From Curtobacterium sp. MCLR17_007 (GTDB lineage: Bacteria > Actinomycetota > Actinomycetes > Actinomycetales > Microbacteriaceae): 64,000 nt of DNA. Each line of letters starts with the position of its first letter. The stretch's first letter is position 1. The position numbers and the translations under genes were made by a program. Below the pieces are notes generated by a model. The model was not told the origin of the DNA. It saw nothing but the letters and a program-made list of their open reading frames with translations, and searched no databases. This document shows positions 1 to 64,000 of the stretch, in pieces. The stretch is from contig NZ_CP126271.1 of the NCBI RefSeq assembly GCF_003234655.2, positions 496,001-560,000 on the forward strand, in the 5' to 3' direction.

Positions 1-1
1 G

Positions 2-673
2 GGCACCGACGTCCGGCAGTTGAACGCCAACCTGGCGGCGCTCGGGTACGACGTCGCCCAGGACGAGGTCTTCGGACCGCGGACGCAGCGCGCCGTGCAG
101 CGGTGGCAGCGAGACCGCGGACACGTCGTCACGGGTCGACTCACGGCGGACGACGTCGCGTTCACCGACGGTGACGTCCGCGTCGCCTCCGTCAGCGGCC
201 GGGTCGGGCAGCAGGCGGGCGGTGACGTGATGCAGGTCACGAGTCCGTCACGTGTCATCACCGCGACGGTGGCACAGCGCGATGCCGAACGACTCGCGGC
301 CGGGACGGCGGTCCGGGTCCGCATCAACGGAGCCGGCGAGCCGCTCGACGGCACCGTCTCGGACGTCCGACCGAGCGCGGCCGAGGACGCGGCCGACAAG
401 GTCGACGTCACGGTGCGGTTCGACGCCGGGGACCGTGCCCTGCCGACGGCGGCGTCCGCACAGCTCGAGGTCGCGGGGACGACCGAACAGGACGTCCTGT
501 CCGTCCCGGTCTCCGCGATCGTGGCGACCGGGGCCGGCAAGTACGCCGTCGACATCGTGCGGAAGGACGGCACGACGAAGCGCACAGCCGTCGAAGCGGG
601 GTTCACCGCGGACGGTCGCGTGGCGATCCGCGGGGCCGTCCACGCGGGCGACCGGGTCGTGGTGCCCGGATGA
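2..673 (+). CDS. Efflux adaptor with peptidoglycan-binding domain (5' partial)
   Basis: The frame is already open at the left edge (GTDVRQLNANLAALGYDV), so the N-terminus and any signal peptide lie outside. The first 45 or so visible residues resemble the second half of a PG_binding_1 domain (FGPRTQRAVQRWQ). The rest is beta-rich and resembles the distal part of HlyD/MacA-type periplasmic adaptors (PVSAIVATGAGKYAVDIV, then GAVHAGDRVVVPG at the end). Its stop overlaps the ATG of the following ATPase gene (ATGA), and a permease follows, so the three form a MacAB-like efflux set. In this family the adaptor spans the cell-envelope side and couples to the FtsX-type permease. The substrate cannot be told. 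The family assignment is good; an in-window TTG at 20 is not a start. Confidence 0.85.
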   Translation, partial: GTDVRQLNANLAALGYDVAQDEVFGPRTQRAVQRWQRDRGHVVTGRLTADDVAFTDGDVRVASVSGRVGQQAGGDVMQVTSPSRVITATVAQRDAERLAAGTAVRVRINGAGEPLDGTVSDVRPSAAEDAADKVDVTVRFDAGDRALPTAASAQLEVAGTTEQDVLSVPVSAIVATGAGKYAVDIVRKDGTTKRTAVEAGFTADGRVAIRGAVHAGDRVVVPG

Positions 674-1446
674 CCGCCAACGCCCGGACGAGCCCCAACG
701 CCCGGACGACCCCCAACACCCGGACGACCGCCGAGTGTCCGGTCCTCGAGCTCCGTGAGGTCACGAAGACCTACGGCGACGTGGGTGCGCTGCGCGGGGT
801 GTCGCTCGACGTGGCTGCGGGTGAATTCGTCGCCGTCGTCGGCCCCTCGGGCTCCGGCAAGTCGACCATGCTCAACATCGTCGGCACGCTCGACCGGCCG
901 ACCTCGGGCACGGTCACGATCGCCGGCAACGACGTCGCCACGATGACCGACGACGCGCTGTCCGTCCTGCGCGCCGAGCACATCGGGTTCGTGTTCCAGC
1001 ACTTCCACCTGCAGGCCGGGGCCACCGCGGCGGAGAACGTCGCGGACGGCCTGTTGTACGGGGGGACCGATCGGCGCGAACGACACCGACGCGCGGTGTC
1101 CGCGCTCGAGCGGGTCGGCCTCGGACACCGCGTCGACCACCGCCCCAACCAGCTGTCCGGCGGCGAGAAGCAGCGGGTCGCGATCGCGCGGGCGCTCGTC
1201 AGCGATCCGACCGTCCTGCTCGCCGACGAACCCACGGGGGCGCTCGACACGGCCTCGGGCACCGCGATCCTCGCTCTCCTCCGCGAGCTGAACGCCGCCG
1301 GCACGACGGTGCTCGTGATCACGCACGACCTCGACCTCGCCGCCTCGCTGCCACGGCAGGTCCGGATGCGCGACGGCGTCGTCGAACAGGACGCCGGTGC
1401 CGTCGACGCGGCAGCGCTGGCGCTCGCGATCGGGGGTGCCCGGTGA
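670..1446 (+). CDS. MacB-type ABC transporter ATPase
   Basis: This 258-residue protein is an ABC ATPase of the LolD/MacB/FtsE class. Visible motifs are Walker A GPSGSGKST (residues 58-66), the Q-loop at VFQHFHLQ, signature LSGGEKQRV (from residue 162), Walker B VLLADEPTGALD (from residue 182) and the H-loop VITHD. About 25 residues of threonine- and proline-rich sequence precede the core; the start is kept because it overlaps the upstream stop by 4 bp. It energises the permease encoded next, with which it overlaps by GTGA. The likely role is export of a peptide, lipid or drug, or envelope stress handling; the substrate is unknown. Confidence 0.93.
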   Translation: MTANARTSPNARTTPNTRTTAECPVLELREVTKTYGDVGALRGVSLDVAAGEFVAVVGPSGSGKSTMLNIVGTLDRPTSGTVTIAGNDVATMTDDALSVLRAEHIGFVFQHFHLQAGATAAENVADGLLYGGTDRRERHRRAVSALERVGLGHRVDHRPNQLSGGEKQRVAIARALVSDPTVLLADEPTGALDTASGTAILALLRELNAAGTTVLVITHDLDLAASLPRQVRMRDGVVEQDAGAVDAAALALAIGGAR

Positions 1447-2630
1447 GCGCCCGTCGTGGACTCGGCGCCGGCGACCTGCTCCGCCTCGGTGTGTTCGGGC
1501 TCCGGACGCGGCCCGGCCGTGTCGTCCTGTCGGCGCTCGGCATCGCGATCGGCATCGCGGCGATGATCGCGGTCGTCGGGATCTCGTCGTCGAGCAAGGC
1601 CAAGCTCGACCAGGTCCTCGACGCACTCGGTACCAACGTCCTGACGGCCACCCAGGCGCAGGGGTACGGCGAAGCGCCTCCGCTGCCGTCGACGGCACTC
1701 GACTCCGCGCTGCGTCAGGACGACGTCCGCCAGGCCGCGGCGGTCGGGAAGGTCGCGGACGGCCGGGTGTACCGATCGCCGTTCGTCCCCGAGGTGGAGA
1801 CGAAGGGCATCGGCGTGATGGCGGCGTGGGGCGACGTCCCCGGTGTCCTCGGCGGGGCGCTCGACGCCGGACGGTGGATCGACGACCGCGTCGGTGCCGC
1901 GCCGCAGGTGGTCCTCGGTGCGGAGGCGGCACGGGCACTCGGGATCGACCGTGTGCGCGCCGACAGCCGCGTCTGGATGAACGGCTCGTGGGTGCAGGTG
2001 GTCGGTGTCCTCGAGTCGCTGGCGCTCGCTGACGACCTCGACAACCAGGTCTTCGTCCCGCGCGGCCTGGCGACCGAGCTCGGGTTCGACGGAGCGCCGA
2101 CCGCGGTGTACACCCGGGTCGCCCCGGACCGGGTCGAGGCATCGCGCGACGTGCTCGCCGGGGCCATCCGTCCGGGTGCTCCGCAGGACGTCGGAGTCAC
2201 CAGGCCGTCGGACGCCCTGGCCGCGAAGGACGCGACGGACGACTCGTTCACCGGGCTGCTGGTCGGCATCGGTGGGGTCGCCCTGCTGGTCGGTGGGATC
2301 GGTGTCGCGAACACGATGGTGATCACCGTGCTCGAACGCCGCGCCGAGGTCGGGGTCCGGCGTGCGCTGGGTGCCCGCCGGCGGAACATCCGCGACCAGT
2401 TCCTGGTGGAGTCCCTGCTGCTGTCGTTCCTCGGTGGCATCGCCGGGGTCGTGATCGGTGTGGGCGTGACGGTCGTCTTCGCGCTCGGCCAGGGGTGGCC
2501 CGTCACCGTCCCGCTCTGGGCCGTCGCGGGTGGACTCGGCGCGACCGTCGTCATCGGCGGGGCGTCCGGGCTCTACCCGGCGGCGCGCGCGGCGCGCATC
2601 CCGCCCACGTCGGCGCTCGCCGCCGTGTAG
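1443..2630 (+). CDS. MacB/FtsX-type ABC transporter permease
   Basis: A 395-residue permease with the FtsX topology: one transmembrane segment near residues 20-42 (LGIAIGIAAMIAVVGI), a large extracytoplasmic domain of about 220 residues, and three C-terminal transmembrane segments starting around residue 270 (LLVGIGGVALLVGGIGVANT). The cytoplasmic segment ERRAEVGVRRALGARRRNI matches the conserved ExxxEIGIRRALGA motif of MacB permeases. It starts with GTG overlapping the ATPase stop, and a strong hairpin follows about 60 bp after its stop, so it ends the operon. Confidence 0.93.
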   Translation: MSARRGLGAGDLLRLGVFGLRTRPGRVVLSALGIAIGIAAMIAVVGISSSSKAKLDQVLDALGTNVLTATQAQGYGEAPPLPSTALDSALRQDDVRQAAAVGKVADGRVYRSPFVPEVETKGIGVMAAWGDVPGVLGGALDAGRWIDDRVGAAPQVVLGAEAARALGIDRVRADSRVWMNGSWVQVVGVLESLALADDLDNQVFVPRGLATELGFDGAPTAVYTRVAPDRVEASRDVLAGAIRPGAPQDVGVTRPSDALAAKDATDDSFTGLLVGIGGVALLVGGIGVANTMVITVLERRAEVGVRRALGARRRNIRDQFLVESLLLSFLGGIAGVVIGVGVTVVFALGQGWPVTVPLWAVAGGLGATVVIGGASGLYPAARAARIPPTSALAAV

Positions 2631-2688
2631 CCGAGCGTGGGTTCGGCGCGGCGGACCCGCGCGCGCGTTCGGCGCGGTGGAAGCGCCA

Positions 2689-2737
2689 GCCTGGAGGCCC
2701 GGTGCCGGTCCGACGGACCGGCACCGGGCCTCCAGGC
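2689..2737. terminator. Perfect 24-bp-stem hairpin after the efflux operon
   Basis: Sequence on either side of position 2713 is a perfect inverted repeat (arms 2689-2712 and 2714-2737) containing CTGGAGGCCCGGTGCC and its complement. It lies 59 bp past the permease stop and is probably a transcription terminator without a clear U-tract. It is one member of a dispersed hairpin family also seen at 6217, 10455, 49476 and 54322. Confidence 0.7.
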
Positions 2738-2776
2738 GGCCCGATCTGCTGCCGTTCGGCGGCGCGCGGATCATCC

Positions 2777-2790
2777 CTGGTCATGACCAG
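2777..2790. promoter_or_regulatory. DasR-like operator candidate
   Basis: CTGGTCATGACCAG is a perfect 14-bp palindrome. The published DasR-responsive element in Streptomyces has the core TGGTCTAGACCA; this site keeps both TGGTC/GACCA halves and differs only in the central two base pairs. It lies 167 bp upstream of a substrate-binding lipoprotein gene that resembles DasA. A GntR-family regulator is inferred; none is encoded in the window. Confidence 0.5.
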
Positions 2791-2907
2791 TTCGTCAAGC
2801 CCTGCACCCCATCCGTTCGATGACCGTGATCCCCCGGAAACACGCGGATCGAATGTCTCCACAGGGACCGATCCAACGGTTGACACGAGCATCGGGAGGG
2901 TGTTCTG

Positions 2908-2935
2908 TTGCCAATACGCAACGTCCTTTCATAAA
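2908..2935 (+). promoter_or_regulatory. Candidate sigma70-type promoter of the sugar ABC operon
   Basis: TTGCCA at 2908-2913 and CATAAA at 2930-2935 are separated by 16 bp, close to the TTGACA/TATAAT consensus. The start codon follows at 2957 with an AAGGGA ribosome-binding site at 2945-2950. An upstream TTGACA at 2880 has no good -10 partner. Confidence 0.45.
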
Positions 2936-2956
2936 GGTCGGACCAAGGGAGTCAAC

Positions 2957-4282
2957 GTGACACGCACGCGATTCGCCGCACTCGGTGCGCTCGGCCTGGC
3001 GGCCGCGCTCGCCCTCGCCGGGTGCTCCGCCGGAAGCAACGGAGCTTCCGACAGCGGGACGAAGTCCATCGGCACGCCCGATGGCAAGGGCAAGACGCTG
3101 AACGTCTGGATGATGAACGGCGACCTCAGCGCCAAGGTGCTCGACGCCGCCGAGCAGCAGTTCACGAAGGCCACCGGGGCGAAGGTGAAGGTGCAGCTCC
3201 AGCAGTGGGACGGCATCACCACGAAGCTCACGACGGCCCTGGCGCAGCAGGACGCCCCGGACATCGTCGACCTCGGCAACACCCAGGTACCGGTCTACGC
3301 GGCCACCGGTGGGCTCAAGGACCTCACGCCGTACGCGTCGGAGCTCAAGGGCGGTCAGGACTGGCTCTCCGGGCTCGAGGGGCCGGCCACCGTCGACAGC
3401 AAGCTGTACGGCGCACCGCTCTTCGCCGGCAACCGGGCCGTCGTCTACAACAAGAAGGTCTGGGCCGACGCGGGGGTGACCTCGGTGCCGAGCACGTACC
3501 AGGAACTGACCGCCGACCTCGACAAGGTGAAGGCCGCCAACACCGCGAGCGACTTCTCCGCGTTCTACATGCCCGGGCAGTACTGGTACGGCGGGCTGCA
3601 GTGGGTCTGGGACGTCGGCGGCGAGATCGCGACCGAGAAGGGCGGCAAGTGGACCGGCACGCTCGACTCGGCCAAGGCGGTCAAGGGGCTCCAGGCGTGG
3701 AAGCAGTTCCAGAACGCCTACTCGGCCAGCTCGACGCAGGACATCAACACCGACAAGCCGTCGCAGAGTGACGTCTTCGCGCAGGGCAACACGTCGGCCT
3801 TCCTCGGCTCGGCGTGGGAGATCGGCTCGGTCACCACGGCCAAGCCCGAGCTCGCGGACCAGATCGGCACGTTCCCGATGCCGTCGATGTCGGGCAGCGG
3901 CACGCAGCCGGTGTTCCTGGGTGGGTCGGACCTCGGCATCCCCGCCAAGTCGGCCAACCCGGACCTGGCGCTGTACTACATGAAGATCCTGACCTCGAAG
4001 AAGTTCCAGCAGGACCAGGTCTTCGGTGTCGACGGGTGGGAGCCGAACTCGACGCAGCTGCTCAAGGCCGTCGCGGGTGACGTCGATGCGCTGCACAAGC
4101 CGTACTTCGAAGCGGCGTCGACCAGCCGCCCGACCCCGGCCACGCCGGGCTGGGCGACGATCGAGGGTGACGCGAGCTTCCAGTCGATGTTCGCGGACGT
4201 CGCCACCGGCCGGAAGTCGGCGGAGGAATCGGCGACTGATTTCTCGAAGCACCTCACCTCGGCGCTCAACGCGAGCCTGTAG
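2957..4282 (+). CDS. Sugar ABC transporter substrate-binding lipoprotein (DasA-like)
   Basis: A 441-residue family 1 extracellular solute-binding protein. The GTG at 2957 is chosen because it follows an AAGGGA site and gives a compact signal peptide ending in a lipobox, LALAGC, with the lipidated Cys near residue 23. The early mature region (VWMMNGDLSAKVLDAAEQQF, then QQWDGITTKLTTAL and DLGNTQVPVYAATGGL) strongly recalls DasA/NgcE-type chitobiose or N-acetylglucosamine binding proteins. It delivers sugar to the two permeases that follow (4 bp and -4 bp spacing). No ATPase is encoded here, so the system probably shares an MsiK-like ATPase from elsewhere, as is usual in actinobacteria. Substrate is inferred, not proven. 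Confidence 0.85.
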   Translation: MTRTRFAALGALGLAAALALAGCSAGSNGASDSGTKSIGTPDGKGKTLNVWMMNGDLSAKVLDAAEQQFTKATGAKVKVQLQQWDGITTKLTTALAQQDAPDIVDLGNTQVPVYAATGGLKDLTPYASELKGGQDWLSGLEGPATVDSKLYGAPLFAGNRAVVYNKKVWADAGVTSVPSTYQELTADLDKVKAANTASDFSAFYMPGQYWYGGLQWVWDVGGEIATEKGGKWTGTLDSAKAVKGLQAWKQFQNAYSASSTQDINTDKPSQSDVFAQGNTSAFLGSAWEIGSVTTAKPELADQIGTFPMPSMSGSGTQPVFLGGSDLGIPAKSANPDLALYYMKILTSKKFQQDQVFGVDGWEPNSTQLLKAVAGDVDALHKPYFEAASTSRPTPATPGWATIEGDASFQSMFADVATGRKSAEESATDFSKHLTSALNASL

Positions 4283-4285
4283 TCG

Positions 4286-5311
4286 ATGACTTCGACTGCT
4301 GACACGGCGACCGGCTCGGCTGCGGCCGGGCCGGTCGCCGGCGCGGGGCAGCCCCCGGTCGCCGTCCCACCCGCACCGGGCCGACCCGGTCGCGGGCCGC
4401 GGGTGCGACGGCGGTCGGTGACCACCTCGCGCGCACCGCTCTTCCTGCTGGCACCGGCAGCGCTCATCCTGCTCGCGCTGGTGGTGTACCCCCTCGTCCG
4501 CCTGGTCGTGATCTCGTTCCAGGAGTACGGCCTGCGGGCGATCTTCACCGGCCAGGCGGGGTTCGCCGGACTGACCAACTACACGAACGTCCTCACCGAC
4601 GCCAGCTTCTGGCCGGTGATCCTGCGCACCGTCGTCGTCACCGCGTCGATGGTGCTCGGCACGCTCGTCATCGGCATGGCGGTGTCGCAGCTGCTGACGC
4701 GGCTCGGGGTCGCGATGCGCACGGTCGTCAGCGTGGTGCTCGTGCTGGCGTGGGCGATGCCGAACGTCGCGTCGAGCCTGGTCTGGCAGTGGCTCTTCCA
4801 GCCGTTCTACGGCGTGCTCAACTGGCTGATCACCCAGATGCGGGTGTTCGGCGACCACACCCAGGACAACTGGGCGTCGCACCCGGCGCAGGCGTACACC
4901 ATCGTGCTCACGCTCGTGATCTGGCAGGCGGTGCCCTTCGTGGCGCTGACGCTCTACGCGGCCCAGTCGCAGATCGCGCCCGAGTACTACGAGGCCGGGG
5001 CGCTCGACGGCGCCACGACCTGGGCGATGTACCGGGCGATCACGCTGCCCGCGCTCGCACCGACGCTGCTGCTCGTGACGATCCTGTCGGTGATCTGGGA
5101 CTTCAACGTGTTCAACCAGATCTGGTTGCTGACGCGGGGCGGCCCCGAGGACTCGACCCTGACCCTCGGCATCTGGACCTTCGTCAAGTCGTTCGTCTCG
5201 AACGCGTACGGCCAGGGTGCCGCGATCGCGGTCATCTCGACGGCGATCCTCGGCGTGCTCACCAGCTACTACATCCGCCGGCTCGTCCGTAGCGGCGAGG
5301 AGGACCTGTGA
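4286..5311 (+). CDS. Sugar ABC transporter permease (MalF-like)
   Basis: This 341-residue protein has a disordered Ala/Pro/Arg-rich N-terminus of about 45 residues and then six predicted transmembrane segments (first FLLAPAALILLALVVYPLV). The EAA loop is visible as EYYEAGALDGATTWAMYRAI followed by TLPALAPTLL, the site that contacts the ATPase. It begins three bases after the binding-protein stop and overlaps the next permease by GTGA. It forms half of the membrane pore of the carbohydrate importer. Confidence 0.93.
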   Translation: MTSTADTATGSAAAGPVAGAGQPPVAVPPAPGRPGRGPRVRRRSVTTSRAPLFLLAPAALILLALVVYPLVRLVVISFQEYGLRAIFTGQAGFAGLTNYTNVLTDASFWPVILRTVVVTASMVLGTLVIGMAVSQLLTRLGVAMRTVVSVVLVLAWAMPNVASSLVWQWLFQPFYGVLNWLITQMRVFGDHTQDNWASHPAQAYTIVLTLVIWQAVPFVALTLYAAQSQIAPEYYEAGALDGATTWAMYRAITLPALAPTLLLVTILSVIWDFNVFNQIWLLTRGGPEDSTLTLGIWTFVKSFVSNAYGQGAAIAVISTAILGVLTSYYIRRLVRSGEEDL

Positions 5312-6180
5312 CCAGCTCCGTGACCCGACCCGGCGCCCGACCCGTCGCCCGGGCCCGCAAGCCGAAGCCCCGGGTGCTCGCGAACACGCTGGCCGTGCTG
5401 TTCTGCCTGGTGTGGGTGTTCCCGATCTACTGGATGGTGAACACCGCGTTCAAGCCGGCGGACGAGGTCACCACCATGACCCCGATCTGGTTCCCCCTGC
5501 ACCCCACGATCGAGAACTTCACCAGGGCGCTGACGCAGGAGGGCTTCCTGGTCTACCTGCGGAACTCGGCGATCGTGGTGGTGGCCGCGGTGCTGCTGTC
5601 GATCGTGGTCGGGTTCCTGGCCTCGGCGGCGCTGTCGCGGTTCCGGTTCCGCGGGCGCCGGGCGATCCTGGTCGGCATCCTGTTCGTGCAGATGATCCCG
5701 TCGGGCGCCCTGCTCATCCCGCTGTTCCTGTCGTTCCAGTCCCTCGGGCTGCTCAACAGCTACATCGGGCTGATCCTGGCGTACGTCGCGAGCGTGCTGC
5801 CGTTCTCGATCTGGGTGATGCGCGGGTTCTTCGTCGCGGTCCCGATCGAGATCGAGGAGGCGGCGAAGACCGACGGCGCGGGGACGTTCCGCATCCTGTG
5901 GAGCGTGCTCTTCCCGCTCGTGCTGCCCGGGGTGATCGCCACGAGCGTGTTCGCGTTCATCGCCGCGTGGAACGACTACCTGACCGCGTACGTGATGCTC
6001 AAGGACCAGTCGATGTACACGCTGCCGGTGTGGCTCGCCGGGTTCTCCACGAACAAGGGCACGGACTTCGGCGGGCTGATGGCGGCGAGCGTGCTGTTCA
6101 GCCTGCCCGTCGTGGTCTTCTTCCTGATCGTGCAGCGGCGCCTGGTGTCCGGCATGACGGCGGGGGCCGTCAAGGGGTGA
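5308..6180 (+). CDS. Sugar ABC transporter permease (MalG-like)
   Basis: A 290-residue partner permease with six transmembrane segments (first NTLAVLFCLVWVFPIYWMV) and an EAA loop, EIEEAAKTDGAGTFRILWSV followed by LFPLVLPG. The GTG start overlaps the upstream stop by 4 bp. It is the last gene of the three-gene importer; a 44-bp perfect hairpin follows 36 bp after the stop. The absence of an ATPase gene implies use of a shared ATPase. Confidence 0.93.
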   Translation: MTSSVTRPGARPVARARKPKPRVLANTLAVLFCLVWVFPIYWMVNTAFKPADEVTTMTPIWFPLHPTIENFTRALTQEGFLVYLRNSAIVVVAAVLLSIVVGFLASAALSRFRFRGRRAILVGILFVQMIPSGALLIPLFLSFQSLGLLNSYIGLILAYVASVLPFSIWVMRGFFVAVPIEIEEAAKTDGAGTFRILWSVLFPLVLPGVIATSVFAFIAAWNDYLTAYVMLKDQSMYTLPVWLAGFSTNKGTDFGGLMAASVLFSLPVVVFFLIVQRRLVSGMTAGAVKG

Positions 6181-6216
6181 CGCCGGGGCGGCCGTGGGCC
6201 GCGGGCCGCTCCGATG

Positions 6217-6260
6217 CGGACGGGAGGCCCGGTGCCAGCTGGCACCGGGCCTCCCGTCCG
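6217..6260. terminator. 44-bp perfect hairpin after the sugar ABC operon
   Basis: Both arms are centred between 6238 and 6239 around GCCAGCTGGC; the left arm contains GGAGGCCCGGTGCC. The same sequence occurs, identical over its 44 bp, at 10455-10498. It follows an operon end and is probably a terminator; there is no T-run. Confidence 0.75.
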
Positions 6261-6357
6261 TCGTGGCGTCCGTCCCGAGCCGGTCGAGGTGACCGCCGTG
6301 CCACGACTCGCCGCTGACACCCGCCGAGGTTCCACGTGTTACCCGTAGGGCGCCCTG

Positions 6358-6379
6358 AGGTGCCGTAATTACGGCACCT
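6358..6379. promoter_or_regulatory. 22-bp perfect palindrome upstream of the fructose operon
   Basis: The arms are AGGTGCCGTAA and its exact complement, centred on TAATTA. It sits 113 bp upstream of the DeoR-family start. It may be the operator of that regulator, or a remnant of the dispersed repeat family whose members carry similar CAATTACGG or AGAATTCTGG centres. Confidence 0.4.
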
Positions 6380-6491
6380 GAAGGAAAGGAGGGCGCGTCT
6401 TCGGGCGTGTGGGATTCGGCACGGATGGTTGCGTTCGTGTGGGTTCTCGACGTATGGTGCTCGGAACCAACAGGAACGAAGGAGTTCGGGC

Positions 6492-7280
6492 ATGTACGCA
6501 ACGGAGCGTCACGACGAGATCGCCGCGCAGCTGCACAGCGCCGGCCGGGTCTCCGTCGCCGACCTCGCCGAGCACTTCGACGTCACCACCGAGACCGTCC
6601 GCCGCGACCTGGACCTGCTCGAGACCGCCGGGGTCCTGCGCCGCGTGCACGGGGGAGCGGTCCCCGTCGGGCGTTCCAGCGTCGTCGAGCTCTCCGTCGC
6701 CGAGCGCGAGGGCCAGCACGGATCGGCCAAGTCCGCGATCGCCCGGGCCGCGATGCGCCTGGTGCCCCCGACGTTCACCGGCTCGATCGCCCTCGACGCG
6801 GGCACCACGTGCGCCGCCGTCGCCTCCGAGCTCGCCCGGTGGGAACCCGCCACCCCCGGAGCGACCCTGACCGTCGTCACGAACTCCGTCCCGATCGCCG
6901 CGACCCTGCAGCACAGCGAGCACGTCGAACTGCACCTGCTCGGCGGTCGGGTGCGCGGCGTCACGAGCGCCGCGGTCGGCACCGCCACCGTCGAGCAGAT
7001 CGGCGCGCTCCGTCCGGACATCGCCTTCGTCGGCACGAACGGCCTGTCCGCCGGCTTCGGCCTGAGCACGCCGGACGAGTACGAGGCCGGCGTCAAGGGC
7101 GCGTACGTGCTCGCCGCCCGTCGCAGCGTCGTGCTCGCCGACGCGGCCAAGCACGGCGTCGAGGCGCTGATGCGGTTCGCGCGGCTGGACGAGATCGACA
7201 CGCTCGTCACCGACGAGCAGCCGCCCGCCGACCTGGCCGTCGCGCTGGCCGACGCCGACGTCGAGGTGGTCGTCGCATGA
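6492..7280 (+). CDS. fruR: DeoR/GlpR-family regulator of the fructose operon
   Basis: A 262-residue DeoR-family repressor. The ATG at 6492 (MYATERHDEIAAQL) is chosen over an upstream in-frame start because AAGGAG lies just before it and the family starts here. The N-terminal winged helix contains GRVSVADLAEHFDVTTETVR then RDLDLLE; the C-terminal DeoRC domain has the sugar-phosphate-binding pattern SIALDAGTTCAAVASEL and VTNSVPIAATL, ending with the conserved DAAKHG. Its stop overlaps the kinase start (ATGA). By analogy with fruRKA operons it probably senses fructose-1-phosphate and represses its own operon. Confidence 0.88.
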   Translation: MYATERHDEIAAQLHSAGRVSVADLAEHFDVTTETVRRDLDLLETAGVLRRVHGGAVPVGRSSVVELSVAEREGQHGSAKSAIARAAMRLVPPTFTGSIALDAGTTCAAVASELARWEPATPGATLTVVTNSVPIAATLQHSEHVELHLLGGRVRGVTSAAVGTATVEQIGALRPDIAFVGTNGLSAGFGLSTPDEYEAGVKGAYVLAARRSVVLADAAKHGVEALMRFARLDEIDTLVTDEQPPADLAVALADADVEVVVA

Positions 7281-8347
7281 ACGAGCCCAGCACCCGGATC
7301 GTCACCGTCACCCCGAACCCCTCGCTCGACCGCACGATCGAGCTGGCCGGCGAGCTGCAGCGCGGTTCGGTCCAGCGCGCGACGCGCACCACGGCTGAGC
7401 CGGGCGGCAAGGGCGTCAACGTCTCGCGGGTCGTCGTCGCCAGCGGCGGGGACACGATCGCGGTCCTGCCCGGCGACGACCTGGACCCCGTGCTCGTCGG
7501 TCTGGCCACCCGCGGCATCCCCACCGCCGCGCTGCCGATCGGCGCCCCGCTGCGGTCCAACGTCACGGTGACCGAGCCGACCGGGACCACCACGAAGCTC
7601 AACGAGCCCGGGCCCTCGCTCGCCGGGCGCCTCGACGACCTGGCGGCACTCGTGGCCGACACCGCCGGTGCCACCGCGACCGGACCCGCTGCACGGTGGG
7701 TCGTCATCGCGGGCTCGCTGCCCCCGGGGCTGCCCGACGACGCCCTCGCCGTCCTGGTCCGCGCCGTCCGCGCGCGCCACGGCGACGACGTGAAGATCGC
7801 GGTCGACTCGTCCGGCGTCGCGTTCACCGCGCTGCTGCGGTCCGGCGAGCGGATCGACCTGGTCAAGCCGAACGCCGAGGAGCTGGCCGAGATCGTCGGC
7901 GGCGACCCCGAGGTCTACGAACGCGACCACGGGCTCGCGGCCGCAGCGGCCGAAGGCCTGCGTGCACGCGGGGTCGAGAGCGTCCTGCTGACGCTCGGCA
8001 GCGCTGGCGCCGTGCTGGTCGGCCCCGAGGGCGCCTTCGCCGCGGCGGCCCCCGTGATCACGGCCCGCTCGACGGTCGGCGCGGGGGACTCCTCGCTCGC
8101 CGGCTACCTGCTCGCCGAGGTCGCCGGAGCACCGCCGGGCGAACGGCTCGCCCAGGCGGTCGCCACGGGCGCGGCTGCAGCGGCCCTGCCAGGCAGTGAC
8201 GTCCCCGCGCTCGACCACACCGACCCGGGCGCCGTCACGGTCACCCGGCTCACCACCGCACGAACCCGCACCGACACCACCCCACGAACCCCCACCGACA
8301 CCACCCCACGAACCCCCACTGCGTCACTGCAAAGGAGCACACCATGA
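7277..8347 (+). CDS. fruK: 1-phosphofructokinase (PfkB family)
   Basis: A 356-residue PfkB-family kinase that would convert fructose-1-phosphate made by the PTS into fructose-1,6-bisphosphate. Seen: VTPNPSLDRTIEL at the N-terminus, GGKGVNVSRVV (PfkB signature 1) and STVGAGDSSLAGYL with the catalytic Asp (signature 2). Its C-terminus carries about 30 extra residues rich in Thr, Pro and Arg, encoded by a 24-bp tandem repeat (8260-8320), unlike the compact end typical of FruK. It overlaps the regulator by 4 bp and the PTS gene by 4 bp, so the three are cotranscribed and probably translationally coupled. Confidence 0.92.
   Translation: MNEPSTRIVTVTPNPSLDRTIELAGELQRGSVQRATRTTAEPGGKGVNVSRVVVASGGDTIAVLPGDDLDPVLVGLATRGIPTAALPIGAPLRSNVTVTEPTGTTTKLNEPGPSLAGRLDDLAALVADTAGATATGPAARWVVIAGSLPPGLPDDALAVLVRAVRARHGDDVKIAVDSSGVAFTALLRSGERIDLVKPNAEELAEIVGGDPEVYERDHGLAAAAAEGLRARGVESVLLTLGSAGAVLVGPEGAFAAAAPVITARSTVGAGDSSLAGYLLAEVAGAPPGERLAQAVATGAAAAALPGSDVPALDHTDPGAVTVTRLTTARTRTDTTPRTPTDTTPRTPTASLQRSTP
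8260..8320 (+). repeat. 24-bp tandem repeat, 2.5 copies, in the end of fruK
   Basis: Copies at 8260-8283, 8284-8307 and a partial one at 8308-8320 have the unit ACGAACCCSCACCGACACCA plus CCCC. Each full unit encodes eight residues similar to RTPTDTTP. The ribosome-binding site of the PTS gene (AAAGGAG, 8331-8337) lies just after it. Confidence 0.85.
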
Positions 8348-10446
8348 CCACTCCGCGAGACACGAGTCCGGGCCTGATCAGCGTCCCCCTCGTCGGCCTC
8401 GACGAGGACCTCGGCGCCACGTCGGCGGACGTCATCCGCGTCCTCGCCGACCGCGTCGCCGCCAGTGGCCGCGCGGCATCGGGTGCGACCCTCGCCGCCG
8501 ACGCCATCAAGCGCGAGGCGTCCGTCGGCACCGGCGTCCCCGGGGGCATCGCCATCCCGCACGCCCGGTCGTCCTCGGTCACCGAGCCCACACTGGCGAT
8601 GTCCCGCCTGGCGCGGACGGTCCCCTTCGGTGCTCCGGACGGCGACGCGGACCTGGTCTTCATGATCGCCGTGCCCGAGGGGGCCGACAAGGACCACCTG
8701 ACGGTCCTCTCGACCCTCGCGCGTGCGCTCATCCGCGACGACTTCACCGCCGCCCTCCGCGCCGCGACCACGCAGCAGGAGATCGTCGACCTGGTGGACC
8801 GCGAGGTGACCGGCGAGGTCGCCGACGCCGGCGTGACGGGCGCACCCCTGGCCTCCGGTCCGGCCGCGCCGACCACGGCACCGGCAGCCGGCCGGAAGGT
8901 CATCGTGGGCGTGACGGCCTGCCCGACCGGCATCGCGCACACCTACATGGCGGCCGACGCCCTCGTCGCAGCCGCACAGCGCGCGGGCGCCGAGATGCAC
9001 GTCGAGACGCAGGGGTCCTCGCAGGTCGAGCCCCTCGACCCCGCGCTCATCGCCCGTGCCGACGCAGTGGTCTTCGCCGTGGACGTCGACGTGCGCGACC
9101 GCTCGCGCTTCGCGGGCAAGCCGCTGGTGTCCGGCCCGGTCAAGCGCGGCGTGGACGAGCCCGACGCGATGATCGCCGAGGCGCTCCGTGCCGCCGACGA
9201 CCCGAACGCCGCTCGCGTCTCCGGCACCGTCGGCGACGCGTCCAGCAGCACCGCCAAGGACGAGCACTTCGGGCAGTCCCTGAAGCGCTGGCTGCTGACC
9301 GGTGTCAGCTACATGATCCCGTTCGTCGCCGGCGGTGGCCTGCTCATCGCGCTCGGCTTCCTGCTCGCCGGGTACGGCATCGCGCTGACCCACGGCGACT
9401 CCGGACAGAACAACGCCGTCTACACGCTGACGAACTACACGCTGCTGAACCTGCCGCCGCAGGGTCTGGCGTACTACCTCGGTGCCGCCGCGTTCCAGAT
9501 CGGTGGCGTCTCGCTCGGGTTCCTGGTCGCGGCGCTCGCCGGGTACATCGCCTACGCCATGGCCGACCGTCCGGGCATCGCTCCCGGGTTCGTCGCCGGG
9601 TCGATCGCCGTCTTCATGAACGCCGGGTTCCTCGGTGGCCTGGTCGGTGGCCTCATCGCCGGTGCCGCCGCGTACTGGATCGGGCGCATCCCGGTCTGGC
9701 GCTGGCTGCGCGGCCTGATGCCCGTCGTGATCATCCCGCTGTTCGCGTCGATCATCGCCTCGGGGCTGCTGCTGCTCGTGCTCGGCGGTCCGATCGCCTG
9801 GCTGATGACGCAGCTGACCGGCTTCCTCAACTCGCTCTCCGGTGCCTCGGCCATCCTGCTCGGCATCATCCTCGGCCTGATGATGGCGTTCGACCTGGGC
9901 GGCCCGGTCAACAAGGTCGCCTACGCGTTCGCCGTCGCCGGGCTCGGTGCGGGGACCGCCACCAACGTCGTGCCGTTCGAGATCATGGCCGCGGTCATGG
10001 CCGCCGGCATGGTCCCGCCGCTGGCGCTCGCGCTGGCATCGACGGTGCTGTACCGGAAGGGCTTCACCAAGCCCGAGCGCGAGAACGGCAAGGCCGCGTG
10101 GCTGCTCGGCGCGTCGTTCATCTCCGAGGGCGCGATCCCGTTCGCCGCGGCCGACCCGCTGCGCGTCATCCCCGCCTCGATGATCGGCGCCGCGGTCACC
10201 GGAGCGATCTCGATGGGCGCCGGCGTGACGTCGCGAGCCCCGCACGGTGGGATCTTCGTGTTCTTCGCGATCGGGGACGTGGCGATGTTCATCGTGGCGA
10301 TCCTGGCGGGCACGATCATGTCCGCGCTGGTGCTGGTCGGGCTGAAGAAGTGGGTGCGTCGGGCACCCGCTGCGGACGCCGCAGCGGCCGACGAGGCCGC
10401 CGTGGCCGGCGAGACGGTCGGACAGCGCACGCCGGTGGCCGCGTAG
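8344..10446 (+). CDS. fruA: PTS fructose transporter subunit EIIABC
   Basis: A 700-residue fused fructose PTS permease. Domain order: EIIA at residues 10-150 with the phosphorylated His in GIAIPHARSS (His73); EIIB at about 183-285 with the active Cys in VGVTACPTGIAHTYMAAD (Cys193); EIIC from about 315 to 680 with multiple transmembrane helices and GGPVNKVAYAFAVAG. It imports and phosphorylates fructose to fructose-1-phosphate, the substrate of the kinase encoded upstream. EI and HPr are not in the window. A good AAAGGAG site precedes the ATG, which also overlaps the kinase stop. The family hairpin follows. Confidence 0.96.
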   Translation: MTTPRDTSPGLISVPLVGLDEDLGATSADVIRVLADRVAASGRAASGATLAADAIKREASVGTGVPGGIAIPHARSSSVTEPTLAMSRLARTVPFGAPDGDADLVFMIAVPEGADKDHLTVLSTLARALIRDDFTAALRAATTQQEIVDLVDREVTGEVADAGVTGAPLASGPAAPTTAPAAGRKVIVGVTACPTGIAHTYMAADALVAAAQRAGAEMHVETQGSSQVEPLDPALIARADAVVFAVDVDVRDRSRFAGKPLVSGPVKRGVDEPDAMIAEALRAADDPNAARVSGTVGDASSSTAKDEHFGQSLKRWLLTGVSYMIPFVAGGGLLIALGFLLAGYGIALTHGDSGQNNAVYTLTNYTLLNLPPQGLAYYLGAAAFQIGGVSLGFLVAALAGYIAYAMADRPGIAPGFVAGSIAVFMNAGFLGGLVGGLIAGAAAYWIGRIPVWRWLRGLMPVVIIPLFASIIASGLLLLVLGGPIAWLMTQLTGFLNSLSGASAILLGIILGLMMAFDLGGPVNKVAYAFAVAGLGAGTATNVVPFEIMAAVMAAGMVPPLALALASTVLYRKGFTKPERENGKAAWLLGASFISEGAIPFAAADPLRVIPASMIGAAVTGAISMGAGVTSRAPHGGIFVFFAIGDVAMFIVAILAGTIMSALVLVGLKKWVRRAPAADAAAADEAAVAGETVGQRTPVAA

Positions 10447-10454
10447 CCACCTGT

Positions 10455-10498
10455 CGGACGGGAGGCCCGGTGCCAGCTGGCACCGGGCCTCCCGTCCG
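10455..10498. terminator. 44-bp perfect hairpin after the fructose operon
   Basis: It is centred between 10476 and 10477 and identical in its 44 bp to the element at 6217-6260. It lies 8 bp after the fruA stop and in the convergent gap with the hexosaminidase gene, so it could act on both strands. Confidence 0.75.
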
Positions 10499-10535
10499 TC
10501 GTGTGGTCCCGAGGTCGCCGTCCGTGTGCCGTCGC

Positions 10536-10617
10536 GGTTCCAGAATTCTGGCATCTCGACCGCACTGACGGGGCGCTCGTGGAACCTGAGCGAACCTGAG
10601 CGGCGAGTTGTGGAACC
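10536..10617. repeat. Copy A of the 82-bp inverted-end element (GGTTCC type)
   Basis: It begins GGTTCCAGAATTCTGGCATC and ends GAGCGGCGAGTTGTGGAACC; the ends are inverted copies (GGTTCCA/TGGAACC). It contains the 12-bp palindrome CCAGAATTCTGG at 10540-10551. Length and right end match the copy at 30658 exactly. Confidence 0.8.
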
Positions 10618-10664
10618 TGACCAATTCGGCGCGCAGCACGAGCAGCGCGAGGCGCCGCCCGGCG

Positions 10665-12356
10665 TCAGTCGGCGATGTTCGCCGTGACCGCGTCGATGTA
10701 GGCCGAGCGCTCCTCGCGCGACGACGGCCGGCCCGGCACCCCCGGGCGCTCCTGCCACGGCAACGGCCCCGTCTCGTGGCGGTACTCGATGCCCATGGCC
10801 TCGAGCCGGGCGAGGTGCTCGGCCAGCCGCCCCCGGAACTCGGCGAGGTCGCGCGGGCCGGTGACGTCGGCGGACCACAGCGCCTCGGACAGGGCGACCA
10901 CGCGGGGGAACAGCTGGTAGTCGAGCTTGCGGACGTCGTCCACGTGCTCGGTCCACATGTTGCCCTGGCCACCGATGACGTGCGCCCGCTCGGCCTCGGT
11001 CAGGTCGTCGGGGACCGGGTCGAAGCGGAAGACGTCGTCGACGGACAGCACGATGGCGATCGGGATCGGCTCGTTCGGCAGGTCGCTCTGCCGGTAGTCC
11101 AGGTACACCTGGTCGTCCGGCGTCGAGATGACGTCGTGCCCGCGCTTCGCCGCCGTGGTCGCTCCGCGCAGCCCGCGCCACGAGACGACCGTGGCCGACG
11201 GGGCGAGGGTGCCGCCCTCGAGGATCTCGTCCCAGCCGAACGCCCGCCGCCCGCGGGACTCGATGTGCGCCGCGAGCTGCCCGATGACCCATGCCTGCAG
11301 CTGTTCCTCGTCGGCCAGGCCGAGCGAGCGGATGCGCTCCTGCGTGCGGGGATCGGCCTCCCACTGCACCTTGGGGCACTCGTCGCCGCCCAGCCCGATG
11401 TAGGCGCTGGGGAACAGGTCGATGACCTCGTCGAGCACGTCGCGGAAGAAGTCGATCGTGCTGTCCTCGGCGTTCAGGACGTCGTCGGCGATGCCCCACT
11501 CGGTCCAGACCTCGACCGGCTGCCCGGTGACTCCGAGCGACGGGTACGCGGCGAGGGCGGCGCGGACGTGGCCGGGGGTCTCGATCTCGGGGACCACCGT
11601 GACGAAGCGGTCGGCGGCGTAGGCGATGATCTCGCGCAGGTCGTCCTGCGTGTAGTGGCCGCCGTGCGGACGGCCGTCGAAGGACTGCGGGCGGAGCACA
11701 CCGGCGTCGTCGGTGACGTGCGCGCCGACCTGCGACTCGCGACGCCACGACCCGACCTCGGTCAGACGCGGGTACTTCCGGACCTCGATGCGCCAGCCCT
11801 GGTCGTCGGTCAGGTGGAAGTGCAGCGTGTTGATGCGGTGGGCGGCGAGCTGGTCGATGACGCGCAGGACCTCGGCCTTGGTGCGGAAGTGCCGGACGAC
11901 GTCGAGCATCACGCCCCGCCAGGCGAAGGCGGGCGCGTCCTCGACGGTCTGCGCGGGAACGGTCCAGGGTCCGGTGCCGACGCGCCCCTTGCGGTACACG
12001 TCGGCGGGCAGCAGCTGCAGCAGCGCCTGGACGCCGTAGAAGACCCCGGCTGCCGTCCCCCCGACGACCTCGACGCGTTTCGGCGAGACGACCAGCCGGA
12101 AGGACTCGGCGACGGACCCACCAGGGCCCTCGGGCAGCCCGGTCGGCGCGACCCGCAGGACGATGGTGTCCGGCCCGTCGGCGTCGGCGTCACGGACCGG
12201 CAGCCCGGTCGATCCCCGGAGCGTCTGCTGCAGGTACAGTCGGACGGACTCGCTCGGGGCATCCGCGACGACGCGGGTCGACGGGGTGATCTCGAACGCG
12301 CCGACACCGGGTGTCGACAGGCGCGGGCGGGGGATGAGCATGTCGGCGTCCACCAT
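10665..12356 (-). CDS. Family 20 beta-N-acetylhexosaminidase, cytoplasmic
   Basis: A 563-residue GH20 enzyme that removes terminal beta-linked GlcNAc or GalNAc. The N-terminal 120 residues fit the GH20b domain; the catalytic barrel has NTLHFHLTDDQGWRIEVRKY and the Asp-Glu pair in GLGGDECPKV (Asp325, Glu326). There is no signal peptide, so it should act in the cytosol on imported oligosaccharide. It is divergent from a ROK regulator whose start is only 30 bp away. With the DasA-like importer it suggests chitobiose use. ATG at 12356 follows GAGGA closely; a second in-frame ATG lies 15 bp in. Confidence 0.92.
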   Translation of the reverse strand: MVDADMLIPRPRLSTPGVGAFEITPSTRVVADAPSESVRLYLQQTLRGSTGLPVRDADADGPDTIVLRVAPTGLPEGPGGSVAESFRLVVSPKRVEVVGGTAAGVFYGVQALLQLLPADVYRKGRVGTGPWTVPAQTVEDAPAFAWRGVMLDVVRHFRTKAEVLRVIDQLAAHRINTLHFHLTDDQGWRIEVRKYPRLTEVGSWRRESQVGAHVTDDAGVLRPQSFDGRPHGGHYTQDDLREIIAYAADRFVTVVPEIETPGHVRAALAAYPSLGVTGQPVEVWTEWGIADDVLNAEDSTIDFFRDVLDEVIDLFPSAYIGLGGDECPKVQWEADPRTQERIRSLGLADEEQLQAWVIGQLAAHIESRGRRAFGWDEILEGGTLAPSATVVSWRGLRGATTAAKRGHDVISTPDDQVYLDYRQSDLPNEPIPIAIVLSVDDVFRFDPVPDDLTEAERAHVIGGQGNMWTEHVDDVRKLDYQLFPRVVALSEALWSADVTGPRDLAEFRGRLAEHLARLEAMGIEYRHETGPLPWQERPGVPGRPSSREERSAYIDAVTANIAD

Positions 12357-12386
12357 TCCTCAATGATCTTTCGTAATGTGGAGGCT
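12357..12386. promoter_or_regulatory. Compact divergent promoter of hexosaminidase and ROK regulator
   Basis: Only 30 bp separate the starts. TTCGTAATGT at 12371-12379 contains a plus-strand -10 candidate TAATGT (12374-12379, 7 bp before the ROK ATG) and a minus-strand TACGAA. The -35 regions must lie inside the opposite coding sequences. Confidence 0.45.
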
Positions 12387-13556
12387 ATGGCCGTGACCGA
12401 GACGCTGTCAACGATCCCGAACGGGGTCGTCGGGAGCACGCCCGCGACCCTGCGGCTGATCAACTCGCGGGCCGTCCTCGACGAGTTGTTCCGCGACGAC
12501 GGCGCGTCGGGTGCGCCGACCTCGTTCACGGTGACCGAGCTGACGCGCCTGGTCGGGCTCTCGCGGCCCACGGTCGAGGCCTCGCTCGCCGACCTGGTCG
12601 CGCAGGGCTGGGTGCGCGAGGCCGAGGCCATCGCCACCCCGAACAAGGCCGGCCGACGCGCGAAGCGGTTCCGCGCCGACGCCTCGGCGGGGTCGGTGCT
12701 CGGCGTCGACCTGGGGCTCCACGGCATCGTGGGCGTCCTCGCCGACCTGCGGGGCGAACAGATCGCCCGTGTCGACGAGGTCTACCCGAACCTGGCATCG
12801 GCGGACCAGGCGTGGACGAGCGTGCAGGAGGTGGTCCGCCGCCTGACCTCGACCGAGGGGGCCGGACGGCTCCTCGCGGCGACGTTCGGCGTGCCGGCCG
12901 TGGTCGACCGCAGCGGTGCGATCGACTACACGATCGCGGTGCCGGAGTGGGTCGAGAGCCGGGTGCCCGGCCGGATCCAGGACCTGTTCCCGACCGCGAC
13001 GACGTTCTTCGACAACGACGCCAAGCTCGCCGCCACCGCCGAGGCGATGTGGGGCGGCTTCCGTGGTGCCCGCGACGCGCTCTGGCTGGTGATGGGTCGG
13101 CAGATCGGTGCGGCGTTCCTGGTCGACGGCGTACTGGCGCGCGGGGCGCACGGCGCGGCCGGCGAGGTGGGCGGTCTGCCGTCGACCGGCTGGCCCGCAG
13201 CCCCCGCCCGCCTGGAGGCCCGGATCCCCTCCGGCATGGACCTGGAGTCCGTCATGGTGGCGGCCGGGCACGGCGACGCCGTCGCCGAGAGGGTGGTGCG
13301 CTCGCTGGCGGAGGACGTCGCGACCGGTGTGGCGCAGCTCGTGGCCACGCTCGACCCCGAGGTGGTCGTCGTCGGTGGCGAGGTGCTTCCAGCGGCCGAG
13401 GTGTTCTGCGCGGCGCTCTCCGAGGTCGTCGCACCGATGCTCCGCCACCCCGTGCCGATCGTGCCGTCGAGCGTCGGTCGTGACGCCGTCGCCCGGGGCG
13501 CCCTGGCCCGGTCGCTGACCCACGTCCGGTCGACGCACATGGGACTCGGGGGCTGA
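12387..13556 (+). CDS. ROK-family transcriptional regulator (NagC/Mlc type)
   Basis: A 389-residue protein with an N-terminal winged helix (TVTELTRLVGLSRPTVEASL) and a ROK sugar-kinase-like domain (VLGVDLGLHGIVGVLADLRG; ARGAHGAAGEVGGLPSTGW). The Cys-rich zinc motif of classical ROK proteins is not evident. Position 12387 is chosen because TAATGT lies 7 bp upstream, a leaderless promoter pattern; a GTG at 12393 is better spaced from GGAGG and remains possible. It is divergent from the hexosaminidase gene and probably represses it until an amino sugar binds. Confidence 0.85.
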   Translation: MAVTETLSTIPNGVVGSTPATLRLINSRAVLDELFRDDGASGAPTSFTVTELTRLVGLSRPTVEASLADLVAQGWVREAEAIATPNKAGRRAKRFRADASAGSVLGVDLGLHGIVGVLADLRGEQIARVDEVYPNLASADQAWTSVQEVVRRLTSTEGAGRLLAATFGVPAVVDRSGAIDYTIAVPEWVESRVPGRIQDLFPTATTFFDNDAKLAATAEAMWGGFRGARDALWLVMGRQIGAAFLVDGVLARGAHGAAGEVGGLPSTGWPAAPARLEARIPSGMDLESVMVAAGHGDAVAERVVRSLAEDVATGVAQLVATLDPEVVVVGGEVLPAAEVFCAALSEVVAPMLRHPVPIVPSSVGRDAVARGALARSLTHVRSTHMGLGG

Positions 13557-13576
13557 TCCGACTCGGGGGCTGATCC
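13543..13576. repeat. 17-bp tandem duplication over the ROK stop
   Basis: GACTCGGGGGCTGATCC occurs twice head to tail (13543-13559 and 13560-13576). The first copy contains the TGA stop of the ROK gene, so the duplication does not change the protein. Confidence 0.85.
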
Positions 13577-13625
13577 GCACGGGCTTCTGCGGAAGCTGTC
13601 AGGGCACTCAGCAATGATGGGCGGC

Positions 13626-14360
13626 ATGACGACTGCCCTCGCCGCCGCCGCGCCCTCCGACACTGAGATGGGTGGGCTGTCGGGGCTCGTGCTGCAGCTG
13701 ATCGACCTGCTCGGGGAGTGGGGCGTCGCGCTCATGCTGTTCGTCGAGACGGTCTTCCCGCCGATCCCGTCCGAGCTCATCCTGCCGCTCGCGGGCTTCC
13801 TCGCCGGAGCCGGTCGGATGAACCTGGTGCTCGTGCTGGTCCTCGCGACGCTGGGGTCCTACGTCGGGGCGCTGGTGCTGTACTGGCTCGGGCGGGTGAT
13901 CGGCTTCGAGCGCACCGTCCGGTGGCTCGGCCGGCTGCCGCTCGTCGACGAGGACGACTTCCGCAAGGCCGCCGCGTGGTTCCACCGGCACGGCCGGAGC
14001 GCGGTGTTCTTCGGCCGGTTCGTGCCGATCGTGCGGAGCCTCATCTCGCTGCCTGCCGGCGCCGACCGGATGCACCTCGGCACGTTCTCGGTGTTCACGA
14101 TCATCGCGAGCGGCATCTGGAACAGCGGCCTGGTGCTGCTCGGCGCCGCCTTCGGGACCCAGTACGACAAGGTCGAGCAGTACACCGAGTGGATCGACCG
14201 GGTGCTCTACGTCGCGATCGCTGTCGTCGTCGTCACCTTCGTGGTGCGGCGCGTCCGCCGTGCCCGGGGAGAGCGCGCCCAGGGGCGAGCCGTGGGCGCG
14301 GCGGAACCCGAGGCCGGCGCGGCTCGCGGGCGCCGACGTGCGACACCCGCGAACGACTGA
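13626..14360 (+). CDS. DedA-family membrane protein
   Basis: A 244-residue DedA/SNARE-associated (VTT domain) protein, probably a phospholipid flippase or transporter. Visible are the family's acidic FVETVFPPIPSELILPLAGF, followed by VLVLATLGSYVGALVLYWLG and the motif FFGRFVPIVRSLISLPAG. About five membrane segments are predicted, with a basic C-terminus. In-frame ATGs at 13614 and 13617 are also possible; 13626 is preferred by family start, but no strong ribosome-binding site decides it. Its stop lies 3 bp from that of the convergent DUF2945 gene. Confidence 0.9.
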   Translation: MTTALAAAAPSDTEMGGLSGLVLQLIDLLGEWGVALMLFVETVFPPIPSELILPLAGFLAGAGRMNLVLVLVLATLGSYVGALVLYWLGRVIGFERTVRWLGRLPLVDEDDFRKAAAWFHRHGRSAVFFGRFVPIVRSLISLPAGADRMHLGTFSVFTIIASGIWNSGLVLLGAAFGTQYDKVEQYTEWIDRVLYVAIAVVVVTFVVRRVRRARGERAQGRAVGAAEPEAGAARGRRRATPAND

Positions 14361-14363
14361 GCG

Positions 14364-14567
14364 TCACGCCTTGGTGAGCGCGGACTCCTTGTGCGCAGCC
14401 TGCTTGCCGGACTTCTCCGACTCGACGATCCAGTAGGGGTCGTCTTCGGTCGGCTTGAAGTGCTGTCCGTCGAACGTGAAGTCCTTCGTCTTCTGCTCGA
14501 CCAACGTGCCGGTCGTCTTCCCCTGGGAGGTGTTCCAGTGCACCTCGTCGCCCTTCGACATCGCCAT
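14364..14567 (-). CDS. DUF2945 (HVA1/TUDOR-like) small protein
   Basis: A 67-residue protein with MSKGDEVHWNTSQGKTTGTL and a TKDFTFDGQHFKPTEDDPYW segment, matching the DUF2945 hypervirulence-associated TUDOR-like family, whose members are small beta-barrel proteins of unknown function. The C-terminal Lys/Ala-rich tail (KSGKQAAHKESALTKA) is also typical. The start at 14567 is supported by AAGGACGG; an ATG two codons later is an alternative. It is convergent with dedA. Confidence 0.88.
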   Translation of the reverse strand: MAMSKGDEVHWNTSQGKTTGTLVEQKTKDFTFDGQHFKPTEDDPYWIVESEKSGKQAAHKESALTKA

Positions 14568-14701
14568 GAGCCCGTCCTTCCGTCTCGGTGTGTTGCACGG
14601 ATGTTAGACCCCGATGCATCCGCATGAATGCAGGGATGTACCCCCGGTCACGAAGTCATAACACGGGGCGACTTCTGTCAGTGAGACGCGTACCGTCGAG
14701 C

Positions 14702-15811
14702 ATGAGTCACCACGCGAGCGCCGTTCGCCGTCCTGGCTCCCGACGGATCGACGACCTGATGACCCTCGTGGACAACGCCCGCACCGAGACGGTGCTCTCG
14801 GGGCGGTACCGTCTGTCCCGGCTCATCGGCACGGGCGGCATGGGCTCCGTCTACGAAGCCCGCGACGAGCACACCTACCGCCTGGTCGCCGTCAAGCTCT
14901 TCGCGACGCCGCAGACGATGACGACGGCGGACCGTGTCCGTCAGGAGCGCGAGATCCGGCTCCTCAGCATGCTCTCGCACCCGGGGCTCATCCCGCTCTA
15001 CGACGCAGGCACCCACGAGTTCCCGGACGGTCCGCACCGCTTCATCGTGATGGAGCTCATCGCCGACGCGACGCTGCTGCGTCGACTGGCCGAAGGTCCG
15101 CTGCACAACTACGAGGCTGCCGACCTCGGCGCCCAGCTGGCCGACGCCCTGGCGTACGTGCACTCCCGCGGCATCGTGCACCGCGACGTCAAGCCCGCCA
15201 ACATCCTGATCAGCGACGAGGGCTCGTCCGGCTTCGCCCGCACGGTCAAGCTCACGGACTTCGGCGTCGCGCACTTCGTCGACGGGTCGCGGCTGACCAA
15301 CGACGGCACCATCATCGGCACGGCCGCCTACCTCAGCCCGGAACAGGTCGCCGGCGAGCCGATCAGCTACGCGACCGACGTCTACTCGCTCGGACTCGTG
15401 CTGCTCGAGGTGCTCACTGGCAAGCAGGAGTACTCCGGCACGCTGGTCGAGGCTGCGCTCGCACGCCTGCGCCGCAGCCCGGAGATCCCCGAGGCCGTCG
15501 GGCCCGACTGGCGGGACCTGCTGCTGCGGATGACCGACCGCGACCCGGCCCGTCGCCCGACCGCCGTGGCGGTGGCCAACGCGCTGCGGGGCGGTTCCAC
15601 GCAGATCACCGGCCCGGTGCCGCTCGGCCCGTCGCGGGTGAAGCACAAGCGCGACCACCGCATGCACCGTGCGGCGCACCGACACGCTCGTCGGGGCACC
15701 TTCGAGGCGGTCAACCGCTGGCGTCGTCGCAACGTGATGACGGCCTCCCTGGCCGCGGGCGGCGTGCTCGTCGCATGCGTGCTGAGCTACGTCGCGGGCA
15801 CCTTCCACTGA
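14702..15811 (+). CDS. Membrane-anchored Ser/Thr protein kinase
   Basis: A 369-residue Hanks-type kinase. The glycine loop GTGGMGSVYEA, VAVKLF lysine, catalytic loop HRDVKPANIL and LTDFGVAHF are intact, followed by GTAAYLSPEQVAGEP (activation segment end). After a basic linker of about 60 residues there is a single C-terminal transmembrane helix (MTASLAAGGVLVACVLSYVA) with no extracellular sensor domain, so the kinase faces the cytosol. ATG at 14702 is preceded by TACCGT at 5 bp, suggesting a leaderless transcript; an in-frame ATG at 14759 would shorten it by 19 residues. Substrates are unknown. Confidence 0.9.
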   Translation: MSHHASAVRRPGSRRIDDLMTLVDNARTETVLSGRYRLSRLIGTGGMGSVYEARDEHTYRLVAVKLFATPQTMTTADRVRQEREIRLLSMLSHPGLIPLYDAGTHEFPDGPHRFIVMELIADATLLRRLAEGPLHNYEAADLGAQLADALAYVHSRGIVHRDVKPANILISDEGSSGFARTVKLTDFGVAHFVDGSRLTNDGTIIGTAAYLSPEQVAGEPISYATDVYSLGLVLLEVLTGKQEYSGTLVEAALARLRRSPEIPEAVGPDWRDLLLRMTDRDPARRPTAVAVANALRGGSTQITGPVPLGPSRVKHKRDHRMHRAAHRHARRGTFEAVNRWRRRNVMTASLAAGGVLVACVLSYVAGTFH

Positions 15812-15860
15812 TCCGCCGAGCGAACCCCGCGGGTCGGCGGTTTCGTGCAGGATGGACTGC

Positions 15861-16484
15861 ATGACCGACCAGCGCTGGATCAAGATCTGCGGCCTGTCCA
15901 CGCCCGACGCGGTGGACGTCGCCGTCGATGCGGGCGCCGACGCGGTCGGGTTCGTCTTCGCCGCGGGCAGCCCCCGCACCGTGACCGCCGACCTGGCGAA
16001 GGAACTCGTCGAGCGCGTGCCCGACGGGGTCGATGCCGTGGGGGTCTTCCGCGACCAGGAGATCGACGAGGTCGTCGGGATCGCCTCGGCGGTGGGGCTC
16101 ACGACCCTGCAGCTGCACGGCGGCGAGTCGGCGACCGACTTCGCTCGCGCGCGGGACGCCGGCTTCTTCACGATCCGGGCGGTCGCGGCGCAGGACTACC
16201 TGCGTGAGACGCCGGACGAGCGTGCCGCGTACGACCACGATCTGCTGCTGCTCGACGCGGCTGAGCCGGGCAGCGGGCGGCTCATCGACTCGGTAACGCT
16301 GGCCGACGGCATCGACGAAGCCTGGATCCTTGCCGGGGGGCTCACCCCGGCGAACGTCGTGGCCGCGGTGGGTGCGCTCGACCCGGACGGGGTCGACGTG
16401 TCGAGCGGCGTGGAGTCCGAGCGCGGTGTGAAGGACGCGGCCAAGATCCGGGCGTTCGTCGAGGCGGTCCGCAGCATCGGCTGA
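15861..16484 (+). CDS. trpF: Phosphoribosylanthranilate isomerase family protein
   Basis: This 207-residue TIM-barrel protein has the TrpF N-terminus WIKICGLSTPDAVDVAVDAG with the catalytic Cys, GFVFAAGSPRTV, LQLHGGES, the ILAGGLTPANVVAAV phosphate-binding segment and GVDVSSGVESERGVKDAAKI. TrpF isomerises N-(5-phosphoribosyl)anthranilate in tryptophan synthesis. No other trp gene is nearby, which is common in actinobacteria. ATG 15861 is preferred because an AGGA lies 9 bp before it; ATG 15852 is in frame. Confidence 0.9.
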   Translation: MTDQRWIKICGLSTPDAVDVAVDAGADAVGFVFAAGSPRTVTADLAKELVERVPDGVDAVGVFRDQEIDEVVGIASAVGLTTLQLHGGESATDFARARDAGFFTIRAVAAQDYLRETPDERAAYDHDLLLLDAAEPGSGRLIDSVTLADGIDEAWILAGGLTPANVVAAVGALDPDGVDVSSGVESERGVKDAAKIRAFVEAVRSIG

Positions 16485-16535
16485 CGCGGGCTGCCGCGGC
16501 GCGCGGGCGCCCCGACGAGGCGGACGCACGGCGGC

Positions 16536-16570
16536 GGGACGGGACGGCACCGGGCCTCCCGTCCGCTCGT
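16536..16570. terminator. Degenerate member of the GGAGGC hairpin family
   Basis: The right arm GGCACCGGGCCTCCCGTCC is intact but the left arm (GACGGGACGGCACC) has lost the middle part, leaving an imperfect stem. It lies between the convergent trpF and HAD genes. Confidence 0.45.
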
Positions 16571-16578
16571 GGTGACGG

Positions 16579-17349
16579 TCAGACGGACGTGACCCGCAGC
16601 GTCGGGATCAGGTCGGTCAGGAAGGCGTCGGTGTCCTCCCACCCCTCGACCGCGTGGCAGGGGACGCCGAGCGCCTTGACCGGGTAGTCGTTGCCCTCGG
16701 GATCGAGCCGGTCGCCGACGAAGAGCATGTCGTCCAGCGCGATGCCGGTGATCTCCGCCAGCCGCTGCATGCCGTAGGCCTTGTCGATGCCCTTGCGTGT
16801 GATGTCGACGCTGGTGGAGCCGCCGGACCGGACCTCGAGGTCGGGGAGCTCGGCCTGCACCCGGCGGCGCAGGTCGTCCTTCTTGGCGCCGGTCGGGTCC
16901 CAGGCCTTCTTGACGTCGACCGGCGCGCGCTGGCCGAGCGCGGAGAACGTGATCTGTGAGCCGCGGTCCTCGAGGATGTCACCCCAGGTCTCGGACTCCC
17001 AGTACCCGGCGTCCTTCGCGACGGACTCGACGGCCGCCAGAGCACGGGCCTTCTGGTCGTCGGTGAGGTCCTCGGCGTACTGCAGCGCCCAGTCGTCACC
17101 CGACCAGCGGTAGTAGCGGGTGCCGCAGGTGGGCAGCAGGTGCAGGTCGTCGAGGGTGAGCCCGTCGCGGTGACGCAGCGGTGTGACCAGCTGCTGCTCG
17201 AACTGCGCGAAGTTGCCGCCGGAGATGACCGCCACCGGGACCGTCTCGAGCAGGGCGGCGAAGGTCTCGAGCATGCGGGGGTCGAGCGAGGACTTCGAGG
17301 GGGCGAGGGTGTCGTCCAGGTCGAAGGCCACGAGGCGTGGTGCGGTCAT
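16579..17349 (-). CDS. HAD-IIB family phosphatase
   Basis: A 256-residue HAD-superfamily hydrolase of the Cof/phosphomannomutase-like subclass. The nucleophile motif FDLDDTLAPSK is at residues 8-18, motif II is VAVISGGNFAQF, and motifs III-IV are near KKDDLRRR and FVGDRLDPEGNDYPVKALG. Such enzymes dephosphorylate sugar phosphates; the exact substrate is unknown. The start MTAPRLVAFD is chosen over an upstream in-frame Met because CAGAAT lies 7 bp upstream in a leaderless arrangement and the family begins here. It is convergent with trpF. Confidence 0.87.
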   Translation of the reverse strand: MTAPRLVAFDLDDTLAPSKSSLDPRMLETFAALLETVPVAVISGGNFAQFEQQLVTPLRHRDGLTLDDLHLLPTCGTRYYRWSGDDWALQYAEDLTDDQKARALAAVESVAKDAGYWESETWGDILEDRGSQITFSALGQRAPVDVKKAWDPTGAKKDDLRRRVQAELPDLEVRSGGSTSVDITRKGIDKAYGMQRLAEITGIALDDMLFVGDRLDPEGNDYPVKALGVPCHAVEGWEDTDAFLTDLIPTLRVTSV

Positions 17350-17425
17350 GGCGCCGATTCTGTCATGTCGACCAGGCCCGGATGCGGCCCGCAACCGATG
17401 TGTGCGGGAAGCCGACCGCGACCCG

Positions 17426-18016
17426 CTACTCCTTGACGAGCACGACCTCGTCGAGCGGGATGCGGGTGCGGGGAGCGACCTCGCGCTCCGCGGCCTTGTC
17501 GTCGAGCTGGTCCGGGTGCGCGACCGTGCCGATCGCCGTCACCGTGTACGGCAGGAAGCGCTCGGGCAGGTCGAACGCAGCGCGGAGGCCCTGGGCGTCG
17601 ATCCCGGCCATCTGGTGCACGTGGAGGCCCTCGGCGTGCGCCTGCACCGTCAGCGCGGCGAGCGACTGGCCGAGGTCGTACTGGGCGAACGGACGCTCGT
17701 CGCCACCGTCGGACACGGTCTCGAGCACGCCGACCACCAGTGCACTTGCGCGGAACGCCCACGCGGCGTTGAAGCCCAGCAGGTTGTCGTTGATCTTCCG
17801 GAACGTCTCGGTGCCGCGGCGGCCGGCGATGAAGCGGCGCGGCTGGAGGTTCATCGCGGACGGGGCCCAGCGGGCGGCCTCGAGGACGGCGTCGAGCTGC
17901 GCCTCGGTCATGGTCGCGGACTCGTCGTAGGAACGCGGGCTCCACCGCTCCTCGAGCAGGGGCACGAGCGGCTGGCTCGAGTCGGTGGAACGGGAGAGGG
18001 TCGTCACGTCGGTCAT
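17426..18016 (-). CDS. Nitroreductase family protein
   Basis: A 196-residue FMN-dependent nitroreductase-like oxidoreductase. Visible are the N-terminal RWSPRSYDESATMTEAQLD with the FMN-phosphate-contacting RSYD, RWAPSAMNLQPRRF, and the middle QYDLGQSLAALTVQAHAEGL, ending YTVTAIGTVAHPDQL. These enzymes reduce nitro or quinone compounds with NAD(P)H. It is divergent from the AEC permease with 93 bp between starts. The physiological substrate is not evident. Confidence 0.88.
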   Translation of the reverse strand: MTDVTTLSRSTDSSQPLVPLLEERWSPRSYDESATMTEAQLDAVLEAARWAPSAMNLQPRRFIAGRRGTETFRKINDNLLGFNAAWAFRASALVVGVLETVSDGGDERPFAQYDLGQSLAALTVQAHAEGLHVHQMAGIDAQGLRAAFDLPERFLPYTVTAIGTVAHPDQLDDKAAEREVAPRTRIPLDEVVLVKE

Positions 18017-18109
18017 GCCGGTGTGAACGACGGTCGATGCGTTCGTATTTCCAGTCTGAACGACGTCACATGTCGCCGATCGTCCGGGCGGGATGCCAGG
18101 ATGGCGGGG

Positions 18110-19033
18110 ATGGGTGGCGTTCTGATCGGCTTCGCGATCATCGGCGCGATCATCGCGGCCGGGTACGGCGTCGGTCGAGCCGGGCTGCTCGGACCGCACG
18201 CCCAGTTCGTGATGAGTCGACTGGCGTTCTTCGTGCTCATGCCGTGCCTGCTGTTCCACACGATCGCCACGGCAGACATCGCCGCGCTGGTCTCCCCGAT
18301 GCTGTGGGTGTCGCTGCTGAGCGCCGTCGTGGTCGCCCTCGGCACTGCGGCGGTGTTCGCCCTGGTCCTCCGCCGCTCGGTGACCGTCACGACCGTGGGC
18401 GCGCTCGCCGCGAGCTACGTCAACGCGAACAACATCGGGCTGCCGGTCGCGGTCTACGTCCTCGGACAGGCCACCGCGGTCGTGCCGGTCATCCTGCTGC
18501 AGCTCGTCGTGATGGCGCCGATCGCGCTGACGATCCTCGACGCCGCGACGGCGTCCGGACGCGGGTGGAAGCGCCGCGTGCTCGGTCCGGTGTCGAACCC
18601 GCTGATCATCGCCTCGCTGCTCGGGCTGCTGTGCTCGGCGTTCCGCATCGACCTGCCCACGCCGGTGCTCGAGCCGTTCTCGCTGGTGGGAGCCGCCGCG
18701 GTGCCGGTCGTGCTCCTGTCGTTCGGCATGAGCCTGCACGGGTCCGCTCCGCTGCGTGACCCCGCGATCCGCACGGACGTGATCGTGGCGTCGTCGATCA
18801 AGCTCGTGGTGATGCCGGCCGTCGCGTTCGTGCTCGCACGCTTCGTGTTCGGCCTGGGGGAGCAGCAGGTCTTCGTGCTGACGACGCTCGGCGCGCTGCC
18901 GGCGGCCCAGAACGTGTTCAACTACGCCCAGCGCTACGGTGCGGCGGTGCCGGTGGCGCGCGACGTGGTGCTCATCTCGACGATCGGCGCGGTGCCGGTG
19001 CTCGTCGCCATCGCCGCGCTCCTGCACCCGTAG
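18110..19033 (+). CDS. AEC family permease
   Basis: A 307-residue auxin-efflux-carrier (AEC/BART) family transporter with about ten membrane helices. The family's first helix FAIIGAIIAAGYGVGRAGLL is followed by LAFFVLMPCLLFHTIATADI, and the conserved NANNIGLPVAVYVLG and LPAAQNVFNYAQRYG segments are present. ATG 18110 has an AGGA 8 bp upstream; ATG 18101 is in frame. Substrate is unknown; bacterial relatives carry malate or malonate. Confidence 0.88.
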   Translation: MGGVLIGFAIIGAIIAAGYGVGRAGLLGPHAQFVMSRLAFFVLMPCLLFHTIATADIAALVSPMLWVSLLSAVVVALGTAAVFALVLRRSVTVTTVGALAASYVNANNIGLPVAVYVLGQATAVVPVILLQLVVMAPIALTILDAATASGRGWKRRVLGPVSNPLIIASLLGLLCSAFRIDLPTPVLEPFSLVGAAAVPVVLLSFGMSLHGSAPLRDPAIRTDVIVASSIKLVVMPAVAFVLARFVFGLGEQQVFVLTTLGALPAAQNVFNYAQRYGAAVPVARDVVLISTIGAVPVLVAIAALLHP

Positions 19034-19078
19034 GGCGGGGCGGGGCGGTGTCGGGGCCGGTGGGCGTCCGCGCGCCGA

Positions 19079-19192
19079 GGTCGCACGACTCGCCGCTGGC
19101 GGACGTCGAGGTCACGAGAACCGTCGCGACGCTCCTGCTCGAACGGCCGACTCTGCGACGTCGGCGGGATGTGGGTGGCGAGTCGTGCGACC
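19079..19192. repeat. Copy E of the inverted-end element, full length (GGTCGC type)
   Basis: The ends are exact 16-bp inverted repeats: GGTCGCACGACTCGCC at 19079-19094 and its complement at 19177-19192. An internal GGTCAC at 19110 marks the start of an 83-bp core equivalent to the 82-bp core of the other copies. Confidence 0.82.
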
Positions 19193-19302
19193 AAGACCAC
19201 GCCGTCACGCCGCACCTGCCATCAAGGGGGTGGGCAATCGCCGGACTGGAGGCGCGGGGCGGGGCCGGTACGGGCCTCCCGTCCAGCAGATGGTCGCGAC
19301 CA

Positions 19303-19416
19303 GGTCGCAGCACTCGCCGCTCACCTCGTGCCGAGGTCGCACACCGTGCCGGACGCCCGAGGCCCAGGCGACCGTTTCCGCGCCGTCGGCAACCGTGAGC
19401 GGCGAGTTGTGCGATC
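19303..19416. repeat. Copy C of the inverted-end element, full length (GGTCGC type)
   Basis: The left end GGTCGCAGCACTCGCCGCTC pairs with the right end GAGCGGCGAGTTGTGCGATC with two mismatches. The 82-bp core starts at GGTCGCAC, 19335, and ends at 19416. Confidence 0.8.
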
Positions 19417-19444
19417 TCGGGGGAGCGGGAGCGGGAACGATCTC

Positions 19445-19492
19445 GCGGGCGCGGGCGCGGGAGCGGGAGCGGGAGCGGGAGCGGGAGCGGGC
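19445..19492. repeat. GCGGGA hexanucleotide repeat
   Basis: About eight head-to-tail GCGGGC/GCGGGA units lie directly after copy C and before the exonuclease III gene end. Simple-sequence expansion is the plain explanation. Confidence 0.8.
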
Positions 19493-19532
19493 GAGGGCGC
19501 GGGAGCAGGGCGGCGGGCGCGCCGCCCGGGCG

Positions 19533-20369
19533 TCAGAAGATCATCGGGCGGTCGTCGTCCAACGAGGTCTCGAGGTCCAGGTCGACGACGACGGGCACGT
19601 GGTCGCTCGGGGCGTCGCCCTTGCGCTCGTCGCGGTGGATGGACGCCCCCGTGACGACGTCGGCGAACCCCTGGGACCCCATCACGAAGTCGATGCGCAT
19701 GCCCTCGTTGCGGGGGAACCGCAGCTGCTTGTAGTCCCAGTACGTGTACCCGGTGGGGACGAGCGGCCGGACGACGTCCTGCAGGCCGCGCTCCTCGAAG
19801 GTGCGGAACGCGGACCGCTCGGGCTCGCTGACGTGGGTCGCACCCTCGAACACGCGCATGTCCCAGACGTCCTCGTCGAGCGGCGCGACGTTCCAGTCGC
19901 CCATGAGCGCGAGCTTGAGCGACGGGTCGGCCTCGAGCCACTCGGCGGTGCGGTCGGCCAGCTGCGCGAGCCAGTCGAGCTTGTACGTGTAGTGCGGGTC
20001 CCCGAGCTCGCGGCCGTTCGGCACGTAGAGGCTCCACAGCCGGACGTCGTCGACGGTGACGCCGATGGCGCGGGCCTCGACGGGAAGGTCGGGACCCTCG
20101 TGGCCCTTGAGGAAGCCGGGCTGGCCGGGGAAGTCGCGGGTGACGTCCTCCATCGGCAGTCGACTGGCGAACGCGACCCCGTTCCACTGGTTCAGGCCGT
20201 GCGCCTCGACGTGGTAGCCGGCGGCCTCGAACGCCTCGACCGGGAACTGCTCGGGCTTGCACTTGATCTCCTGCATGCCGAGCACGTCGACGTCCTGGCG
20301 GACGAGCCAGTCGACGACCCTGCCGACTCGGGTGCGGACGGAGTTCACGTTCCAGGTCGCGACGCGCAT
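19533..20369 (-). CDS. xthA: Exodeoxyribonuclease III
   Basis: A 278-residue ExoIII/AP endonuclease. Motifs: MRVATWNVNSVRTRVGRV, GMQEIKCKPEQFP (metal-binding Glu), WSLYVPNGRELGDPHY, MGDWNVAPLDEDVWD (Asp/Asn), YTYWDYKQLRFPRNEGMRID and APSDHVPVVVDL (catalytic His). It cleaves at abasic sites and trims 3' ends in base excision repair. The start is preceded by TAGGTT at 7 bp on the minus strand with no ribosome-binding site, the leaderless pattern. It is divergent from the APH-like gene. Confidence 0.95.
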   Translation of the reverse strand: MRVATWNVNSVRTRVGRVVDWLVRQDVDVLGMQEIKCKPEQFPVEAFEAAGYHVEAHGLNQWNGVAFASRLPMEDVTRDFPGQPGFLKGHEGPDLPVEARAIGVTVDDVRLWSLYVPNGRELGDPHYTYKLDWLAQLADRTAEWLEADPSLKLALMGDWNVAPLDEDVWDMRVFEGATHVSEPERSAFRTFEERGLQDVVRPLVPTGYTYWDYKQLRFPRNEGMRIDFVMGSQGFADVVTGASIHRDERKGDAPSDHVPVVVDLDLETSLDDDRPMIF

Positions 20370-20450
20370 GGGATCGAACCTACCCGTCGCGACCGGGGGA
20401 CGAGTGCGGGGTGACGGCAGCCGGACGGACGGGTGGTGTTGGCTGGCCGT

Positions 20451-21236
20451 ATGACGTCGAAGAACGGGATCCCCGGCGTCGGCGAGGTCGTCGACGTGCC
20501 GGAGCCGATCGCGCGACTCGCCGCGGGTCGGCCGCTCGCGCCGGTGTGGGTGAACGCGATCGGCGGGAAGACCTTCCGCGTGGGCGGCGACGGCCGCGCC
20601 GACACGGCGGACGAGTACCTGAAGTGGGTCCCGCGTCCGTACACGGTCTGGGTCGGTGCCGAGGCGGAACGGCTCCGGTGGGCGGGACGGTGGCTGCGGG
20701 TGCCCGAGGTCCTGGACCACGGCGCCGACGACGATGGTGCCTGGCTACGGACCCGTGCGGTCCCCGGGTGGAGTGCGGTCGACCCGCGCTGGCGGGACGA
20801 ACCACGGACGGCCGTCGTGGCCATCGCCGAGGGGCTCCGCGCGATGCACGACGCGCTCCCCGTCGCGGAGTGCCCGTTCGACTGGTCGGCCGCGATGCGG
20901 CTGGACCGTTCCCGTGCCGCCGGCGTCGACGTGGACCGCCTCGGTCCGGCTCCCGACCCGGACGTACTGGTCGTCTGCCACGGCGACGCGTGCTCACCGA
21001 ACACCCTGCTCGGGGACGACGGCCGGTGGATCGGCCACGTGGACCTGGGCTCCCTCGGGGTCGCCGACCGGTGGGCGGACATCGCCGTGGCGACGATGGC
21101 GCTCGGCTGGAACTACGGGCCGGGGTGGGACGATGTGTTCCACGGGGCGTACGGCGTCACGGTCGACCGGGAACGCACTGCCTGGTACCGGGCGCTGTGG
21201 GACCTGAGCGTGGACGAGGTGGACGCGACGGGCTAG
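20451..21236 (+). CDS. Aminoglycoside 3'-phosphotransferase-like kinase
   Basis: A 261-residue APH-family kinase. The catalytic loop VCHGDACSPNTLLGDDGRW and the metal-binding segment GHVDLGSLGVADRWADIAVA closely follow the APH(3') pattern (HGDxCxPN ... DxGRxGVADRxxDIA), with Leu-Gly-Ser where known enzymes have Gly-Arg. The N-terminal lobe contains GGKTFRVGGDG and EYLKWVP (ATP-binding Lys). It may phosphorylate aminoglycosides or an unknown endogenous alcohol; no mobile DNA flanks it, so it looks chromosomal. Its stop codon TAG shares bases with the stop of the convergent M23 gene. Confidence 0.85.
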   Translation: MTSKNGIPGVGEVVDVPEPIARLAAGRPLAPVWVNAIGGKTFRVGGDGRADTADEYLKWVPRPYTVWVGAEAERLRWAGRWLRVPEVLDHGADDDGAWLRTRAVPGWSAVDPRWRDEPRTAVVAIAEGLRAMHDALPVAECPFDWSAAMRLDRSRAAGVDVDRLGPAPDPDVLVVCHGDACSPNTLLGDDGRWIGHVDLGSLGVADRWADIAVATMALGWNYGPGWDDVFHGAYGVTVDRERTAWYRALWDLSVDEVDATG

Positions 21237-22567
21237 AAGCCGACGCCGCGGGCCGCCATGAACGACACCGGGTTCGTGGTGCCGCCGCCGACGTGGGTCT
21301 CGTAGTGCAGGTGGCAGCCGGTCGAGTTGCCGGTCGACCCGACGAGGGCGACGAGGGTGCCCGCGGCGACCTGCTGGCCCGTGGCCACGCGGAAGCCACC
21401 GCTGACGATGTGCCCGTAGGCGCTCTTGACGCCACCACCGTGGTTGATGCGCACGTAGTTGCCGTAGCCGCCGTACCAGCCGACGTACTCGACCGTGCCC
21501 GCAGCCGCGGCGACGATGGCCGTCGAGCAGCCGCTGCCGAGGTCGATGCCGTCGTGGAAGGTCTGCGCGCCCGTGATCGGGTGCACGCGCGTGCCGTACC
21601 CGCTGGTGATGTACCCGCCGGCCGGACGGACCCATCCGGAACCGGAGCCGGAGCCGACGGCGCCACCACCGCCACCGCCGCTGCCGCCACCGCCACCGCT
21701 GTTGCTGGCCGCAGCTGCTGCGGCCGCCCGGGCTGCCGCAGCCGCCGCCGCGGCACGGGCGCGTTCCTCGGCCGCCTTGCGCTCGGCCTCGCCCTTCGCG
21801 AACTCGGCTTCGGTCCGGACCCGACCCGACTTGAGCGTCGCGAGCTGCGCTTCGAGTCGCGCCTTGTTGTCCTGTTGCTCGTCGTAGGCGGACTGGGCGC
21901 GGTCGGACGCGGCCTGGGCCTCGGCCATGCGGTCTTCGGCCTCGGCGGCGAGTTCGGCGAGCTCGGTGGCGGCGCGGTCCGCCTGGCCGGACAGCGCCCG
22001 GGCGACCGCGGCATCGGCGCTGGCGACGGCTTCGACGCGTTCGGCCTGTTCCGAGAGCTTGCTCAGCGCGCCGAGGTCGTACAGCAGGTCACGCGAGTCG
22101 TCGCCCCCGCTGAGCACGCTCGAGGTGACGTCGGCACCGCCCGAGCGTGCCATCTGCGCGGCGAACTGACCGGCCTGGGCGGCGCTCTGCTCGGCGGTCT
22201 GGGCGTGTTCGTCGGCTTCGGCGCGGAGTCGCTGTTCCTTCTCCGCTGCGCGCTGGGACTTGCGCTGGGCGTCGGCGTACTCGTTGCCGCGGGCTTCGGC
22301 CTGGGCGACGGCGGCGTCGGCCTTGGCGGACAGGTCGCCGATCAGGGTCTGGATGCCGGAGATCTGCTCGTTCTTCTGGGACTCCTGCCCGCGGGCGGCG
22401 AGGACGTCGTCCCACGACGGGTAGGTCGCCGCCTGGGCCGGCGGCGCGTCGAGCACCAGGGCACCGGCGAGCCCGACGAGCGAGAGCCCGGCGACGGCGA
22501 AGCGCAGCGACCGGCGTGCGGGCACGCGGACGCGCGAGGGCTGGTGGGGCGCAGCAGATCGAGACAT
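21233..22567 (-). CDS. Secreted M23 peptidoglycan endopeptidase with coiled coil
   Basis: A 444-residue exported protein: signal peptide through APPAQAATY (about residue 47), a long Ala/Glu/Gln-rich coiled coil (about residues 55-290), an Ala-rich and then Gly-rich linker (GGGGGSGGGGGGAVGSGSGS), and a C-terminal LytM domain. The zinc ligands are in FHDGIDLG and in GCHLHYETH; GYGTRVHPITG is also conserved. This layout matches EnvC/RipA-type hydrolases or activators that split peptidoglycan at division. It is convergent with the APH gene with a 4-bp overlap of stops. Confidence 0.92.
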   Translation of the reverse strand: MSRSAAPHQPSRVRVPARRSLRFAVAGLSLVGLAGALVLDAPPAQAATYPSWDDVLAARGQESQKNEQISGIQTLIGDLSAKADAAVAQAEARGNEYADAQRKSQRAAEKEQRLRAEADEHAQTAEQSAAQAGQFAAQMARSGGADVTSSVLSGGDDSRDLLYDLGALSKLSEQAERVEAVASADAAVARALSGQADRAATELAELAAEAEDRMAEAQAASDRAQSAYDEQQDNKARLEAQLATLKSGRVRTEAEFAKGEAERKAAEERARAAAAAAAARAAAAAAASNSGGGGGSGGGGGGAVGSGSGSGWVRPAGGYITSGYGTRVHPITGAQTFHDGIDLGSGCSTAIVAAAAGTVEYVGWYGGYGNYVRINHGGGVKSAYGHIVSGGFRVATGQQVAAGTLVALVGSTGNSTGCHLHYETHVGGGTTNPVSFMAARGVGF

Positions 22568-22633
22568 CGGGAGCGAGCCTATACATCCGCACAGGATCTC
22601 CGCGACGCCGACGCACCGCCTGTGGAGAACTCG

Positions 22634-24247
22634 CTAGAAGCCCCGGTCCCGCCGGACCTCCGCGGCGCTGCCCACCACGCGGTCGCGCAGCGTCGTCGCC
22701 CCCGTCGTCCCCGCGTAGTCCCAGATGTCGAAGCCCGTGCAGTGCGTGACGGACAGCGGGGCGCCGAGCTGGTCCTCCACCGAGGTCGGCCACACGTCGC
22801 CGGACCCGACCACCACGAAGGTCGGGTCGGCGTCCCGGTAGGAGCCGAGGTCGACGAGCCACGGGTACACCTGGAACGAGTCGCGGACCTGCAGCATCCG
22901 GACGTTCGTCGACGCGTAGGTGGCGAGCGGCCGCACGGTCCAGAACTGCCCCACGCCGACGACGTCCCGGCCCGCTGCCCAGCGGTCCAGGCACGCGGCA
23001 GGGGCGTAGGAGGCGGTCCGCACCGTCCGGACCGTACTCGGCGCGACGGCGATCCCTGCGGCGAGCACCGCGGCCGTGCCGATCGCCAGCCCGACGCGGA
23101 TGCCCCGCGACGGTCGGTACACGCGCGTGCGGCGCACGGCGACGCGGATCAGTTCGCAGACGGCGATGAGCGCCAGCAGCGGCGCGACCACGACGGGCTC
23201 GAGGTAGCGCGGCGTCTCGGAGCCCGCGGCGACGACGCCGACCGACACCGCCACGATCGTGACGGCGGGCAGGGCCGAGGCGACGAGCACCGTGCGCGAC
23301 GCCCGCACCCGCCATGCCCACACCGTCCCGCCCGCGGAGAGCAGCACCCCCACCAGCATGAGCACGAGCCCCGCGTCGCCGGCCACCGTGCCCGACCGCA
23401 CGTCGGTGATCGACGCGAAGAACCCGAGCGTGGACACCGCCCGTTCCGGGTGCACGTACGTCGAGGGGTCGAGCGACACGAACGGCCGGAGCGGGATCCG
23501 CACGAGGTACCCGACGACGGCGCCGGCGATCACGGTGCCGGACAGCAGCAGCGCGGGCCGCCACGGCACCCGCTGCGCGAGGGCGAGCACGAGCAGCGTC
23601 ACGACGACCGGCGCCCCGGACCACGGCACGTACAGCGGGTTCGACGCGGTGGTGCAGGTCGCGACGAGCCCGAGCACGACGAGCACGGTGGTCGTCGCCC
23701 GACCGGTCCGCACCGCGCGCAGGACCAGCACCGCGGTGGCGAGCAGGGCCAGCGCGACCCCGTAGTAGTACGTCGTCGTGAGCAGCAGCGACGCGAGCTC
23801 GAGCGACGTGGCCGAGGCGCTCGACTCGGTCAGCACCAGCAGGGTCAGGAACGCGAGCGCGACGGCGGACACCGCGATCCGCGCCGGGCGTCCCGCCGCG
23901 GGCATCAGCTCGTTCGCCGCCGCCCGCAGCAGTGCGTAGACGCCGAGGAGCACCAGCACCCCGTTGAGCGCGAGGGCCTGCTGCGGTGTCGCGGTGACCA
24001 GCGAGCACAGCAGGTAGACCGGCAGTTCGGGGAAGAAGAACAGCGCGGGCGACATCGCCCACTCGAACGGGTCGCCCGCCTGCATCGAGCGCACGACCAG
24101 CGGGAGCAGGACCGAGTCGCCGTCGTACCAGAGCAACGAGACCCGGGCCGAGGCGATCACGTGCCGCAGGGCGATCACGGTCAGCGCCACCGCGACGACC
24201 ACACCGACGGCTTCGTGCGCGACGGCACGGAGACGGGCGGAACGCAT
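22634..24247 (-). CDS. Large polytopic membrane protein with extracellular C-terminus
   Basis: I do not recognise a named family. The 537-residue protein has about 10-11 transmembrane helices (residues 10-410) and then an extracytoplasmic domain of about 120 residues (CLDRWAAGRDVVGVGQFWTV) with two Cys. An acidic YDGDSVLLP motif follows the first helix, and the overall look is that of GT-C glycosyltransferase-like proteins, but the fold is not proven. The start at 24247 has TACGCT 7 bp upstream (leaderless pattern) and is divergent from pyrE. Confidence 0.75.
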   Translation of the reverse strand: MRSARLRAVAHEAVGVVVAVALTVIALRHVIASARVSLLWYDGDSVLLPLVVRSMQAGDPFEWAMSPALFFFPELPVYLLCSLVTATPQQALALNGVLVLLGVYALLRAAANELMPAAGRPARIAVSAVALAFLTLLVLTESSASATSLELASLLLTTTYYYGVALALLATAVLVLRAVRTGRATTTVLVVLGLVATCTTASNPLYVPWSGAPVVVTLLVLALAQRVPWRPALLLSGTVIAGAVVGYLVRIPLRPFVSLDPSTYVHPERAVSTLGFFASITDVRSGTVAGDAGLVLMLVGVLLSAGGTVWAWRVRASRTVLVASALPAVTIVAVSVGVVAAGSETPRYLEPVVVAPLLALIAVCELIRVAVRRTRVYRPSRGIRVGLAIGTAAVLAAGIAVAPSTVRTVRTASYAPAACLDRWAAGRDVVGVGQFWTVRPLATYASTNVRMLQVRDSFQVYPWLVDLGSYRDADPTFVVVGSGDVWPTSVEDQLGAPLSVTHCTGFDIWDYAGTTGATTLRDRVVGSAAEVRRDRGF

Positions 24248-24323
24248 GCTCGGGAGCGTACCCACGACCCCTCTGACCCCGCCGATGAGCGCCTGTGGGC
24301 TCGAACGGCTACCCTTGTGCGCT

Positions 24324-24875
24324 GTGACGGACGCGCGCGAGCAGTTGATCGACCACATCACGGCTGAGGCCGTGTTCCACGGTGACTTCACGCTGACCAG
24401 CGGCAAGAAGGCGACCTACTACATCGACCTCCGCAAGGTCAGCCTCGACCACCGCGTCGCGCCGCTGATCGGACAGGTCATGACCGAGATCATCGACCGG
24501 GTCCCGGACGTCGTCGCCGTCGGCGGACTGACGATGGGCGCCGACCCCATCGCCAGCGCCGTCCTGCACCAGGCCGCCGCCCAGGGCAAGGCCTACGACG
24601 CCTTCGTCGTCCGCAAGGAGCCCAAGGACCACGGGCGCGGCAAGCAGGTCGAGGGTCCGGACCTGCGCGGCAAGCGCGTGGTCGTGCTCGAGGACACCTC
24701 GACCACCGGCGGCTCCCCGCTCAAGGCCGCGGAGGCGCTCGAGCGCGAGGGCGCGATCGTCGCCGCCGTGGCGGTCGTCGTCGACCGTGACACCGGCGCC
24801 AAGGAGAAGATCGAAGCCGCCGGGTACCCGTACTTCGCTGCCATCGGGTTGGCTGATCTGGGGCTGTCCGCGTGA
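24324..24875 (+). CDS. pyrE: Orotate phosphoribosyltransferase
   Basis: A 183-residue OPRTase making orotidine-5'-phosphate from orotate and PRPP. Seen: HGDFTLTSGKKATYYIDLRK, the flexible loop VVRKEPKDHGRGKQVEGPDL and the PRPP motif VVVLEDTSTTGGSPLKAAEA. The GTG start has no ribosome-binding site but TACCCT lies 8 bp upstream, so the mRNA may be leaderless. Its stop overlaps the GTG of the septum-formation gene by 4 bp. Confidence 0.95.
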   Translation: MTDAREQLIDHITAEAVFHGDFTLTSGKKATYYIDLRKVSLDHRVAPLIGQVMTEIIDRVPDVVAVGGLTMGADPIASAVLHQAAAQGKAYDAFVVRKEPKDHGRGKQVEGPDLRGKRVVVLEDTSTTGGSPLKAAEALEREGAIVAAVAVVVDRDTGAKEKIEAAGYPYFAAIGLADLGLSA

Positions 24876-27025
24876 CCGAGGAGCGTCCGGACGACGCGCG
24901 CGAGACCGACCCGACCGGCGGCCCCGACAGCGGGGTCGACGGCCAGGAGGCCCGTCCCGCGCCCGCCTCGGACGCTCGCTTCACGGGACTCCGCAGCGCC
25001 GCCGACATCTTCGGCGCGCCGCGCACGGCGGACGAGTGGCCCTCACGCCGCGAGCGGCGCGAGGCCGAACGCGCCGCCGCCGAGACCGGCCAGCCGCTGC
25101 CGGAACCGTTCGAGCCGCAGACGCCGTCCGCGCCCGACGAGCCGGAGGCGCGCGACGAGCGGCAGACGCCGGAGGCGCCCGCCGCACCGCAGCAGCCGTC
25201 GACCCCCGCGCCGCCCGCGGACGACGCCACCCAGGCGATCTCGATGCCCGAGGAGCTCGCACGGCCCTCGCAGCCCGCCCAGCCCGCGTCCGACCCCGAC
25301 CGGTCCCTGCTGAGCAGCCGGATCCCCGCGGCAGCCCCGGTGGCGCCGAACACCACGGCGCCGCACCCGAGTGCCATCGAATTGCCCTCCGCGATGGCGC
25401 ACCGTGCGCAGCGCGCCGCCGAGACCCGTGCGATCGAGGACGAGCGTCGCCGGACCGATCCCCATGGCGAGGGCCGCGACGACGTCGACTGGCTCGGCCG
25501 TGCGACCGGGTCGTCGCTTCCGCCCGCCGGCCTGGGGGACGTCCCGGCACCGACCGGTCCCGTCGCGCAGCCACTCGGCGTCCCGAACGCCCTGCCGACG
25601 AGTGACGAGCCGCCGAGCTTCACGGACCTGCTCCGGATCCCGGACGCCGGGCTGTCCGACCGCCCGTTCGACTGGGCGGTGCACGACGACGCGACGGGCG
25701 AGGTGCCCACGGCGCTGACGTCGGCATCGTTCGACACGACGACGCTCGGTGCCGGCTCGTGGTCACTCACGGCAGACCAGGACGACGACGAGGACGTGGT
25801 CTCGGGCGAGATCCCCGTCCCCGCCGCAGCTCCCGTCGTACCGGTCGCGCCGACCGCACCGGTCGCGCCGACCACACCGGTCCCGCCGACTGCCACGACA
25901 CCGCCGACCGATCCGGTCCGCCGCGACGCACCGAGCGACAGCGGGAGCTGGTCACTGGCCGACGACGCCGTCCGCACCGGGGAGACCCCGTGGTGGGCAG
26001 CGGACGACGCCGCGCGAACCGCCACCGAACCGGACCCGGGCGCCCCCGCACGGGACGAACCGACGGGACAGGCGCCCGTCCCGCCGCTGGTCGAGCCGAC
26101 CCGCGCACCCGTCGGCCTACCACCCGCGGCACCGCAGGCCCCCGAGGACCTCGACCAGTCCGAGTGGCACGGCCGCGAGACCAGCGACACGAGCGCCATC
26201 AAGGACCTGTTCGGCACCGAGGCCGTCGACCAGCTCGGCGCCACCGGGTACGACCCGCACGACACCGGCACCCGGATGATGCCCGCGGCCGTCGCACCGA
26301 CCCCGGCGCGCCCGCAGCCCGCGAGCCCGACCGCCACGGGTGCTCGGAGCACGCCGGCCCCGCCCGCGGCCGACATCGGCAACTTCATCAACCACGGCTT
26401 CGCCCGGCTGCGCGGCGAGGGCAAGCGCGGCAAGCAGCTGCTGATCGGCGGGGCGATCGTCATCATCATCGTGATGCTCGTCGCTGTCTTCGCCCTGACG
26501 CGCTGGATCATCGGGAACAACCTCGACGAGCAGCTCACCCCGACGAAGTCCCCGGCGGCCGCTTCGGCGTCGGTGCAGACCTCGACGACGCCCGAGCCCC
26601 AGGCCGCGGCCACCCCGGCGTCGGCACCGACGATCACGTTCGCGACCACCGCTGCGTCGCCCGGCCAGCACCCGTGGTACGAGCTCGCCGGCGGGGAGTG
26701 CATGACCCCGTTCACCGATCCGTGGTCCGAGGACTTCACGGTCGTCGACTGCGCGACGGCCCACGCGGCGCAACTCACCCGACGGGGCGCCATCGAGGCG
26801 GATGCGTTCCCGGGTGCGGACGACGCGAAGCAGCTCGCGACCGACCAGTGCCGGTCCGAAGACGCGCTCGACGTCTCAGCAGCGTCGGCGTACGGCGACG
26901 TCCAGGTGCAGGCCGTCTACCCGCCCGACCAGGAGTCCTGGAACCGGGGCGACCGGTTCTGGTCCTGCTTCGTCACGCGGTCCGGCGGCGGCACGATGAC
27001 CGGCTCCCTCGCACCGTCGGCCTAG
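24872..27025 (+). CDS. Septum-formation domain membrane protein with long disordered region
   Basis: A 717-residue protein. Residues 1 to about 520 are Pro/Ala/Asp-rich and mostly disordered, with a PVAPTAPVAPTTPVPPTA tract near residue 330. One transmembrane helix follows (LLIGGAIVIIIVMLVAVFAL, about 527-547), then a Thr/Ala linker and an extracytoplasmic domain of about 115 residues with Cys pairs (GGECMTPF, VVDCATAHAAQL, DQCRSED, FWSCFV) matching the actinobacterial 'septum formation' domain. GTG start overlaps pyrE. A role at the division site is inferred from the domain only. A symmetric terminator follows. Confidence 0.85.
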   Translation: MTEERPDDARETDPTGGPDSGVDGQEARPAPASDARFTGLRSAADIFGAPRTADEWPSRRERREAERAAAETGQPLPEPFEPQTPSAPDEPEARDERQTPEAPAAPQQPSTPAPPADDATQAISMPEELARPSQPAQPASDPDRSLLSSRIPAAAPVAPNTTAPHPSAIELPSAMAHRAQRAAETRAIEDERRRTDPHGEGRDDVDWLGRATGSSLPPAGLGDVPAPTGPVAQPLGVPNALPTSDEPPSFTDLLRIPDAGLSDRPFDWAVHDDATGEVPTALTSASFDTTTLGAGSWSLTADQDDDEDVVSGEIPVPAAAPVVPVAPTAPVAPTTPVPPTATTPPTDPVRRDAPSDSGSWSLADDAVRTGETPWWAADDAARTATEPDPGAPARDEPTGQAPVPPLVEPTRAPVGLPPAAPQAPEDLDQSEWHGRETSDTSAIKDLFGTEAVDQLGATGYDPHDTGTRMMPAAVAPTPARPQPASPTATGARSTPAPPAADIGNFINHGFARLRGEGKRGKQLLIGGAIVIIIVMLVAVFALTRWIIGNNLDEQLTPTKSPAAASASVQTSTTPEPQAAATPASAPTITFATTAASPGQHPWYELAGGECMTPFTDPWSEDFTVVDCATAHAAQLTRRGAIEADAFPGADDAKQLATDQCRSEDALDVSAASAYGDVQVQAVYPPDQESWNRGDRFWSCFVTRSGGGTMTGSLAPSA

Positions 27026-27040
27026 CCGACGCCTGGACGG

Positions 27041-27079
27041 ACAGGAGGCTCCCCACCGGACCGGTGGGGAGCCTCCTGT
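27041..27079. terminator. Bidirectional terminator hairpin
   Basis: A perfect 39-bp inverted repeat centred on 27060 (ACAGGAGGCTCCCCACCGG and its complement). It lies between convergent genes, 15 bp after the septum-formation stop and 17 bp from the aldo/keto reductase stop. It shares only the GGAGGC end with the dispersed hairpin family. Confidence 0.8.
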
Positions 27080-27096
27080 GTGTCAGCGGTCGCCGT

Positions 27097-28050
27097 TCAG
27101 GCGGTGGCCGGGACCTTGCCGGACACGTCCGTGAGCGTCGCGAGCTCGTCCTGCGTGAGCTCGAGGTCGGCGGAGGCCAGCAGCGCCGGCAGCTGCTCGG
27201 TGTTGCGCGCCGAGGCGATCGGCGCGACGACGTCCGGCTGGGCCTGCAGCCAGGCCAGCGCGACCGAGGCGATCTCGGCGTCGTGGTCCCGGGCGATCGT
27301 GGCGAGCGCGTCGACCACAGCGAGTCCGGCGTCGGTGAAGTAGCCGGACACCTGGCCCTCGCGGTCCTTGCCCGCGAAGTCCTCCTTCGTCCGGTACTTG
27401 CCCGTCAGGAACCCGGCCGCCAGGGCGAAGTACGGCACGACGCCCAGGCCGGCCTCGTGCGCGAGGGGCGCGATGTCCGACTCGTAGGGCTGGCGCGTGA
27501 CCAGGTTGTAGTGCGGCTGGATCGCGACGGGCTTGGCGAGGCCGTGCTCGTCGGCGATGCGGATCCACTCGGCGGCGCGCTCCTTCGAGTAGTTCGAGAT
27601 CGCCGTGTACCGGACCAGGCCGTCCTGCACGAGCTGGTCGAACGCGCGGACGGTCTCCTCGAGCGGGGTGTCCTGGTCGTCGAAGTGGGCGTAGTACAGG
27701 TCGATCCGGTCGGTGCCCAGACGCTGCAGGCTGGCGCGCGCGGCCTTCGCGACGGTGTCGGCCGACAGCCCCTGGAACTCGGGGTGCTGCGAGCCCTTGG
27801 TGGCGATCACGACGTCGTCGCGCTTGCCGGACTTCGCCAGCCACGAGCCGATGACGGTCTCGGACTCGCCGCCCGAGTTGCCGTCGGCCCAGGCGGAGTA
27901 GACGTCCGCGGTGTCGATGAAGTCGCCGCCCGCGGCGGTGTAGGCGTCGAGCACCTGGTGCGAGGTCGACTCGTCGGCGGTCCACCCGAAGACGTTGCCG
28001 CCGAGGGCGAGCGGGAAGACGTGGAGGTCGCTGGTTCCGATGCGGGGCAT
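27097..28050 (-). CDS. Aldo/keto reductase
   Basis: A 317-residue (alpha/beta)8 NADPH-dependent reductase. The catalytic tetrad is visible as Asp in FIDTADVYSAWADG (with Tyr), Lys in VVIATKGSQHP, and His in DLYYAHFDD; the NADPH end is VVAPIASARNTEQLPALL. It reduces aldehydes or ketones; relatives are annotated as YajO/YdhF-like general reductases. A strong AAAGGA precedes the ATG. It is divergent from the HEAT-repeat gene. Confidence 0.93.
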   Translation of the reverse strand: MPRIGTSDLHVFPLALGGNVFGWTADESTSHQVLDAYTAAGGDFIDTADVYSAWADGNSGGESETVIGSWLAKSGKRDDVVIATKGSQHPEFQGLSADTVAKAARASLQRLGTDRIDLYYAHFDDQDTPLEETVRAFDQLVQDGLVRYTAISNYSKERAAEWIRIADEHGLAKPVAIQPHYNLVTRQPYESDIAPLAHEAGLGVVPYFALAAGFLTGKYRTKEDFAGKDREGQVSGYFTDAGLAVVDALATIARDHDAEIASVALAWLQAQPDVVAPIASARNTEQLPALLASADLELTQDELATLTDVSGKVPATA

Positions 28051-28102
28051 GCGGGTTCCTTTCGTCGCGGTACGGTTCCTGGCCCACGGTAGGCCGCCCG
28101 CC

Positions 28103-28131
28103 TTGACACGGGCGCGGCGTCGGGGTGGGCT
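28103..28131 (+). promoter_or_regulatory. Candidate promoter of the HEAT-repeat gene
   Basis: A perfect TTGACA at 28103-28108 is followed by a GC-rich spacer containing GACAC...GCGTC half-sites (28105-28121). The -10 is poor (TGGGCT at 28126-28131 at 17 bp), as in activator-dependent promoters of the MerR type. If used, the transcript would begin at about the ATG at 28141. Confidence 0.35.
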
Positions 28132-28140
28132 GTGGGGGAC

Positions 28141-28785
28141 ATGCCGACGCTCGCCTCGTACCTCGCCGACCCCCGTCCGACCGTGCGCCTGCGGGCGGTG
28201 ATGGCCGCAGGGACCTCGCCCTCCACCGACGAGCTCGAGCCGCTCGTCGAGCAGTGCCGCGTCGAGCCCGACCTGCAGGTGCGGGAGATGTTGACCTGGG
28301 CGCTCATCCGGCTGCCCGCCGAGGTCGTCGTGCCGCGGGTGCTGCGGGAACTCGACCGTCCCGAGGCGCAGGCGCGCAGCCAGGCCCTGCACACCCTGTC
28401 CAAGGTCCACGACCGGTCCGTGTACCCCCGGGTGGCGTCGTTCCTCGGGGACGTCGACCCCGGGGTCGCGCGGACCGCCTGGCGCGCCGCGGTGGTGCTC
28501 GTGCCGTCCGGATCGGAGGAGTCGCTCGCGCGGATGCTCGCCGTGCAGCTCGGCCAGGGGGACCGCGAGACGCAGCTGGCACTGAGCCGGGCGCTCGTCG
28601 GGCTCGGCGTGTCGACGGTCGGACCCGTGCTCGAGGCTGCCGGGGCGCACCGGTCGGCTGCCGTCCGTGCACATGCCGCCGAGGTCGAGGAGCTGCTGCG
28701 CGACCCGGACGCCGGATCGGCGCTCGCGCTCGAGCGCGCTCGTCGCGAAGTGGCGCTTGGGCGCACGCGGGCCGCCAAGGGCTGA
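28141..28785 (+). CDS. HEAT-repeat protein
   Basis: A 214-residue all-helical protein made of about five HEAT/PBS-lyase-like repeats (MPTLASYLADPRPTVRLRAV; VREMLTWALIRLP; PEAQARSQALHTLSKV; AVRAHAAEVEELL). Such proteins are scaffolds with no catalytic residues. The ATG at 28141 is taken as start, although an in-frame GTG lies 9 bp upstream. The partner cannot be told from the sequence; no regulator gene is adjacent. Confidence 0.75.
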   Translation: MPTLASYLADPRPTVRLRAVMAAGTSPSTDELEPLVEQCRVEPDLQVREMLTWALIRLPAEVVVPRVLRELDRPEAQARSQALHTLSKVHDRSVYPRVASFLGDVDPGVARTAWRAAVVLVPSGSEESLARMLAVQLGQGDRETQLALSRALVGLGVSTVGPVLEAAGAHRSAAVRAHAAEVEELLRDPDAGSALALERARREVALGRTRAAKG

Positions 28786-28928
28786 CCGGGTTGCGCGCCG
28801 GCGTTCCCGCCGTGCTCGGTGCCGGGTTGTTCGCTCGGTGCGGGGTGCCGTTGCCGGTGCTGGGCGTCGCACGGTGCGAGGTTGTTCGCTGGTGCGAGGA
28901 CGTGCGTCTGGTGCGGGGTTGCAAGCTC

Positions 28929-29037
28929 GCACCGGGCGATCAGGCGCGCACGAGGGCGCGCAGCGGTGGACGAGAGGCGCGGTGCACCGGGCGATCAGGC
29001 GCGCACCGGGGCGTGAGCGGTGGACGAGAGGCGCGGT
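28929..29037. repeat. 55-bp tandem duplication
   Basis: Units at 28929-28983 and 28984-29037 both start GCACCGGGCGATCAGGCGCG and end GCGGTGGACGAGAGGCGCGG plus T; they differ in the middle by a few bases and one deletion. It is upstream of the riboswitch. Confidence 0.85.
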
Positions 29038-29130
29038 GCGCCGGGGCGGGCGCACCAAGACCCGGATTCGGGCTCCCGAACAGGGCCGATCGGCTTGCGC
29101 ATGCCGATCGGAGCGCGCCAGCATGGGTGT

Positions 29131-29264
29131 CGAAGGGGAGTAGCTCCCAGCGCGTGCATCGACACATTGGCCATCACGACGATCGGCCCGGTGCACCACC
29201 ACGAACGGCCCGGTCGGGTCGCTCGGGGCGAGCGAGACCTTCGGCCGTTCCGCCATGGCCGAAG
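29131..29264 (+). ncRNA. yybP-ykoY manganese riboswitch
   Basis: The conserved GGGGAGTAGC (29135-29144) and GAGCGAGACCTTC (29230-29242) of the yybP-ykoY class are both present, and P1 forms from CGAAGG (29131-29136) with CCTTCG (29238-29243). A competing hairpin, CTTCGGCC (29239-29246) with GGCCGAAG (29257-29264), uses the 3' strand of P1, so the two folds exclude each other, giving an expression platform. This class senses Mn2+ and usually turns on exporters. The regulated gene starts at 29313. Confidence 0.85.
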
Positions 29265-29312
29265 CCGCTCGAAGTGTGTGTGCTGCGTCATGGCTCGACC
29301 ACGAGGACCACC

Positions 29313-30605
29313 ATGACCGACACCATCGCCGTGCAGTCGCCCGCACCCGCGGCACCTGCTCCCCGCATGGGCGCCAGCGCCTGGGGCCGGATCGCGATCT
29401 GCTTCGCCATCGCGGTGCCCGCCGTCGTCTTCCGCTTGACCGGGTTCGCGCCGAACCCCGTCGTCGACCTGCTCGTGTTCGGCGCGGCCGTCGTCGCCGC
29501 GTCGTTCCTGCTCGCCTGGGCCGCCGAGGCCGCGCAGAAGGACATCGCCGGTGCGCTCGCCATCGCGATCCTGGCGCTCATCGCCGTGCTGCCCGAGTAC
29601 GCCGTCGACCTGTACTACGCGTTCCGCTCCGGCTCCGACCCCGCCTACGAGCAGTTCGCCGCCGCCAACATGACCGGGTCGAACCGGCTGCTGCTCGGCT
29701 TCGGCTGGCCGCTCGTCGTGGTCATCTCGCTGCTGGTGGCCCGCCGGTTCGTCCGCGTCGGCACCCTGCCCGCGTCGGCCACCCGCGTGCTCGAGCTCGA
29801 GCGGTCGTCCCGGGTGGACATCGGGTTCCTGGCGCTGCTCGCCGTCATCGCCTTCCTGATCCCGGCGATGGGTTCGATCCCGATGTGGTTCGGCTTCGTG
29901 CTGCTCGCCGCGTTCGTGCTGTACCTGTGGCGGGCGTCGAAGACCGCCGACGACGACGGCGAGGACGAGGAGCTCGTCGGCATGGCGGGCAACCTGGCCT
30001 CGATGCCGCAGCGGGCCCGGCGGTGGACGATCGTCGCGCTGTTCGTCGCCGCCGCCGCGGTGATCCTGTCGTCGGCGGAGCCCTTCGCCGACGCGCTCGT
30101 CCAGTCCGGCGGCGCGCTCGGCATCGACAGCTACTTCCTGGTGCAGTGGCTGGCACCGCTCGCCACCGAGGCGCCCGAGTTCATCGTGGCGGCGCTGTTC
30201 GCGCTGCGGGGGATGGGCGGCGCGGCGATCGGCACGCTCATCGCGTCGAAGGTCAACCAGTGGTCGCTGCTCGTCGGTTCGCTGCCGATCGCCCACGTGC
30301 TGGGTGGGGGGACCACGGGCGGGCTGCCGCTCGACGGTCGCCAGGTGGAGGAGTTCATGCTCACCGCGTCGCAGACCGTGCTCGGGGTCGCGATCATCAT
30401 CGCGCTGCGCTTCCACCGCTGGTCGGCGATCGCCCTCGTGGCGCTGTTCGCGGTGCAGTTCGTGGTGACGGACACCAGCGGTCGATGGGTGCTGAGCATC
30501 GTGCACCTGGTCGTGGCCCTCGTGGTGCTGTGGATCAACCGGCGCGACGTCATGCCGACGATCACGGCACCGTTCCGGCGGCCGTCGTCCCCGGCGGTGC
30601 GCTGA
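29313..30605 (+). CDS. CaCA-family cation antiporter, probable Mn2+ exporter
   Basis: A 430-residue YrbG-like sodium/calcium-exchanger family protein with about ten membrane helices in two inverted halves. The alpha repeats are visible as ALIAVLPEYAVDLYYAF and LAPLATEAPEFIVAALFAL, each with the conserved acidic residue (LPEYAVD; TEAPEF); the central loop is hydrophilic (SKTADDDGEDEELVG). The ATG at 29313 follows GAGGA. Control by a manganese riboswitch and the neighbouring DtxR/MntR-type regulator point to Mn2+ as a physiological substrate; family members also move Ca2+. Substrate is inferred. Confidence 0.88.
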   Translation: MTDTIAVQSPAPAAPAPRMGASAWGRIAICFAIAVPAVVFRLTGFAPNPVVDLLVFGAAVVAASFLLAWAAEAAQKDIAGALAIAILALIAVLPEYAVDLYYAFRSGSDPAYEQFAAANMTGSNRLLLGFGWPLVVVISLLVARRFVRVGTLPASATRVLELERSSRVDIGFLALLAVIAFLIPAMGSIPMWFGFVLLAAFVLYLWRASKTADDDGEDEELVGMAGNLASMPQRARRWTIVALFVAAAAVILSSAEPFADALVQSGGALGIDSYFLVQWLAPLATEAPEFIVAALFALRGMGGAAIGTLIASKVNQWSLLVGSLPIAHVLGGGTTGGLPLDGRQVEEFMLTASQTVLGVAIIIALRFHRWSAIALVALFAVQFVVTDTSGRWVLSIVHLVVALVVLWINRRDVMPTITAPFRRPSSPAVR

Positions 30606-30648
30606 GGTCGCACGCCCCGTCGAGGTTCCCGCGCTGCCGAGGTTCCCG

Positions 30649-30749
30649 CCCTGCCGAGGTTCCACAATTACGGCATCTCGGGACCTCGAACAGGCGCATC
30701 GGGGAACCTCGATGCACCTGAGCGGCGAGTTGTGGAACCTCGGGCAGGG
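30649..30749. repeat. Copy B of the 82-bp inverted-end element with extended arms (GGTTCC type)
   Basis: The 82-bp core (30658-30739) begins GGTTCCACAATTACGGCATC and ends GAGCGGCGAGTTGTGGAACC. The complementary ends extend outward (CCCTGC-CGAGGTTCCACAA against TTGTGGAACCTCGGGCAGGG), giving a stem of about 19 bp. Further CGAGGTTCCC repeats lie at 30621 and 30638. It sits in the convergent gap between the antiporter and the DtxR gene and may also terminate transcription. Confidence 0.8.
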
Positions 30750-30787
30750 TGGCCCCGGACGGCGCCCGGGGCGTGGGGCGCGGCGCG

Positions 30788-31477
30788 TCAGTCGGCGTCG
30801 GGCGTGAGCCAGATCGCGTGGGCGGCGGCGCTCGGCAGGTCCACGAGGGTGTCGGTACCGTCCGGGGAGCGCCGTGACACCGCGATCACGCCCGCGTAGT
30901 CCCGCACCTGCTCCACGCGCAGGTGCGTCCCCAGTCCGACGCCGAGCTCGTCGAAGTAGCGCAGCAGCGAGGGGTCGTCGTCGGACACCCGCCCGACGGT
31001 GCCGCACGAACCCGGGGCCACCGTGCCGAGCAGTGCGCCGGGGGAGTCGGGCACCGAGCCGTCCGCGCGCGGGATCGGATCGCCGTGCGGGTCGTGCGTC
31101 GGGTGCCCCAGGTCGACGTCGACCCGGTCGAGGAACGTCTCGGAGACCGCATGTTCGAGGGCCTCGGCCTCGGAGTGGACCTCGTCCCACGTGTAGCCCA
31201 GCCGGGACACCAGGAACGACTCGATCAAGCGGTGCCGCCGGACCATCGCCACGGCGACCTGCTGCCCGAGCGGGGTGAGCACGACGCCGTAGTAGGGCGT
31301 GTGTTCGATCAGACCGTCGCGGTCGAGCTTGCGGAGGTTGCCCGACACCGTCGAGGCCGACACCCGCAGCGCCGCGGCGATGTCCCGCGTGGCGATGCCG
31401 TCGCCGCCGTGTTCCCGCGCCTTCCAGATGAGCTTGACGTAGTCCTCCGCCATGGTCGAGAGCGAAGGGAGGCGCAT
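30788..31477 (-). CDS. DtxR/MntR-family metal-dependent regulator
   Basis: A 229-residue DtxR-family repressor: winged helix with RDIAAALRVSASTVSGNLRK, a dimerisation/metal domain containing RRHRLIESFLVSRLGYTWDE and EAEALEHAVSETFLDRVD, HPTHDPHGDPIP, and a C-terminal SH3-like FeoA domain (GTVGRVSDDDP). Metal ligand residues of the MntR/IdeR type (Glu/His in the EALEHAVS segment) are present. The gene lies convergent to the riboswitch-controlled antiporter, so manganese is the likely ligand. On the minus strand TACCAT lies 6 bp before the ATG, a leaderless promoter, and the same DNA forms a dyad that may be its operator. Confidence 0.9.
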   Translation of the reverse strand: MRLPSLSTMAEDYVKLIWKAREHGGDGIATRDIAAALRVSASTVSGNLRKLDRDGLIEHTPYYGVVLTPLGQQVAVAMVRRHRLIESFLVSRLGYTWDEVHSEAEALEHAVSETFLDRVDVDLGHPTHDPHGDPIPRADGSVPDSPGALLGTVAPGSCGTVGRVSDDDPSLLRYFDELGVGLGTHLRVEQVRDYAGVIAVSRRSPDGTDTLVDLPSAAAHAIWLTPDAD

Positions 31478-31483
31478 GCGTCA

Positions 31484-31501
31484 ATGGTACAAACACACCA
31501 T
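31484..31501. promoter_or_regulatory. Divergent leaderless promoters with an 18-bp dyad
   Basis: ATGGT (31484-31488) and ACCAT (31497-31501) form an inverted repeat with 8-bp spacing. It contains TACCAT on the minus strand (6 bp from the regulator ATG) and TACAAA on the plus strand (6 bp from the CPBP ATG). A repressor bound here would block both genes; autoregulation by the DtxR-family protein is inferred. Confidence 0.5.
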
Positions 31502-32408
31502 GCCCGCCCACAGACGTCGTTGGCCCGTCCCGCCCTCCCTGCTGGTCGGGCTCGCGCCGCTCGTCGTCTTCGCGGCGATCAGCGTCTGGCGCTCCCGCCC
31601 GAGTGACGACTACCCGTCGCTCGGGCTGACGGTCGACAGCGTCGTGCGGGCGCTCGTCGTGCCGGAGGGCATCGCCGCGCTGGCGCTCGCCGCGGTCGTC
31701 ACCGGGCTGGGGTGGTGGCGGATCGCGACCGTCGACCCCACCCGGGGCCGTCCACGCTGGACCTGGGTCGCCCCCGCACTGATCGCCGTCGTGTGCCTGG
31801 CGCGGTTGCCGCTGGTCGACTGGACGGCGCTGCCCTGGCACTACTTCGTGCTGCTCGGGGTGGGCGTGCTGTTCGTGGGGGTGTTCGAGGAGCTGCTGAC
31901 CCGGGGCGTGCTGCTGGTGGGACTCCGTCGGCGGCTGCCCGAGTTCGGCGTGTGGATCGCCTCGTGCGTGCTGTTCGGGCTGCTGCACCTGCTCAACGCC
32001 CTGGCCGGCGCCGGCATCGGTCCGACGCTCGTCCAGGTGGTCTTCGCGGCGTCGTTCGGCTCGACGCTCTACGTCGCCCGCCGGCTGACCGGGAACCTGC
32101 TCCTGCCCGTGCTGCTGCACGCCGCCTGGGACTTCGGCTCGATCGCGGTGTCCGCCACGTCGCGCCAGGGCTTCGACGACATCGCCGTCGCCGGGGTGCT
32201 CGGCGTGTTCGCCTTCGCCGTGCTCGCCCTCGGCGTGGTCGCCGGAGGACTCGTCGCCTGGCGCGACGACCGGCCGCGACGACTGCGGCGCCGCTGGCGC
32301 GACGTCCCGCCCATCGACGTCGCAGCGCCCCGCGGACAGGCGGAAGCAGTTCCGGGCCGGAACGACCTGCGAAGCCGCACAGACACACCGGCTGGTTCAC
32401 CTGTCTGA
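31500..32408 (+). CDS. CPBP family intramembrane metalloprotease
   Basis: A 302-residue CAAX-processing/bacteriocin-processing (Abi) family membrane protein with about eight helices. The Glu-Glu motif FEELLTRGVLLVGLRRRLPE, the FGLLHLLNA motif and the third motif LLHAAWDFG are all present, so the metal-binding site looks complete. Relatives process prenylated or signal-peptide substrates, but its substrate is unknown. It is divergent from the DtxR gene, with which it shares a promoter region. The ATG at 31500 is chosen from the leaderless -10 spacing; an upstream in-frame start overlaps the regulator. Confidence 0.88.
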   Translation: MPAHRRRWPVPPSLLVGLAPLVVFAAISVWRSRPSDDYPSLGLTVDSVVRALVVPEGIAALALAAVVTGLGWWRIATVDPTRGRPRWTWVAPALIAVVCLARLPLVDWTALPWHYFVLLGVGVLFVGVFEELLTRGVLLVGLRRRLPEFGVWIASCVLFGLLHLLNALAGAGIGPTLVQVVFAASFGSTLYVARRLTGNLLLPVLLHAAWDFGSIAVSATSRQGFDDIAVAGVLGVFAFAVLALGVVAGGLVAWRDDRPRRLRRRWRDVPPIDVAAPRGQAEAVPGRNDLRSRTDTPAGSPV

Positions 32409-32510
32409 CGGCAACTGTTCCTCGGACCGACACCGGGCCTCCTTACCGTCGCTGCGATCCCATCCCGGGAACCGAGCCCTGCCCGACACTGTCGCCGGCG
32501 GGTCCACAGG

Positions 32511-32547
32511 AAGGAGCGCCGCCCCTCCGGGGCGGCAACCACGCATG
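32511..32547 (+). promoter_or_regulatory. Ribosome-binding site separated from its start by a hairpin
   Basis: AAGGAG (32511-32516) is 28 bp from the ATG at 32545. Between them GCCGCCCC (32518-32525) pairs perfectly with GGGGCGGC (32529-32536). Folding would bring the Shine-Dalgarno sequence to about 9 nt from the start codon. Confidence 0.55.
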
Positions 32548-34365
32548 CGCACATCCGCACGCGCCATGGCCACGGGGGTGACCGTCGCAGCGATCGCGAC
32601 GTCCCTGGTCATCGGCAACCCGCTCGTGGCGAACGCCGCGACCTACCCGAGCGACACCGCCAAGCCGGACCTCGTCTCGCTGCTGAGCGGCTACGACTCC
32701 TTCTGGAAGTCCAGCGGCACGAACGACCTGCACGGCACGGTCGTCAGCGGTGCCACGCTCGCCCAGAACGACCAGCTGACCTCCTGGATCAACCAGAACG
32801 CCACGAAGGCCCAGCAGTTCACGGCGCTGCAGGACTCCGAGTACAAGAACGCCCCGACCGGGTACGACCAGTCCTCCACGGTGGGACAGGGGCTCGGCGA
32901 CGCGCTCGAGAAGCTCTACCTGCAGGGCCGGCAGAACGGCGACCTGCCGCTGACCGAGGCGCTCATCAACAGCAACACGGGCACGACCGGCGCCTACGTC
33001 GGCACCGGCACCGCGAAGACGCACTTCAGCTACCCGCGCCCCTACCTGCCGACGGACGCCTCCGCGACCCTGCCGGCCGGCGACGACCAGGTCAACTGCG
33101 CGCCTGCGAAGGTCAACGCCTCGTCGCTCGCGGGCAACCGCACCGGTACGGCATGGGCGGACGCCAAGGGCAACCTGACGATCACGCGCGTGCCCGTGCA
33201 GACGGACACCACGCACGAGTTCTCGCCGAGCGACGTCGTGCTCGACGCCGGCTACGGAACCCAGGGCATCTGCACCGGTGGGTCCTTCCCGAGCGGCCAC
33301 ACCACCACCGCGTACCAGGCCGGCATCACCCTGGCCACGCTGGTCCCCGAGCTCGCGCCGGAGATCCTGGCCCGCGCATCCGAGAACGGCAACGACCGCA
33401 TCGTGCTCGGCGTGCACTACCCGCTCGACATCATGGGCGGACGCATGGACGGCGAGGCCGCCCTGGCCGCACGCTGGTCCGACACCGCGTTCCGCACCGG
33501 TGTGCTCGAGCCGGCCCGCAAGGAGCTGGTCAGCTACCTCGAGTCCAAGTGCGGCAACACCCTGGCGACGTGCATCGCCGCCGAGAAGCCGTACCAGGAC
33601 AACCCCTACGGCGGGAAGGCGATCCCGGGCGGCACGTCCCAGATCGTGACCGACCGCGCTTCGGCCGTGAAGGTCTACCGCGAGCGCATGGACTACGGGT
33701 TCGCGAAGACCGGCACGACCGGCCTGGCCGCCAGCGTCCCGGTCGGCGCCGAGAACCTGCTGCTCAGCACGTTCCCGACCCTGACCGACGCGCAGCGCAC
33801 CGCGGTGCTCGCGCAGACCGAGATCGCCTCGGGTGACCCGCTCGACCAGTCCGGCACCGCGAACGGCTCGTGGGAGCGCCTCGACCTGGCGGCTGCCACC
33901 AGCGCCACGGTCACCGTGGCGCAGGACGGCACCGCGACCGTCGTCGCGACCGGCGGCACCGCCAAGGTCGTCTCCGGCGTCCTGACCGCACCGGACGGCA
34001 CCACCGTGCAGGCCGGTTCGCAGCTCGCCCTGGCAGCCAGTGGCCTGACCGCCGGCGCGACCTACCAGGTCGTGCTCGCCAGCGACCCGACCGTCGTCGG
34101 CACGCTGACCGCCGACGCGAGCGGCGCCGCCACCGGCAGCGTCACGATCCCGGCGGGCACGACGGCCGGCGCGCACACCGTCGACCTGGTGGACGCCTCG
34201 GGCGCCTCGGCGGTCGTCGACCCGCTCGCGATCACCGTGACCGCGGCACCCACCACCGGCACGCCCGGCGGCACCACGGGCGGCACGGGCAGCGCTGGCG
34301 GGACCGGCAGCACCGGCAACGCCGGGACGACGACCGGCGTCCACCTGCCCGTCGTCAGCGGCTGA
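32545..34365 (+). CDS. Secreted PAP2-family acid phosphatase
   Basis: A 606-residue exported phosphatase. Signal peptide through about residue 32 (TSLVIGNPLVANAATYP). The PAP2 motifs are KTHFSYPRPYL, SFPSGHTTTAYQAG and RIVLGVHYPLDIMGGR (catalytic His), as in class A nonspecific acid phosphatases; it should release phosphate from organic esters outside the cell. After the catalytic domain (to about residue 430) comes a beta-rich Ig-like domain (LALAASGLTAGATYQVVLAS) and a Gly/Thr linker ending HLPVVSG at the very C-terminus, the same kind of end as in the Ig-repeat protein at 50510-52105. Start choice rests on the hairpin-bridged ribosome-binding site. Confidence 0.9.
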   Translation: MRTSARAMATGVTVAAIATSLVIGNPLVANAATYPSDTAKPDLVSLLSGYDSFWKSSGTNDLHGTVVSGATLAQNDQLTSWINQNATKAQQFTALQDSEYKNAPTGYDQSSTVGQGLGDALEKLYLQGRQNGDLPLTEALINSNTGTTGAYVGTGTAKTHFSYPRPYLPTDASATLPAGDDQVNCAPAKVNASSLAGNRTGTAWADAKGNLTITRVPVQTDTTHEFSPSDVVLDAGYGTQGICTGGSFPSGHTTTAYQAGITLATLVPELAPEILARASENGNDRIVLGVHYPLDIMGGRMDGEAALAARWSDTAFRTGVLEPARKELVSYLESKCGNTLATCIAAEKPYQDNPYGGKAIPGGTSQIVTDRASAVKVYRERMDYGFAKTGTTGLAASVPVGAENLLLSTFPTLTDAQRTAVLAQTEIASGDPLDQSGTANGSWERLDLAAATSATVTVAQDGTATVVATGGTAKVVSGVLTAPDGTTVQAGSQLALAASGLTAGATYQVVLASDPTVVGTLTADASGAATGSVTIPAGTTAGAHTVDLVDASGASAVVDPLAITVTAAPTTGTPGGTTGGTGSAGGTGSTGNAGTTTGVHLPVVSG

Positions 34366-34427
34366 GTCACCCCACCGGGCCGGTCGGCGCATCGAGCGTC
34401 GGCCGGCCTGGAGGCTCGTCCCACCTC

Positions 34428-34469
34428 CGCCCCGCACGTCCCGCCCCGCACGTCCCGCCCCGCACGTCC
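34428..34469. repeat. 14-bp tandem repeat, three copies
   Basis: CGCCCCGCACGTCC is repeated exactly three times (34428-34441, 34442-34455, 34456-34469) in the convergent gap between the phosphatase and the ANT-like gene. Confidence 0.88.
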
Positions 34470-34543
34470 CGCCGAGCCCGCTTCCCGGTACCCGGCCCCG
34501 TGGATGAGCAGCTCGCTCGGGTGCGGGCAGACGCGTCCTCGCG

Positions 34544-34595
34544 GATGACGAATCAGGTTCGGCGAACCCGGGGTGAGGCGACCGGATTCGTCATC
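34544..34595. terminator. Stem-loop overlapping the end of the ANT-like gene
   Basis: GATGACGAATC (34544-34554) pairs with GATTCGTCATC (34585-34595), with an inner GGTTCG/CGAACC stem. The right arm includes the stop codon of the minus-strand ANT-like gene, so the hairpin forms at the end of its transcript and probably terminates it. Confidence 0.65.
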
Positions 34596-35229
34596 GCGCG
34601 GAAGGAACCTGATCGTCGGTCGCGATCGCCCAGGGGGAGTCGGGGTGGGCGGTGCGGATAGCGTGCCGGAGCCAGGTCTGGGCGCCCGCGTCGAGCCGGT
34701 GCAGCACATGCCGCCGATCGGACTCGTCGACCGGACGTGGCGCGCGGCTCTTCCAGAGGAGCTGGACCTCGGGCGCGACCGTGCGGACGCCCGCCACCAC
34801 GAGGACCGCTCGGCGCCACGGCAGGACCACGGACGGATCGCGCCGGTAGACCCACGTCGTGTCGTCCCCGTCCTCGGCGTTGACCTGGAGCACCCATCGA
34901 CCGGATCGCTGGTCGCGGCACCAGACGTTGTCCGGGCCCGCGTCGTCCGGGCCTGCGTCTGCGGGGCCGAGTTCGTCGAGCGGCGTCAGCCAGCCGTCCT
35001 GCGCCGCGAACGGCCGGAGCGAGCCGGGCAGCGACGCCAGGAACGCTGCGCGATCACGCCGGGTCACGCTCACGTCGACGTCCCCGTGCCGTCGGGTCAC
35101 ACGCCCGAGCCAGTGGTCGATGCCCACGCCGCCCGACAGCCAGGCCGTCGTGCCGTCGATCAGGGACGAGACCGCGTCGACGGAGAGCGGCTCCCAGAGG
35201 TCGACCGCGGGGTCGTGCCGTCGTCGCAC
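34591..35229 (-). CDS. ANT(2'')-like nucleotidyltransferase
   Basis: A 212-residue protein of the aminoglycoside-2''-adenylyltransferase-like family. The N-terminal nucleotidyltransferase core is clear: AWLSGGVGIDHWLGRVTRRH followed by GDVDVSV, giving the paired Asp residues that bind metal. Later segments (VNAEDGDDTTWVYRRDPSVV; APEVQLLWKSRAPRPVDESD) fit the family. Whether the substrate is an aminoglycoside is unknown. It starts with GTG 6 bp after the methyltransferase stop, so it is the last gene of a HAD-methyltransferase-ANT operon. Confidence 0.8.
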   Translation of the reverse strand: MRRRHDPAVDLWEPLSVDAVSSLIDGTTAWLSGGVGIDHWLGRVTRRHGDVDVSVTRRDRAAFLASLPGSLRPFAAQDGWLTPLDELGPADAGPDDAGPDNVWCRDQRSGRWVLQVNAEDGDDTTWVYRRDPSVVLPWRRAVLVVAGVRTVAPEVQLLWKSRAPRPVDESDRRHVLHRLDAGAQTWLRHAIRTAHPDSPWAIATDDQVPSAR

Positions 35230-35235
35230 GAGGGC

Positions 35236-36042
35236 TCAGCGCTTGTGGGCGACCGCGAAGACACGGCGGAACGGGAACACCGTGCCGTGGGGGCCATGCG
35301 GGTAGGCCTGGCGCAGTCGAGCGGCGTACGTGTCCTCGAACGCGGCGGTCAGCTCGCCGGTCGGATCGACGGCGTCGAGTGCGGCCAGCGCCGGACGGAG
35401 CCCCGTACCGCGGACCCAGGCCAGCACCGGGTCCTCACCGGGGAGCAGCTGCATGTACGTGGTCTCCCACGCCGTGGCCGCGAAGCCGTTGTCCTCGAAG
35501 AGCTCCAGGTAGCCCGCGGCATCGAGGACCGGGTCCGCCCGGAGCACACCGGACAGCGCGGGAGCCCACGGACCCTCGGCGGCGACCTCCCGCATCAGCG
35601 CGTGTGACGGGGAGTCGAAGTTGCCCGGGACCTGCATCGCGAACCACGAGTCCGACGGCATCGCGGCGAGCCAGCCGGGCAGCAGCTCGACGTGCGACGG
35701 GACCCACTGCAGCGCGGCGTTCGTCACGACGACGTCGTCCGACGCGGTGGGAGTCCAGTCCTCGATGGCGGCGAGCTCGAACGACAGGTTCGGGTGCCGC
35801 TCGGTCAGGGAGGCAGCATCAGCCGACATCTGCGCCTGTTCCAACATCTCCGCCGAGGAGTCCACCCCGACGACGTGGGCCGACGGCCAGCGGTCGGCGA
35901 GGGTGGCGGTCAGGGTCCCGGGACCGCAGCCCAGGTCGACGACGCGACGCGGGGCCTCCCGTCCGATCTGGGCGACCAGGTCGTGGAACGGACGCGACCG
36001 CTCGTCCTGGAACGCGGCGTACCGCGTCGGGTCCCACCGCAC
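35236..36042 (-). CDS. tam: Trans-aconitate 2-methyltransferase-like SAM methyltransferase
   Basis: A 268-residue class I methyltransferase. RRVVDLGCGPGTLTATLADR is the SAM-binding motif I, VVGVDSSAEMLEQAQ follows, and VVTNAALQWVPSHVELLPGW matches Tam, which methylates trans-aconitate to relieve inhibition of aconitase. The start YAAFQDERSRPFHDLV is the Tam N-terminus. It uses GTG and begins 2 bp after the HAD gene, suggesting translational coupling. Confidence 0.88.
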   Translation of the reverse strand: MRWDPTRYAAFQDERSRPFHDLVAQIGREAPRRVVDLGCGPGTLTATLADRWPSAHVVGVDSSAEMLEQAQMSADAASLTERHPNLSFELAAIEDWTPTASDDVVVTNAALQWVPSHVELLPGWLAAMPSDSWFAMQVPGNFDSPSHALMREVAAEGPWAPALSGVLRADPVLDAAGYLELFEDNGFAATAWETTYMQLLPGEDPVLAWVRGTGLRPALAALDAVDPTGELTAAFEDTYAARLRQAYPHGPHGTVFPFRRVFAVAHKR

Positions 36043-36044
36043 CG

Positions 36045-36842
36045 CTACATCTCGACTTCGATGGGCTCCGAGCGGACGAGCTCGTGCACGCCGGAGATGA
36101 CCTCGCTGGGGCGGAAGGGGTACCGGTCGATCTCGGCCTGGTCGCTGATGCCCGTCATGACCAGGACGGTGTGCAGCCCCGCCTCGATGCCGGCCTGGAC
36201 GTCGGTGTCCATCCGGTCGCCGATCATCCCGGTGTTCTCGGAGTGCGCGCCGATGCGGTTCATCGCCGATCGGAACATCATCGGGTTCGGCTTGCCGACC
36301 ACGTAGGGCTGCTTGCCGGTGGCCTTCTCGATCATCGCGGCGATCGCACCCGTCGCGGGCAGGACGCCCTCGGCGCTCGGGCCCGTTGCGTCGGGGTTCG
36401 TGACGATGAACCGGGCGCCGGCACGGATGAGCCGGACGGCCTTCGTGATCGCCTCGAACGAGTAGTTGCGGGTCTCACCGACGACGACGTAGTCCGGGTC
36501 GGTCTCGGTCATGATGAATCCCGCCTCGTGCAGGGCCGTGGTCATGCCGGCCTCGCCGATGACGAACGCCGAGCCGCCGGGCATCTGCGACTTGCAGAAG
36601 TCGGCCGTGGCCAGGGCGCTCGTCCAGATGCGGTCCTCGGGCACGTCGATGCCAGACCAGCGCAACCGGGCACTCAGGTCGCGGGGCGTGAAGATCGAGT
36701 TGTTCGTCAGGACCAGGAACTCGGTGCCTTCGTCGAGCCACTGCTGGATGAGTTCCGGAGCGCCGGGGAGGGCGTGGTTCTCGTGCACGAGCACGCCGTC
36801 CATGTCCGTCAGCCAGCACTCGACCTCGTCGCGGGATGCCAT
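36045..36842 (-). CDS. HAD-IIA (NagD-like) phosphatase
   Basis: A 265-residue NagD/AraL-family phosphatase. Nucleophile motif WLTDMDGVLVHENHA, motif II FLVLTNNSIFTPRDLS, motif III VVGKPNPMMFRSAMNRI with the Lys, and motif IV MIGDRMDTDVQAGIEAG. These enzymes dephosphorylate sugar phosphates or nucleotides and often serve in metabolite repair, as Tam does. TAGTCT lies 6 bp before the ATG on the minus strand, so this is the promoter-proximal gene of the three-gene operon and probably leaderless. Confidence 0.92.
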   Translation of the reverse strand: MASRDEVECWLTDMDGVLVHENHALPGAPELIQQWLDEGTEFLVLTNNSIFTPRDLSARLRWSGIDVPEDRIWTSALATADFCKSQMPGGSAFVIGEAGMTTALHEAGFIMTETDPDYVVVGETRNYSFEAITKAVRLIRAGARFIVTNPDATGPSAEGVLPATGAIAAMIEKATGKQPYVVGKPNPMMFRSAMNRIGAHSENTGMIGDRMDTDVQAGIEAGLHTVLVMTGISDQAEIDRYPFRPSEVISGVHELVRSEPIEVEM

Positions 36843-36934
36843 GCGGTCAGACTAGTCGGCGCGTCTCGGGGCGCCCGTGAACACCGAGCACCGATAGGGT
36901 TTTTGCGGGACACGTACCGGAACCAGGAGGCCCC

Positions 36935-37645
36935 GTGCTCGTCGAACCGACCACCACCGACACGTCGGCCGGCTCCGCCCGCGATGCCAGGGCCGCTGAC
37001 GCTGCCGGCTCCGCGGGCGCTGCTGCTGACACACACCGACGCCGGGGGCGGCCCAACTCGCTGACACGCGAGCAGGTGATCGCGGCAGCGACGGCCATCG
37101 CGAACGAGGACGGCCTCGACCGGCTGTCGTTCCGGGCGCTGGGGCTGCGGCTCGGCGTCGCGCCGATGACCGTGCACCGGACGATCGGTGGCCTGGACGA
37201 CCTGCACGCCGAGCTCGTGCGGAAGACGGTCGACGAGTTCACCGCGACGTTCGTGTGGCCGGACGAGTGGCACGACGTCGTCCGGACCTTCGCCCGCACG
37301 TTCCGCGACCTGATGGTGACGCACCCGCTCGTGCTCGAGTCGCACAGCCAGCGGGCCCCGCTGGTGTCCTCGGAGTCGGACGCGGTCGTCGCCAAGGTCG
37401 TCGGGGCGCTGCAGGAGGGCGGTCTGAGCGACGTCGAGGCGATGTACACGTTCTTCGTGGTGTACGACTTCGTGGTCGGGCACGCCGGGGTGCTGGTCGG
37501 TCGGGGCGACTCCGAGGCCGGGCGCCCCGAGCGGCACGCGCTGGTCGGCGAGATCCTGGGCACGCACTCGTACGACACGCGGTTCGAGCTGGGGCTGGAC
37601 GTCCTGCTGGCCGGGATCGCGGCGCGGCTGCCGCAGTCGGCGTGA
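36935..37645 (+). CDS. TetR-family transcriptional regulator
   Basis: A 236-residue TetR-family protein with an Ala/Arg-rich N-terminal extension of about 40 residues, then the DNA-binding domain (LTREQVIAAATAIANEDGLD, LSFRALGLRLGVAPMTVHRT) and a C-terminal ligand domain resembling TetR_C (VRTFARTFRDLMVTHPLVLE). GTG at 36935 is backed by an excellent AGGAGG. It is divergent from the HAD-Tam-ANT operon, which it may control; ligand unknown. Confidence 0.88.
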   Translation: MLVEPTTTDTSAGSARDARAADAAGSAGAAADTHRRRGRPNSLTREQVIAAATAIANEDGLDRLSFRALGLRLGVAPMTVHRTIGGLDDLHAELVRKTVDEFTATFVWPDEWHDVVRTFARTFRDLMVTHPLVLESHSQRAPLVSSESDAVVAKVVGALQEGGLSDVEAMYTFFVVYDFVVGHAGVLVGRGDSEAGRPERHALVGEILGTHSYDTRFELGLDVLLAGIAARLPQSA

Positions 37646-37690
37646 CCTCGACGACGACGACGTCCGGCTGAGCCGCCCTACGCTGGACGG

Positions 37691-38365
37691 GTGACCGACC
37701 AGCCCGCGACGGATCCGTCGTCGCAGCCCGAACCCGCGCCCTCGCACGAGCGCACGACGAACGGCGTCGGACCCCACCCGCGCCCCTGGCCGGAGGACCC
37801 CCGGCTCGACCCGGAGCTGCTCGCGCACGGCGACACCCGCAACGTCCTCGACCACTACCGCTACTGGTCGATGGAGGCGATCGTCACCGACCTCGACACC
37901 CGCCGGCACGGGTTCGACGTGGCGATCGAGAACTGGCAGCACGACCTGAACATCGGGTCGATCGTCCGCAGCGCGAACGCGTTCCTGGCAGGCACCGTGC
38001 ACATCATCGGGCGCCGCCGCTGGAACCGCCGCGGAGCGATGGTCACCGACCGGTACCAGCACGTGCGGAACCACCCCGACGTGGATGCCTTCCTGCAGGC
38101 CATGCGCGACGAGGGGCGCCCGGTCATCGCGATCGACAACACCCCGGGCGCGACGATGCTCGAGTCGACCGAGCTGCCCGAGCGCTGCGTGTTCCTGTTC
38201 GGACAGGAGGGCCCAGGCCTGACCGACGAGGCCGTCGCCGGCGCGGACGCCCACCTCGAGATCGCGCAGTACGGCTCGACGCGGAGCATCAACGCGTCCG
38301 CCGCCGCCGCGATCGTGATGCACACGTGGATCGTCCAGCACGCCGAGGCGCGGCCCGCGGTGTGA
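37691..38365 (+). CDS. SpoU/TrmH-family RNA 2'-O-methyltransferase
   Basis: A 224-residue SPOUT methyltransferase. Motif 1 WQHDLNIGSIVRSANAFLAG, motif 2 FLFGQEGPGLTDEAV and motif 3 AQYGSTRSINASAAAAIVMH are all present, as in TrmH/TrmL-like tRNA or rRNA ribose methylases. The first 45 residues are acidic, proline-rich and probably disordered. TACGCT lies exactly 6 bp before the GTG, with no ribosome-binding site: a leaderless transcript. Confidence 0.93.
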   Translation: MTDQPATDPSSQPEPAPSHERTTNGVGPHPRPWPEDPRLDPELLAHGDTRNVLDHYRYWSMEAIVTDLDTRRHGFDVAIENWQHDLNIGSIVRSANAFLAGTVHIIGRRRWNRRGAMVTDRYQHVRNHPDVDAFLQAMRDEGRPVIAIDNTPGATMLESTELPERCVFLFGQEGPGLTDEAVAGADAHLEIAQYGSTRSINASAAAAIVMHTWIVQHAEARPAV

Positions 38366-38808
38366 GCCGCCGCGGCGAGCGCCAGACGCCGTTCCCGGCG
38401 CGCGCCAGACCCCGTTCCCGGCGGCGGCGTCTCGCAGCGCCGGCAGTGTCGGGCTGTGGCTGGGGTGTCTCGGCGCTGTGGGGCCGGGGTCCGCAACCCC
38501 GCACCGACGTGCCGGGGATGCGTCGGGCCTCCAGTCCGATCAGTGTGGGCGCGGCGGTCGTTCGCTGCGACGGCGGTCGGTCGCGGGTGGCCGGCACCGC
38601 CGCCGGACTGCCGTAGTCGCACGACCTGCCGCCGGCGGACCGCCGAGGTCGCGCAGATCACCGTCGCGAGGGCGCGGCGGCAGCAGTTCCGGCGACTTCG
38701 GCGGACCTGAGCGGCGTGTTGTGCGACCTGGGGGAGGGGGCGGGCAACGGGCAGCGAGCAACGAGCAACGGGGAACGGGCAGCCCGGAACGGGCGGAGCC
38801 GGTCCGCG
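38366..38808. other. Non-coding stretch with repeats
   Basis: This 443-bp gap holds a direct duplication of CGCCAGACSCCGTTCCCGGCG-type sequence (38380-38400 and 38403-38423), a full copy of the 115-bp inverted-end element (38616-38728) and a run of AACGGGCAGC/AACGAGC simple repeats (38739-38800). No gene is seen. Confidence 0.65.
38616..38728. repeat. Copy D of the inverted-end element, full length (GGTCGC type)
   Basis: The left end GTCGCACGACCTGCCGC is inverted relative to the right end GCGGCGTGTTGTGCGACC. The core runs from GGTCGCGC at 38647 to 38728, exactly 82 bp, as in copies A, B and C. Confidence 0.8.
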
Positions 38809-39816
38809 TCAGCGCGCGGCGGTCGTGCGCCGCGCGACCAACCGCGGCTCGACCAGGTACTCCTGCGCCACCACCGTCGGATCGGCGATCCGGGCGAGCA
38901 GGCGCTCGCCGGCCCCGCGACCGATCTCGACGGACCGGTCGTCGATGCTCGTCAGCCCCACGTAGCGCGTCGCCGCGACCGGGGTGTCGTCGTACCCGAT
39001 GACCGAGACGTCTTCCGGGACGCGCAGCCCGCGCTCGGTCAACGCGGACATCGCGCCCAGCGCCATCACGTCGTTCGCCGCGAAGAGCGCGGTCACGTCC
39101 GGGTGCTCCTCGAACAGCGTGCGCGCGGCGTGCAGACCGGCGTCTTCCGTCAGTTCTCCCGGGAGGATCGTGGTGACGACCGTCGCGTCGGTCGCGCTGT
39201 CGGCCACCCCGGCCTCGAACCCCGCGCGGCGTTCCAGGGACGCGGCCGAGCCCGCCCCGACGAAGCCGAGCGTGCGGTGGCCGAGCGAGAGCAGGTGGTC
39301 GGCGGCCATGCGGCCCCCGGCGCGGTCGTCGTTCGCGACGGTGTCGGCGCGGGGGATGGCAACGCGGCCGCCGGCGATGACGAGGGGCATGCTCGCGGGG
39401 ATCGCCAGGTCGGTGTCGGGCTCGCCGGCGATGACGATGCCCTCGACGCGCATGGACAGGAAGCCCTCGACCGGCGAGGCGTCGAGCCCCGTGTTGAGGA
39501 ACCGGTCCGCGACGACGAGCCGGTGCCCCTGGTCCTGCAGCGCCTCGCGCAGGCCGGTCAGCAGGTCGACGAACCACTGGTTGCGGAAGTCGTCGAGCAC
39601 GACGCCGATCGTGCGGCTGCGGGTGCCGGCCAGCGAGACGGCCGCCGTCGAGGGGCGGTAGTCGAGCTCCTGGATGGCCTTGAGGACCGCGGAACGACGT
39701 TGGTCGCTCACCCGGGGGGAGCGCTGCAGCACGAGGGAGACGAGCGACTTCGACACCCCCGCGCGGGCAGCGACGTCGTAGATCGTCGCGGGTTTCGCGT
39801 CAGGCATCGTCGGCAT
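38809..39816 (-). CDS. LacI-family transcriptional regulator
   Basis: A 335-residue LacI/GalR repressor: HTH TIYDVAARAGVSKSLVSLVL, hinge STAAVSLAGTRSRTIGVVLD, then a periplasmic-binding-protein-like effector domain with LFAANDVMALGAMSAL and VIGYDDTPVAATRYVGLTS. GGAGG lies 3 bp before the ATG at 39816; an ATG three codons later is possible. No transport or catabolic operon is adjacent, so the sugar is unknown. Confidence 0.92.
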   Translation of the reverse strand: MPTMPDAKPATIYDVAARAGVSKSLVSLVLQRSPRVSDQRRSAVLKAIQELDYRPSTAAVSLAGTRSRTIGVVLDDFRNQWFVDLLTGLREALQDQGHRLVVADRFLNTGLDASPVEGFLSMRVEGIVIAGEPDTDLAIPASMPLVIAGGRVAIPRADTVANDDRAGGRMAADHLLSLGHRTLGFVGAGSAASLERRAGFEAGVADSATDATVVTTILPGELTEDAGLHAARTLFEEHPDVTALFAANDVMALGAMSALTERGLRVPEDVSVIGYDDTPVAATRYVGLTSIDDRSVEIGRGAGERLLARIADPTVVAQEYLVEPRLVARRTTAAR

Positions 39817-39895
39817 CGACCTCCAGCTCGTCCTCCGATGCTATCGGTGCGGTCCTGGAGTCTTCGTGAGGGTGCGTCGCGTCCCGCGAGTTCCA

Positions 39896-39954
39896 TCGAG
39901 GGAGCAGAAAACGTCGGGCGGTCTCCCCTCACCCGACGACTTCTGCTCCATCGA
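39896..39954. repeat. GAGCAGAAAACGTCGGG palindrome, copy 1
   Basis: TCGAGGGAGCAGAAAACGTC GGG (39896-39918) faces CCCGACGACTTCTGCTCCAT CGA (39932-39954) with a 13-bp loop and a few mismatches. It lies between the LacI gene and the DUF559 nuclease gene. Two other copies are at 41823 and 49134. Confidence 0.82.
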
Positions 39955-40052
39955 CGCGGCCAGCGCTCCTCCACACGGGAGGCTCGGTGTGCGTTCTCCA
40001 CAGCGCTGGCCATCCGGCATCGCGCGGCTTCGGGCGCCGGCACAGTCGTCGC

Positions 40053-40955
40053 ATGCGACCACGACCACTTCCACCCGCGCTGCGGGGGCGCCCCTTCGCC
40101 GTCGATGCTGCCGATCGCGCTGGCATCTCGCGCGAGCGTCTGCGCCGGTCGGACCTGACCTGTCCGACACGGTCGATCCGGTGGTCCCGTGCTGCTCCAC
40201 CGGAGGGGATCGCGCGGATCAGGGCGTTCCGTCCCGTCCTGTTGCCCGGGCAGTACGTCAGTCACACGACTGCCGCGCAGCTGTGGGAGCTGCCGTTGCC
40301 CGCCGCCGTCGCAGCCGACGACCGCATCCACGTGACCAGTGTCTGTCCCGCCTCCCAGATGCGGCGGGTCGGAGTCGTCGGCCACCGATCCGATCCGGCC
40401 CGGGCCCTCGTCCGGGCTCGTTGGGGCATGCCGGCCAGCAGTCCGGCCTCGCTGTGGGTCGAGTGTGCTTCCATCCTGGCGCTCGACGACCTCGTCGTGC
40501 TCGGCGACGCGATCCTCGCGAAGCAGGCGTGCCGGACCACACTGCACGAACTCCGTGCCGTCGCGGCGCTGCACGGCAGGTGTCGTGGGGCGCGCCACCT
40601 GCGTGCGGCACTCGGCCTGGTGCGGGTCGGATCGGGCTCGCCGCAGGAGACCCGGTGCCGTCTGGCGATCGTGCGCGCGGGGCTGCCCGAACCACAGTTG
40701 CAGGTCGAGGTCCTCGACGAGCGAGGGGCTTTCGTCGGTCGGGTCGACATGGCGTACCCGGAGCAGCGGATCGCGATCGAGTACGAGGGCGACCACCACC
40801 GAACGGACCCGGTGCAGTGGGCATCGGACATCCGCCGCTACCGCGAGCTCGAGCGGCTCGGGTGGATCGTCCTCCGGTGGACGAAGTCCGACCTCACGAC
40901 GCACCTGTTCGTGGCACTCGCGTCGCTGGCGGCCCTGATCGGAGCGCGCGCGTAG
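40053..40955 (+). CDS. DUF559/Vsr-like endonuclease-domain protein with AbiEi-like N-terminus
   Basis: A 300-residue protein of a type common in actinobacteria. The first 180 residues resemble the AbiEi-like part (YVSHTTAAQLWELPLP, RVGVVGHRSDPARALVRARW); the C-terminus is a Vsr/DUF559 nuclease fold (VGRVDMAYPEQRIAIEYEGD, HHRTDPVQWASDIRRYRELE, LGWIVLRWTKSDL) with Asp, Glu and an HxR motif in place. DNA cleavage is inferred; no antitoxin or methylase gene is adjacent. ATG 40053 has CACAGT 6 bp upstream. The palindrome at 39896 lies immediately upstream. Confidence 0.8.
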   Translation: MRPRPLPPALRGRPFAVDAADRAGISRERLRRSDLTCPTRSIRWSRAAPPEGIARIRAFRPVLLPGQYVSHTTAAQLWELPLPAAVAADDRIHVTSVCPASQMRRVGVVGHRSDPARALVRARWGMPASSPASLWVECASILALDDLVVLGDAILAKQACRTTLHELRAVAALHGRCRGARHLRAALGLVRVGSGSPQETRCRLAIVRAGLPEPQLQVEVLDERGAFVGRVDMAYPEQRIAIEYEGDHHRTDPVQWASDIRRYRELERLGWIVLRWTKSDLTTHLFVALASLAALIGARA

Positions 40956-40965
40956 GGTCCGCGGC

Positions 40966-41763
40966 ATGACGACGCTGCTGATCACGGGGGCATCCGGGCG
41001 GATCGGGACGAGCCTCCGGTCCCGACTGCTGCAGTCCGGCCACGAGCTGACGTTGTTCGACGAACGCGCACCGTCGACGCCCCCGGCCGACGGCGAACGC
41101 GTCGTGCTCGGGTCGGTGGCGGACCAGGCCGCGCTGGACGACGCGCTCGCCGGGGTTGACACGGTCGTGCACCTGGCGGGCATCCCGGCGGAGACGGACT
41201 GGGAATCGCTCGTTGCGGCGAACCTCACGGGCACGAAGAACGTACTCGAGGGAGCAGCGGCACGCGGCGTCCGTCGCGTGCTGCTGGCGAGCTCCATCCA
41301 CGCGGTCGGCCGTGTGCCCGAGGACGTGCCGCCGGGGAGCGTGCCGGGTGACCGACTTCCCCGGCCGGACTCGTACTACGGCGTGACCAAGGCCGGCATG
41401 GAACTGCTGGGGAGCCTGTTCGCCGACCGGTACGACATCTCCGTCGTCTCGGCGCGGATCGGCGCCTTCGGTGAGCGGCCCTCGTCACGCCGTGCCCTGC
41501 TGATGTGGACCTCGGCGGACGACCTCGCACGGCTGGTGCTCGCGACGGTCGCCCTGCGCGAGCCGGGCCACCACGTGGTGTGGGCACTCTCCGCCAACGC
41601 GGGGACCCCGGCCGACCTGAGGGCGGGCGCGGCGATCGGCTTCCGTCCGGTCGATGACGCAGGTGCTGTCCTCACCGCGGACGATCTCGCTGCCTTCCCG
41701 CCCGAGGACGAGCGCTGGCTGGGCGGTTCGTTCGCCGTCGACCCCCTCGGCCGCAAGGCCTGA
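40966..41763 (+). CDS. NAD-dependent epimerase/dehydratase (uronate dehydrogenase-like)
   Basis: A 265-residue short-chain dehydrogenase of the extended type. TLLITGASGRIGTSLRSRLL is the NAD-binding glycine motif, VVHLAGIPAE and LLASSIHAVG precede the catalytic YYGVTKAGMELL (YxxxK). Length and sequence fit uronate dehydrogenase or related sugar-modifying enzymes. TAGGGT, which includes the DUF559 stop codon, lies 7 bp upstream of the ATG, so this gene probably has its own leaderless promoter. Confidence 0.87.
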   Translation: MTTLLITGASGRIGTSLRSRLLQSGHELTLFDERAPSTPPADGERVVLGSVADQAALDDALAGVDTVVHLAGIPAETDWESLVAANLTGTKNVLEGAAARGVRRVLLASSIHAVGRVPEDVPPGSVPGDRLPRPDSYYGVTKAGMELLGSLFADRYDISVVSARIGAFGERPSSRRALLMWTSADDLARLVLATVALREPGHHVVWALSANAGTPADLRAGAAIGFRPVDDAGAVLTADDLAAFPPEDERWLGGSFAVDPLGRKA

Positions 41764-41822
41764 CGCCCGCCCGCGCCCCGCCCGCGCCCCGCCCGCGCCC
41801 GCGCCCCGCCCACGTCCGTCCA

Positions 41823-41873
41823 GGGAGCAGAGAACGTCGGGAAGCGTGCGGCTACCCGACGTTTTCTGCTCCC
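41823..41873. repeat. GAGCAGAAAACGTCGGG palindrome, copy 2
   Basis: GGGAGCAGAGAACGTCGGG (41823-41841) pairs with CCCGACGTTTTCTGCTCCC (41855-41873) with one mismatch and a 13-bp loop. It lies in the convergent gap between the epimerase and YhgE genes, after a run of CGCCCCGCC repeats (41766-41815). Confidence 0.85.
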
Positions 41874-41908
41874 TCGACGAGACGATCGGGAGGGGAAGGG
41901 GGCGCGCG

Positions 41909-43978
41909 CTACCCGATCAGGCTGGGGCGCAGGTCGCGCAGGGTGCGGGCGCGGCCCTGGCGGGCAGCCACCACGTACGACACCAGCAGCGCGCCGAGCA
42001 TCCAGCACGCGAGCACGCCGGCGTCGGACCACGCGGCACCCATCGACCCGCCGTACATCGTCTGGCGCAGGGCATCGACGGAGTACGTCATCGGCAGGGC
42101 GAAGTGCAGCGCTGCCAAGGGCCCGGGCAGTGTCTGCCAGGGGAAGGTGCCGCCGGCCGTGACGAGCTGCACGAGCATGAGCACCAGGCCGAGGAACTGC
42201 CCGACGGACCCGAGCAGGACGTTGAGCGCCATCAGGACCGCTGCGAACGTCGCCGAGGCCAGCACCATCACGCCGATCGTCGCGACGGGCAGCTGCACAC
42301 CCAGGTCGAGGGCGAACCGCACGATGAAGAACAGCGCCACCATCTGCACGACGCCGAGCACCACGGGGGTGAGCCACCCGCCCAGGACGATCCGCAGCGG
42401 CTTGCGCACCGCCGTGATCGCCCGCTTCGAGATCGGCTTCAGGATGAGGAACAGCGCGTACATGCCGATCCAGGCCGCCAGCGAGATGAAGAACGGAGCC
42501 AGGCCGGCGCCGTAGTTGTCGGCCGCCGCGACGTTGTCGTCCCCGACCTTGACCGGGTCGGAGATCACCGACGCCTGGTCGTTCCGCTGCGACGCCGTCG
42601 ACGCCGGGATCTTCGTGCGGCCCTGGTCGAGCTGGTCGGCCAGCTCGGAGGATCCGTCCTTGAGCGTGTGCAGCCCGGACGCCAGCGAGTCAGCCCCCGA
42701 GGACGCCGACGCGGCTCCGGACGACAGCTGCGACGCGCCGTCGGACAGCTTCGGCGCCGCAGCGGCCAGCGCCGAGGTGCCGGAGGCGACCTGTGCGACG
42801 CCGTTCGACAGCGTGGACGCCCCGGATGCCGCGGATGCGATCCCGGAGCGCAGCGTCGGCGCGGCGGCGGCGAGCTGGGACGCCCCGGCGGACACCTGCT
42901 GCGACCCGGCGTTCAGCTGGTCGACCTTCGCCCGGGTGTCGTCGAGCGTGGCCTTCGCGTTCTCGCCGGCGGTGTTCGCCGTGGTGACCGCGTCGGTGAT
43001 GGCCGTCTTCTGGGCATCCGTCAGGGTGACGCCCGCGGGCAGGTTCGCCGTGAGCTGCTGGATCAGTGCCGTGGCGTCGATCGGCTGGAGGCCCGCGGCG
43101 GTGTCCGCCGCTTGGTCCACCCTGGTCGCGAGCTCCTGGTTGCCGGCGGCGACCTTCGCCGCACCGTCCGCCAGCTGCGCGGTCTGCGCCGGCAGCGCCG
43201 ACGTCTGGTCGGCCGCGGACTGCAGCCCGCTCGACAACGTGGACGCCCCGGAAGCGACCTGCTGCGCCCCGCTGTTCAGCTTCGTGGTCTGCGCCGGCAG
43301 CGATGCCGTGCCCGATGCCAGCGACGCCGCACCCGAGGCGAGCTCGGCGTTGCCGGACGCCAGCTGGTCCGCACCGTCCGAGGCCGTCGCCGCACCGGAC
43401 GCGAGCTGCCCCGCGCCGTCGACCGCGTCGCCCAGGCTGTCCCGCACGTCGGCGAGCCCGACCAGCAGGGTCTTGGCGGCCTGCTTGCCGACCTGCTCGG
43501 CGACCGCGGTGCGCATCGTCTTGCCCGCCTGTTCCGCGATGGTCGACGCCAGGTAGGAGTTCGTGTCCGCCGTCGTCATCACGAGTTCGGCGCGCTGGGG
43601 GTCGTCGGACTGCGCCGAGACCAGCGACGAGGAGAAGTCGTGCGGGATCGTCACGACGAAGTCGTAGGTCCCGTTCCGCACGCCGGAGCGCGCGTCGGCC
43701 GCGGTGGTCTCCTTCCACGCGAAGTCGGCGCCGTCGATCGCCCGGTCGGCGACGTCGGTGCCGTAGTCGACGCGCTTGCCGTCGAGCGTCGCGCCCGCGT
43801 CCTGGTTGACGATCGCCGCGGGCACCTTGTCGAGCGCCGCGTACGGGTCGCGGTTGGCCCACAGGTACGCGCCGCCGTACAGCAGCGGCACGACCATCAG
43901 GGCGATGAACGCCAGCCGGGCGAGCGGCGTGGCGGTGAGGCGCGCCAGTTCGGCGCGGACGAGCGAGATGGTGGTCAC
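41909..43978 (-). CDS. YhgE/Pip family membrane protein
   Basis: A 689-residue protein with an N-terminal transmembrane helix (LARLAFIALMVVPLLYGGAY), an extracytoplasmic region, a long coiled-coil/heptad region rich in ASGA repeats (about residues 190-470: DQLASGNAELASGAASLASG) and five to six C-terminal helices of ABC-2 permease type. This is the YhgE/Pip/ESX-like layout of proteins linked to phage infection, secretion or ABC-2 export. GTG start overlaps the upstream gene by 4 bp. It is the last gene of a TetR / ABC-ATPase-like / YhgE operon. Confidence 0.9.
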   Translation of the reverse strand: MTTISLVRAELARLTATPLARLAFIALMVVPLLYGGAYLWANRDPYAALDKVPAAIVNQDAGATLDGKRVDYGTDVADRAIDGADFAWKETTAADARSGVRNGTYDFVVTIPHDFSSSLVSAQSDDPQRAELVMTTADTNSYLASTIAEQAGKTMRTAVAEQVGKQAAKTLLVGLADVRDSLGDAVDGAGQLASGAATASDGADQLASGNAELASGAASLASGTASLPAQTTKLNSGAQQVASGASTLSSGLQSAADQTSALPAQTAQLADGAAKVAAGNQELATRVDQAADTAAGLQPIDATALIQQLTANLPAGVTLTDAQKTAITDAVTTANTAGENAKATLDDTRAKVDQLNAGSQQVSAGASQLAAAAPTLRSGIASAASGASTLSNGVAQVASGTSALAAAAPKLSDGASQLSSGAASASSGADSLASGLHTLKDGSSELADQLDQGRTKIPASTASQRNDQASVISDPVKVGDDNVAAADNYGAGLAPFFISLAAWIGMYALFLILKPISKRAITAVRKPLRIVLGGWLTPVVLGVVQMVALFFIVRFALDLGVQLPVATIGVMVLASATFAAVLMALNVLLGSVGQFLGLVLMLVQLVTAGGTFPWQTLPGPLAALHFALPMTYSVDALRQTMYGGSMGAAWSDAGVLACWMLGALLVSYVVAARQGRARTLRDLRPSLIG

Positions 43979-44703
43979 GAGCGGTTCTCCACGGGAGCGG
44001 TCTGGAGGCGCGGTGCGTCTCCGTCGGGAAGGGTCGCGTCGTCGGGACCGGTGGGTTCGGGGGTGCCCGGTTCGGGCAGGTCGTCGTGCGGGGCCGGGAT
44101 GGTCGCCAGCAGGCGCTCAGCGGTCTCGGCAGCGGCCTTCGACGTGACCAGCAGCACGGTGACCCCGCGGGCGACGACGTCGCGCACGACGGCGAACCAG
44201 CTCTCGACCGCTCCGCCGTGGCGCTCGGGCGAGGTGATCACGAGGGTGGTGACGCCGTCGCGCAGCAGGGCGAGCTCGACGAGCAGCCGCACGCGGACGG
44301 CCGTCGGCACGCGCTGCACGGCGGTGTCGGCGTACTCGCGCATGCCGAGCCCGTCGAGCACGGTGTCGACGTGCTCGCGGGAGGGACGTCGCCCGGCGAA
44401 GGCGAGTTCCTCGCGCACGATCCGGCGGAGTGTCATCACGGGGAAGGGCTCGGCGACACCGGGCGTGTCCACGAGGGCGACCGCACCGCGTACGGCCGCG
44501 GCGTCCTGGTGTCCGTCGACCAGCACCCGGCCGTGCTCGGGCTGCATCCGCCCACCGGCGACGAGGGACGCCAGCACGGGTGCCTGTTCGGTCTCGACGG
44601 CGACGATGCCCGGGCGGTGGGGCCCGGCGACGGCGGACACGCGGGGGAGCGCGGCGCCCGGCTCGTCGCCGATGCCGGCGTCCTGCAGTTCGAGGGTGGT
44701 CAC
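43975..44703 (-). CDS. Degenerate ABC-ATPase-like protein lacking Walker motifs
   Basis: A 242-residue protein that keeps the outline of an ABC ATPase (beta strand then GRMQPEHGRVLVDGHQDAAA; FPVMTLRRIVREELAFAGRR; LDGLGMREYADTAVQRVPTA; VTVLLVTSKAAAETAERLL) but has lost its catalytic motifs. Where Walker A should be there is AVETEQAPVLASLVAG; the signature is VPTAVRVRL instead of LSGGQ; Walker B is TTLVITSPER with no Asp-Glu. It should not hydrolyse ATP in the normal way. It overlaps TetR upstream and YhgE downstream by 4 bp each, so it is conserved in a working operon and not a decaying pseudogene. Confidence 0.75.
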   Translation of the reverse strand: MTTLELQDAGIGDEPGAALPRVSAVAGPHRPGIVAVETEQAPVLASLVAGGRMQPEHGRVLVDGHQDAAAVRGAVALVDTPGVAEPFPVMTLRRIVREELAFAGRRPSREHVDTVLDGLGMREYADTAVQRVPTAVRVRLLVELALLRDGVTTLVITSPERHGGAVESWFAVVRDVVARGVTVLLVTSKAAAETAERLLATIPAPHDDLPEPGTPEPTGPDDATLPDGDAPRLQTAPVENRS

Positions 44704-45344
44704 GCGAGCTCCTGGGTGGTGGGGTCGACGGGTTGGCTGAGCAGTGCGGTCCGCCAGTCGATGCCGGCGATCCCCAGGGCCGAGACGACGACCATGCGCC
44801 GACCGTCCTGGTCCGAGGTGCCCGAACGGGTCGCCTCGTCGAGCACGGCGATGCACGCGCCCTCGACCAGTCGACCGAGCGTGGCGGCGTCGACGTCCGA
44901 GCGCATCGACCCGTCGGCGATCCCGAGGGCGCAGGCCTCTCGCACCTGGGCCCGCAGCGGCGCGAACACCTCGGCCACGGACTCGCCGAACGGGCTGCGC
45001 ACCGCGATGCGGGCCATCGAGCGGACGTGCGAGACCTCGGACCACAGCGTGACCGCGATGGCCGCGATGCGCGCTGCGGGCGGGAGGTCGCCGAGGTCGG
45101 ACGAGGTCGGCATGGCCGATGCGACCCGGGCTGCGCCGGCGGTGACGACGGCGCGGACCAGGTCGTCGCGCGAGGGGAAGTGTCCGTAGACCGCACGGCG
45201 GGACAGCCCGGCGGCGGTCGCGATCGTCTCGAGCGACGCGTCCGGATCCCGCTGCAGCACGGTCTTCGCGGCGTCGATGAGCGCCGCGCGGTTCTCGGTC
45301 GCGTCGCGCCGCGGGGCACGGGTGGAGGGCTCGGAGGTGGTCAC
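44700..45344 (-). CDS. TetR-family regulator of the YhgE operon
   Basis: A 214-residue TetR-family repressor. DNA-binding domain: RAALIDAAKTVLQRDPDASL, TIATAAGLSRRAVYGHFPSR. The GTG at 45344 is supported by a strong promoter on the minus strand: TTGCAC, 17-bp spacer, TACGAT, then 6 bp to the start, so the longer upstream frame is rejected. A 16-bp palindrome inside that promoter is the likely site of autoregulation. Effector unknown; relatives guard efflux or envelope genes. Confidence 0.88.
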   Translation of the reverse strand: MTTSEPSTRAPRRDATENRAALIDAAKTVLQRDPDASLETIATAAGLSRRAVYGHFPSRDDLVRAVVTAGAARVASAMPTSSDLGDLPPAARIAAIAVTLWSEVSHVRSMARIAVRSPFGESVAEVFAPLRAQVREACALGIADGSMRSDVDAATLGRLVEGACIAVLDEATRSGTSDQDGRRMVVVSALGIAGIDWRTALLSQPVDPTTQELA

Positions 45345-45350
45345 GTGCCC

Positions 45351-45379
45351 ATCGTAATAACCTGCACACGCATGTGCAA
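45351..45379 (-). promoter_or_regulatory. Promoter with embedded operator of the TetR-YhgE operon
   Basis: On the minus strand TTGCAC (45379-45374) and TACGAT (45356-45351) are 17 bp apart and the GTG follows after 6 bp. TGCACACGCATGTGCA (45363-45378) is an inverted repeat with 6-bp arms covering the -35 and most of the spacer, an ideal place for repression. Confidence 0.65.
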
Positions 45380-45496
45380 GATCGTCGGGCGACCGTACCC
45401 CGAACGAGGGCCAGTCCCCCGAAGTGCCGACTCCCCTCCCTGTGTGACAGCACATAGCTTCAGGGCAATTCCCCAGCAACACGGACGGAGCTCCAA

Positions 45497-49114
<3,618 letters not shown>

Positions 49115-49133
49115 TGATCGGCCTGCCCCGGCC

Positions 49134-49192
49134 TTGAGGGAGCAGAAAACGTCGGGTCCCACTTCGGGACTCGACGTTTTCTGCTCCCTCGA
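49134..49192. repeat. GAGCAGAAAACGTCGGG palindrome, copy 3 / terminator
   Basis: The left arm GAGGGAGCAGAAAACGTCG continues with GGTCCC and faces GGGAC plus CGACGTTTTCTGCTCCCTC, a stem of about 27 bp with a 4-5-base loop. It follows the subtilase stop by 20 bp and probably also terminates that gene. Confidence 0.85.
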
Positions 49193-49251
49193 CGGGGGAG
49201 GGGTGGAGTGGGAGCGAGTGCAGGATTCAGTGCGGGGAGCGGACAGGTAGT

Positions 49252-49280
49252 TAGACAAATTAGTGATCCAGTGCCACGGT
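49252..49280 (+). promoter_or_regulatory. Leaderless promoter of the 56-aa protein
   Basis: TAGACA (49252-49257), a 17-bp spacer and CACGGT (49275-49280) are followed 6 bp later by the ATG at 49287, the spacing seen for other leaderless genes in the window. Confidence 0.5.
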
Positions 49281-49286
49281 TGTGCC

Positions 49287-49457
49287 ATGCACACGCAGAA
49301 CACCCTCTCCCAGCTCCGTTCGAACCCGATGGAGTGGCGTCGACGGGGACTGACCCCGCCGGACGTGATCCAGGCCATGATCGAGCAGCGCCTGGCAGAG
49401 CCGGGCCACAGCCAGCCGGTCGGCGACCCGAGCTACGCGGACTTCTTCCGCGGCTGA
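49287..49457 (+). CDS. Small hypothetical protein, 56 aa
   Basis: I do not recognise it. MHTQNTLSQLRSNPMEWRRR begins a short, charged, soluble protein containing GLTPPDVIQAMIEQRLAEPG and ending YADFFRG. It is considered real because of the well-spaced promoter-like sequence just upstream, its position between two terminator-like hairpins (49134-49192 and 49476-49523), and a plausible amphipathic helix. No ribosome-binding site is present. Confidence 0.6.
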   Translation: MHTQNTLSQLRSNPMEWRRRGLTPPDVIQAMIEQRLAEPGHSQPVGDPSYADFFRG

Positions 49458-49475
49458 TCGCGGACGTCACCATGT

Positions 49476-49523
49476 GACGAACGGGAGGCACGGTGCCAGC
49501 TGGCACCGTGCCTCCCGTTCGTC
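49476..49523. terminator. 48-bp perfect hairpin (family member with A/T stem change)
   Basis: It is centred between 49499 and 49500; the left arm contains GGAGGCACGGTGCC and the right arm GGCACCGTGCCTCC. The base after GGAGGC is A here, C at 6217 and G at 54322, each with its complementary partner. It lies between the convergent 56-aa and L,D-transpeptidase genes. Confidence 0.75.
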
Positions 49524-49553
49524 GTCTGGCCAGCGAAGGCGGTGACCGGCGCG

Positions 49554-50432
49554 CTACGCGACGATCTGCACGACCGTCCCGACGGGCAGCGCGTTCACCG
49601 CGTCGACGGCGTCGCCGTCGAGTCGGACGCACCCGTGTGAGACCGCCCCGCGGGCGACGGACTCGTAGTGCACGCCGATCAGGCCGCCGTCGTTCCCCCC
49701 GTACGGTTCGTCCGCTGCGGACGAGTGCAGCGTCGTCAGCTGGATGGGGTGCACGGTCTGGTTCTGCGCCGGGTCGAGGTACCGGGCCTGGATGTACCCG
49801 ATGACGCCCGTCGGGGTCGGGGTGCCGCCGGCGCCGACGCCGGCCGGGAACTCCTGCACGGTCTTGCCGTCCGATCCCACGATCGAGACGGTCTGCTTGC
49901 CGACCGAGATCACCACGTGGTCCTTGAGTGCGGTCTGCTTCGTCAGCAGGTCTCGACGGATCCAGGCGGCGCTCTGTGCGGCGGCGCCGTCCTTGACCGC
50001 GGAGGGGAGTGCCTGGCGTGCCGGGGTCATCACCATCGCCCAGGGGCCGGAGACCTTGACCGGGACGACGACCGTCGGGTCGCCGAGGAAGTTCTTCGCG
50101 GCGAGCCGGGCGACCGGCTTGCTGTGGTCGTCGCCGTACAGCGGCGCGTCCGCGCTGATCGTGTACGTCTCGTCGGCGGCCTTCGGGATCGTCGACTCGT
50201 AGTAGGGCAGCAAGCCCCCGATGACGGCGTTGTACTGCGCCTCCGGCAGGATCGCGATCTGTGCAGCGCTCGGCGCCGAGTAGGCGTCCGGCGTCGCGCT
50301 GGCGCTCCGGGTGGTCGTCGGCTTCGTGCTCGTCGTGGTGTCCTGCGCCGTGCAGGCGGTCAGCCCGAGCGTCAGGAGGAGCGCAGCGGCGAGCGTGGTG
50401 CTTGCCGCGCGGATGGTGCGGGTGCGGGTCAT
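49554..50432 (-). CDS. L,D-transpeptidase lipoprotein
   Basis: A 292-residue YkuD-domain protein. Signal peptide with lipobox LTACTA near residue 27, a Thr/Ser-rich linker, a domain of about 100 residues (YTISADAPLYGDDHSKPVAR) and the C-terminal catalytic domain beginning HVVISVGKQTVSIVGSDGKT, with the active-site motif GAVSHGCVRLDGDAVDAV (catalytic Cys). It would form 3-3 crosslinks in peptidoglycan or attach proteins to it. ATG at 50432 is preceded by GGAGG. Confidence 0.9.
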   Translation of the reverse strand: MTRTRTIRAASTTLAAALLLTLGLTACTAQDTTTSTKPTTTRSASATPDAYSAPSAAQIAILPEAQYNAVIGGLLPYYESTIPKAADETYTISADAPLYGDDHSKPVARLAAKNFLGDPTVVVPVKVSGPWAMVMTPARQALPSAVKDGAAAQSAAWIRRDLLTKQTALKDHVVISVGKQTVSIVGSDGKTVQEFPAGVGAGGTPTPTGVIGYIQARYLDPAQNQTVHPIQLTTLHSSAADEPYGGNDGGLIGVHYESVARGAVSHGCVRLDGDAVDAVNALPVGTVVQIVA

Positions 50433-50459
50433 GCGGTGGTTCCTCCGGTGGGACGCCGA

Positions 50460-50488
50460 CGGGGGCACGACCGATGGTCGTGCCCCCG
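50460..50488 (-). terminator. Terminator hairpin of the Ig-repeat gene
   Basis: GGGGGCACGACC (50461-50472) pairs perfectly with GGTCGTGCCCCC (50476-50487) around a 3-base loop. It lies 21 bp past the minus-strand stop at 50510. Confidence 0.8.
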
Positions 50489-50509
50489 CCTGCGGATCTG
50501 GTGTGACGA

Positions 50510-52105
50510 CTAGCCAGCGACGACCGGGAGGGTGCCGGTCGGGCGGGTGCCCGTCCCCGGCGTGGTGCCGGTGCCGGTGCCGGTGCCGGTGCCCGCACCG
50601 GGCGTGGTGCCGGTCGCGACGGCCGGCAGGGTGATCGAGAAGTCGATCGTGTCGACGACGTTGAGGTCGGTGTCGACCTCACCGACCGTCAGGTCCTGCT
50701 TGGTCGACGCCGAGTCGGAGAAGGTGCCCGTGGTGGTCCACGTGCCGTCCTCGCCCACGAGCACGGCGGGTGCGACGACGTCACCGTCGGCGTTCACCAC
50801 GGCGATCGCGTCACCGGGGGTGCCCTTGCCCGAGAAGGTCACCGTGCGGGAGTCGACCGTCGAGCCGTCCTTCGGGGTGATCAGGGTGAGGGGCGTCGTG
50901 GACGGTGCGGTGTCCGCTGCCGGCAGGTTGATCGTGAAGTCCACGGTCCCCTGTCCCTGGCCGCCACCGACCTGGTTGACGGACAGGTTCTGCACGACCG
51001 GAGCCGAGTCGCTGAACGTGCCCGTGGTGGTCCACGTGCCGTCCGCGGCGACGAGCACCTGCGGCGCGACGCGGTCACCCGCGGCGTTCAGCGTGTTGAC
51101 CAGGTCGCCCGGGGTGCCGGTACCGGTGAAGGTGACGGTGCGCGAGTCGACGGTGTCGCCGTTCTTCGGCGTGACGAGGGAGAACTGCGACGCCGGGGCG
51201 ACGGCGGGCAACGTGATGTTGACCGTGGTGTCGCCGGCGCCGCTGCCGCCGCGCACGTCGGTCACGCGGACAGCCTGGGCGCGCGCAGCCGAGTTCGGGA
51301 AGGTGACGGTGGCAGTCCAGGTCTGGTCTGCACCGACCACCACGACGCCGGTCAGACGGTCGCCGTTCGGGTCGAGGAGGTTGATCGTGTCGCCCTGCTG
51401 GCCGGTACCCGTGAAGGTGACGGTGCGGGAGGCGACGTCGTCGCCGTTCTTCGGGCTGGTGACCGAGAACGCAGCCTGGGTCGCCTCGGCGGCGGCGGTG
51501 AAGCTGCCCTGCGCCTGGGTCTGGAAGCCGTTGTTCTGCTCGAAGATGGTGTACGTCTTCGTGTCGGTGCCGGCGCTCTCGGGGATCTGGTAGGTCAGCG
51601 TCCAGGAGCCGTCGTTGCCGATGCGGACGCGGTTGACGCCGCCGTTCGGCGGGTCGACCTGGACGGTGAGACCCGGGGTGCCCGTGCCGGTCACGGTCAG
51701 CGTGCGACCGGAGACGGTGTGGGTGTTGATGGCGAACGCCGGGGTGACCTGGGGCGCGGCGGTGATCGTGGTCGTGCCGTCGGTGTTGAGGCCGTTCGGC
51801 AGCGTCTGGCGCACGGTGTACGTCTGCGCGGCGTCGTTGCCCGTCGGGATCGTGTAGGTGATCGTCCAGGTGCCGTCGGTGCTGATGGCGTGACGGGTGC
51901 TCGTCGAGGCGTCGAGCTGGATGTTCTCGCCGGGCGTGCCCGTGCCGTTGACCGTCAGCACGCGGCCGGAGACCGACTGGCTGGTCACGGACAGGTCGGC
52001 CGGGTTGGCCATTGCGGGGGTGGCGCCGAGGGCAACGCCGCCCACGACGATCGCGGCGCAGACCGGAAGGGCCATGGCCTTCTTGGTCCAGAAGGACTTG
52101 TTCAT
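50510..52105 (-). CDS. Secreted Ig-like repeat surface protein
   Basis: A 531-residue exported protein: signal peptide MNKSFWTKKAMALPVCAAIV ending near MANPADL, followed by five or six bacterial Ig-like repeats of about 80-90 residues, each with a core such as SRTVTFTGTGTPGDLVNTLN and DGTWTTTGTFSDSA. The last two repeats are nearly identical, pointing to recent duplication. It ends with a GTGTGTGTTPGTGTRPTGT linker and LPVVAG as the last residues. An adhesive or structural role is likely. A GGAGAGAG lies upstream of the ATG at a long spacing. Confidence 0.85.
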   Translation of the reverse strand: MNKSFWTKKAMALPVCAAIVVGGVALGATPAMANPADLSVTSQSVSGRVLTVNGTGTPGENIQLDASTSTRHAISTDGTWTITYTIPTGNDAAQTYTVRQTLPNGLNTDGTTTITAAPQVTPAFAINTHTVSGRTLTVTGTGTPGLTVQVDPPNGGVNRVRIGNDGSWTLTYQIPESAGTDTKTYTIFEQNNGFQTQAQGSFTAAAEATQAAFSVTSPKNGDDVASRTVTFTGTGQQGDTINLLDPNGDRLTGVVVVGADQTWTATVTFPNSAARAQAVRVTDVRGGSGAGDTTVNITLPAVAPASQFSLVTPKNGDTVDSRTVTFTGTGTPGDLVNTLNAAGDRVAPQVLVAADGTWTTTGTFSDSAPVVQNLSVNQVGGGQGQGTVDFTINLPAADTAPSTTPLTLITPKDGSTVDSRTVTFSGKGTPGDAIAVVNADGDVVAPAVLVGEDGTWTTTGTFSDSASTKQDLTVGEVDTDLNVVDTIDFSITLPAVATGTTPGAGTGTGTGTGTTPGTGTRPTGTLPVVAG

Positions 52106-52176
52106 CGATGAACTGCTCTCTCCGTGCAGCAGACGGCACGGCGATCGGGCACCGGGGCTCGGGTGAACACCGGTCG

Positions 52177-52196
52177 GTGCCGCACGCGTGCGGCAC
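52177..52196. promoter_or_regulatory. 20-bp perfect palindrome in the Ig-repeat gene leader
   Basis: GTGCCGCACGCGTGCGGCAC is self-complementary along its full length and lies 72 bp upstream of the minus-strand start. It may be an operator or an attenuator hairpin in the transcript. Confidence 0.45.
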
Positions 52197-52366
52197 TCGG
52201 AAGACGGGGCGGGAAACCCCGAGGCATCGTCAGTTGAACGCTGCCGCATGAACACTATGTCGAAACGATGGAGTCGTTCCACCCCGGAATGGAATGCCCC
52301 CCGTTCTGGGGTGCACGGGTGTCGCGGACTGTCCGCTTCCGACTGCCGGTGGCCAGCAGCGAGCGG

Positions 52367-52395
52367 GTGACGGGCAGGTGGCCGTTCGATAGACT
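52367..52395 (+). promoter_or_regulatory. Candidate purA promoter
   Basis: GTGACG (52367-52372) and TAGACT (52390-52395) are 17 bp apart; the mRNA leader would be about 53 nt and contains GAGGAG before the ATG at 52455. Confidence 0.5.
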
Positions 52396-52454
52396 CGGGT
52401 GGACCACCGGCCCAACGGTCGCGTGCGGTCCTCCGCCAACGTGAGGAGAACCAG

Positions 52455-53740
<1,286 letters not shown>

Positions 53741-53744
<4 letters not shown>

Positions 53745-54304
53745 GCGTGCGCGTCCTGTTCGTCTGCAGCGGCAACATCTGTCGGTCGCCGCTCGGCGCG
53801 CAGGTCCTGCGTGCCCGTCTCGGTGACGCGGCGGCGTCGTTCGACGTCGAGTCCGCCGGCACCATCGCGGACGACGGCGCGGCGATGGACGGCGCGGCCG
53901 CCGAGCAGTCCGCGCGGCTGGGCGGGGACCCGTCGGCGCATGCCTCGCGGTACCTGACCTCCGACATCGTCGCGAGCGCGGACCTCGTGCTGACCGCCGA
54001 GCGCTCCCACCGGGCGGCGGCGGTGCAGCTCGCACCGCGGGCATCGAAGCGGGCGTTCACGATCAAGCAGTTCGCCCGCGTGTTGCAGGGGCTCGAGGCC
54101 GGCGACCTGGACGATGTCACCACCCCACAGCAACTGGTCGAGCGGGTCGCCCGACTGCGGGGGACCGTCCCGCCACCGGCCGATCCCGCCGACGACGACG
54201 TGGACGACCCCTACCGGCGCTCGACGGCGACGCACGAGCGGGTCGCGGACGAGATCGACCGGGCACTCACCGTGATCGCGGGAGCGCTGCGCGCAGTCGC
54301 CTGA
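53741..54304 (+). CDS. Low-molecular-weight protein tyrosine phosphatase
   Basis: A 187-residue LMW-PTP. The P-loop [20 protein letters not shown] (CX5R) is at residues 5-24, with the general acid Asp likely in DDPYRRS near residue 160, as in Wzb/PtpA enzymes. A segment of about 40 residues is longer than in typical family members. It overlaps purA by 4 bp. Such phosphatases counteract BY-kinases; one is encoded about 4 kb downstream (58109). Confidence 0.9.
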
Positions 54305-54321
54305 CCGGCGCGACCAGGAGA

Positions 54322-54365
54322 CGGACAGGAGGCGCGGTGCCGGCTGGCACCGCGCCTCCAGTCCG
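54322..54365. terminator. Hairpin family member with G/C stem change
   Basis: CGGACAGGAGGCGCGGTGCC (54322-54341) pairs with GGCACCGCGCCTCCAGTCCG (54346-54365) with one A-A mismatch. It lies between the convergent phosphatase genes. Confidence 0.72.
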
Positions 54366-54397
54366 TGACGTGCGCTGCGCGTGTCCGACTGGCGCCG

Positions 54398-55741
54398 TCA
54401 GACGGAGCGCGCGAGTCCGGCGTCCGCGTCCACCGCTGCGGGGACCGTGACGGGCTGCCGGCAGAGCGCCACGACGGTGACGTCGTCGTCGTGCACGACC
54501 GCGTCGGCCCGCTGGGCCAGGACGGTCACGAGCGCCGCCGGGTCGCGGTCCGCTTCGCCGCGGGCGAGGGCCGCCACAGCGTCGATCGCGTCGTCGCGGC
54601 CGCCGAACAGGTCGAGCACGCCGTCGCTGAAGGCGATGAGCATGTCGCCCGGGTCGAGCGTGCCCGTCGAGGTGCGCCACTCGTCGCGGATGCCCAGACC
54701 GAGTGGCAGGTCTGACGAGCGCAGTCGCTCCACCCCTCCGTCGGCCCGCAGCACGAAGGCCAGTCCGTGTCCGGCGTCGGCCCAGCGCATCGAGCCGTCG
54801 CTGCCCAGGCGAGCGTGGAAGAGCGTGGTGAACGCGACGACGCTGCGGCCGTCCTCGGCGGTGAGTCCGTCGGACGCCCGGTGCAGCGCCATCGAGGGGT
54901 CGTCGACGGCGCGGGCACTCCGCAGGGTCGTGCGGACGGCGGCGGCGATGAGTCCCGCGCCGACGCCCTTCCCCATCACGTCGCCCAGGCTGAGGGCGAG
55001 TCCGTCGTCGGTCGGGTACCAGTCGAAGAAGTCCCCGCCGACGCTCTTGGCCGGCAGGCAGGTGCCCGCGACCTGCAGCGTCCCGAGGGACCGGGTGTGG
55101 ACGGCGGCGCTGCCGAACGGGGTGCTGCTGATCGTCGAGCCGTCCGCGGACGACGGCAGCAGGGAACGCTGCACCACGGCCGCGCGTTCGATCTCGGTGC
55201 GGACCTGCTGCTCGCGCTCCTCGGCGGCCTCGACACTCGCGCGCGCACGTCCGGCGAGCTCGTGCACGACGGCGGCCACGGAGCCGAACACGATGAGCGT
55301 GGTGCCGAGACGGACCAGTTCGCTGACGCCAGGAGCCCCGTCCGGCATGAGCACGAAGGGCGCCAGGATCACCCCGACGACGCCGGCCATCGCGAAGACG
55401 ATGGTGCGACGCCGCGGCAGGGACGCCCACCACACCACGGGCAGCACGACCATGGACGTGAACACCGACGCACCCGCGCCGGTCCCGCTGCGCAGCAGCG
55501 CCAGGGCGACGAAGTCGAGCACCAGGACGACGGGGACGAGTGCAGCCGCGTGCGGCGCGAACGCCGCGAACAGGGTGGCGACGGCGACGACGACGATGCT
55601 CGCCAGGAAGGCGGCGGACCCGGTCACCGGCATGTCGGGCACGACCGTCGTGAGGAGCACCGCGAGGCCGACCAGACCGCTGATCGGGGCCTGTCGGACG
55701 AGTGCGCTGTCGAAGATGCTGGTGGGGCGAGACATGCTCAT
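54398..55741 (-). CDS. Membrane-bound SpoIIE/PP2C-type serine phosphatase
   Basis: A 447-residue protein: five to six N-terminal transmembrane helices (about 15-170), a short helical linker (SVEAAEEREQQVRTEIERAA) and a PP2C-like phosphatase domain (VQRSLLPSSADG, KSVGGDFFDWYPTDDGLALS, LGDVMGKGVGAGLIAA, DAGHGLAFVLR, LIAFSDGVLDLFGG) with metal-binding Asp residues in place. Relatives (RsbU/RsbP) control anti-sigma antagonists; no such gene is adjacent. ATG 55741 is used; ATG 55735 (MSRPTS) fits the upstream TAGCCT better. Confidence 0.9.
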   Translation of the reverse strand: MSMSRPTSIFDSALVRQAPISGLVGLAVLLTTVVPDMPVTGSAAFLASIVVVAVATLFAAFAPHAAALVPVVLVLDFVALALLRSGTGAGASVFTSMVVLPVVWWASLPRRRTIVFAMAGVVGVILAPFVLMPDGAPGVSELVRLGTTLIVFGSVAAVVHELAGRARASVEAAEEREQQVRTEIERAAVVQRSLLPSSADGSTISSTPFGSAAVHTRSLGTLQVAGTCLPAKSVGGDFFDWYPTDDGLALSLGDVMGKGVGAGLIAAAVRTTLRSARAVDDPSMALHRASDGLTAEDGRSVVAFTTLFHARLGSDGSMRWADAGHGLAFVLRADGGVERLRSSDLPLGLGIRDEWRTSTGTLDPGDMLIAFSDGVLDLFGGRDDAIDAVAALARGEADRDPAALVTVLAQRADAVVHDDDVTVVALCRQPVTVPAAVDADAGLARSV

Positions 55742-55987
55742 CGAAGGCTAGTGGCCCGGCGGCCCGTCATGGCGTCCCCGAGTCCCCCCGAACGCGTGCC
55801 ACCGGGGTACCCCGTTCGGGCGCGTGTACCCCGTCTCAGCGTCGTGCTGCCCGCAGATCCGGGGGGATGATCACGAAGTTCCCTTGCGCAACCCGTGAAA
55901 GGGCGCGCAACGCTAGGGATCCGGGACGATGTCGTCGTAGGTTGTCATCACCGCAAGACGTACCCCGAACGTGACAGGAGCACCGCC

Positions 55988-56320
55988 ATGAGCACGACCA
56001 CCACGCAGACCGCGACGCCGCGCGAGGTCACCGTCGACACCGAGACCGTCGACATCATGGCGATCCTCGAAGCCGAGGCAGTCACCGGCCAGCGTGCCCA
56101 GCGCGCCCGCCTGTCCTGGACGCAGGAGACCGACGGCGAGTGGATCGCCAACTACGGCGGCTACTTCGGTGGTTCCGTCGACAAGCTCGGCGGTCGCTAC
56201 GTCGCCTCGGACACCTTCGGCATGGTCGTCGGCGACTTCGCGTCGCTCGAGGACGCCCAGGCCAACCTGGCCGACCGGCTGCACGTCATGCTGCCGACGG
56301 TCATCCGCCCGGTCGACTAG
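55988..56320 (+). CDS. Hypothetical protein, 110 aa
   Basis: I do not recognise it. MSTTTTQTATPREVTVDTET starts a soluble, acidic protein with an internal DGEWIANYGGYFGGSVDKLG segment and an amphipathic C-terminus (SLEDAQANLADRLHVML). ATG has AGGAG 8 bp upstream and the protein has normal codon use. It overlaps the convergent CPBP gene by 20 bp at the 3' ends. The upstream region has a TTGCGC/GCGCAA dyad (55884-55910). Confidence 0.78.
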   Translation: MSTTTTQTATPREVTVDTETVDIMAILEAEAVTGQRAQRARLSWTQETDGEWIANYGGYFGGSVDKLGGRYVASDTFGMVVGDFASLEDAQANLADRLHVMLPTVIRPVD

Positions 56321-57167
56321 CAGCCGGTTCGGCGCTCCGCCCGGCACGACGTCGTCCGGGCAGCAGGAAAACCGCGACGACGCCGAAGACGATGTACACG
56401 AAGTTGAACAGCGACGCGACGGTGACCAGCGCGGACGGGGATCCCGCGGTCGCCGTCGCGTCGTTCAGCCCTCCGGCGGCCATCAGCGTCGTCGGGTCGG
56501 TCAGCGCGTGCAGCAGCATCGGCACCACGAGCCACCGGCTGACCCGCAGCGCCAGGTACATCATCGCGCCGAAGCCCACGGCGTAGCCGACGGTCGCGAA
56601 CACCAGCAGCGGGTTCCCGCCGCCGAGCAGGTTCTGCAGGTGGATGAGCCCGAACACCAGGGACGACAGCACGAACACCGCCCGCTCGCTGTACCCGTGC
56701 CGTTCGAGCAGGTCCACCGCGAAGCCGCGCGTCAGGAGCTCCTCGGCCAGGCCGACGCACAGCCCCATGAACAGGATCGACAGCACCAGGGGCGCCGAGA
56801 ACCGCGACCAATCAGTGCCGGCGAGCTTGAGCACGGGCGGCACGATCGTGATGACCACCGCGATCCAAATCCACCGCGGTGCCCGGTCGGTGCGTCGGCG
56901 GAACAGGTGCGGCAGCCACCCCAGCGACCGCGCGAACACCAGCAGCAGCACGCCCATCACCAGGACCGGCAGGGTCACCCCGAGCAGCACACTCGTCGGG
57001 TCGCCGTACACGTCGTCGAGGTCGAGCGCCGGTCGGACGAGCAGCCCGATCAGCTGGCTGACGCCGAAGTAGACGAGCAGGTAGACCACCGTCAGCAGGA
57101 CGGTGCGCCACCATCCTCCGCGTGCCCAGAAGCGCCGCCATCCAGAGCTGGTCGACGTGTCGGTCAT
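56301..57167 (-). CDS. CPBP family intramembrane metalloprotease
   Basis: A 288-residue CAAX-protease-like membrane protein with about eight helices. The first motif GLAEELLTRGFAVDLLERHG, the His motif FGLIHLQNLLGGG and the third motif MLLHALTDPTTLMAAGG are visible, so the active site looks complete. It is downstream of another CPBP gene in the same orientation with 63 bp between them. Substrate unknown. Confidence 0.87.
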   Translation of the reverse strand: MTDTSTSSGWRRFWARGGWWRTVLLTVVYLLVYFGVSQLIGLLVRPALDLDDVYGDPTSVLLGVTLPVLVMGVLLLVFARSLGWLPHLFRRRTDRAPRWIWIAVVITIVPPVLKLAGTDWSRFSAPLVLSILFMGLCVGLAEELLTRGFAVDLLERHGYSERAVFVLSSLVFGLIHLQNLLGGGNPLLVFATVGYAVGFGAMMYLALRVSRWLVVPMLLHALTDPTTLMAAGGLNDATATAGSPSALVTVASLFNFVYIVFGVVAVFLLPGRRRAGRSAEPAASRPGG

Positions 57168-57230
57168 GTGGGCCCCTGATCCCTCGTGGTCGGACTCGGG
57201 TGGTCGGCCCGAGTGGTCAGCAGTGTGCCG

Positions 57231-57953
57231 TCAGCGCGGCCAGGTGGCCACGACTGCAACGGCGTTGAACAGCACGTGCGCCAGGACCGCGCCGCCGATG
57301 CGCCCGGTCATCGCGACCAGGGTGCCGGTGAGCAGGCCCAGCGCGAAGGTCGTGACGAAGACCTCGAACCCCATCAGCGAAGTCGCCGGGCTGCCGATCA
57401 GCAGGTGCACCAGCGCGAAGAGGAACGCGGTCAGCAGTACTGCGAGGAACCGGGTCCGCGGGGTGAGCGCGTCTGCGAGACGTCGTTGGAACAAGCCGCG
57501 GAACACGACCTCTTCGAGGACCGGGCTGACCACGACCACGCCGATGGCCGAGATCAGCAGGAGTCCGATGTCGGGCCGGCCGAGCGTCGGCGCCGGGGCG
57601 AGCCCCGTGGATCCGGTGAACGCGATCGACATCGCGGCGTCGAGCCCGCGGCAGACGATGACGATCCCGATGGCGAAGATCGCGTCCCCCCACCCCAGTC
57701 CGAGGCGCACGGCAGCAGACGGCCAGGAGGCGCGGCGCAGGACCCACAGGGCGCCCGCGACGAGCGGAATCCACACCGCCAGGTCAGCCGCCATGACCTG
57801 CAGGACCGGTGACGGGATCCCGCCGCTGCGAGCGAATCCGGTCACGAAGCGCTCGAGCACGACGGCGAGGACCACCGCGATGAGGAGCGCGACGAGGTCG
57901 CGTTGTCGTGCCGCTTCGACGTCGGTCGTGGTCGGCTCCGGAGCGGTGCTCAT
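57231..57953 (-). CDS. CPBP family intramembrane metalloprotease
   Basis: A 240-residue member of the same family with about seven helices; motifs VLEEVVFRGLFQRRLADALT, FALVHLLIGSP and LAHVLFNAVAV. It is only distantly similar to the adjacent CPBP protein, so the pair is not a recent duplication. TACGGT lies 6 bp before the ATG on the minus strand (leaderless pattern). Its role is not evident. Confidence 0.88.
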   Translation of the reverse strand: MSTAPEPTTTDVEAARQRDLVALLIAVVLAVVLERFVTGFARSGGIPSPVLQVMAADLAVWIPLVAGALWVLRRASWPSAAVRLGLGWGDAIFAIGIVIVCRGLDAAMSIAFTGSTGLAPAPTLGRPDIGLLLISAIGVVVVSPVLEEVVFRGLFQRRLADALTPRTRFLAVLLTAFLFALVHLLIGSPATSLMGFEVFVTTFALGLLTGTLVAMTGRIGGAVLAHVLFNAVAVVATWPR

Positions 57954-58108
57954 GTCGTCACCGTAGAGGACTCGGGCCCAGGAACGCGGAAAGCACCCGA
58001 GCGTGACTCATTCGTGTGACAGTATTTCCCTGCTGGTCGCTGGGAGAACCCCGGCGCGTCCGTGCAGGGGCACGGACGAACAGGGAACCTTCGGGGAAGG
58101 CGGGCCGC

Positions 58109-59560
58109 GTGGAACTGCGCGACTACATCTCAGTGCTGCGCAAAGGATGGGCGCTGATCCTGGTGCTCGCGCTCGTCGGCGTCGCTGCGGCGGCAGGGTT
58201 CTCCCTGCTCAAGAAGCCCGTCTACTCCGCGTCAGCGCAGGTCTTCGTGTCGACCCAGACGAGCGGCAGCGCGAGTGACCTGGCGCAGGGGAACACGTTC
58301 ACGCAGCAGCGGGTGTTGACCTACTCGAACCTCGTCACGACGCCGATCGTCCTGCTGCCGGTGATCTCGAGCTTGAAGCTCGACATGACCTCGGACGAGC
58401 TGGCCAAGCTCGTGTCGGCAGATGCGCCGACGAACACCACGCTGATCGCAATCACGGTCAACGACACGAATGCTCGGCAGTCCGCGGACATCGCCAACGC
58501 CGTCTCGCAGAGCCTCACGAACGTCGTCCAGAACATCGAAGCCACGGACGCCGAGGGCACCAGTACGGTCAAGCTCACCCGCGTGAAGCAGGCCGACGTG
58601 CCGAGCGCGCCGGTGAGCCCGAACGTCCCCGTGAACGTCGTGCTCGGGCTGCTGGTCGGCCTCGCACTGGGCGTCGCGCTCGCGGTGCTCCGCGAGACTC
58701 TCGACAACCGCGTCCGGAGCGAAGCCGACGTCGAGAAGATCAGCGACAAACCGATCGTCGGTGGCATCGCTTTCGACAGCAAAGCGGCCGAGCGACCGCT
58801 CATCGTGCAGGTCGACCCGCGCAGCCCGCGTGCCGAGTCCTTCCGCACGCTGCGAACCAACCTGCAGTTCGTCGACATCGGCACGGGCGCCCGGACGTTC
58901 GTCATGACGAGCTCGGTGCAGTCCGAGGGCAAGAGCACCACGGTCGCGAACCTGGCCATCGCGCTCGACAGCGCTGGCTTCAAGGTCATCCTGATCGACG
59001 CTGACCTCCGCCGTCCTCGGGTCGCCGAGTACATGGACGTCGAGAGCAACGCGGGCCTGACTGACGTGCTCATCGGACGGGCATCGCTCGATGACGTCGC
59101 CGCGCGCTGGGGCCGCGGCAACATGGTCGTCCTGCCGGCCGGGCCGATCCCGCCGAACCCGTCTGAACTCCTCGGATCCCGCGCCATGCAGGATCTGATC
59201 ACCACGCTCGAAGCGCAGTTCGACTACGTCCTGTTCGACGCGCCGCCGCTGCTGCCCGTAACCGACGCCGCGATCCTGGCCAAGAAGGCGTCTGGCGCGA
59301 TCGTGGTCGTCGCTTCCGGCAAGACCCACAAGGGCCAGCTCGCCGGCGCGGTTCAATCGCTTGAGAACGTCGGTGCGCCGATCGCCGGCTTCGTGATGAC
59401 GATGATGCCGACCAAGGGACCGGGCGCCTACGGGTATGGCCGCTACGGCTACGCCTACGGCTACGGGATCGACGAGGACGACAAGAACGCCAAGCCCAAG
59501 CCGCCCAGGGCCGCGGCGAAACGCAAGCGGGTCGGCGCCTTGCGTCGAGCCGGCCGGTGA
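58109..59560 (+). CDS. Wzz/BY-kinase: polysaccharide chain-length and tyrosine kinase protein
   Basis: A 483-residue fusion of a Wzz co-polymerase part (two membrane helices, WALILVLALVGVAAAAGFSL and VPVNVVLGLLVGLALGVALA, around an outer loop) and a cytosolic BY-kinase: Walker A SVQSEGKSTTVANLA (Lys275), Walker A' VILIDADLRRPRVAEYMDV (Asp297), Walker B YVLFDAPPLLPVTDA. The C-terminus has six clustered tyrosines (GAYGYGRYGYAYGYG), the autophosphorylation site. GTG at 58109 follows GGGGAAGG and begins ELRDYISVLRKGW, the normal start. It heads the exopolysaccharide cluster. Confidence 0.93.
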   Translation: MELRDYISVLRKGWALILVLALVGVAAAAGFSLLKKPVYSASAQVFVSTQTSGSASDLAQGNTFTQQRVLTYSNLVTTPIVLLPVISSLKLDMTSDELAKLVSADAPTNTTLIAITVNDTNARQSADIANAVSQSLTNVVQNIEATDAEGTSTVKLTRVKQADVPSAPVSPNVPVNVVLGLLVGLALGVALAVLRETLDNRVRSEADVEKISDKPIVGGIAFDSKAAERPLIVQVDPRSPRAESFRTLRTNLQFVDIGTGARTFVMTSSVQSEGKSTTVANLAIALDSAGFKVILIDADLRRPRVAEYMDVESNAGLTDVLIGRASLDDVAARWGRGNMVVLPAGPIPPNPSELLGSRAMQDLITTLEAQFDYVLFDAPPLLPVTDAAILAKKASGAIVVVASGKTHKGQLAGAVQSLENVGAPIAGFVMTMMPTKGPGAYGYGRYGYAYGYGIDEDDKNAKPKPPRAAAKRKRVGALRRAGR

Positions 59561-59573
59561 CGGCGGTCCCAGC

Positions 59574-60545
59574 GTGAGCCCACGCCGGGGGACCAGAGGC
59601 ATTGGCGGGGTCTCCACGAAGCGAGCACTTGTCTGGGTCGCTGCGCTCGTGATCGTGCTCGTTGTCGTCGACGTGGTGCTGGTCGCCCTCGCACTCTCGC
59701 GGACGGCGCCGGAGTCGAACGGCTCTCCCGGTCCCGTTCCCACGTTCACCAGTACGCCCGGGCCCGACCGCACAGATCGGCCGGCGATGTCGGCAACGCC
59801 TTCGGCGACGCCCGCCGCCGGTCCGGATTCCGCTGACGGAGACGCCACCGCTGAGGCACGCCTACTGTCCGCGGTCGATGCGAAGACCGCTTGGCGCTCG
59901 ACCAGGACGCAATGCGGCGGCTCCACCGTGGTCGAGCGAACAGCCGACGGCGGTGTCACTTGGCAGGCCGTCGACCTCGAGTCCGATGTCGACGCCATCT
60001 ACGCGATCCGCGCGCAGGCCGGGTCCGTGTCCCTGCTCGTCGGGGTCGGGACGGACTGCACACCCGCAGTGCGGACCACGACGGACGCCGGTTCCAGCTG
60101 GAAGCCCGGTGCGGTCGGCGACGCCGGTGCCGGTGTGACGCCGGCCGGGATCGTGCTGCGGTCGGGCATGGTCGCTTCGCCATGTCCTCAACCGCGCGAG
60201 GCGTTTCAGGGGAGCTACACCGCCACGGTCGTCTGCGCTGATGGTGTAGTGCAGTGGCGGCAGGGCTCCGGACCGTGGGTCGCGGTGCCGATCGCTGGCG
60301 TCCGCTCCCTGGCAGACGCGGGGGACTCCTACACGCTGGCGCGGACCGGCGTCGCTGGATGTGCTGGAGTGAGTATCGACAGCCTGCGGGCCACGGGGGT
60401 GACCACCGCGACGAAGACCACGACGCTCGGCTGCGCTGCCAGGGCGACAGCATCTGGTCCTGCCGTCGCACGGACCGCTTCCGCGACGTGGTTGTGGTCA
60501 GGGGACGACGTGCTTGTGTCCACCGACGGCGGTGCGACGTGGTGA
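59574..60545 (+). CDS. Membrane-anchored Asp-box (BNR-like) extracellular protein
   Basis: A 323-residue protein with one N-terminal helix (WVAALVIVLVVVDVVLVALA), a Pro/Ser/Thr linker and an extracytoplasmic beta domain with three Asp-box-like repeats (TADGGVTWQ, TTDAGSSWK, STDGGATW at the very end) and six Cys. Such repeats occur in sialidases and YCF48-like propellers; the domain is too small for a full sialidase and lacks catalytic residues. It lies between the BY-kinase (13-bp gap) and the sugar transferase (4-bp overlap), so a role in polysaccharide export or binding is inferred. GTG start has no clear ribosome-binding site. Confidence 0.75.
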   Translation: MSPRRGTRGIGGVSTKRALVWVAALVIVLVVVDVVLVALALSRTAPESNGSPGPVPTFTSTPGPDRTDRPAMSATPSATPAAGPDSADGDATAEARLLSAVDAKTAWRSTRTQCGGSTVVERTADGGVTWQAVDLESDVDAIYAIRAQAGSVSLLVGVGTDCTPAVRTTTDAGSSWKPGAVGDAGAGVTPAGIVLRSGMVASPCPQPREAFQGSYTATVVCADGVVQWRQGSGPWVAVPIAGVRSLADAGDSYTLARTGVAGCAGVSIDSLRATGVTTATKTTTLGCAARATASGPAVARTASATWLWSGDDVLVSTDGGATW

Positions 60546-62008
60546 CCGTGGCGGATCGCTCGGCGCCGCCGCAGGTCCCGTGGGCTACCCAGTACGCCCG
60601 CAGACTCGTCATCACCGACGTCCTGGTCCTGATCTGGGTTGCGTTCGGCGTGCAGATCGCCTGGTTCGGCATCGACAGCGCCCGTGTTTCGGTCGACGGC
60701 AGTGTCGCCGACCTGGCCATCGGCTACACGACCGTCTCGGTCACGATCATCGCCGCATGGCTCGTGGTGCTCGCGCTGTACGACACGCGAGACACTCGAT
60801 ACGTCGGCACTGGATCTGCCGAGTACCGACGCATCATCGACGCATCGATCCGTCTGTTCGCGTTCGTGGCCATCGTCGCGTACGCGTTCAAGATCGACCT
60901 GGCTCGTGGCTACATCTTCATCGCGTTTCCGTTGGGAATCCTGGTGCTGCTGCTCAGCCGGTGGATGTGGCGACAGTGGTTGAACGCGAAGCGGCATTCA
61001 GGCGAGTACTCGGCGCGCATGCTCCTGGTCGGGTCGGACGGCAGCGTCGAGCACCTCGCTCGCGAGCTCACCCGGCATCCCGAGGAGGGGTACCGCGTGG
61101 TTGCGGCCTGTGTCCCGCGTGCTCCGATCGGATCGATGCTCCCCGGAACTGCAATCCCCGTCGTCGGGCGCATCTCCGACGCCCTCCGCGTGCTGCCGGG
61201 CACCGGTGCGGACACTGTCGCGGTGACGAGTTCGGACGAACTCGGGGCTCAAGCGGTCCGCCAGCTGAGCTGGGGCCTCGAAGGAGGCCGACAGCACCTG
61301 GTTGTGGCGCCCAGTCTGACTGAGATCAACGGTCCACGCATCCACACGCGCCCGGTGGCCGGTCTCCCGCTCATCCATGTCGAGATGCCGCGGTACGAAG
61401 GGTCAACGCTCTTCACCAAGCGTGCCTTCGACATCATCGGATCGGCGGTGCTGATCATCGGCCTCTCGCCGCTGCTCGTCGTGCTCGCACTCGCGGTCCG
61501 CCTCACCAGCTCCGGTCCGGTGCTGTACCGGCAGGAGCGCATCGGGTTGAACGGTGTGCCGTTCGACATGCTCAAGTTCCGGTCAATGCGTGTCAACGCC
61601 GACGACGAGCTCGCGGCCCTGCTCGCAGCACAGGGGCGGTCGGACGCCCCGTTGTTCAAGGTCGAGAACGACCCCCGTGTGACGTCGATCGGTCGGTTCC
61701 TGCGGAAGCACTCGCTCGACGAGTTCCCGCAGCTCTTCAACGTTTTCTTCGGCAGCATGAGCCTGGTCGGCCCGCGCCCCCAGCGTGAAGGTGAGGTCGC
61801 GCTCTACGATGACGCCGCTCGCCGACGGCTCCTGCTCAAGCCCGGCATGAGCGGTCTGTGGCAGGTCGGCGGCCGTTCGTCGCTCGGATGGGAGGACGCG
61901 ATCCGTCTCGACCTCTACTACGTGGAGAACTGGTCGCTCTTCGGTGACATCGTCATCCTGTGGAAGACCGTGCGTGCAGTGCTGGCTCCGGGTGAGGAGG
62001 CGCACTGA
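60542..62008 (+). CDS. Exopolysaccharide polyprenyl glycosylphosphotransferase
   Basis: A 488-residue WbaP/CpsE-type enzyme that starts repeat-unit synthesis by moving a sugar-1-phosphate to undecaprenyl phosphate. Four N-terminal helices, a CoA-binding-like middle domain (ARMLLVGSDGSVEHLARELT), a fifth membrane segment (FDIIGSAVLIIGLSPLLVVL) and the C-terminal catalytic domain with KFRSMRVNADDEL, FLRKHSLDEFPQLFNVF, SLVGPRPQREGEV and KPGMSGLWQVGGRSSLGWED. The GTG overlaps the previous stop and the next gene overlaps by TGATG. Confidence 0.95.
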   Translation: MTVADRSAPPQVPWATQYARRLVITDVLVLIWVAFGVQIAWFGIDSARVSVDGSVADLAIGYTTVSVTIIAAWLVVLALYDTRDTRYVGTGSAEYRRIIDASIRLFAFVAIVAYAFKIDLARGYIFIAFPLGILVLLLSRWMWRQWLNAKRHSGEYSARMLLVGSDGSVEHLARELTRHPEEGYRVVAACVPRAPIGSMLPGTAIPVVGRISDALRVLPGTGADTVAVTSSDELGAQAVRQLSWGLEGGRQHLVVAPSLTEINGPRIHTRPVAGLPLIHVEMPRYEGSTLFTKRAFDIIGSAVLIIGLSPLLVVLALAVRLTSSGPVLYRQERIGLNGVPFDMLKFRSMRVNADDELAALLAAQGRSDAPLFKVENDPRVTSIGRFLRKHSLDEFPQLFNVFFGSMSLVGPRPQREGEVALYDDAARRRLLLKPGMSGLWQVGGRSSLGWEDAIRLDLYYVENWSLFGDIVILWKTVRAVLAPGEEAH

Positions 62009-63108
62009 TGCCAGGACTGATCGCACACGAGTGGATCGCACCGCACGGTGGTTCCGAGAACGTCGCCGAGGCGATGGGCAGAGCCTTCCCAGACGCCGAT
62101 GTCGTCGCGTTGTGGAACGACGCCCCCAACCGCTTCGCGGGCCACGACGTTTCGGAGACCTGGTTGGCGCGTTCGCCGCTGCGACGGAGCAAAGCGGCCG
62201 CGTTGCCGTTCATGTCGCCCACCTGGTCGCGGATCGACACCTCGCAGTACGACTTCGTCCTGGCGAGCTCGCACGTGTTCGCCCACCACGTGGGCGGCAA
62301 CCGTGGAGCCAGGAAGTTCGCCTACGTGCACACCCCTGCCCGGACCATCTGGGCACCGGAGCAGGACTCCCGAGGCGCGAACGCGTTCGTGAGGGCACTC
62401 GCCCCGGCATTCCGTGCGCTCGACCGCCGGTTCGTCCGGCCCGACGTCACGTACGCAGCGAACAGCCGTTACATCCGCGACCGAATCCGCTCCGTCTGGG
62501 GTGTCGATGCCGCGGTCGTCTACCCGCCCGTCGACGTCGCCGCCGCCCGAGCAGCGCGCACGCCGCTCGACGACCGCGAGTCCGCGGTGCTGGCCGCACT
62601 GCCGGACCGTTTCGTCCTCGGAGCGTCGCGCTTCGTTCCCTACAAGCGGTTGGACCTGGTGATCGAGGCCGGGGCCGCAGCCGGAATCCCTGTGGTCATC
62701 GCCGGAGCGGGGCCGCTGGCAGAGGACCTTGCGCGTCGTGCGGCCGAGGCGCGCGTGCCTGTCTCGATCGTCGAAGCGCCGTCCGACGCGCTGCTGCGCA
62801 CGCTCTATCGCCGGGCGTCTGCGTTCGTGTTCCCAGCCGTGGAGGACTTCGGGATCATGCCCGTCGAGGCGATGGCAGCCGGGACCCCAGCGGTCGTGTA
62901 CCGGGAGGGCGGGGCGAGCGAGAGCGTCGAGCTGGTCGAGGGTGGCGCGGTCGTCGACTCCCTCACCCCCGCCGAGCTCGCGAGCGGCATCGTCCGAGCG
63001 CTCGAGGTCGACATGCGTGCGGTGCCGGATGCCGTCGAAGCATCGTTCGGTGAGCATACCTTCGCCGCCCAGCTCACTGGATGGATGACTGAGGAGCGGA
63101 GCGCATGA
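62008..63108 (+). CDS. Family 4 glycosyltransferase
   Basis: A 366-residue GT-B glycosyltransferase. N-terminal LIAHEWIAPHGGSENVAEAM (acceptor side), middle FVLGASRFVPYKRLDLVIEA, and the nucleotide-sugar site with VFPAVEDFGIMPVEAMAAGT (EX7E motif). It adds a sugar to the lipid-linked repeat unit. The ATG overlaps the upstream stop by one base and a GAGGAGG precedes it. Confidence 0.92.
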   Translation: MPGLIAHEWIAPHGGSENVAEAMGRAFPDADVVALWNDAPNRFAGHDVSETWLARSPLRRSKAAALPFMSPTWSRIDTSQYDFVLASSHVFAHHVGGNRGARKFAYVHTPARTIWAPEQDSRGANAFVRALAPAFRALDRRFVRPDVTYAANSRYIRDRIRSVWGVDAAVVYPPVDVAAARAARTPLDDRESAVLAALPDRFVLGASRFVPYKRLDLVIEAGAAAGIPVVIAGAGPLAEDLARRAAEARVPVSIVEAPSDALLRTLYRRASAFVFPAVEDFGIMPVEAMAAGTPAVVYREGGASESVELVEGGAVVDSLTPAELASGIVRALEVDMRAVPDAVEASFGEHTFAAQLTGWMTEERSA

Positions 63109-64000
63109 CGCTCTACGTCGACACGAGCCGCATCGGGATGCACGGGATCGGCCGGTACTCCCGCGAGGTGATCGACCGTCTCGACCTGCCCTGGACCGAC
63201 CTCGGCCATCGTCTGCGGCGCCCGCTTCCGATCGACGTCGTGAACCCGCGTCGCATGACGTTGCGCCCGCGCGACGTCGTGTACGCGCCGGGCTTCAACG
63301 CGGGTATCTCCCGCGCTCGTCAGTTCTTGACGATCCACGACCTGATCCACCTCGAGGTGGCATCCGAAGGCTCCGCGCTCAAGACGGTTTACTACGAACG
63401 CATCGTCCGTCCGGCCGTGCTTCGAGCTCGGTTGGCATTCACGGTGTCCGAGACTTCCAAGGAAAAGATCGTCGAGTGGCTTGACGATGATCGCGTGGAG
63501 GTCATCAACACCGGTAATGGTGTCTCGGAGGACTTCGTAGAGAGCGGGCGCCGCTGGTCAGTTGGGTCTGACTACTTGCTCTACGTGGGAAACCTTCGCG
63601 AGCACAAGAACACTGACGTGATGCTCGACGCCTTCGCGATGTCTGACGACCTGAACCTCGTCATGGTCACTTCGGATCGTGGCGCCGCGCTCGCCGCCGT
63701 TGCCGAACGGCGGCTCGAGGATCGGGTCACTGTGCTCGCAGGTGTGGACGACACCACGCTCGCGGCGATCTACCGCTCGTCCATCGGCCTCGTCATGCCG
63801 TCAACATCTGAGGGCTACGGACTGCCGGCGGCCGAGGCGATCGCCACCGGACGCCCCGTCATCTTTTGGTCGGGCTGTGCAAGCGTCGCCGAAATAGTCC
63901 AGAGCAATGGCATCGCGGTGTCCGAGGCGCGAGATGCGGCCGAATGGAATGCTGCGATCCTGCGGCTCGCCGATCATGACTTCCCAGCGGTACGCGCCGT
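63105..64000 (+). CDS. Family 4 glycosyltransferase (3' partial)
   Basis: The first 298 codons of a GT-B glycosyltransferase, cut by the right edge with no stop. MTLYVDTSRIGMHGIGRYSR is the acceptor-side start, YLLYVGNLREHKNTDVMLDA the linker, and GLVMPSTSEGYGLPAAEAIA the EX7E nucleotide-sugar motif. It starts with ATGA overlap. From about 63400 the codons become noticeably less GC-rich at third positions (ggt, gtt, tca, aat), as is common inside polysaccharide clusters. Confidence 0.9.
   Translation, partial: MTLYVDTSRIGMHGIGRYSREVIDRLDLPWTDLGHRLRRPLPIDVVNPRRMTLRPRDVVYAPGFNAGISRARQFLTIHDLIHLEVASEGSALKTVYYERIVRPAVLRARLAFTVSETSKEKIVEWLDDDRVEVINTGNGVSEDFVESGRRWSVGSDYLLYVGNLREHKNTDVMLDAFAMSDDLNLVMVTSDRGAALAAVAERRLEDRVTVLAGVDDTTLAAIYRSSIGLVMPSTSEGYGLPAAEAIATGRPVIFWSGCASVAEIVQSNGIAVSEARDAAEWNAAILRLADHDFPAVRA

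Follow-up and report, generated by a model that had tools for sequence, protein, structure and literature searches.

The window, i.e., the whole 64,000-nucleotide stretch of DNA that was analysed, is Curtobacterium chromosome and holds six copies of a dispersed repeat element (Table 1). A scan of 20 window proteins showed ordinary genes next to the elements, with one protein falling in no family. All five copies listed in the earlier note were present, its interval 30649-30749 corresponding to the core of element 5 plus flanks; what it had described as a truncated copy at 6301-6345 belongs to a complete 82-bp copy that runs on the minus strand and carries a third end word (element 1).

Table 1. 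Copies of the repeat element in the window
Element	Position	Strand	Form	Layout and ends
1	6297..6378	-	82-bp	type A layout, end word GCAC (CGTGCC..GGCACC)
2	10536..10617	+	82-bp	type A (GGTTCC..GGAACC)
3	19079..19192	.	114-bp	type B (GGTCGC..GCGACC), four units
4	19303..19416	+	114-bp	type B (GGTCGC..GCGATC), 82-bp core 19335-19416
5	30658..30739	+	82-bp	type A (GGTTCC..GGAACC)
6	38615..38728	+	114-bp	type B, 82-bp core 38647-38728

Element 2 comprises a left palindrome with inner and outer inverted units. The inner units of element 3 are degenerate, and its interior is the least regular among the window copies. Ahead of element 5 lie two spare AGGTTCC units, with GGTTCC at 30624 and 30641. 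When AGGTxyC..Gy'x'ACCT was searched for strictly with a length of 82/83 bp, two of the window copies were found, the remaining ones deviating from this pattern, and each of 100 dinucleotide shuffles gave 0 matches. Predicted folds reached z -4.6 to -7.1 for 4/6 copies and about -2 for 2/6. No Rfam family matched either strand of the window at the gathering threshold, and a tandem-repeat search at 16400-16600 found none.

Units, end words and pairing of the ends

The elements are built from units (GAGGTNNC / GNNACCTC) at fixed spacings, with a 114-bp long form, an 82/83-bp core and 32 bp between units. Read inwards, the building block is CCGAG, a variable word and CAnGACnCGCCGC. The full 114-bp element consists of a head-to-tail pair of units, a variable middle and an inverted pair, the units of each pair being spaced by 32 bp; the 82/83-bp form is without the first outer unit, and a separate 24-bp palindrome makes up the left inner unit of type A. 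Among 165 collected outer units, AGGTnnC was found at -76/-77 in 86, GnnACCT at -32/-31 in 88 and an outer AGGTnnC at -108/-109 in 16. Before the outer-unit, end-type, placement, neighbouring-gene, tag and target-duplication counts, 51 loci were excluded (48 titled as other organisms, L023 from another genus, and L172-L173, which were transposase matches); U4 matches less than 130 bp from the locus start and repeats with identical 68 bases were dropped as well.

The word is GTTC in type A and GTCG in type B; CGGT/TGGT (type C) and TGAG (type E) were recognised by inspection. It is usually common to all units of one element and differs from genome to genome, several genomes having almost a single word and others a mixture. 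In a tally of genomes with at least four listed sites, only type A was seen among the listed sites of G021 (34/34), G012 (23/23), G006 (14/14), G004 (6/6) and G032 (6/6), and only type B among those of G007 (6/6) and G019 (4/4), a uniformity that is somewhat overstated because the tally pattern penalises the GGCGCGTCGTG scaffold, which is frequent in type B. G002 had type A in 10/10 sites among the matches listed (of 18), and words were mixed in G000 (4 A, 7 B, 1 other) and G016 (7 A, 6 other). A broader pattern applied to the loci in hand gave 20 A and 1 GGCACC in G021, and 9 A and 2 B in G002. Moreover, the sequence adjoining the right end, previously taken as constant, varies: GAGCGGCGAGTTGTG occurs, and so do GGCGTGTTGTG, GGCGCGTCGTG and GGCGGGTCGTG.

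The two ends tend strongly to be of one type, since 38 of 109 elements were A/A and 46 B/B. The claim that both ends change together thus holds as a tendency and fails as a strict rule: 10 elements were A-left/B-right, none was B-left/A-right and 15 were other, so that hybrids made up 10/94 elements of types A and B, all in one direction. The paired end changes had also been read as a sign of folded structure, which was not borne out outside the word, where arms were matched about as in shuffles. Indeed, U1-U4, U3-U4 and U0-U4 arms matched no better outside the variable bases than in same-type shuffles between elements. In type B, arms were weakly better matched for U1-U3 (15/1000 shuffles as high) and U0-U1 (39/1000). 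U0-U4 showed a deficit (998/1000). Compensatory base changes in paired arms, by which structured RNAs are recognized, were not found, the word being linked at the level of types only. Folding is thus not the main constraint, as the arms are almost without compensating change outside the variable word.

Distribution among genomes, gene ends and strains

A sequence model of the element had 73 matches in the own genome (G000), 1-76 per genome in 35 Curtobacterium congeners and 0-3 weak ones in each of 23 genomes of other genera, counts in which near-symmetric elements may appear on both strands and for which ~71 candidates were scored per genome. The model drew on 60 of the 73 non-redundant elements, with the window copy added and its L001 duplicate left out; at least 12 of its rows came from the own genome or the close strain Leaf183, so that part of the matches there exist by construction. 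The dispersed repeat reported earlier is real, with further genome copies, and larger than first noted. By the same model, types A and B were nearly missing in G013, G014, G024 and G030. The outer-unit pattern gave 22 matches in the own genome versus 0 for a reversed control, and 49 loci fetched from other organisms, which held 48 outer-unit matches, had 0 inner units at the expected position. One scan of stretches covered at least 119 of them. Among the papers listed by full-text searches of open PMC articles, none dealt with a Curtobacterium repeat family.

The elements sit behind genes. Of 145 copies, 80 lay in convergent gaps, 52 in co-directional and 2 in divergent ones, 1 sat inside a predicted gene and 10 were at locus edges. 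In co-directional gaps, 27 elements ran with and 25 against the genes, a comparison weakened by the near-symmetry of the element; such a split would be more in keeping with a DNA element than with an RNA made from one strand. Similarity clustering of the 187 genes adjoining elements gave recurrent clusters with the look of orthologous sites, none of them an obvious transposase.

Comparison with Leaf183 revealed a different element at 5/19 paired loci, the other 14 being conserved. Occupied and empty sites had been anticipated between strains; no empty site was seen among these 19 loci, and elements were instead swapped for different ones. L251 and L018 were left out of the pairing, having no synteny placement, and L252/L017 was tallied as conserved despite its diverging right flank. 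In Leaf183, the place of element 1 is taken by a four-unit element of type B, and type A elements lie at the loci corresponding to elements 3 and 4. Leaf183 keeps elements 5 and 6 and also element 2, at whose orthologous site other types occur in other species. Replaced loci differ throughout the element, linkers included, and so beyond the words alone. Within 300 bp of two replaced loci, the flanks were 93-98% identical on both sides and carried no donor signal, although a donor may have come from the same species.

One site could be followed across the genus. It was readable in 20/40 genomes; elsewhere the two genes were apart or at contig ends, or the stretches were not fetched. The gap was filled in 17/20 readable species (typed by eye), with 9 state changes on the 20-genome tree of the flanking gene, on which types were weakly clustered (as few changes in 14/200 shuffles). 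At this site a separate 42-bp terminator-like palindrome adjoins the element. In an unrelated family of 42-bp palindromes in the same genus, both arms change together in at least one species.

Mobilising enzymes and known repeat systems

A REP-associated tyrosine transposase had been suggested as partner. The RAYT/Y1 profile PF01797 matched in 0/36 Curtobacterium genomes, in 5/14 control genomes and in 2/23 relatives from other genera; Y2_Tnp had no match anywhere, controls included. As far as PF01797 shows, the enzyme would not be a Y1/RAYT transposase. We rejected IS110 transposase (6/40 genomes), whose distribution does not track the elements, and reverse transcriptase (25/40 genomes), which is missing in the element-rich G021, G027 and G011 and present in the element-poor G013 and G030; ten reverse transcriptase neighbourhoods contained one outer-unit match, possibly by chance, ~0.9 kb downstream in G000. 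No target duplication was detected in 106 elements, those near locus ends having been dropped, for k = 3, 4, 5, 6 and 8 with fixed offsets of no more than 29 bp: at none of these sizes did the best offset exceed the maximum of 10 shuffled pairings, which it equalled for k = 5, 6 and 8.

REP/REPIN sequences are widespread small bacterial repeats usually attributed to RAYT transposases. REPINs, the hairpin-forming REP doublets of Pseudomonas and others, are thought to be mobilised by RAYT (Y1, TnpA-REP), and host proteins are known as binders of bacterial interspersed mosaic elements (BIMEs). As described in passages of PMC3116915, REPINs have inverted conserved ends at a fixed distance, a variable middle, dispersed intergenic copies, several flavours and tandem clusters with flanks, and compensatory changes are called common. 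The Curtobacterium elements similarly show two inverted conserved ends, fixed spacing, a variable middle, many dispersed copies and local tandem copies; they differ in their actinobacterial host without PF01797 in the 36 genomes, in having up to four units at 32-bp spacing, and in arms that hardly covary outside the word. Orthologous RAYTs of related strains can be flanked by different REP classes, according to passages of PMC3686654.

The GTAG tag of GTAG-REPs was outside the eight commonest 4-nt words listed at either end; the words preceding the unit were CGCC (28), CGTC (21) and CCCC (13) at 109 left ends, and CGCC (51) and CGTC (15) at 165 right ends. CGTC-tagged REPs, mostly from alpha-Proteobacteria, "apparently lack a dedicated transposase" and have a stem that starts AT, as stated in excerpts of PMC3733652. 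With these the Curtobacterium elements share short palindromic repeats, convergent and co-directional gaps and no known enzyme. However, CGTC precedes the unit at only 21/109 left and 15/165 right ends, the stem starts GA (unit GAGG), and the multi-unit build is larger. Units alternating in orientation are likewise a feature of BIMEs (passages of PMC2817692), and by eye no consensus in the part of Table 1 of that paper shown resembled the unit. Correia and RUP elements, named there among MITEs, are similar in being small and non-autonomous with inverted ends; for the Curtobacterium elements, in contrast, no target duplication was found and no parent transposase was seen.

How the family may spread

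Taken together, the elements probably constitute a family of palindromic, REPIN-like repeats that extends across the genus, is non-autonomous and RAYT-less, and turns over in place. A trans-acting protein would read the unit, scaffold plus word, and copy or move the element as a module; its word preference may drift between lineages, and a new type could then spread, displacing older elements in gene-end spaces. Such a rich, fast-changing family has a REP/REPIN life style in a genus in which PF01797 found no Y1 transposase, and with several words and 5/19 changed loci it makes the question of what else spreads such repeats directly testable.

It is possible, with a rather limited probability, that the elements are instead structures kept at gene ends for a function, e.g., to terminate transcription in both directions, to act as a barrier where genes converge or to anchor a nucleoid protein, and are inherited in place, their alleles being swapped by homologous recombination through flanking genes in a way that mimics replacement. 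The strong 3' placement with near absence from divergent gaps, the stable folds of four window copies (weaker in two), the gap filled in 17/20 species and the 14/19 loci conserved in Leaf183 are all consistent with this notion. However, a terminator-like palindrome already stands beside the element at the genus-wide site, the highly similar flanks of the two replaced loci carry no donor signal, and it is left unexplained why the word is nearly uniform in several genomes and why types A and B are almost missing from four others.

A rather limited probability also attaches to a word-addressed replacement, in which a putative enzyme unrelated to RAYT would recognise the constant scaffold plus the variable 4-nt word and overwrite resident elements in place; genomes would drift to a new word while occupied sites stay, and the 42-bp terminator-like palindromes would be under the same or a similar process. 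We consider it unlikely that the units serve as binding sites, throughout the genome, for a protein whose DNA specificity shifts from lineage to lineage, with spread and uniformity arising from gene conversion between dispersed copies rather than transposition. The 32-bp spacing (~three helical turns) and arrays that repeat at this interval, the conserved scaffold around a variable word with little arm-to-arm compensation, and the joint arm changes of the unrelated 42-bp palindromes would suit such sites, but whole elements and linkers differ at replaced loci, a change beyond what conversion of units would produce.

It is highly improbable that the element is a classical MITE belonging to a DDE transposon, with inverted repeats at its termini and a target duplication: inverted ends, a small fixed size and dispersed copies are matched here, but the 106 elements show no duplication at the tested sizes, up to four units take the place of two ends, and the 20 window genes scanned include no transposase. 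Of the suggested REP/MITE-like unit served by a putative protein encoded elsewhere, the repeat part is supported by copy number, fixed spacing, near confinement to one genus, location at 3' ends and turnover, and a classical MITE is not supported. Chance or low-complexity likeness in intergenic DNA of 71.6% GC, which is repetitive, has a negligible probability, being already refuted by the reversed-pattern and shuffle controls and by the near limitation to one genus. One query of PLSDB plasmids with one element gave 5 weak Streptomyces matches, 4 of 5 of them under a YncE gene.

Architecture and genomic placement of the element

The geometry of the element was determined from 165 distinct outer units (the right-hand inverted ends) in Curtobacterium loci. 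We observed a forward AGGTnnC 76 or 77 bp upstream of the outer unit in 86/165 cases, another inverted unit upstream at a distance of 32 or 31 bp in 88/165, and a further forward unit 108 or 109 bp upstream in 16/165. Thus, in the long form a middle part separates a pair of direct units from a pair of inverted units, the spacing within each pair being 32 bp, and the 82-bp form is the long form without the first direct unit. Units carry a variable 4-nt word, GTTC in type A and GTCG in type B. Read inward, the outer-unit consensus is cCGAGGTTCCACgACTCGCCGc for type A and cCGAGGTCGCACgACnCGCCGC for type B; the type B inner right unit is cCGAGGTCGCaCgAnntGCCG, and the type A left unit, cCGAGGTTCCgnAATtncGGcAtCTC, is itself a palindrome. 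Single units also occurred in head-to-tail arrays, with a 35-bp period in the genome containing the window (G000:C1:2688176-2688290) and a 32-bp period in G016 (G016:C6:201102-201183). In G022, two elements face each other in a 1.3-kb gap with no predicted gene (L030:347-1678), flanked, by inspection, by a histidine kinase gene and a groEL-like gene.

The five intergenic copies described in the earlier note were each recovered by direct reading and measurement, and the copy near 6301, which it had taken to be truncated, proved to be an 82-bp element (see table). Under a strict rule for paired ends at 82/83 bp, the window gave 2 matches and 100 shuffles none. The adjoining genes belong to sugar transport, DeoR, PTS, GH20, transporter, endonuclease/phosphatase, Na/Ca exchanger, DtxR-type, SpoU and LacI families. 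A GGGAGC-like simple repeat (19417-19510) directly adjoins element 4, and low-complexity tracts beside several elements differ strongly between G000 and the close strain Leaf183 (G063).

Elements in the window, and loci with a different element in G000 and Leaf183
Feature	Location	Remarks
82-bp core	10536-10617	measured and read in the sequence
114-bp form	19079-19192	measured and read in the sequence
82-bp core	19335-19416	within 114-bp form 19303-19416 (element 4)
82-bp core	30658-30739	measured and read in the sequence
82-bp core	38647-38728	within 114-bp form 38615-38728
82-bp element	6297-6378	minus strand
Replaced locus	window 6297	G000 vs Leaf183
Replaced locus	window 19079 and 19303	type B at both in G000; type A at both in Leaf183
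Replaced locus	L009/L243	
Replaced locus	L012/L249	
Replaced locus	L022/L238	

With genes called by a simple GC-frame caller, 145 elements fell into 80 convergent, 52 co-directional and 2 divergent gaps, with 1 within a predicted gene and 10 at locus edges. For comparison, gaps of at least 90 bp were counted in the window plus six fetched stretches, of which three make up the window's counterpart in Leaf183: 18 were convergent, 21 co-directional and 20 divergent, indicating that divergent gaps are avoided. Element orientation in co-directional gaps was 27 to 25.

Host range and word types

The Curtobacterium repeat family is real, numerous, essentially genus-restricted and fast-changing. In a pattern search, the outer unit gave 22 matches in the 3.8-Mb, two-contig genome that contains the window, compared to 0 for a reversed control and, among 58 relatives, was confined to Curtobacterium except for one isolated match. 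The 49 loci fetched from other organisms contained 48 outer-unit pattern matches, none accompanied by an inner unit where one would be expected. Elements were also present in two Microbacteriaceae isolates, PS02332 and PS02333. The genome-wide search proposed earlier did uncover many further matches: a sequence model built from 60 copies gave 73 matches in G000 and, across 35 congeners, 1 to 76 each, numbers that are not exactly copies, since a nearly symmetric element may be matched twice, once per strand, and that may be underestimates when high, since about 71 candidates are scored per genome. Genomes of other genera gave 0 to 3 matches (best E 1.6e-4). Types A and B were nearly missing from G013, G014, G024 and G030 (1 to 6 model matches).

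Ten genomes had 4 or more listed sites under a first pattern, which is biased against the GGCGCGTCGTG scaffold often present in type B; 8 of them were uniform in word and 2 (G000 and G016) mixed. A broader pattern, applied to fetched loci, gave 20 A and 1 GGCACC in G021, 9 A and 2 B in G002, 19 B and 7 A in Leaf183, and 5 A, 13 B-like and 1 other in G000; some genomes are therefore close to uniform and others mixed. Leaving the word open gave 34 sites in 10/14 genomes, with the inverted-strand words CGAC/CGAT, GAAC, CAAC, GCAC, ACCG, ACCA, CCCG, CTAC and CGGC; some of these, e.g., from G033 and G024, lie in coding DNA and appear to match by chance.

The earlier note held that both ends change together and, with the fixed length, took this as a sign of a mobile or structured unit. 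Type linkage between left and outer-right words was indeed strong (A/A 38, B/B 46, B-left/A-right 0 and other 15 of 109; Fisher p ~2e-17, a statistic that ignores relatedness of elements), but it was not strict, since 10 elements were A-left/B-right. Other arm positions of same-type elements agreed about as often as in shuffled elements: type B showed weak excess agreement at U1-U3 (15/1000 shuffles as high) and U0-U1 (39/1000) and agreement below shuffled at U0-U4 (998/1000). The best reading of the paired end change is therefore that two or more recognition types exist, rather than that pairing is under selection. The window copies do fold well as single strands, as expected of inverted repeats, with z between -4.6 and -7.1 in four copies and near -2 in the other two.

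Apparent replacement between strains and across the genus

Leaf183 carries 21 outer-unit sites; matching stretches of at least 250 bp around them were mostly 93-99% identical to G000, and identity over the window was 94-99%. The proposed comparison of occupied and empty sites found no empty counterpart in one strain among 19 paired loci, two sites not being placeable. The same element was present in 14 of the pairs, some with altered tandem copy number, and a different one in 5. At the window 6297 and 19079/19303 loci, the flanks within 300 bp were 93-98% identical (285/308, 294/300, 295/300 and 294/300), in contrast to 69/148 and 246/460 inside. At 6292, the flank common to both strains ends in CGAGGTG, which in Leaf183 reads as a unit's beginning and in G000 may be what is left of one; in this single case it looks as though one element took over the interior of another. 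Among our results, the replacement pattern stands out as the most unusual. It draws on a single strain pair and a single site followed across species, and ordinary recombination among alleles within one species is a serious rival explanation for it. In place of the 4-5 bp of G000 at 16498-16502 and 34474-34477, Leaf183 has unrelated sequence, partly repetitive, of 217 and 227 bp.

The site followed across species was the PTS-GH20 gap (window 10446-10665), picked because G000 carries an element there, looked up in 40 genomes and readable in 20. Typed by eye, an A element was present in 4 of these, C in 8, E in 4 and F in 1, and 3 had no A-F element. On the flanking-gene tree, the 5 states call for no fewer than 9 changes (minimum possible, 4), compared to a mean of 10.9 for shuffled labels, with as few as observed in 14/200. 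Well-supported sister pairs differed (G013 none/G014 C; G010 C/G028 F). G015, one of the three without an A-F element, holds another palindrome family with GAGACGCCG units. Palindromes with GAGACGCCG..CGGCGTCTC units were seen in the orthologous gap in L191, L198, L188 and L200, partly beside the elements under study.

Relation to known repeats

The REP-associated tyrosine transposase suggested as a partner was not detected: PF01797, the family used to look for the Y1/RAYT transposase, was absent from 36/36 Curtobacterium genomes and matched in 5/14 control genomes in the same search. Reverse transcriptase and IS110 were rejected as partners, neither tracking the elements across genomes. A single-copy retron-like reverse transcriptase (RT) occurs in 25/40 Curtobacterium genomes (L293:4469-5782, G000:C1 near 1672927; L294-L300; L302). 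Its first codons are alike in the nine neighbourhoods with the gene called; G000 has GTTCCCGGGGGA..TCCCCCGGGAAC there, possibly a retron RNA overlapping the predicted RT frame.

The family resembles REPINs in that its ends are spaced at a fixed distance around a variable middle, several flavours and clusters exist, and copies lie 3' of genes (PMC3116915, PMC3733652, PMC3686654). However, it departs from REPINs in two of their defining characters, the GTAG tag and the RAYT, and we thus do not class it as a REPIN; it is a REPIN-like class without the expected transposase. CGTC REPs likewise have no known enzyme (PMC3733652), but the Curtobacterium family does not follow their tag and stem rules. 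Rfam gave no match in the window, and no literature on such repeats in Curtobacterium was found among open PMC texts.

A separate 42-bp perfect palindrome (GGACGGGAGGCCCGGTGCCAGCTGGCACCGGGCCTCCCGTCC), terminator-like, lies just behind genes at window 6218-6259 and 10456-10497. With up to 3 mismatches, its 40-bp core occurred 14-73 times in each of 36/36 Curtobacterium genomes and in 0/23 other-genus genomes. Its arms change together: 22/31 copies in G019 have GGTACC..GGTACC (one with an arm mismatch), where others mostly have GGTGCC..GGCACC.
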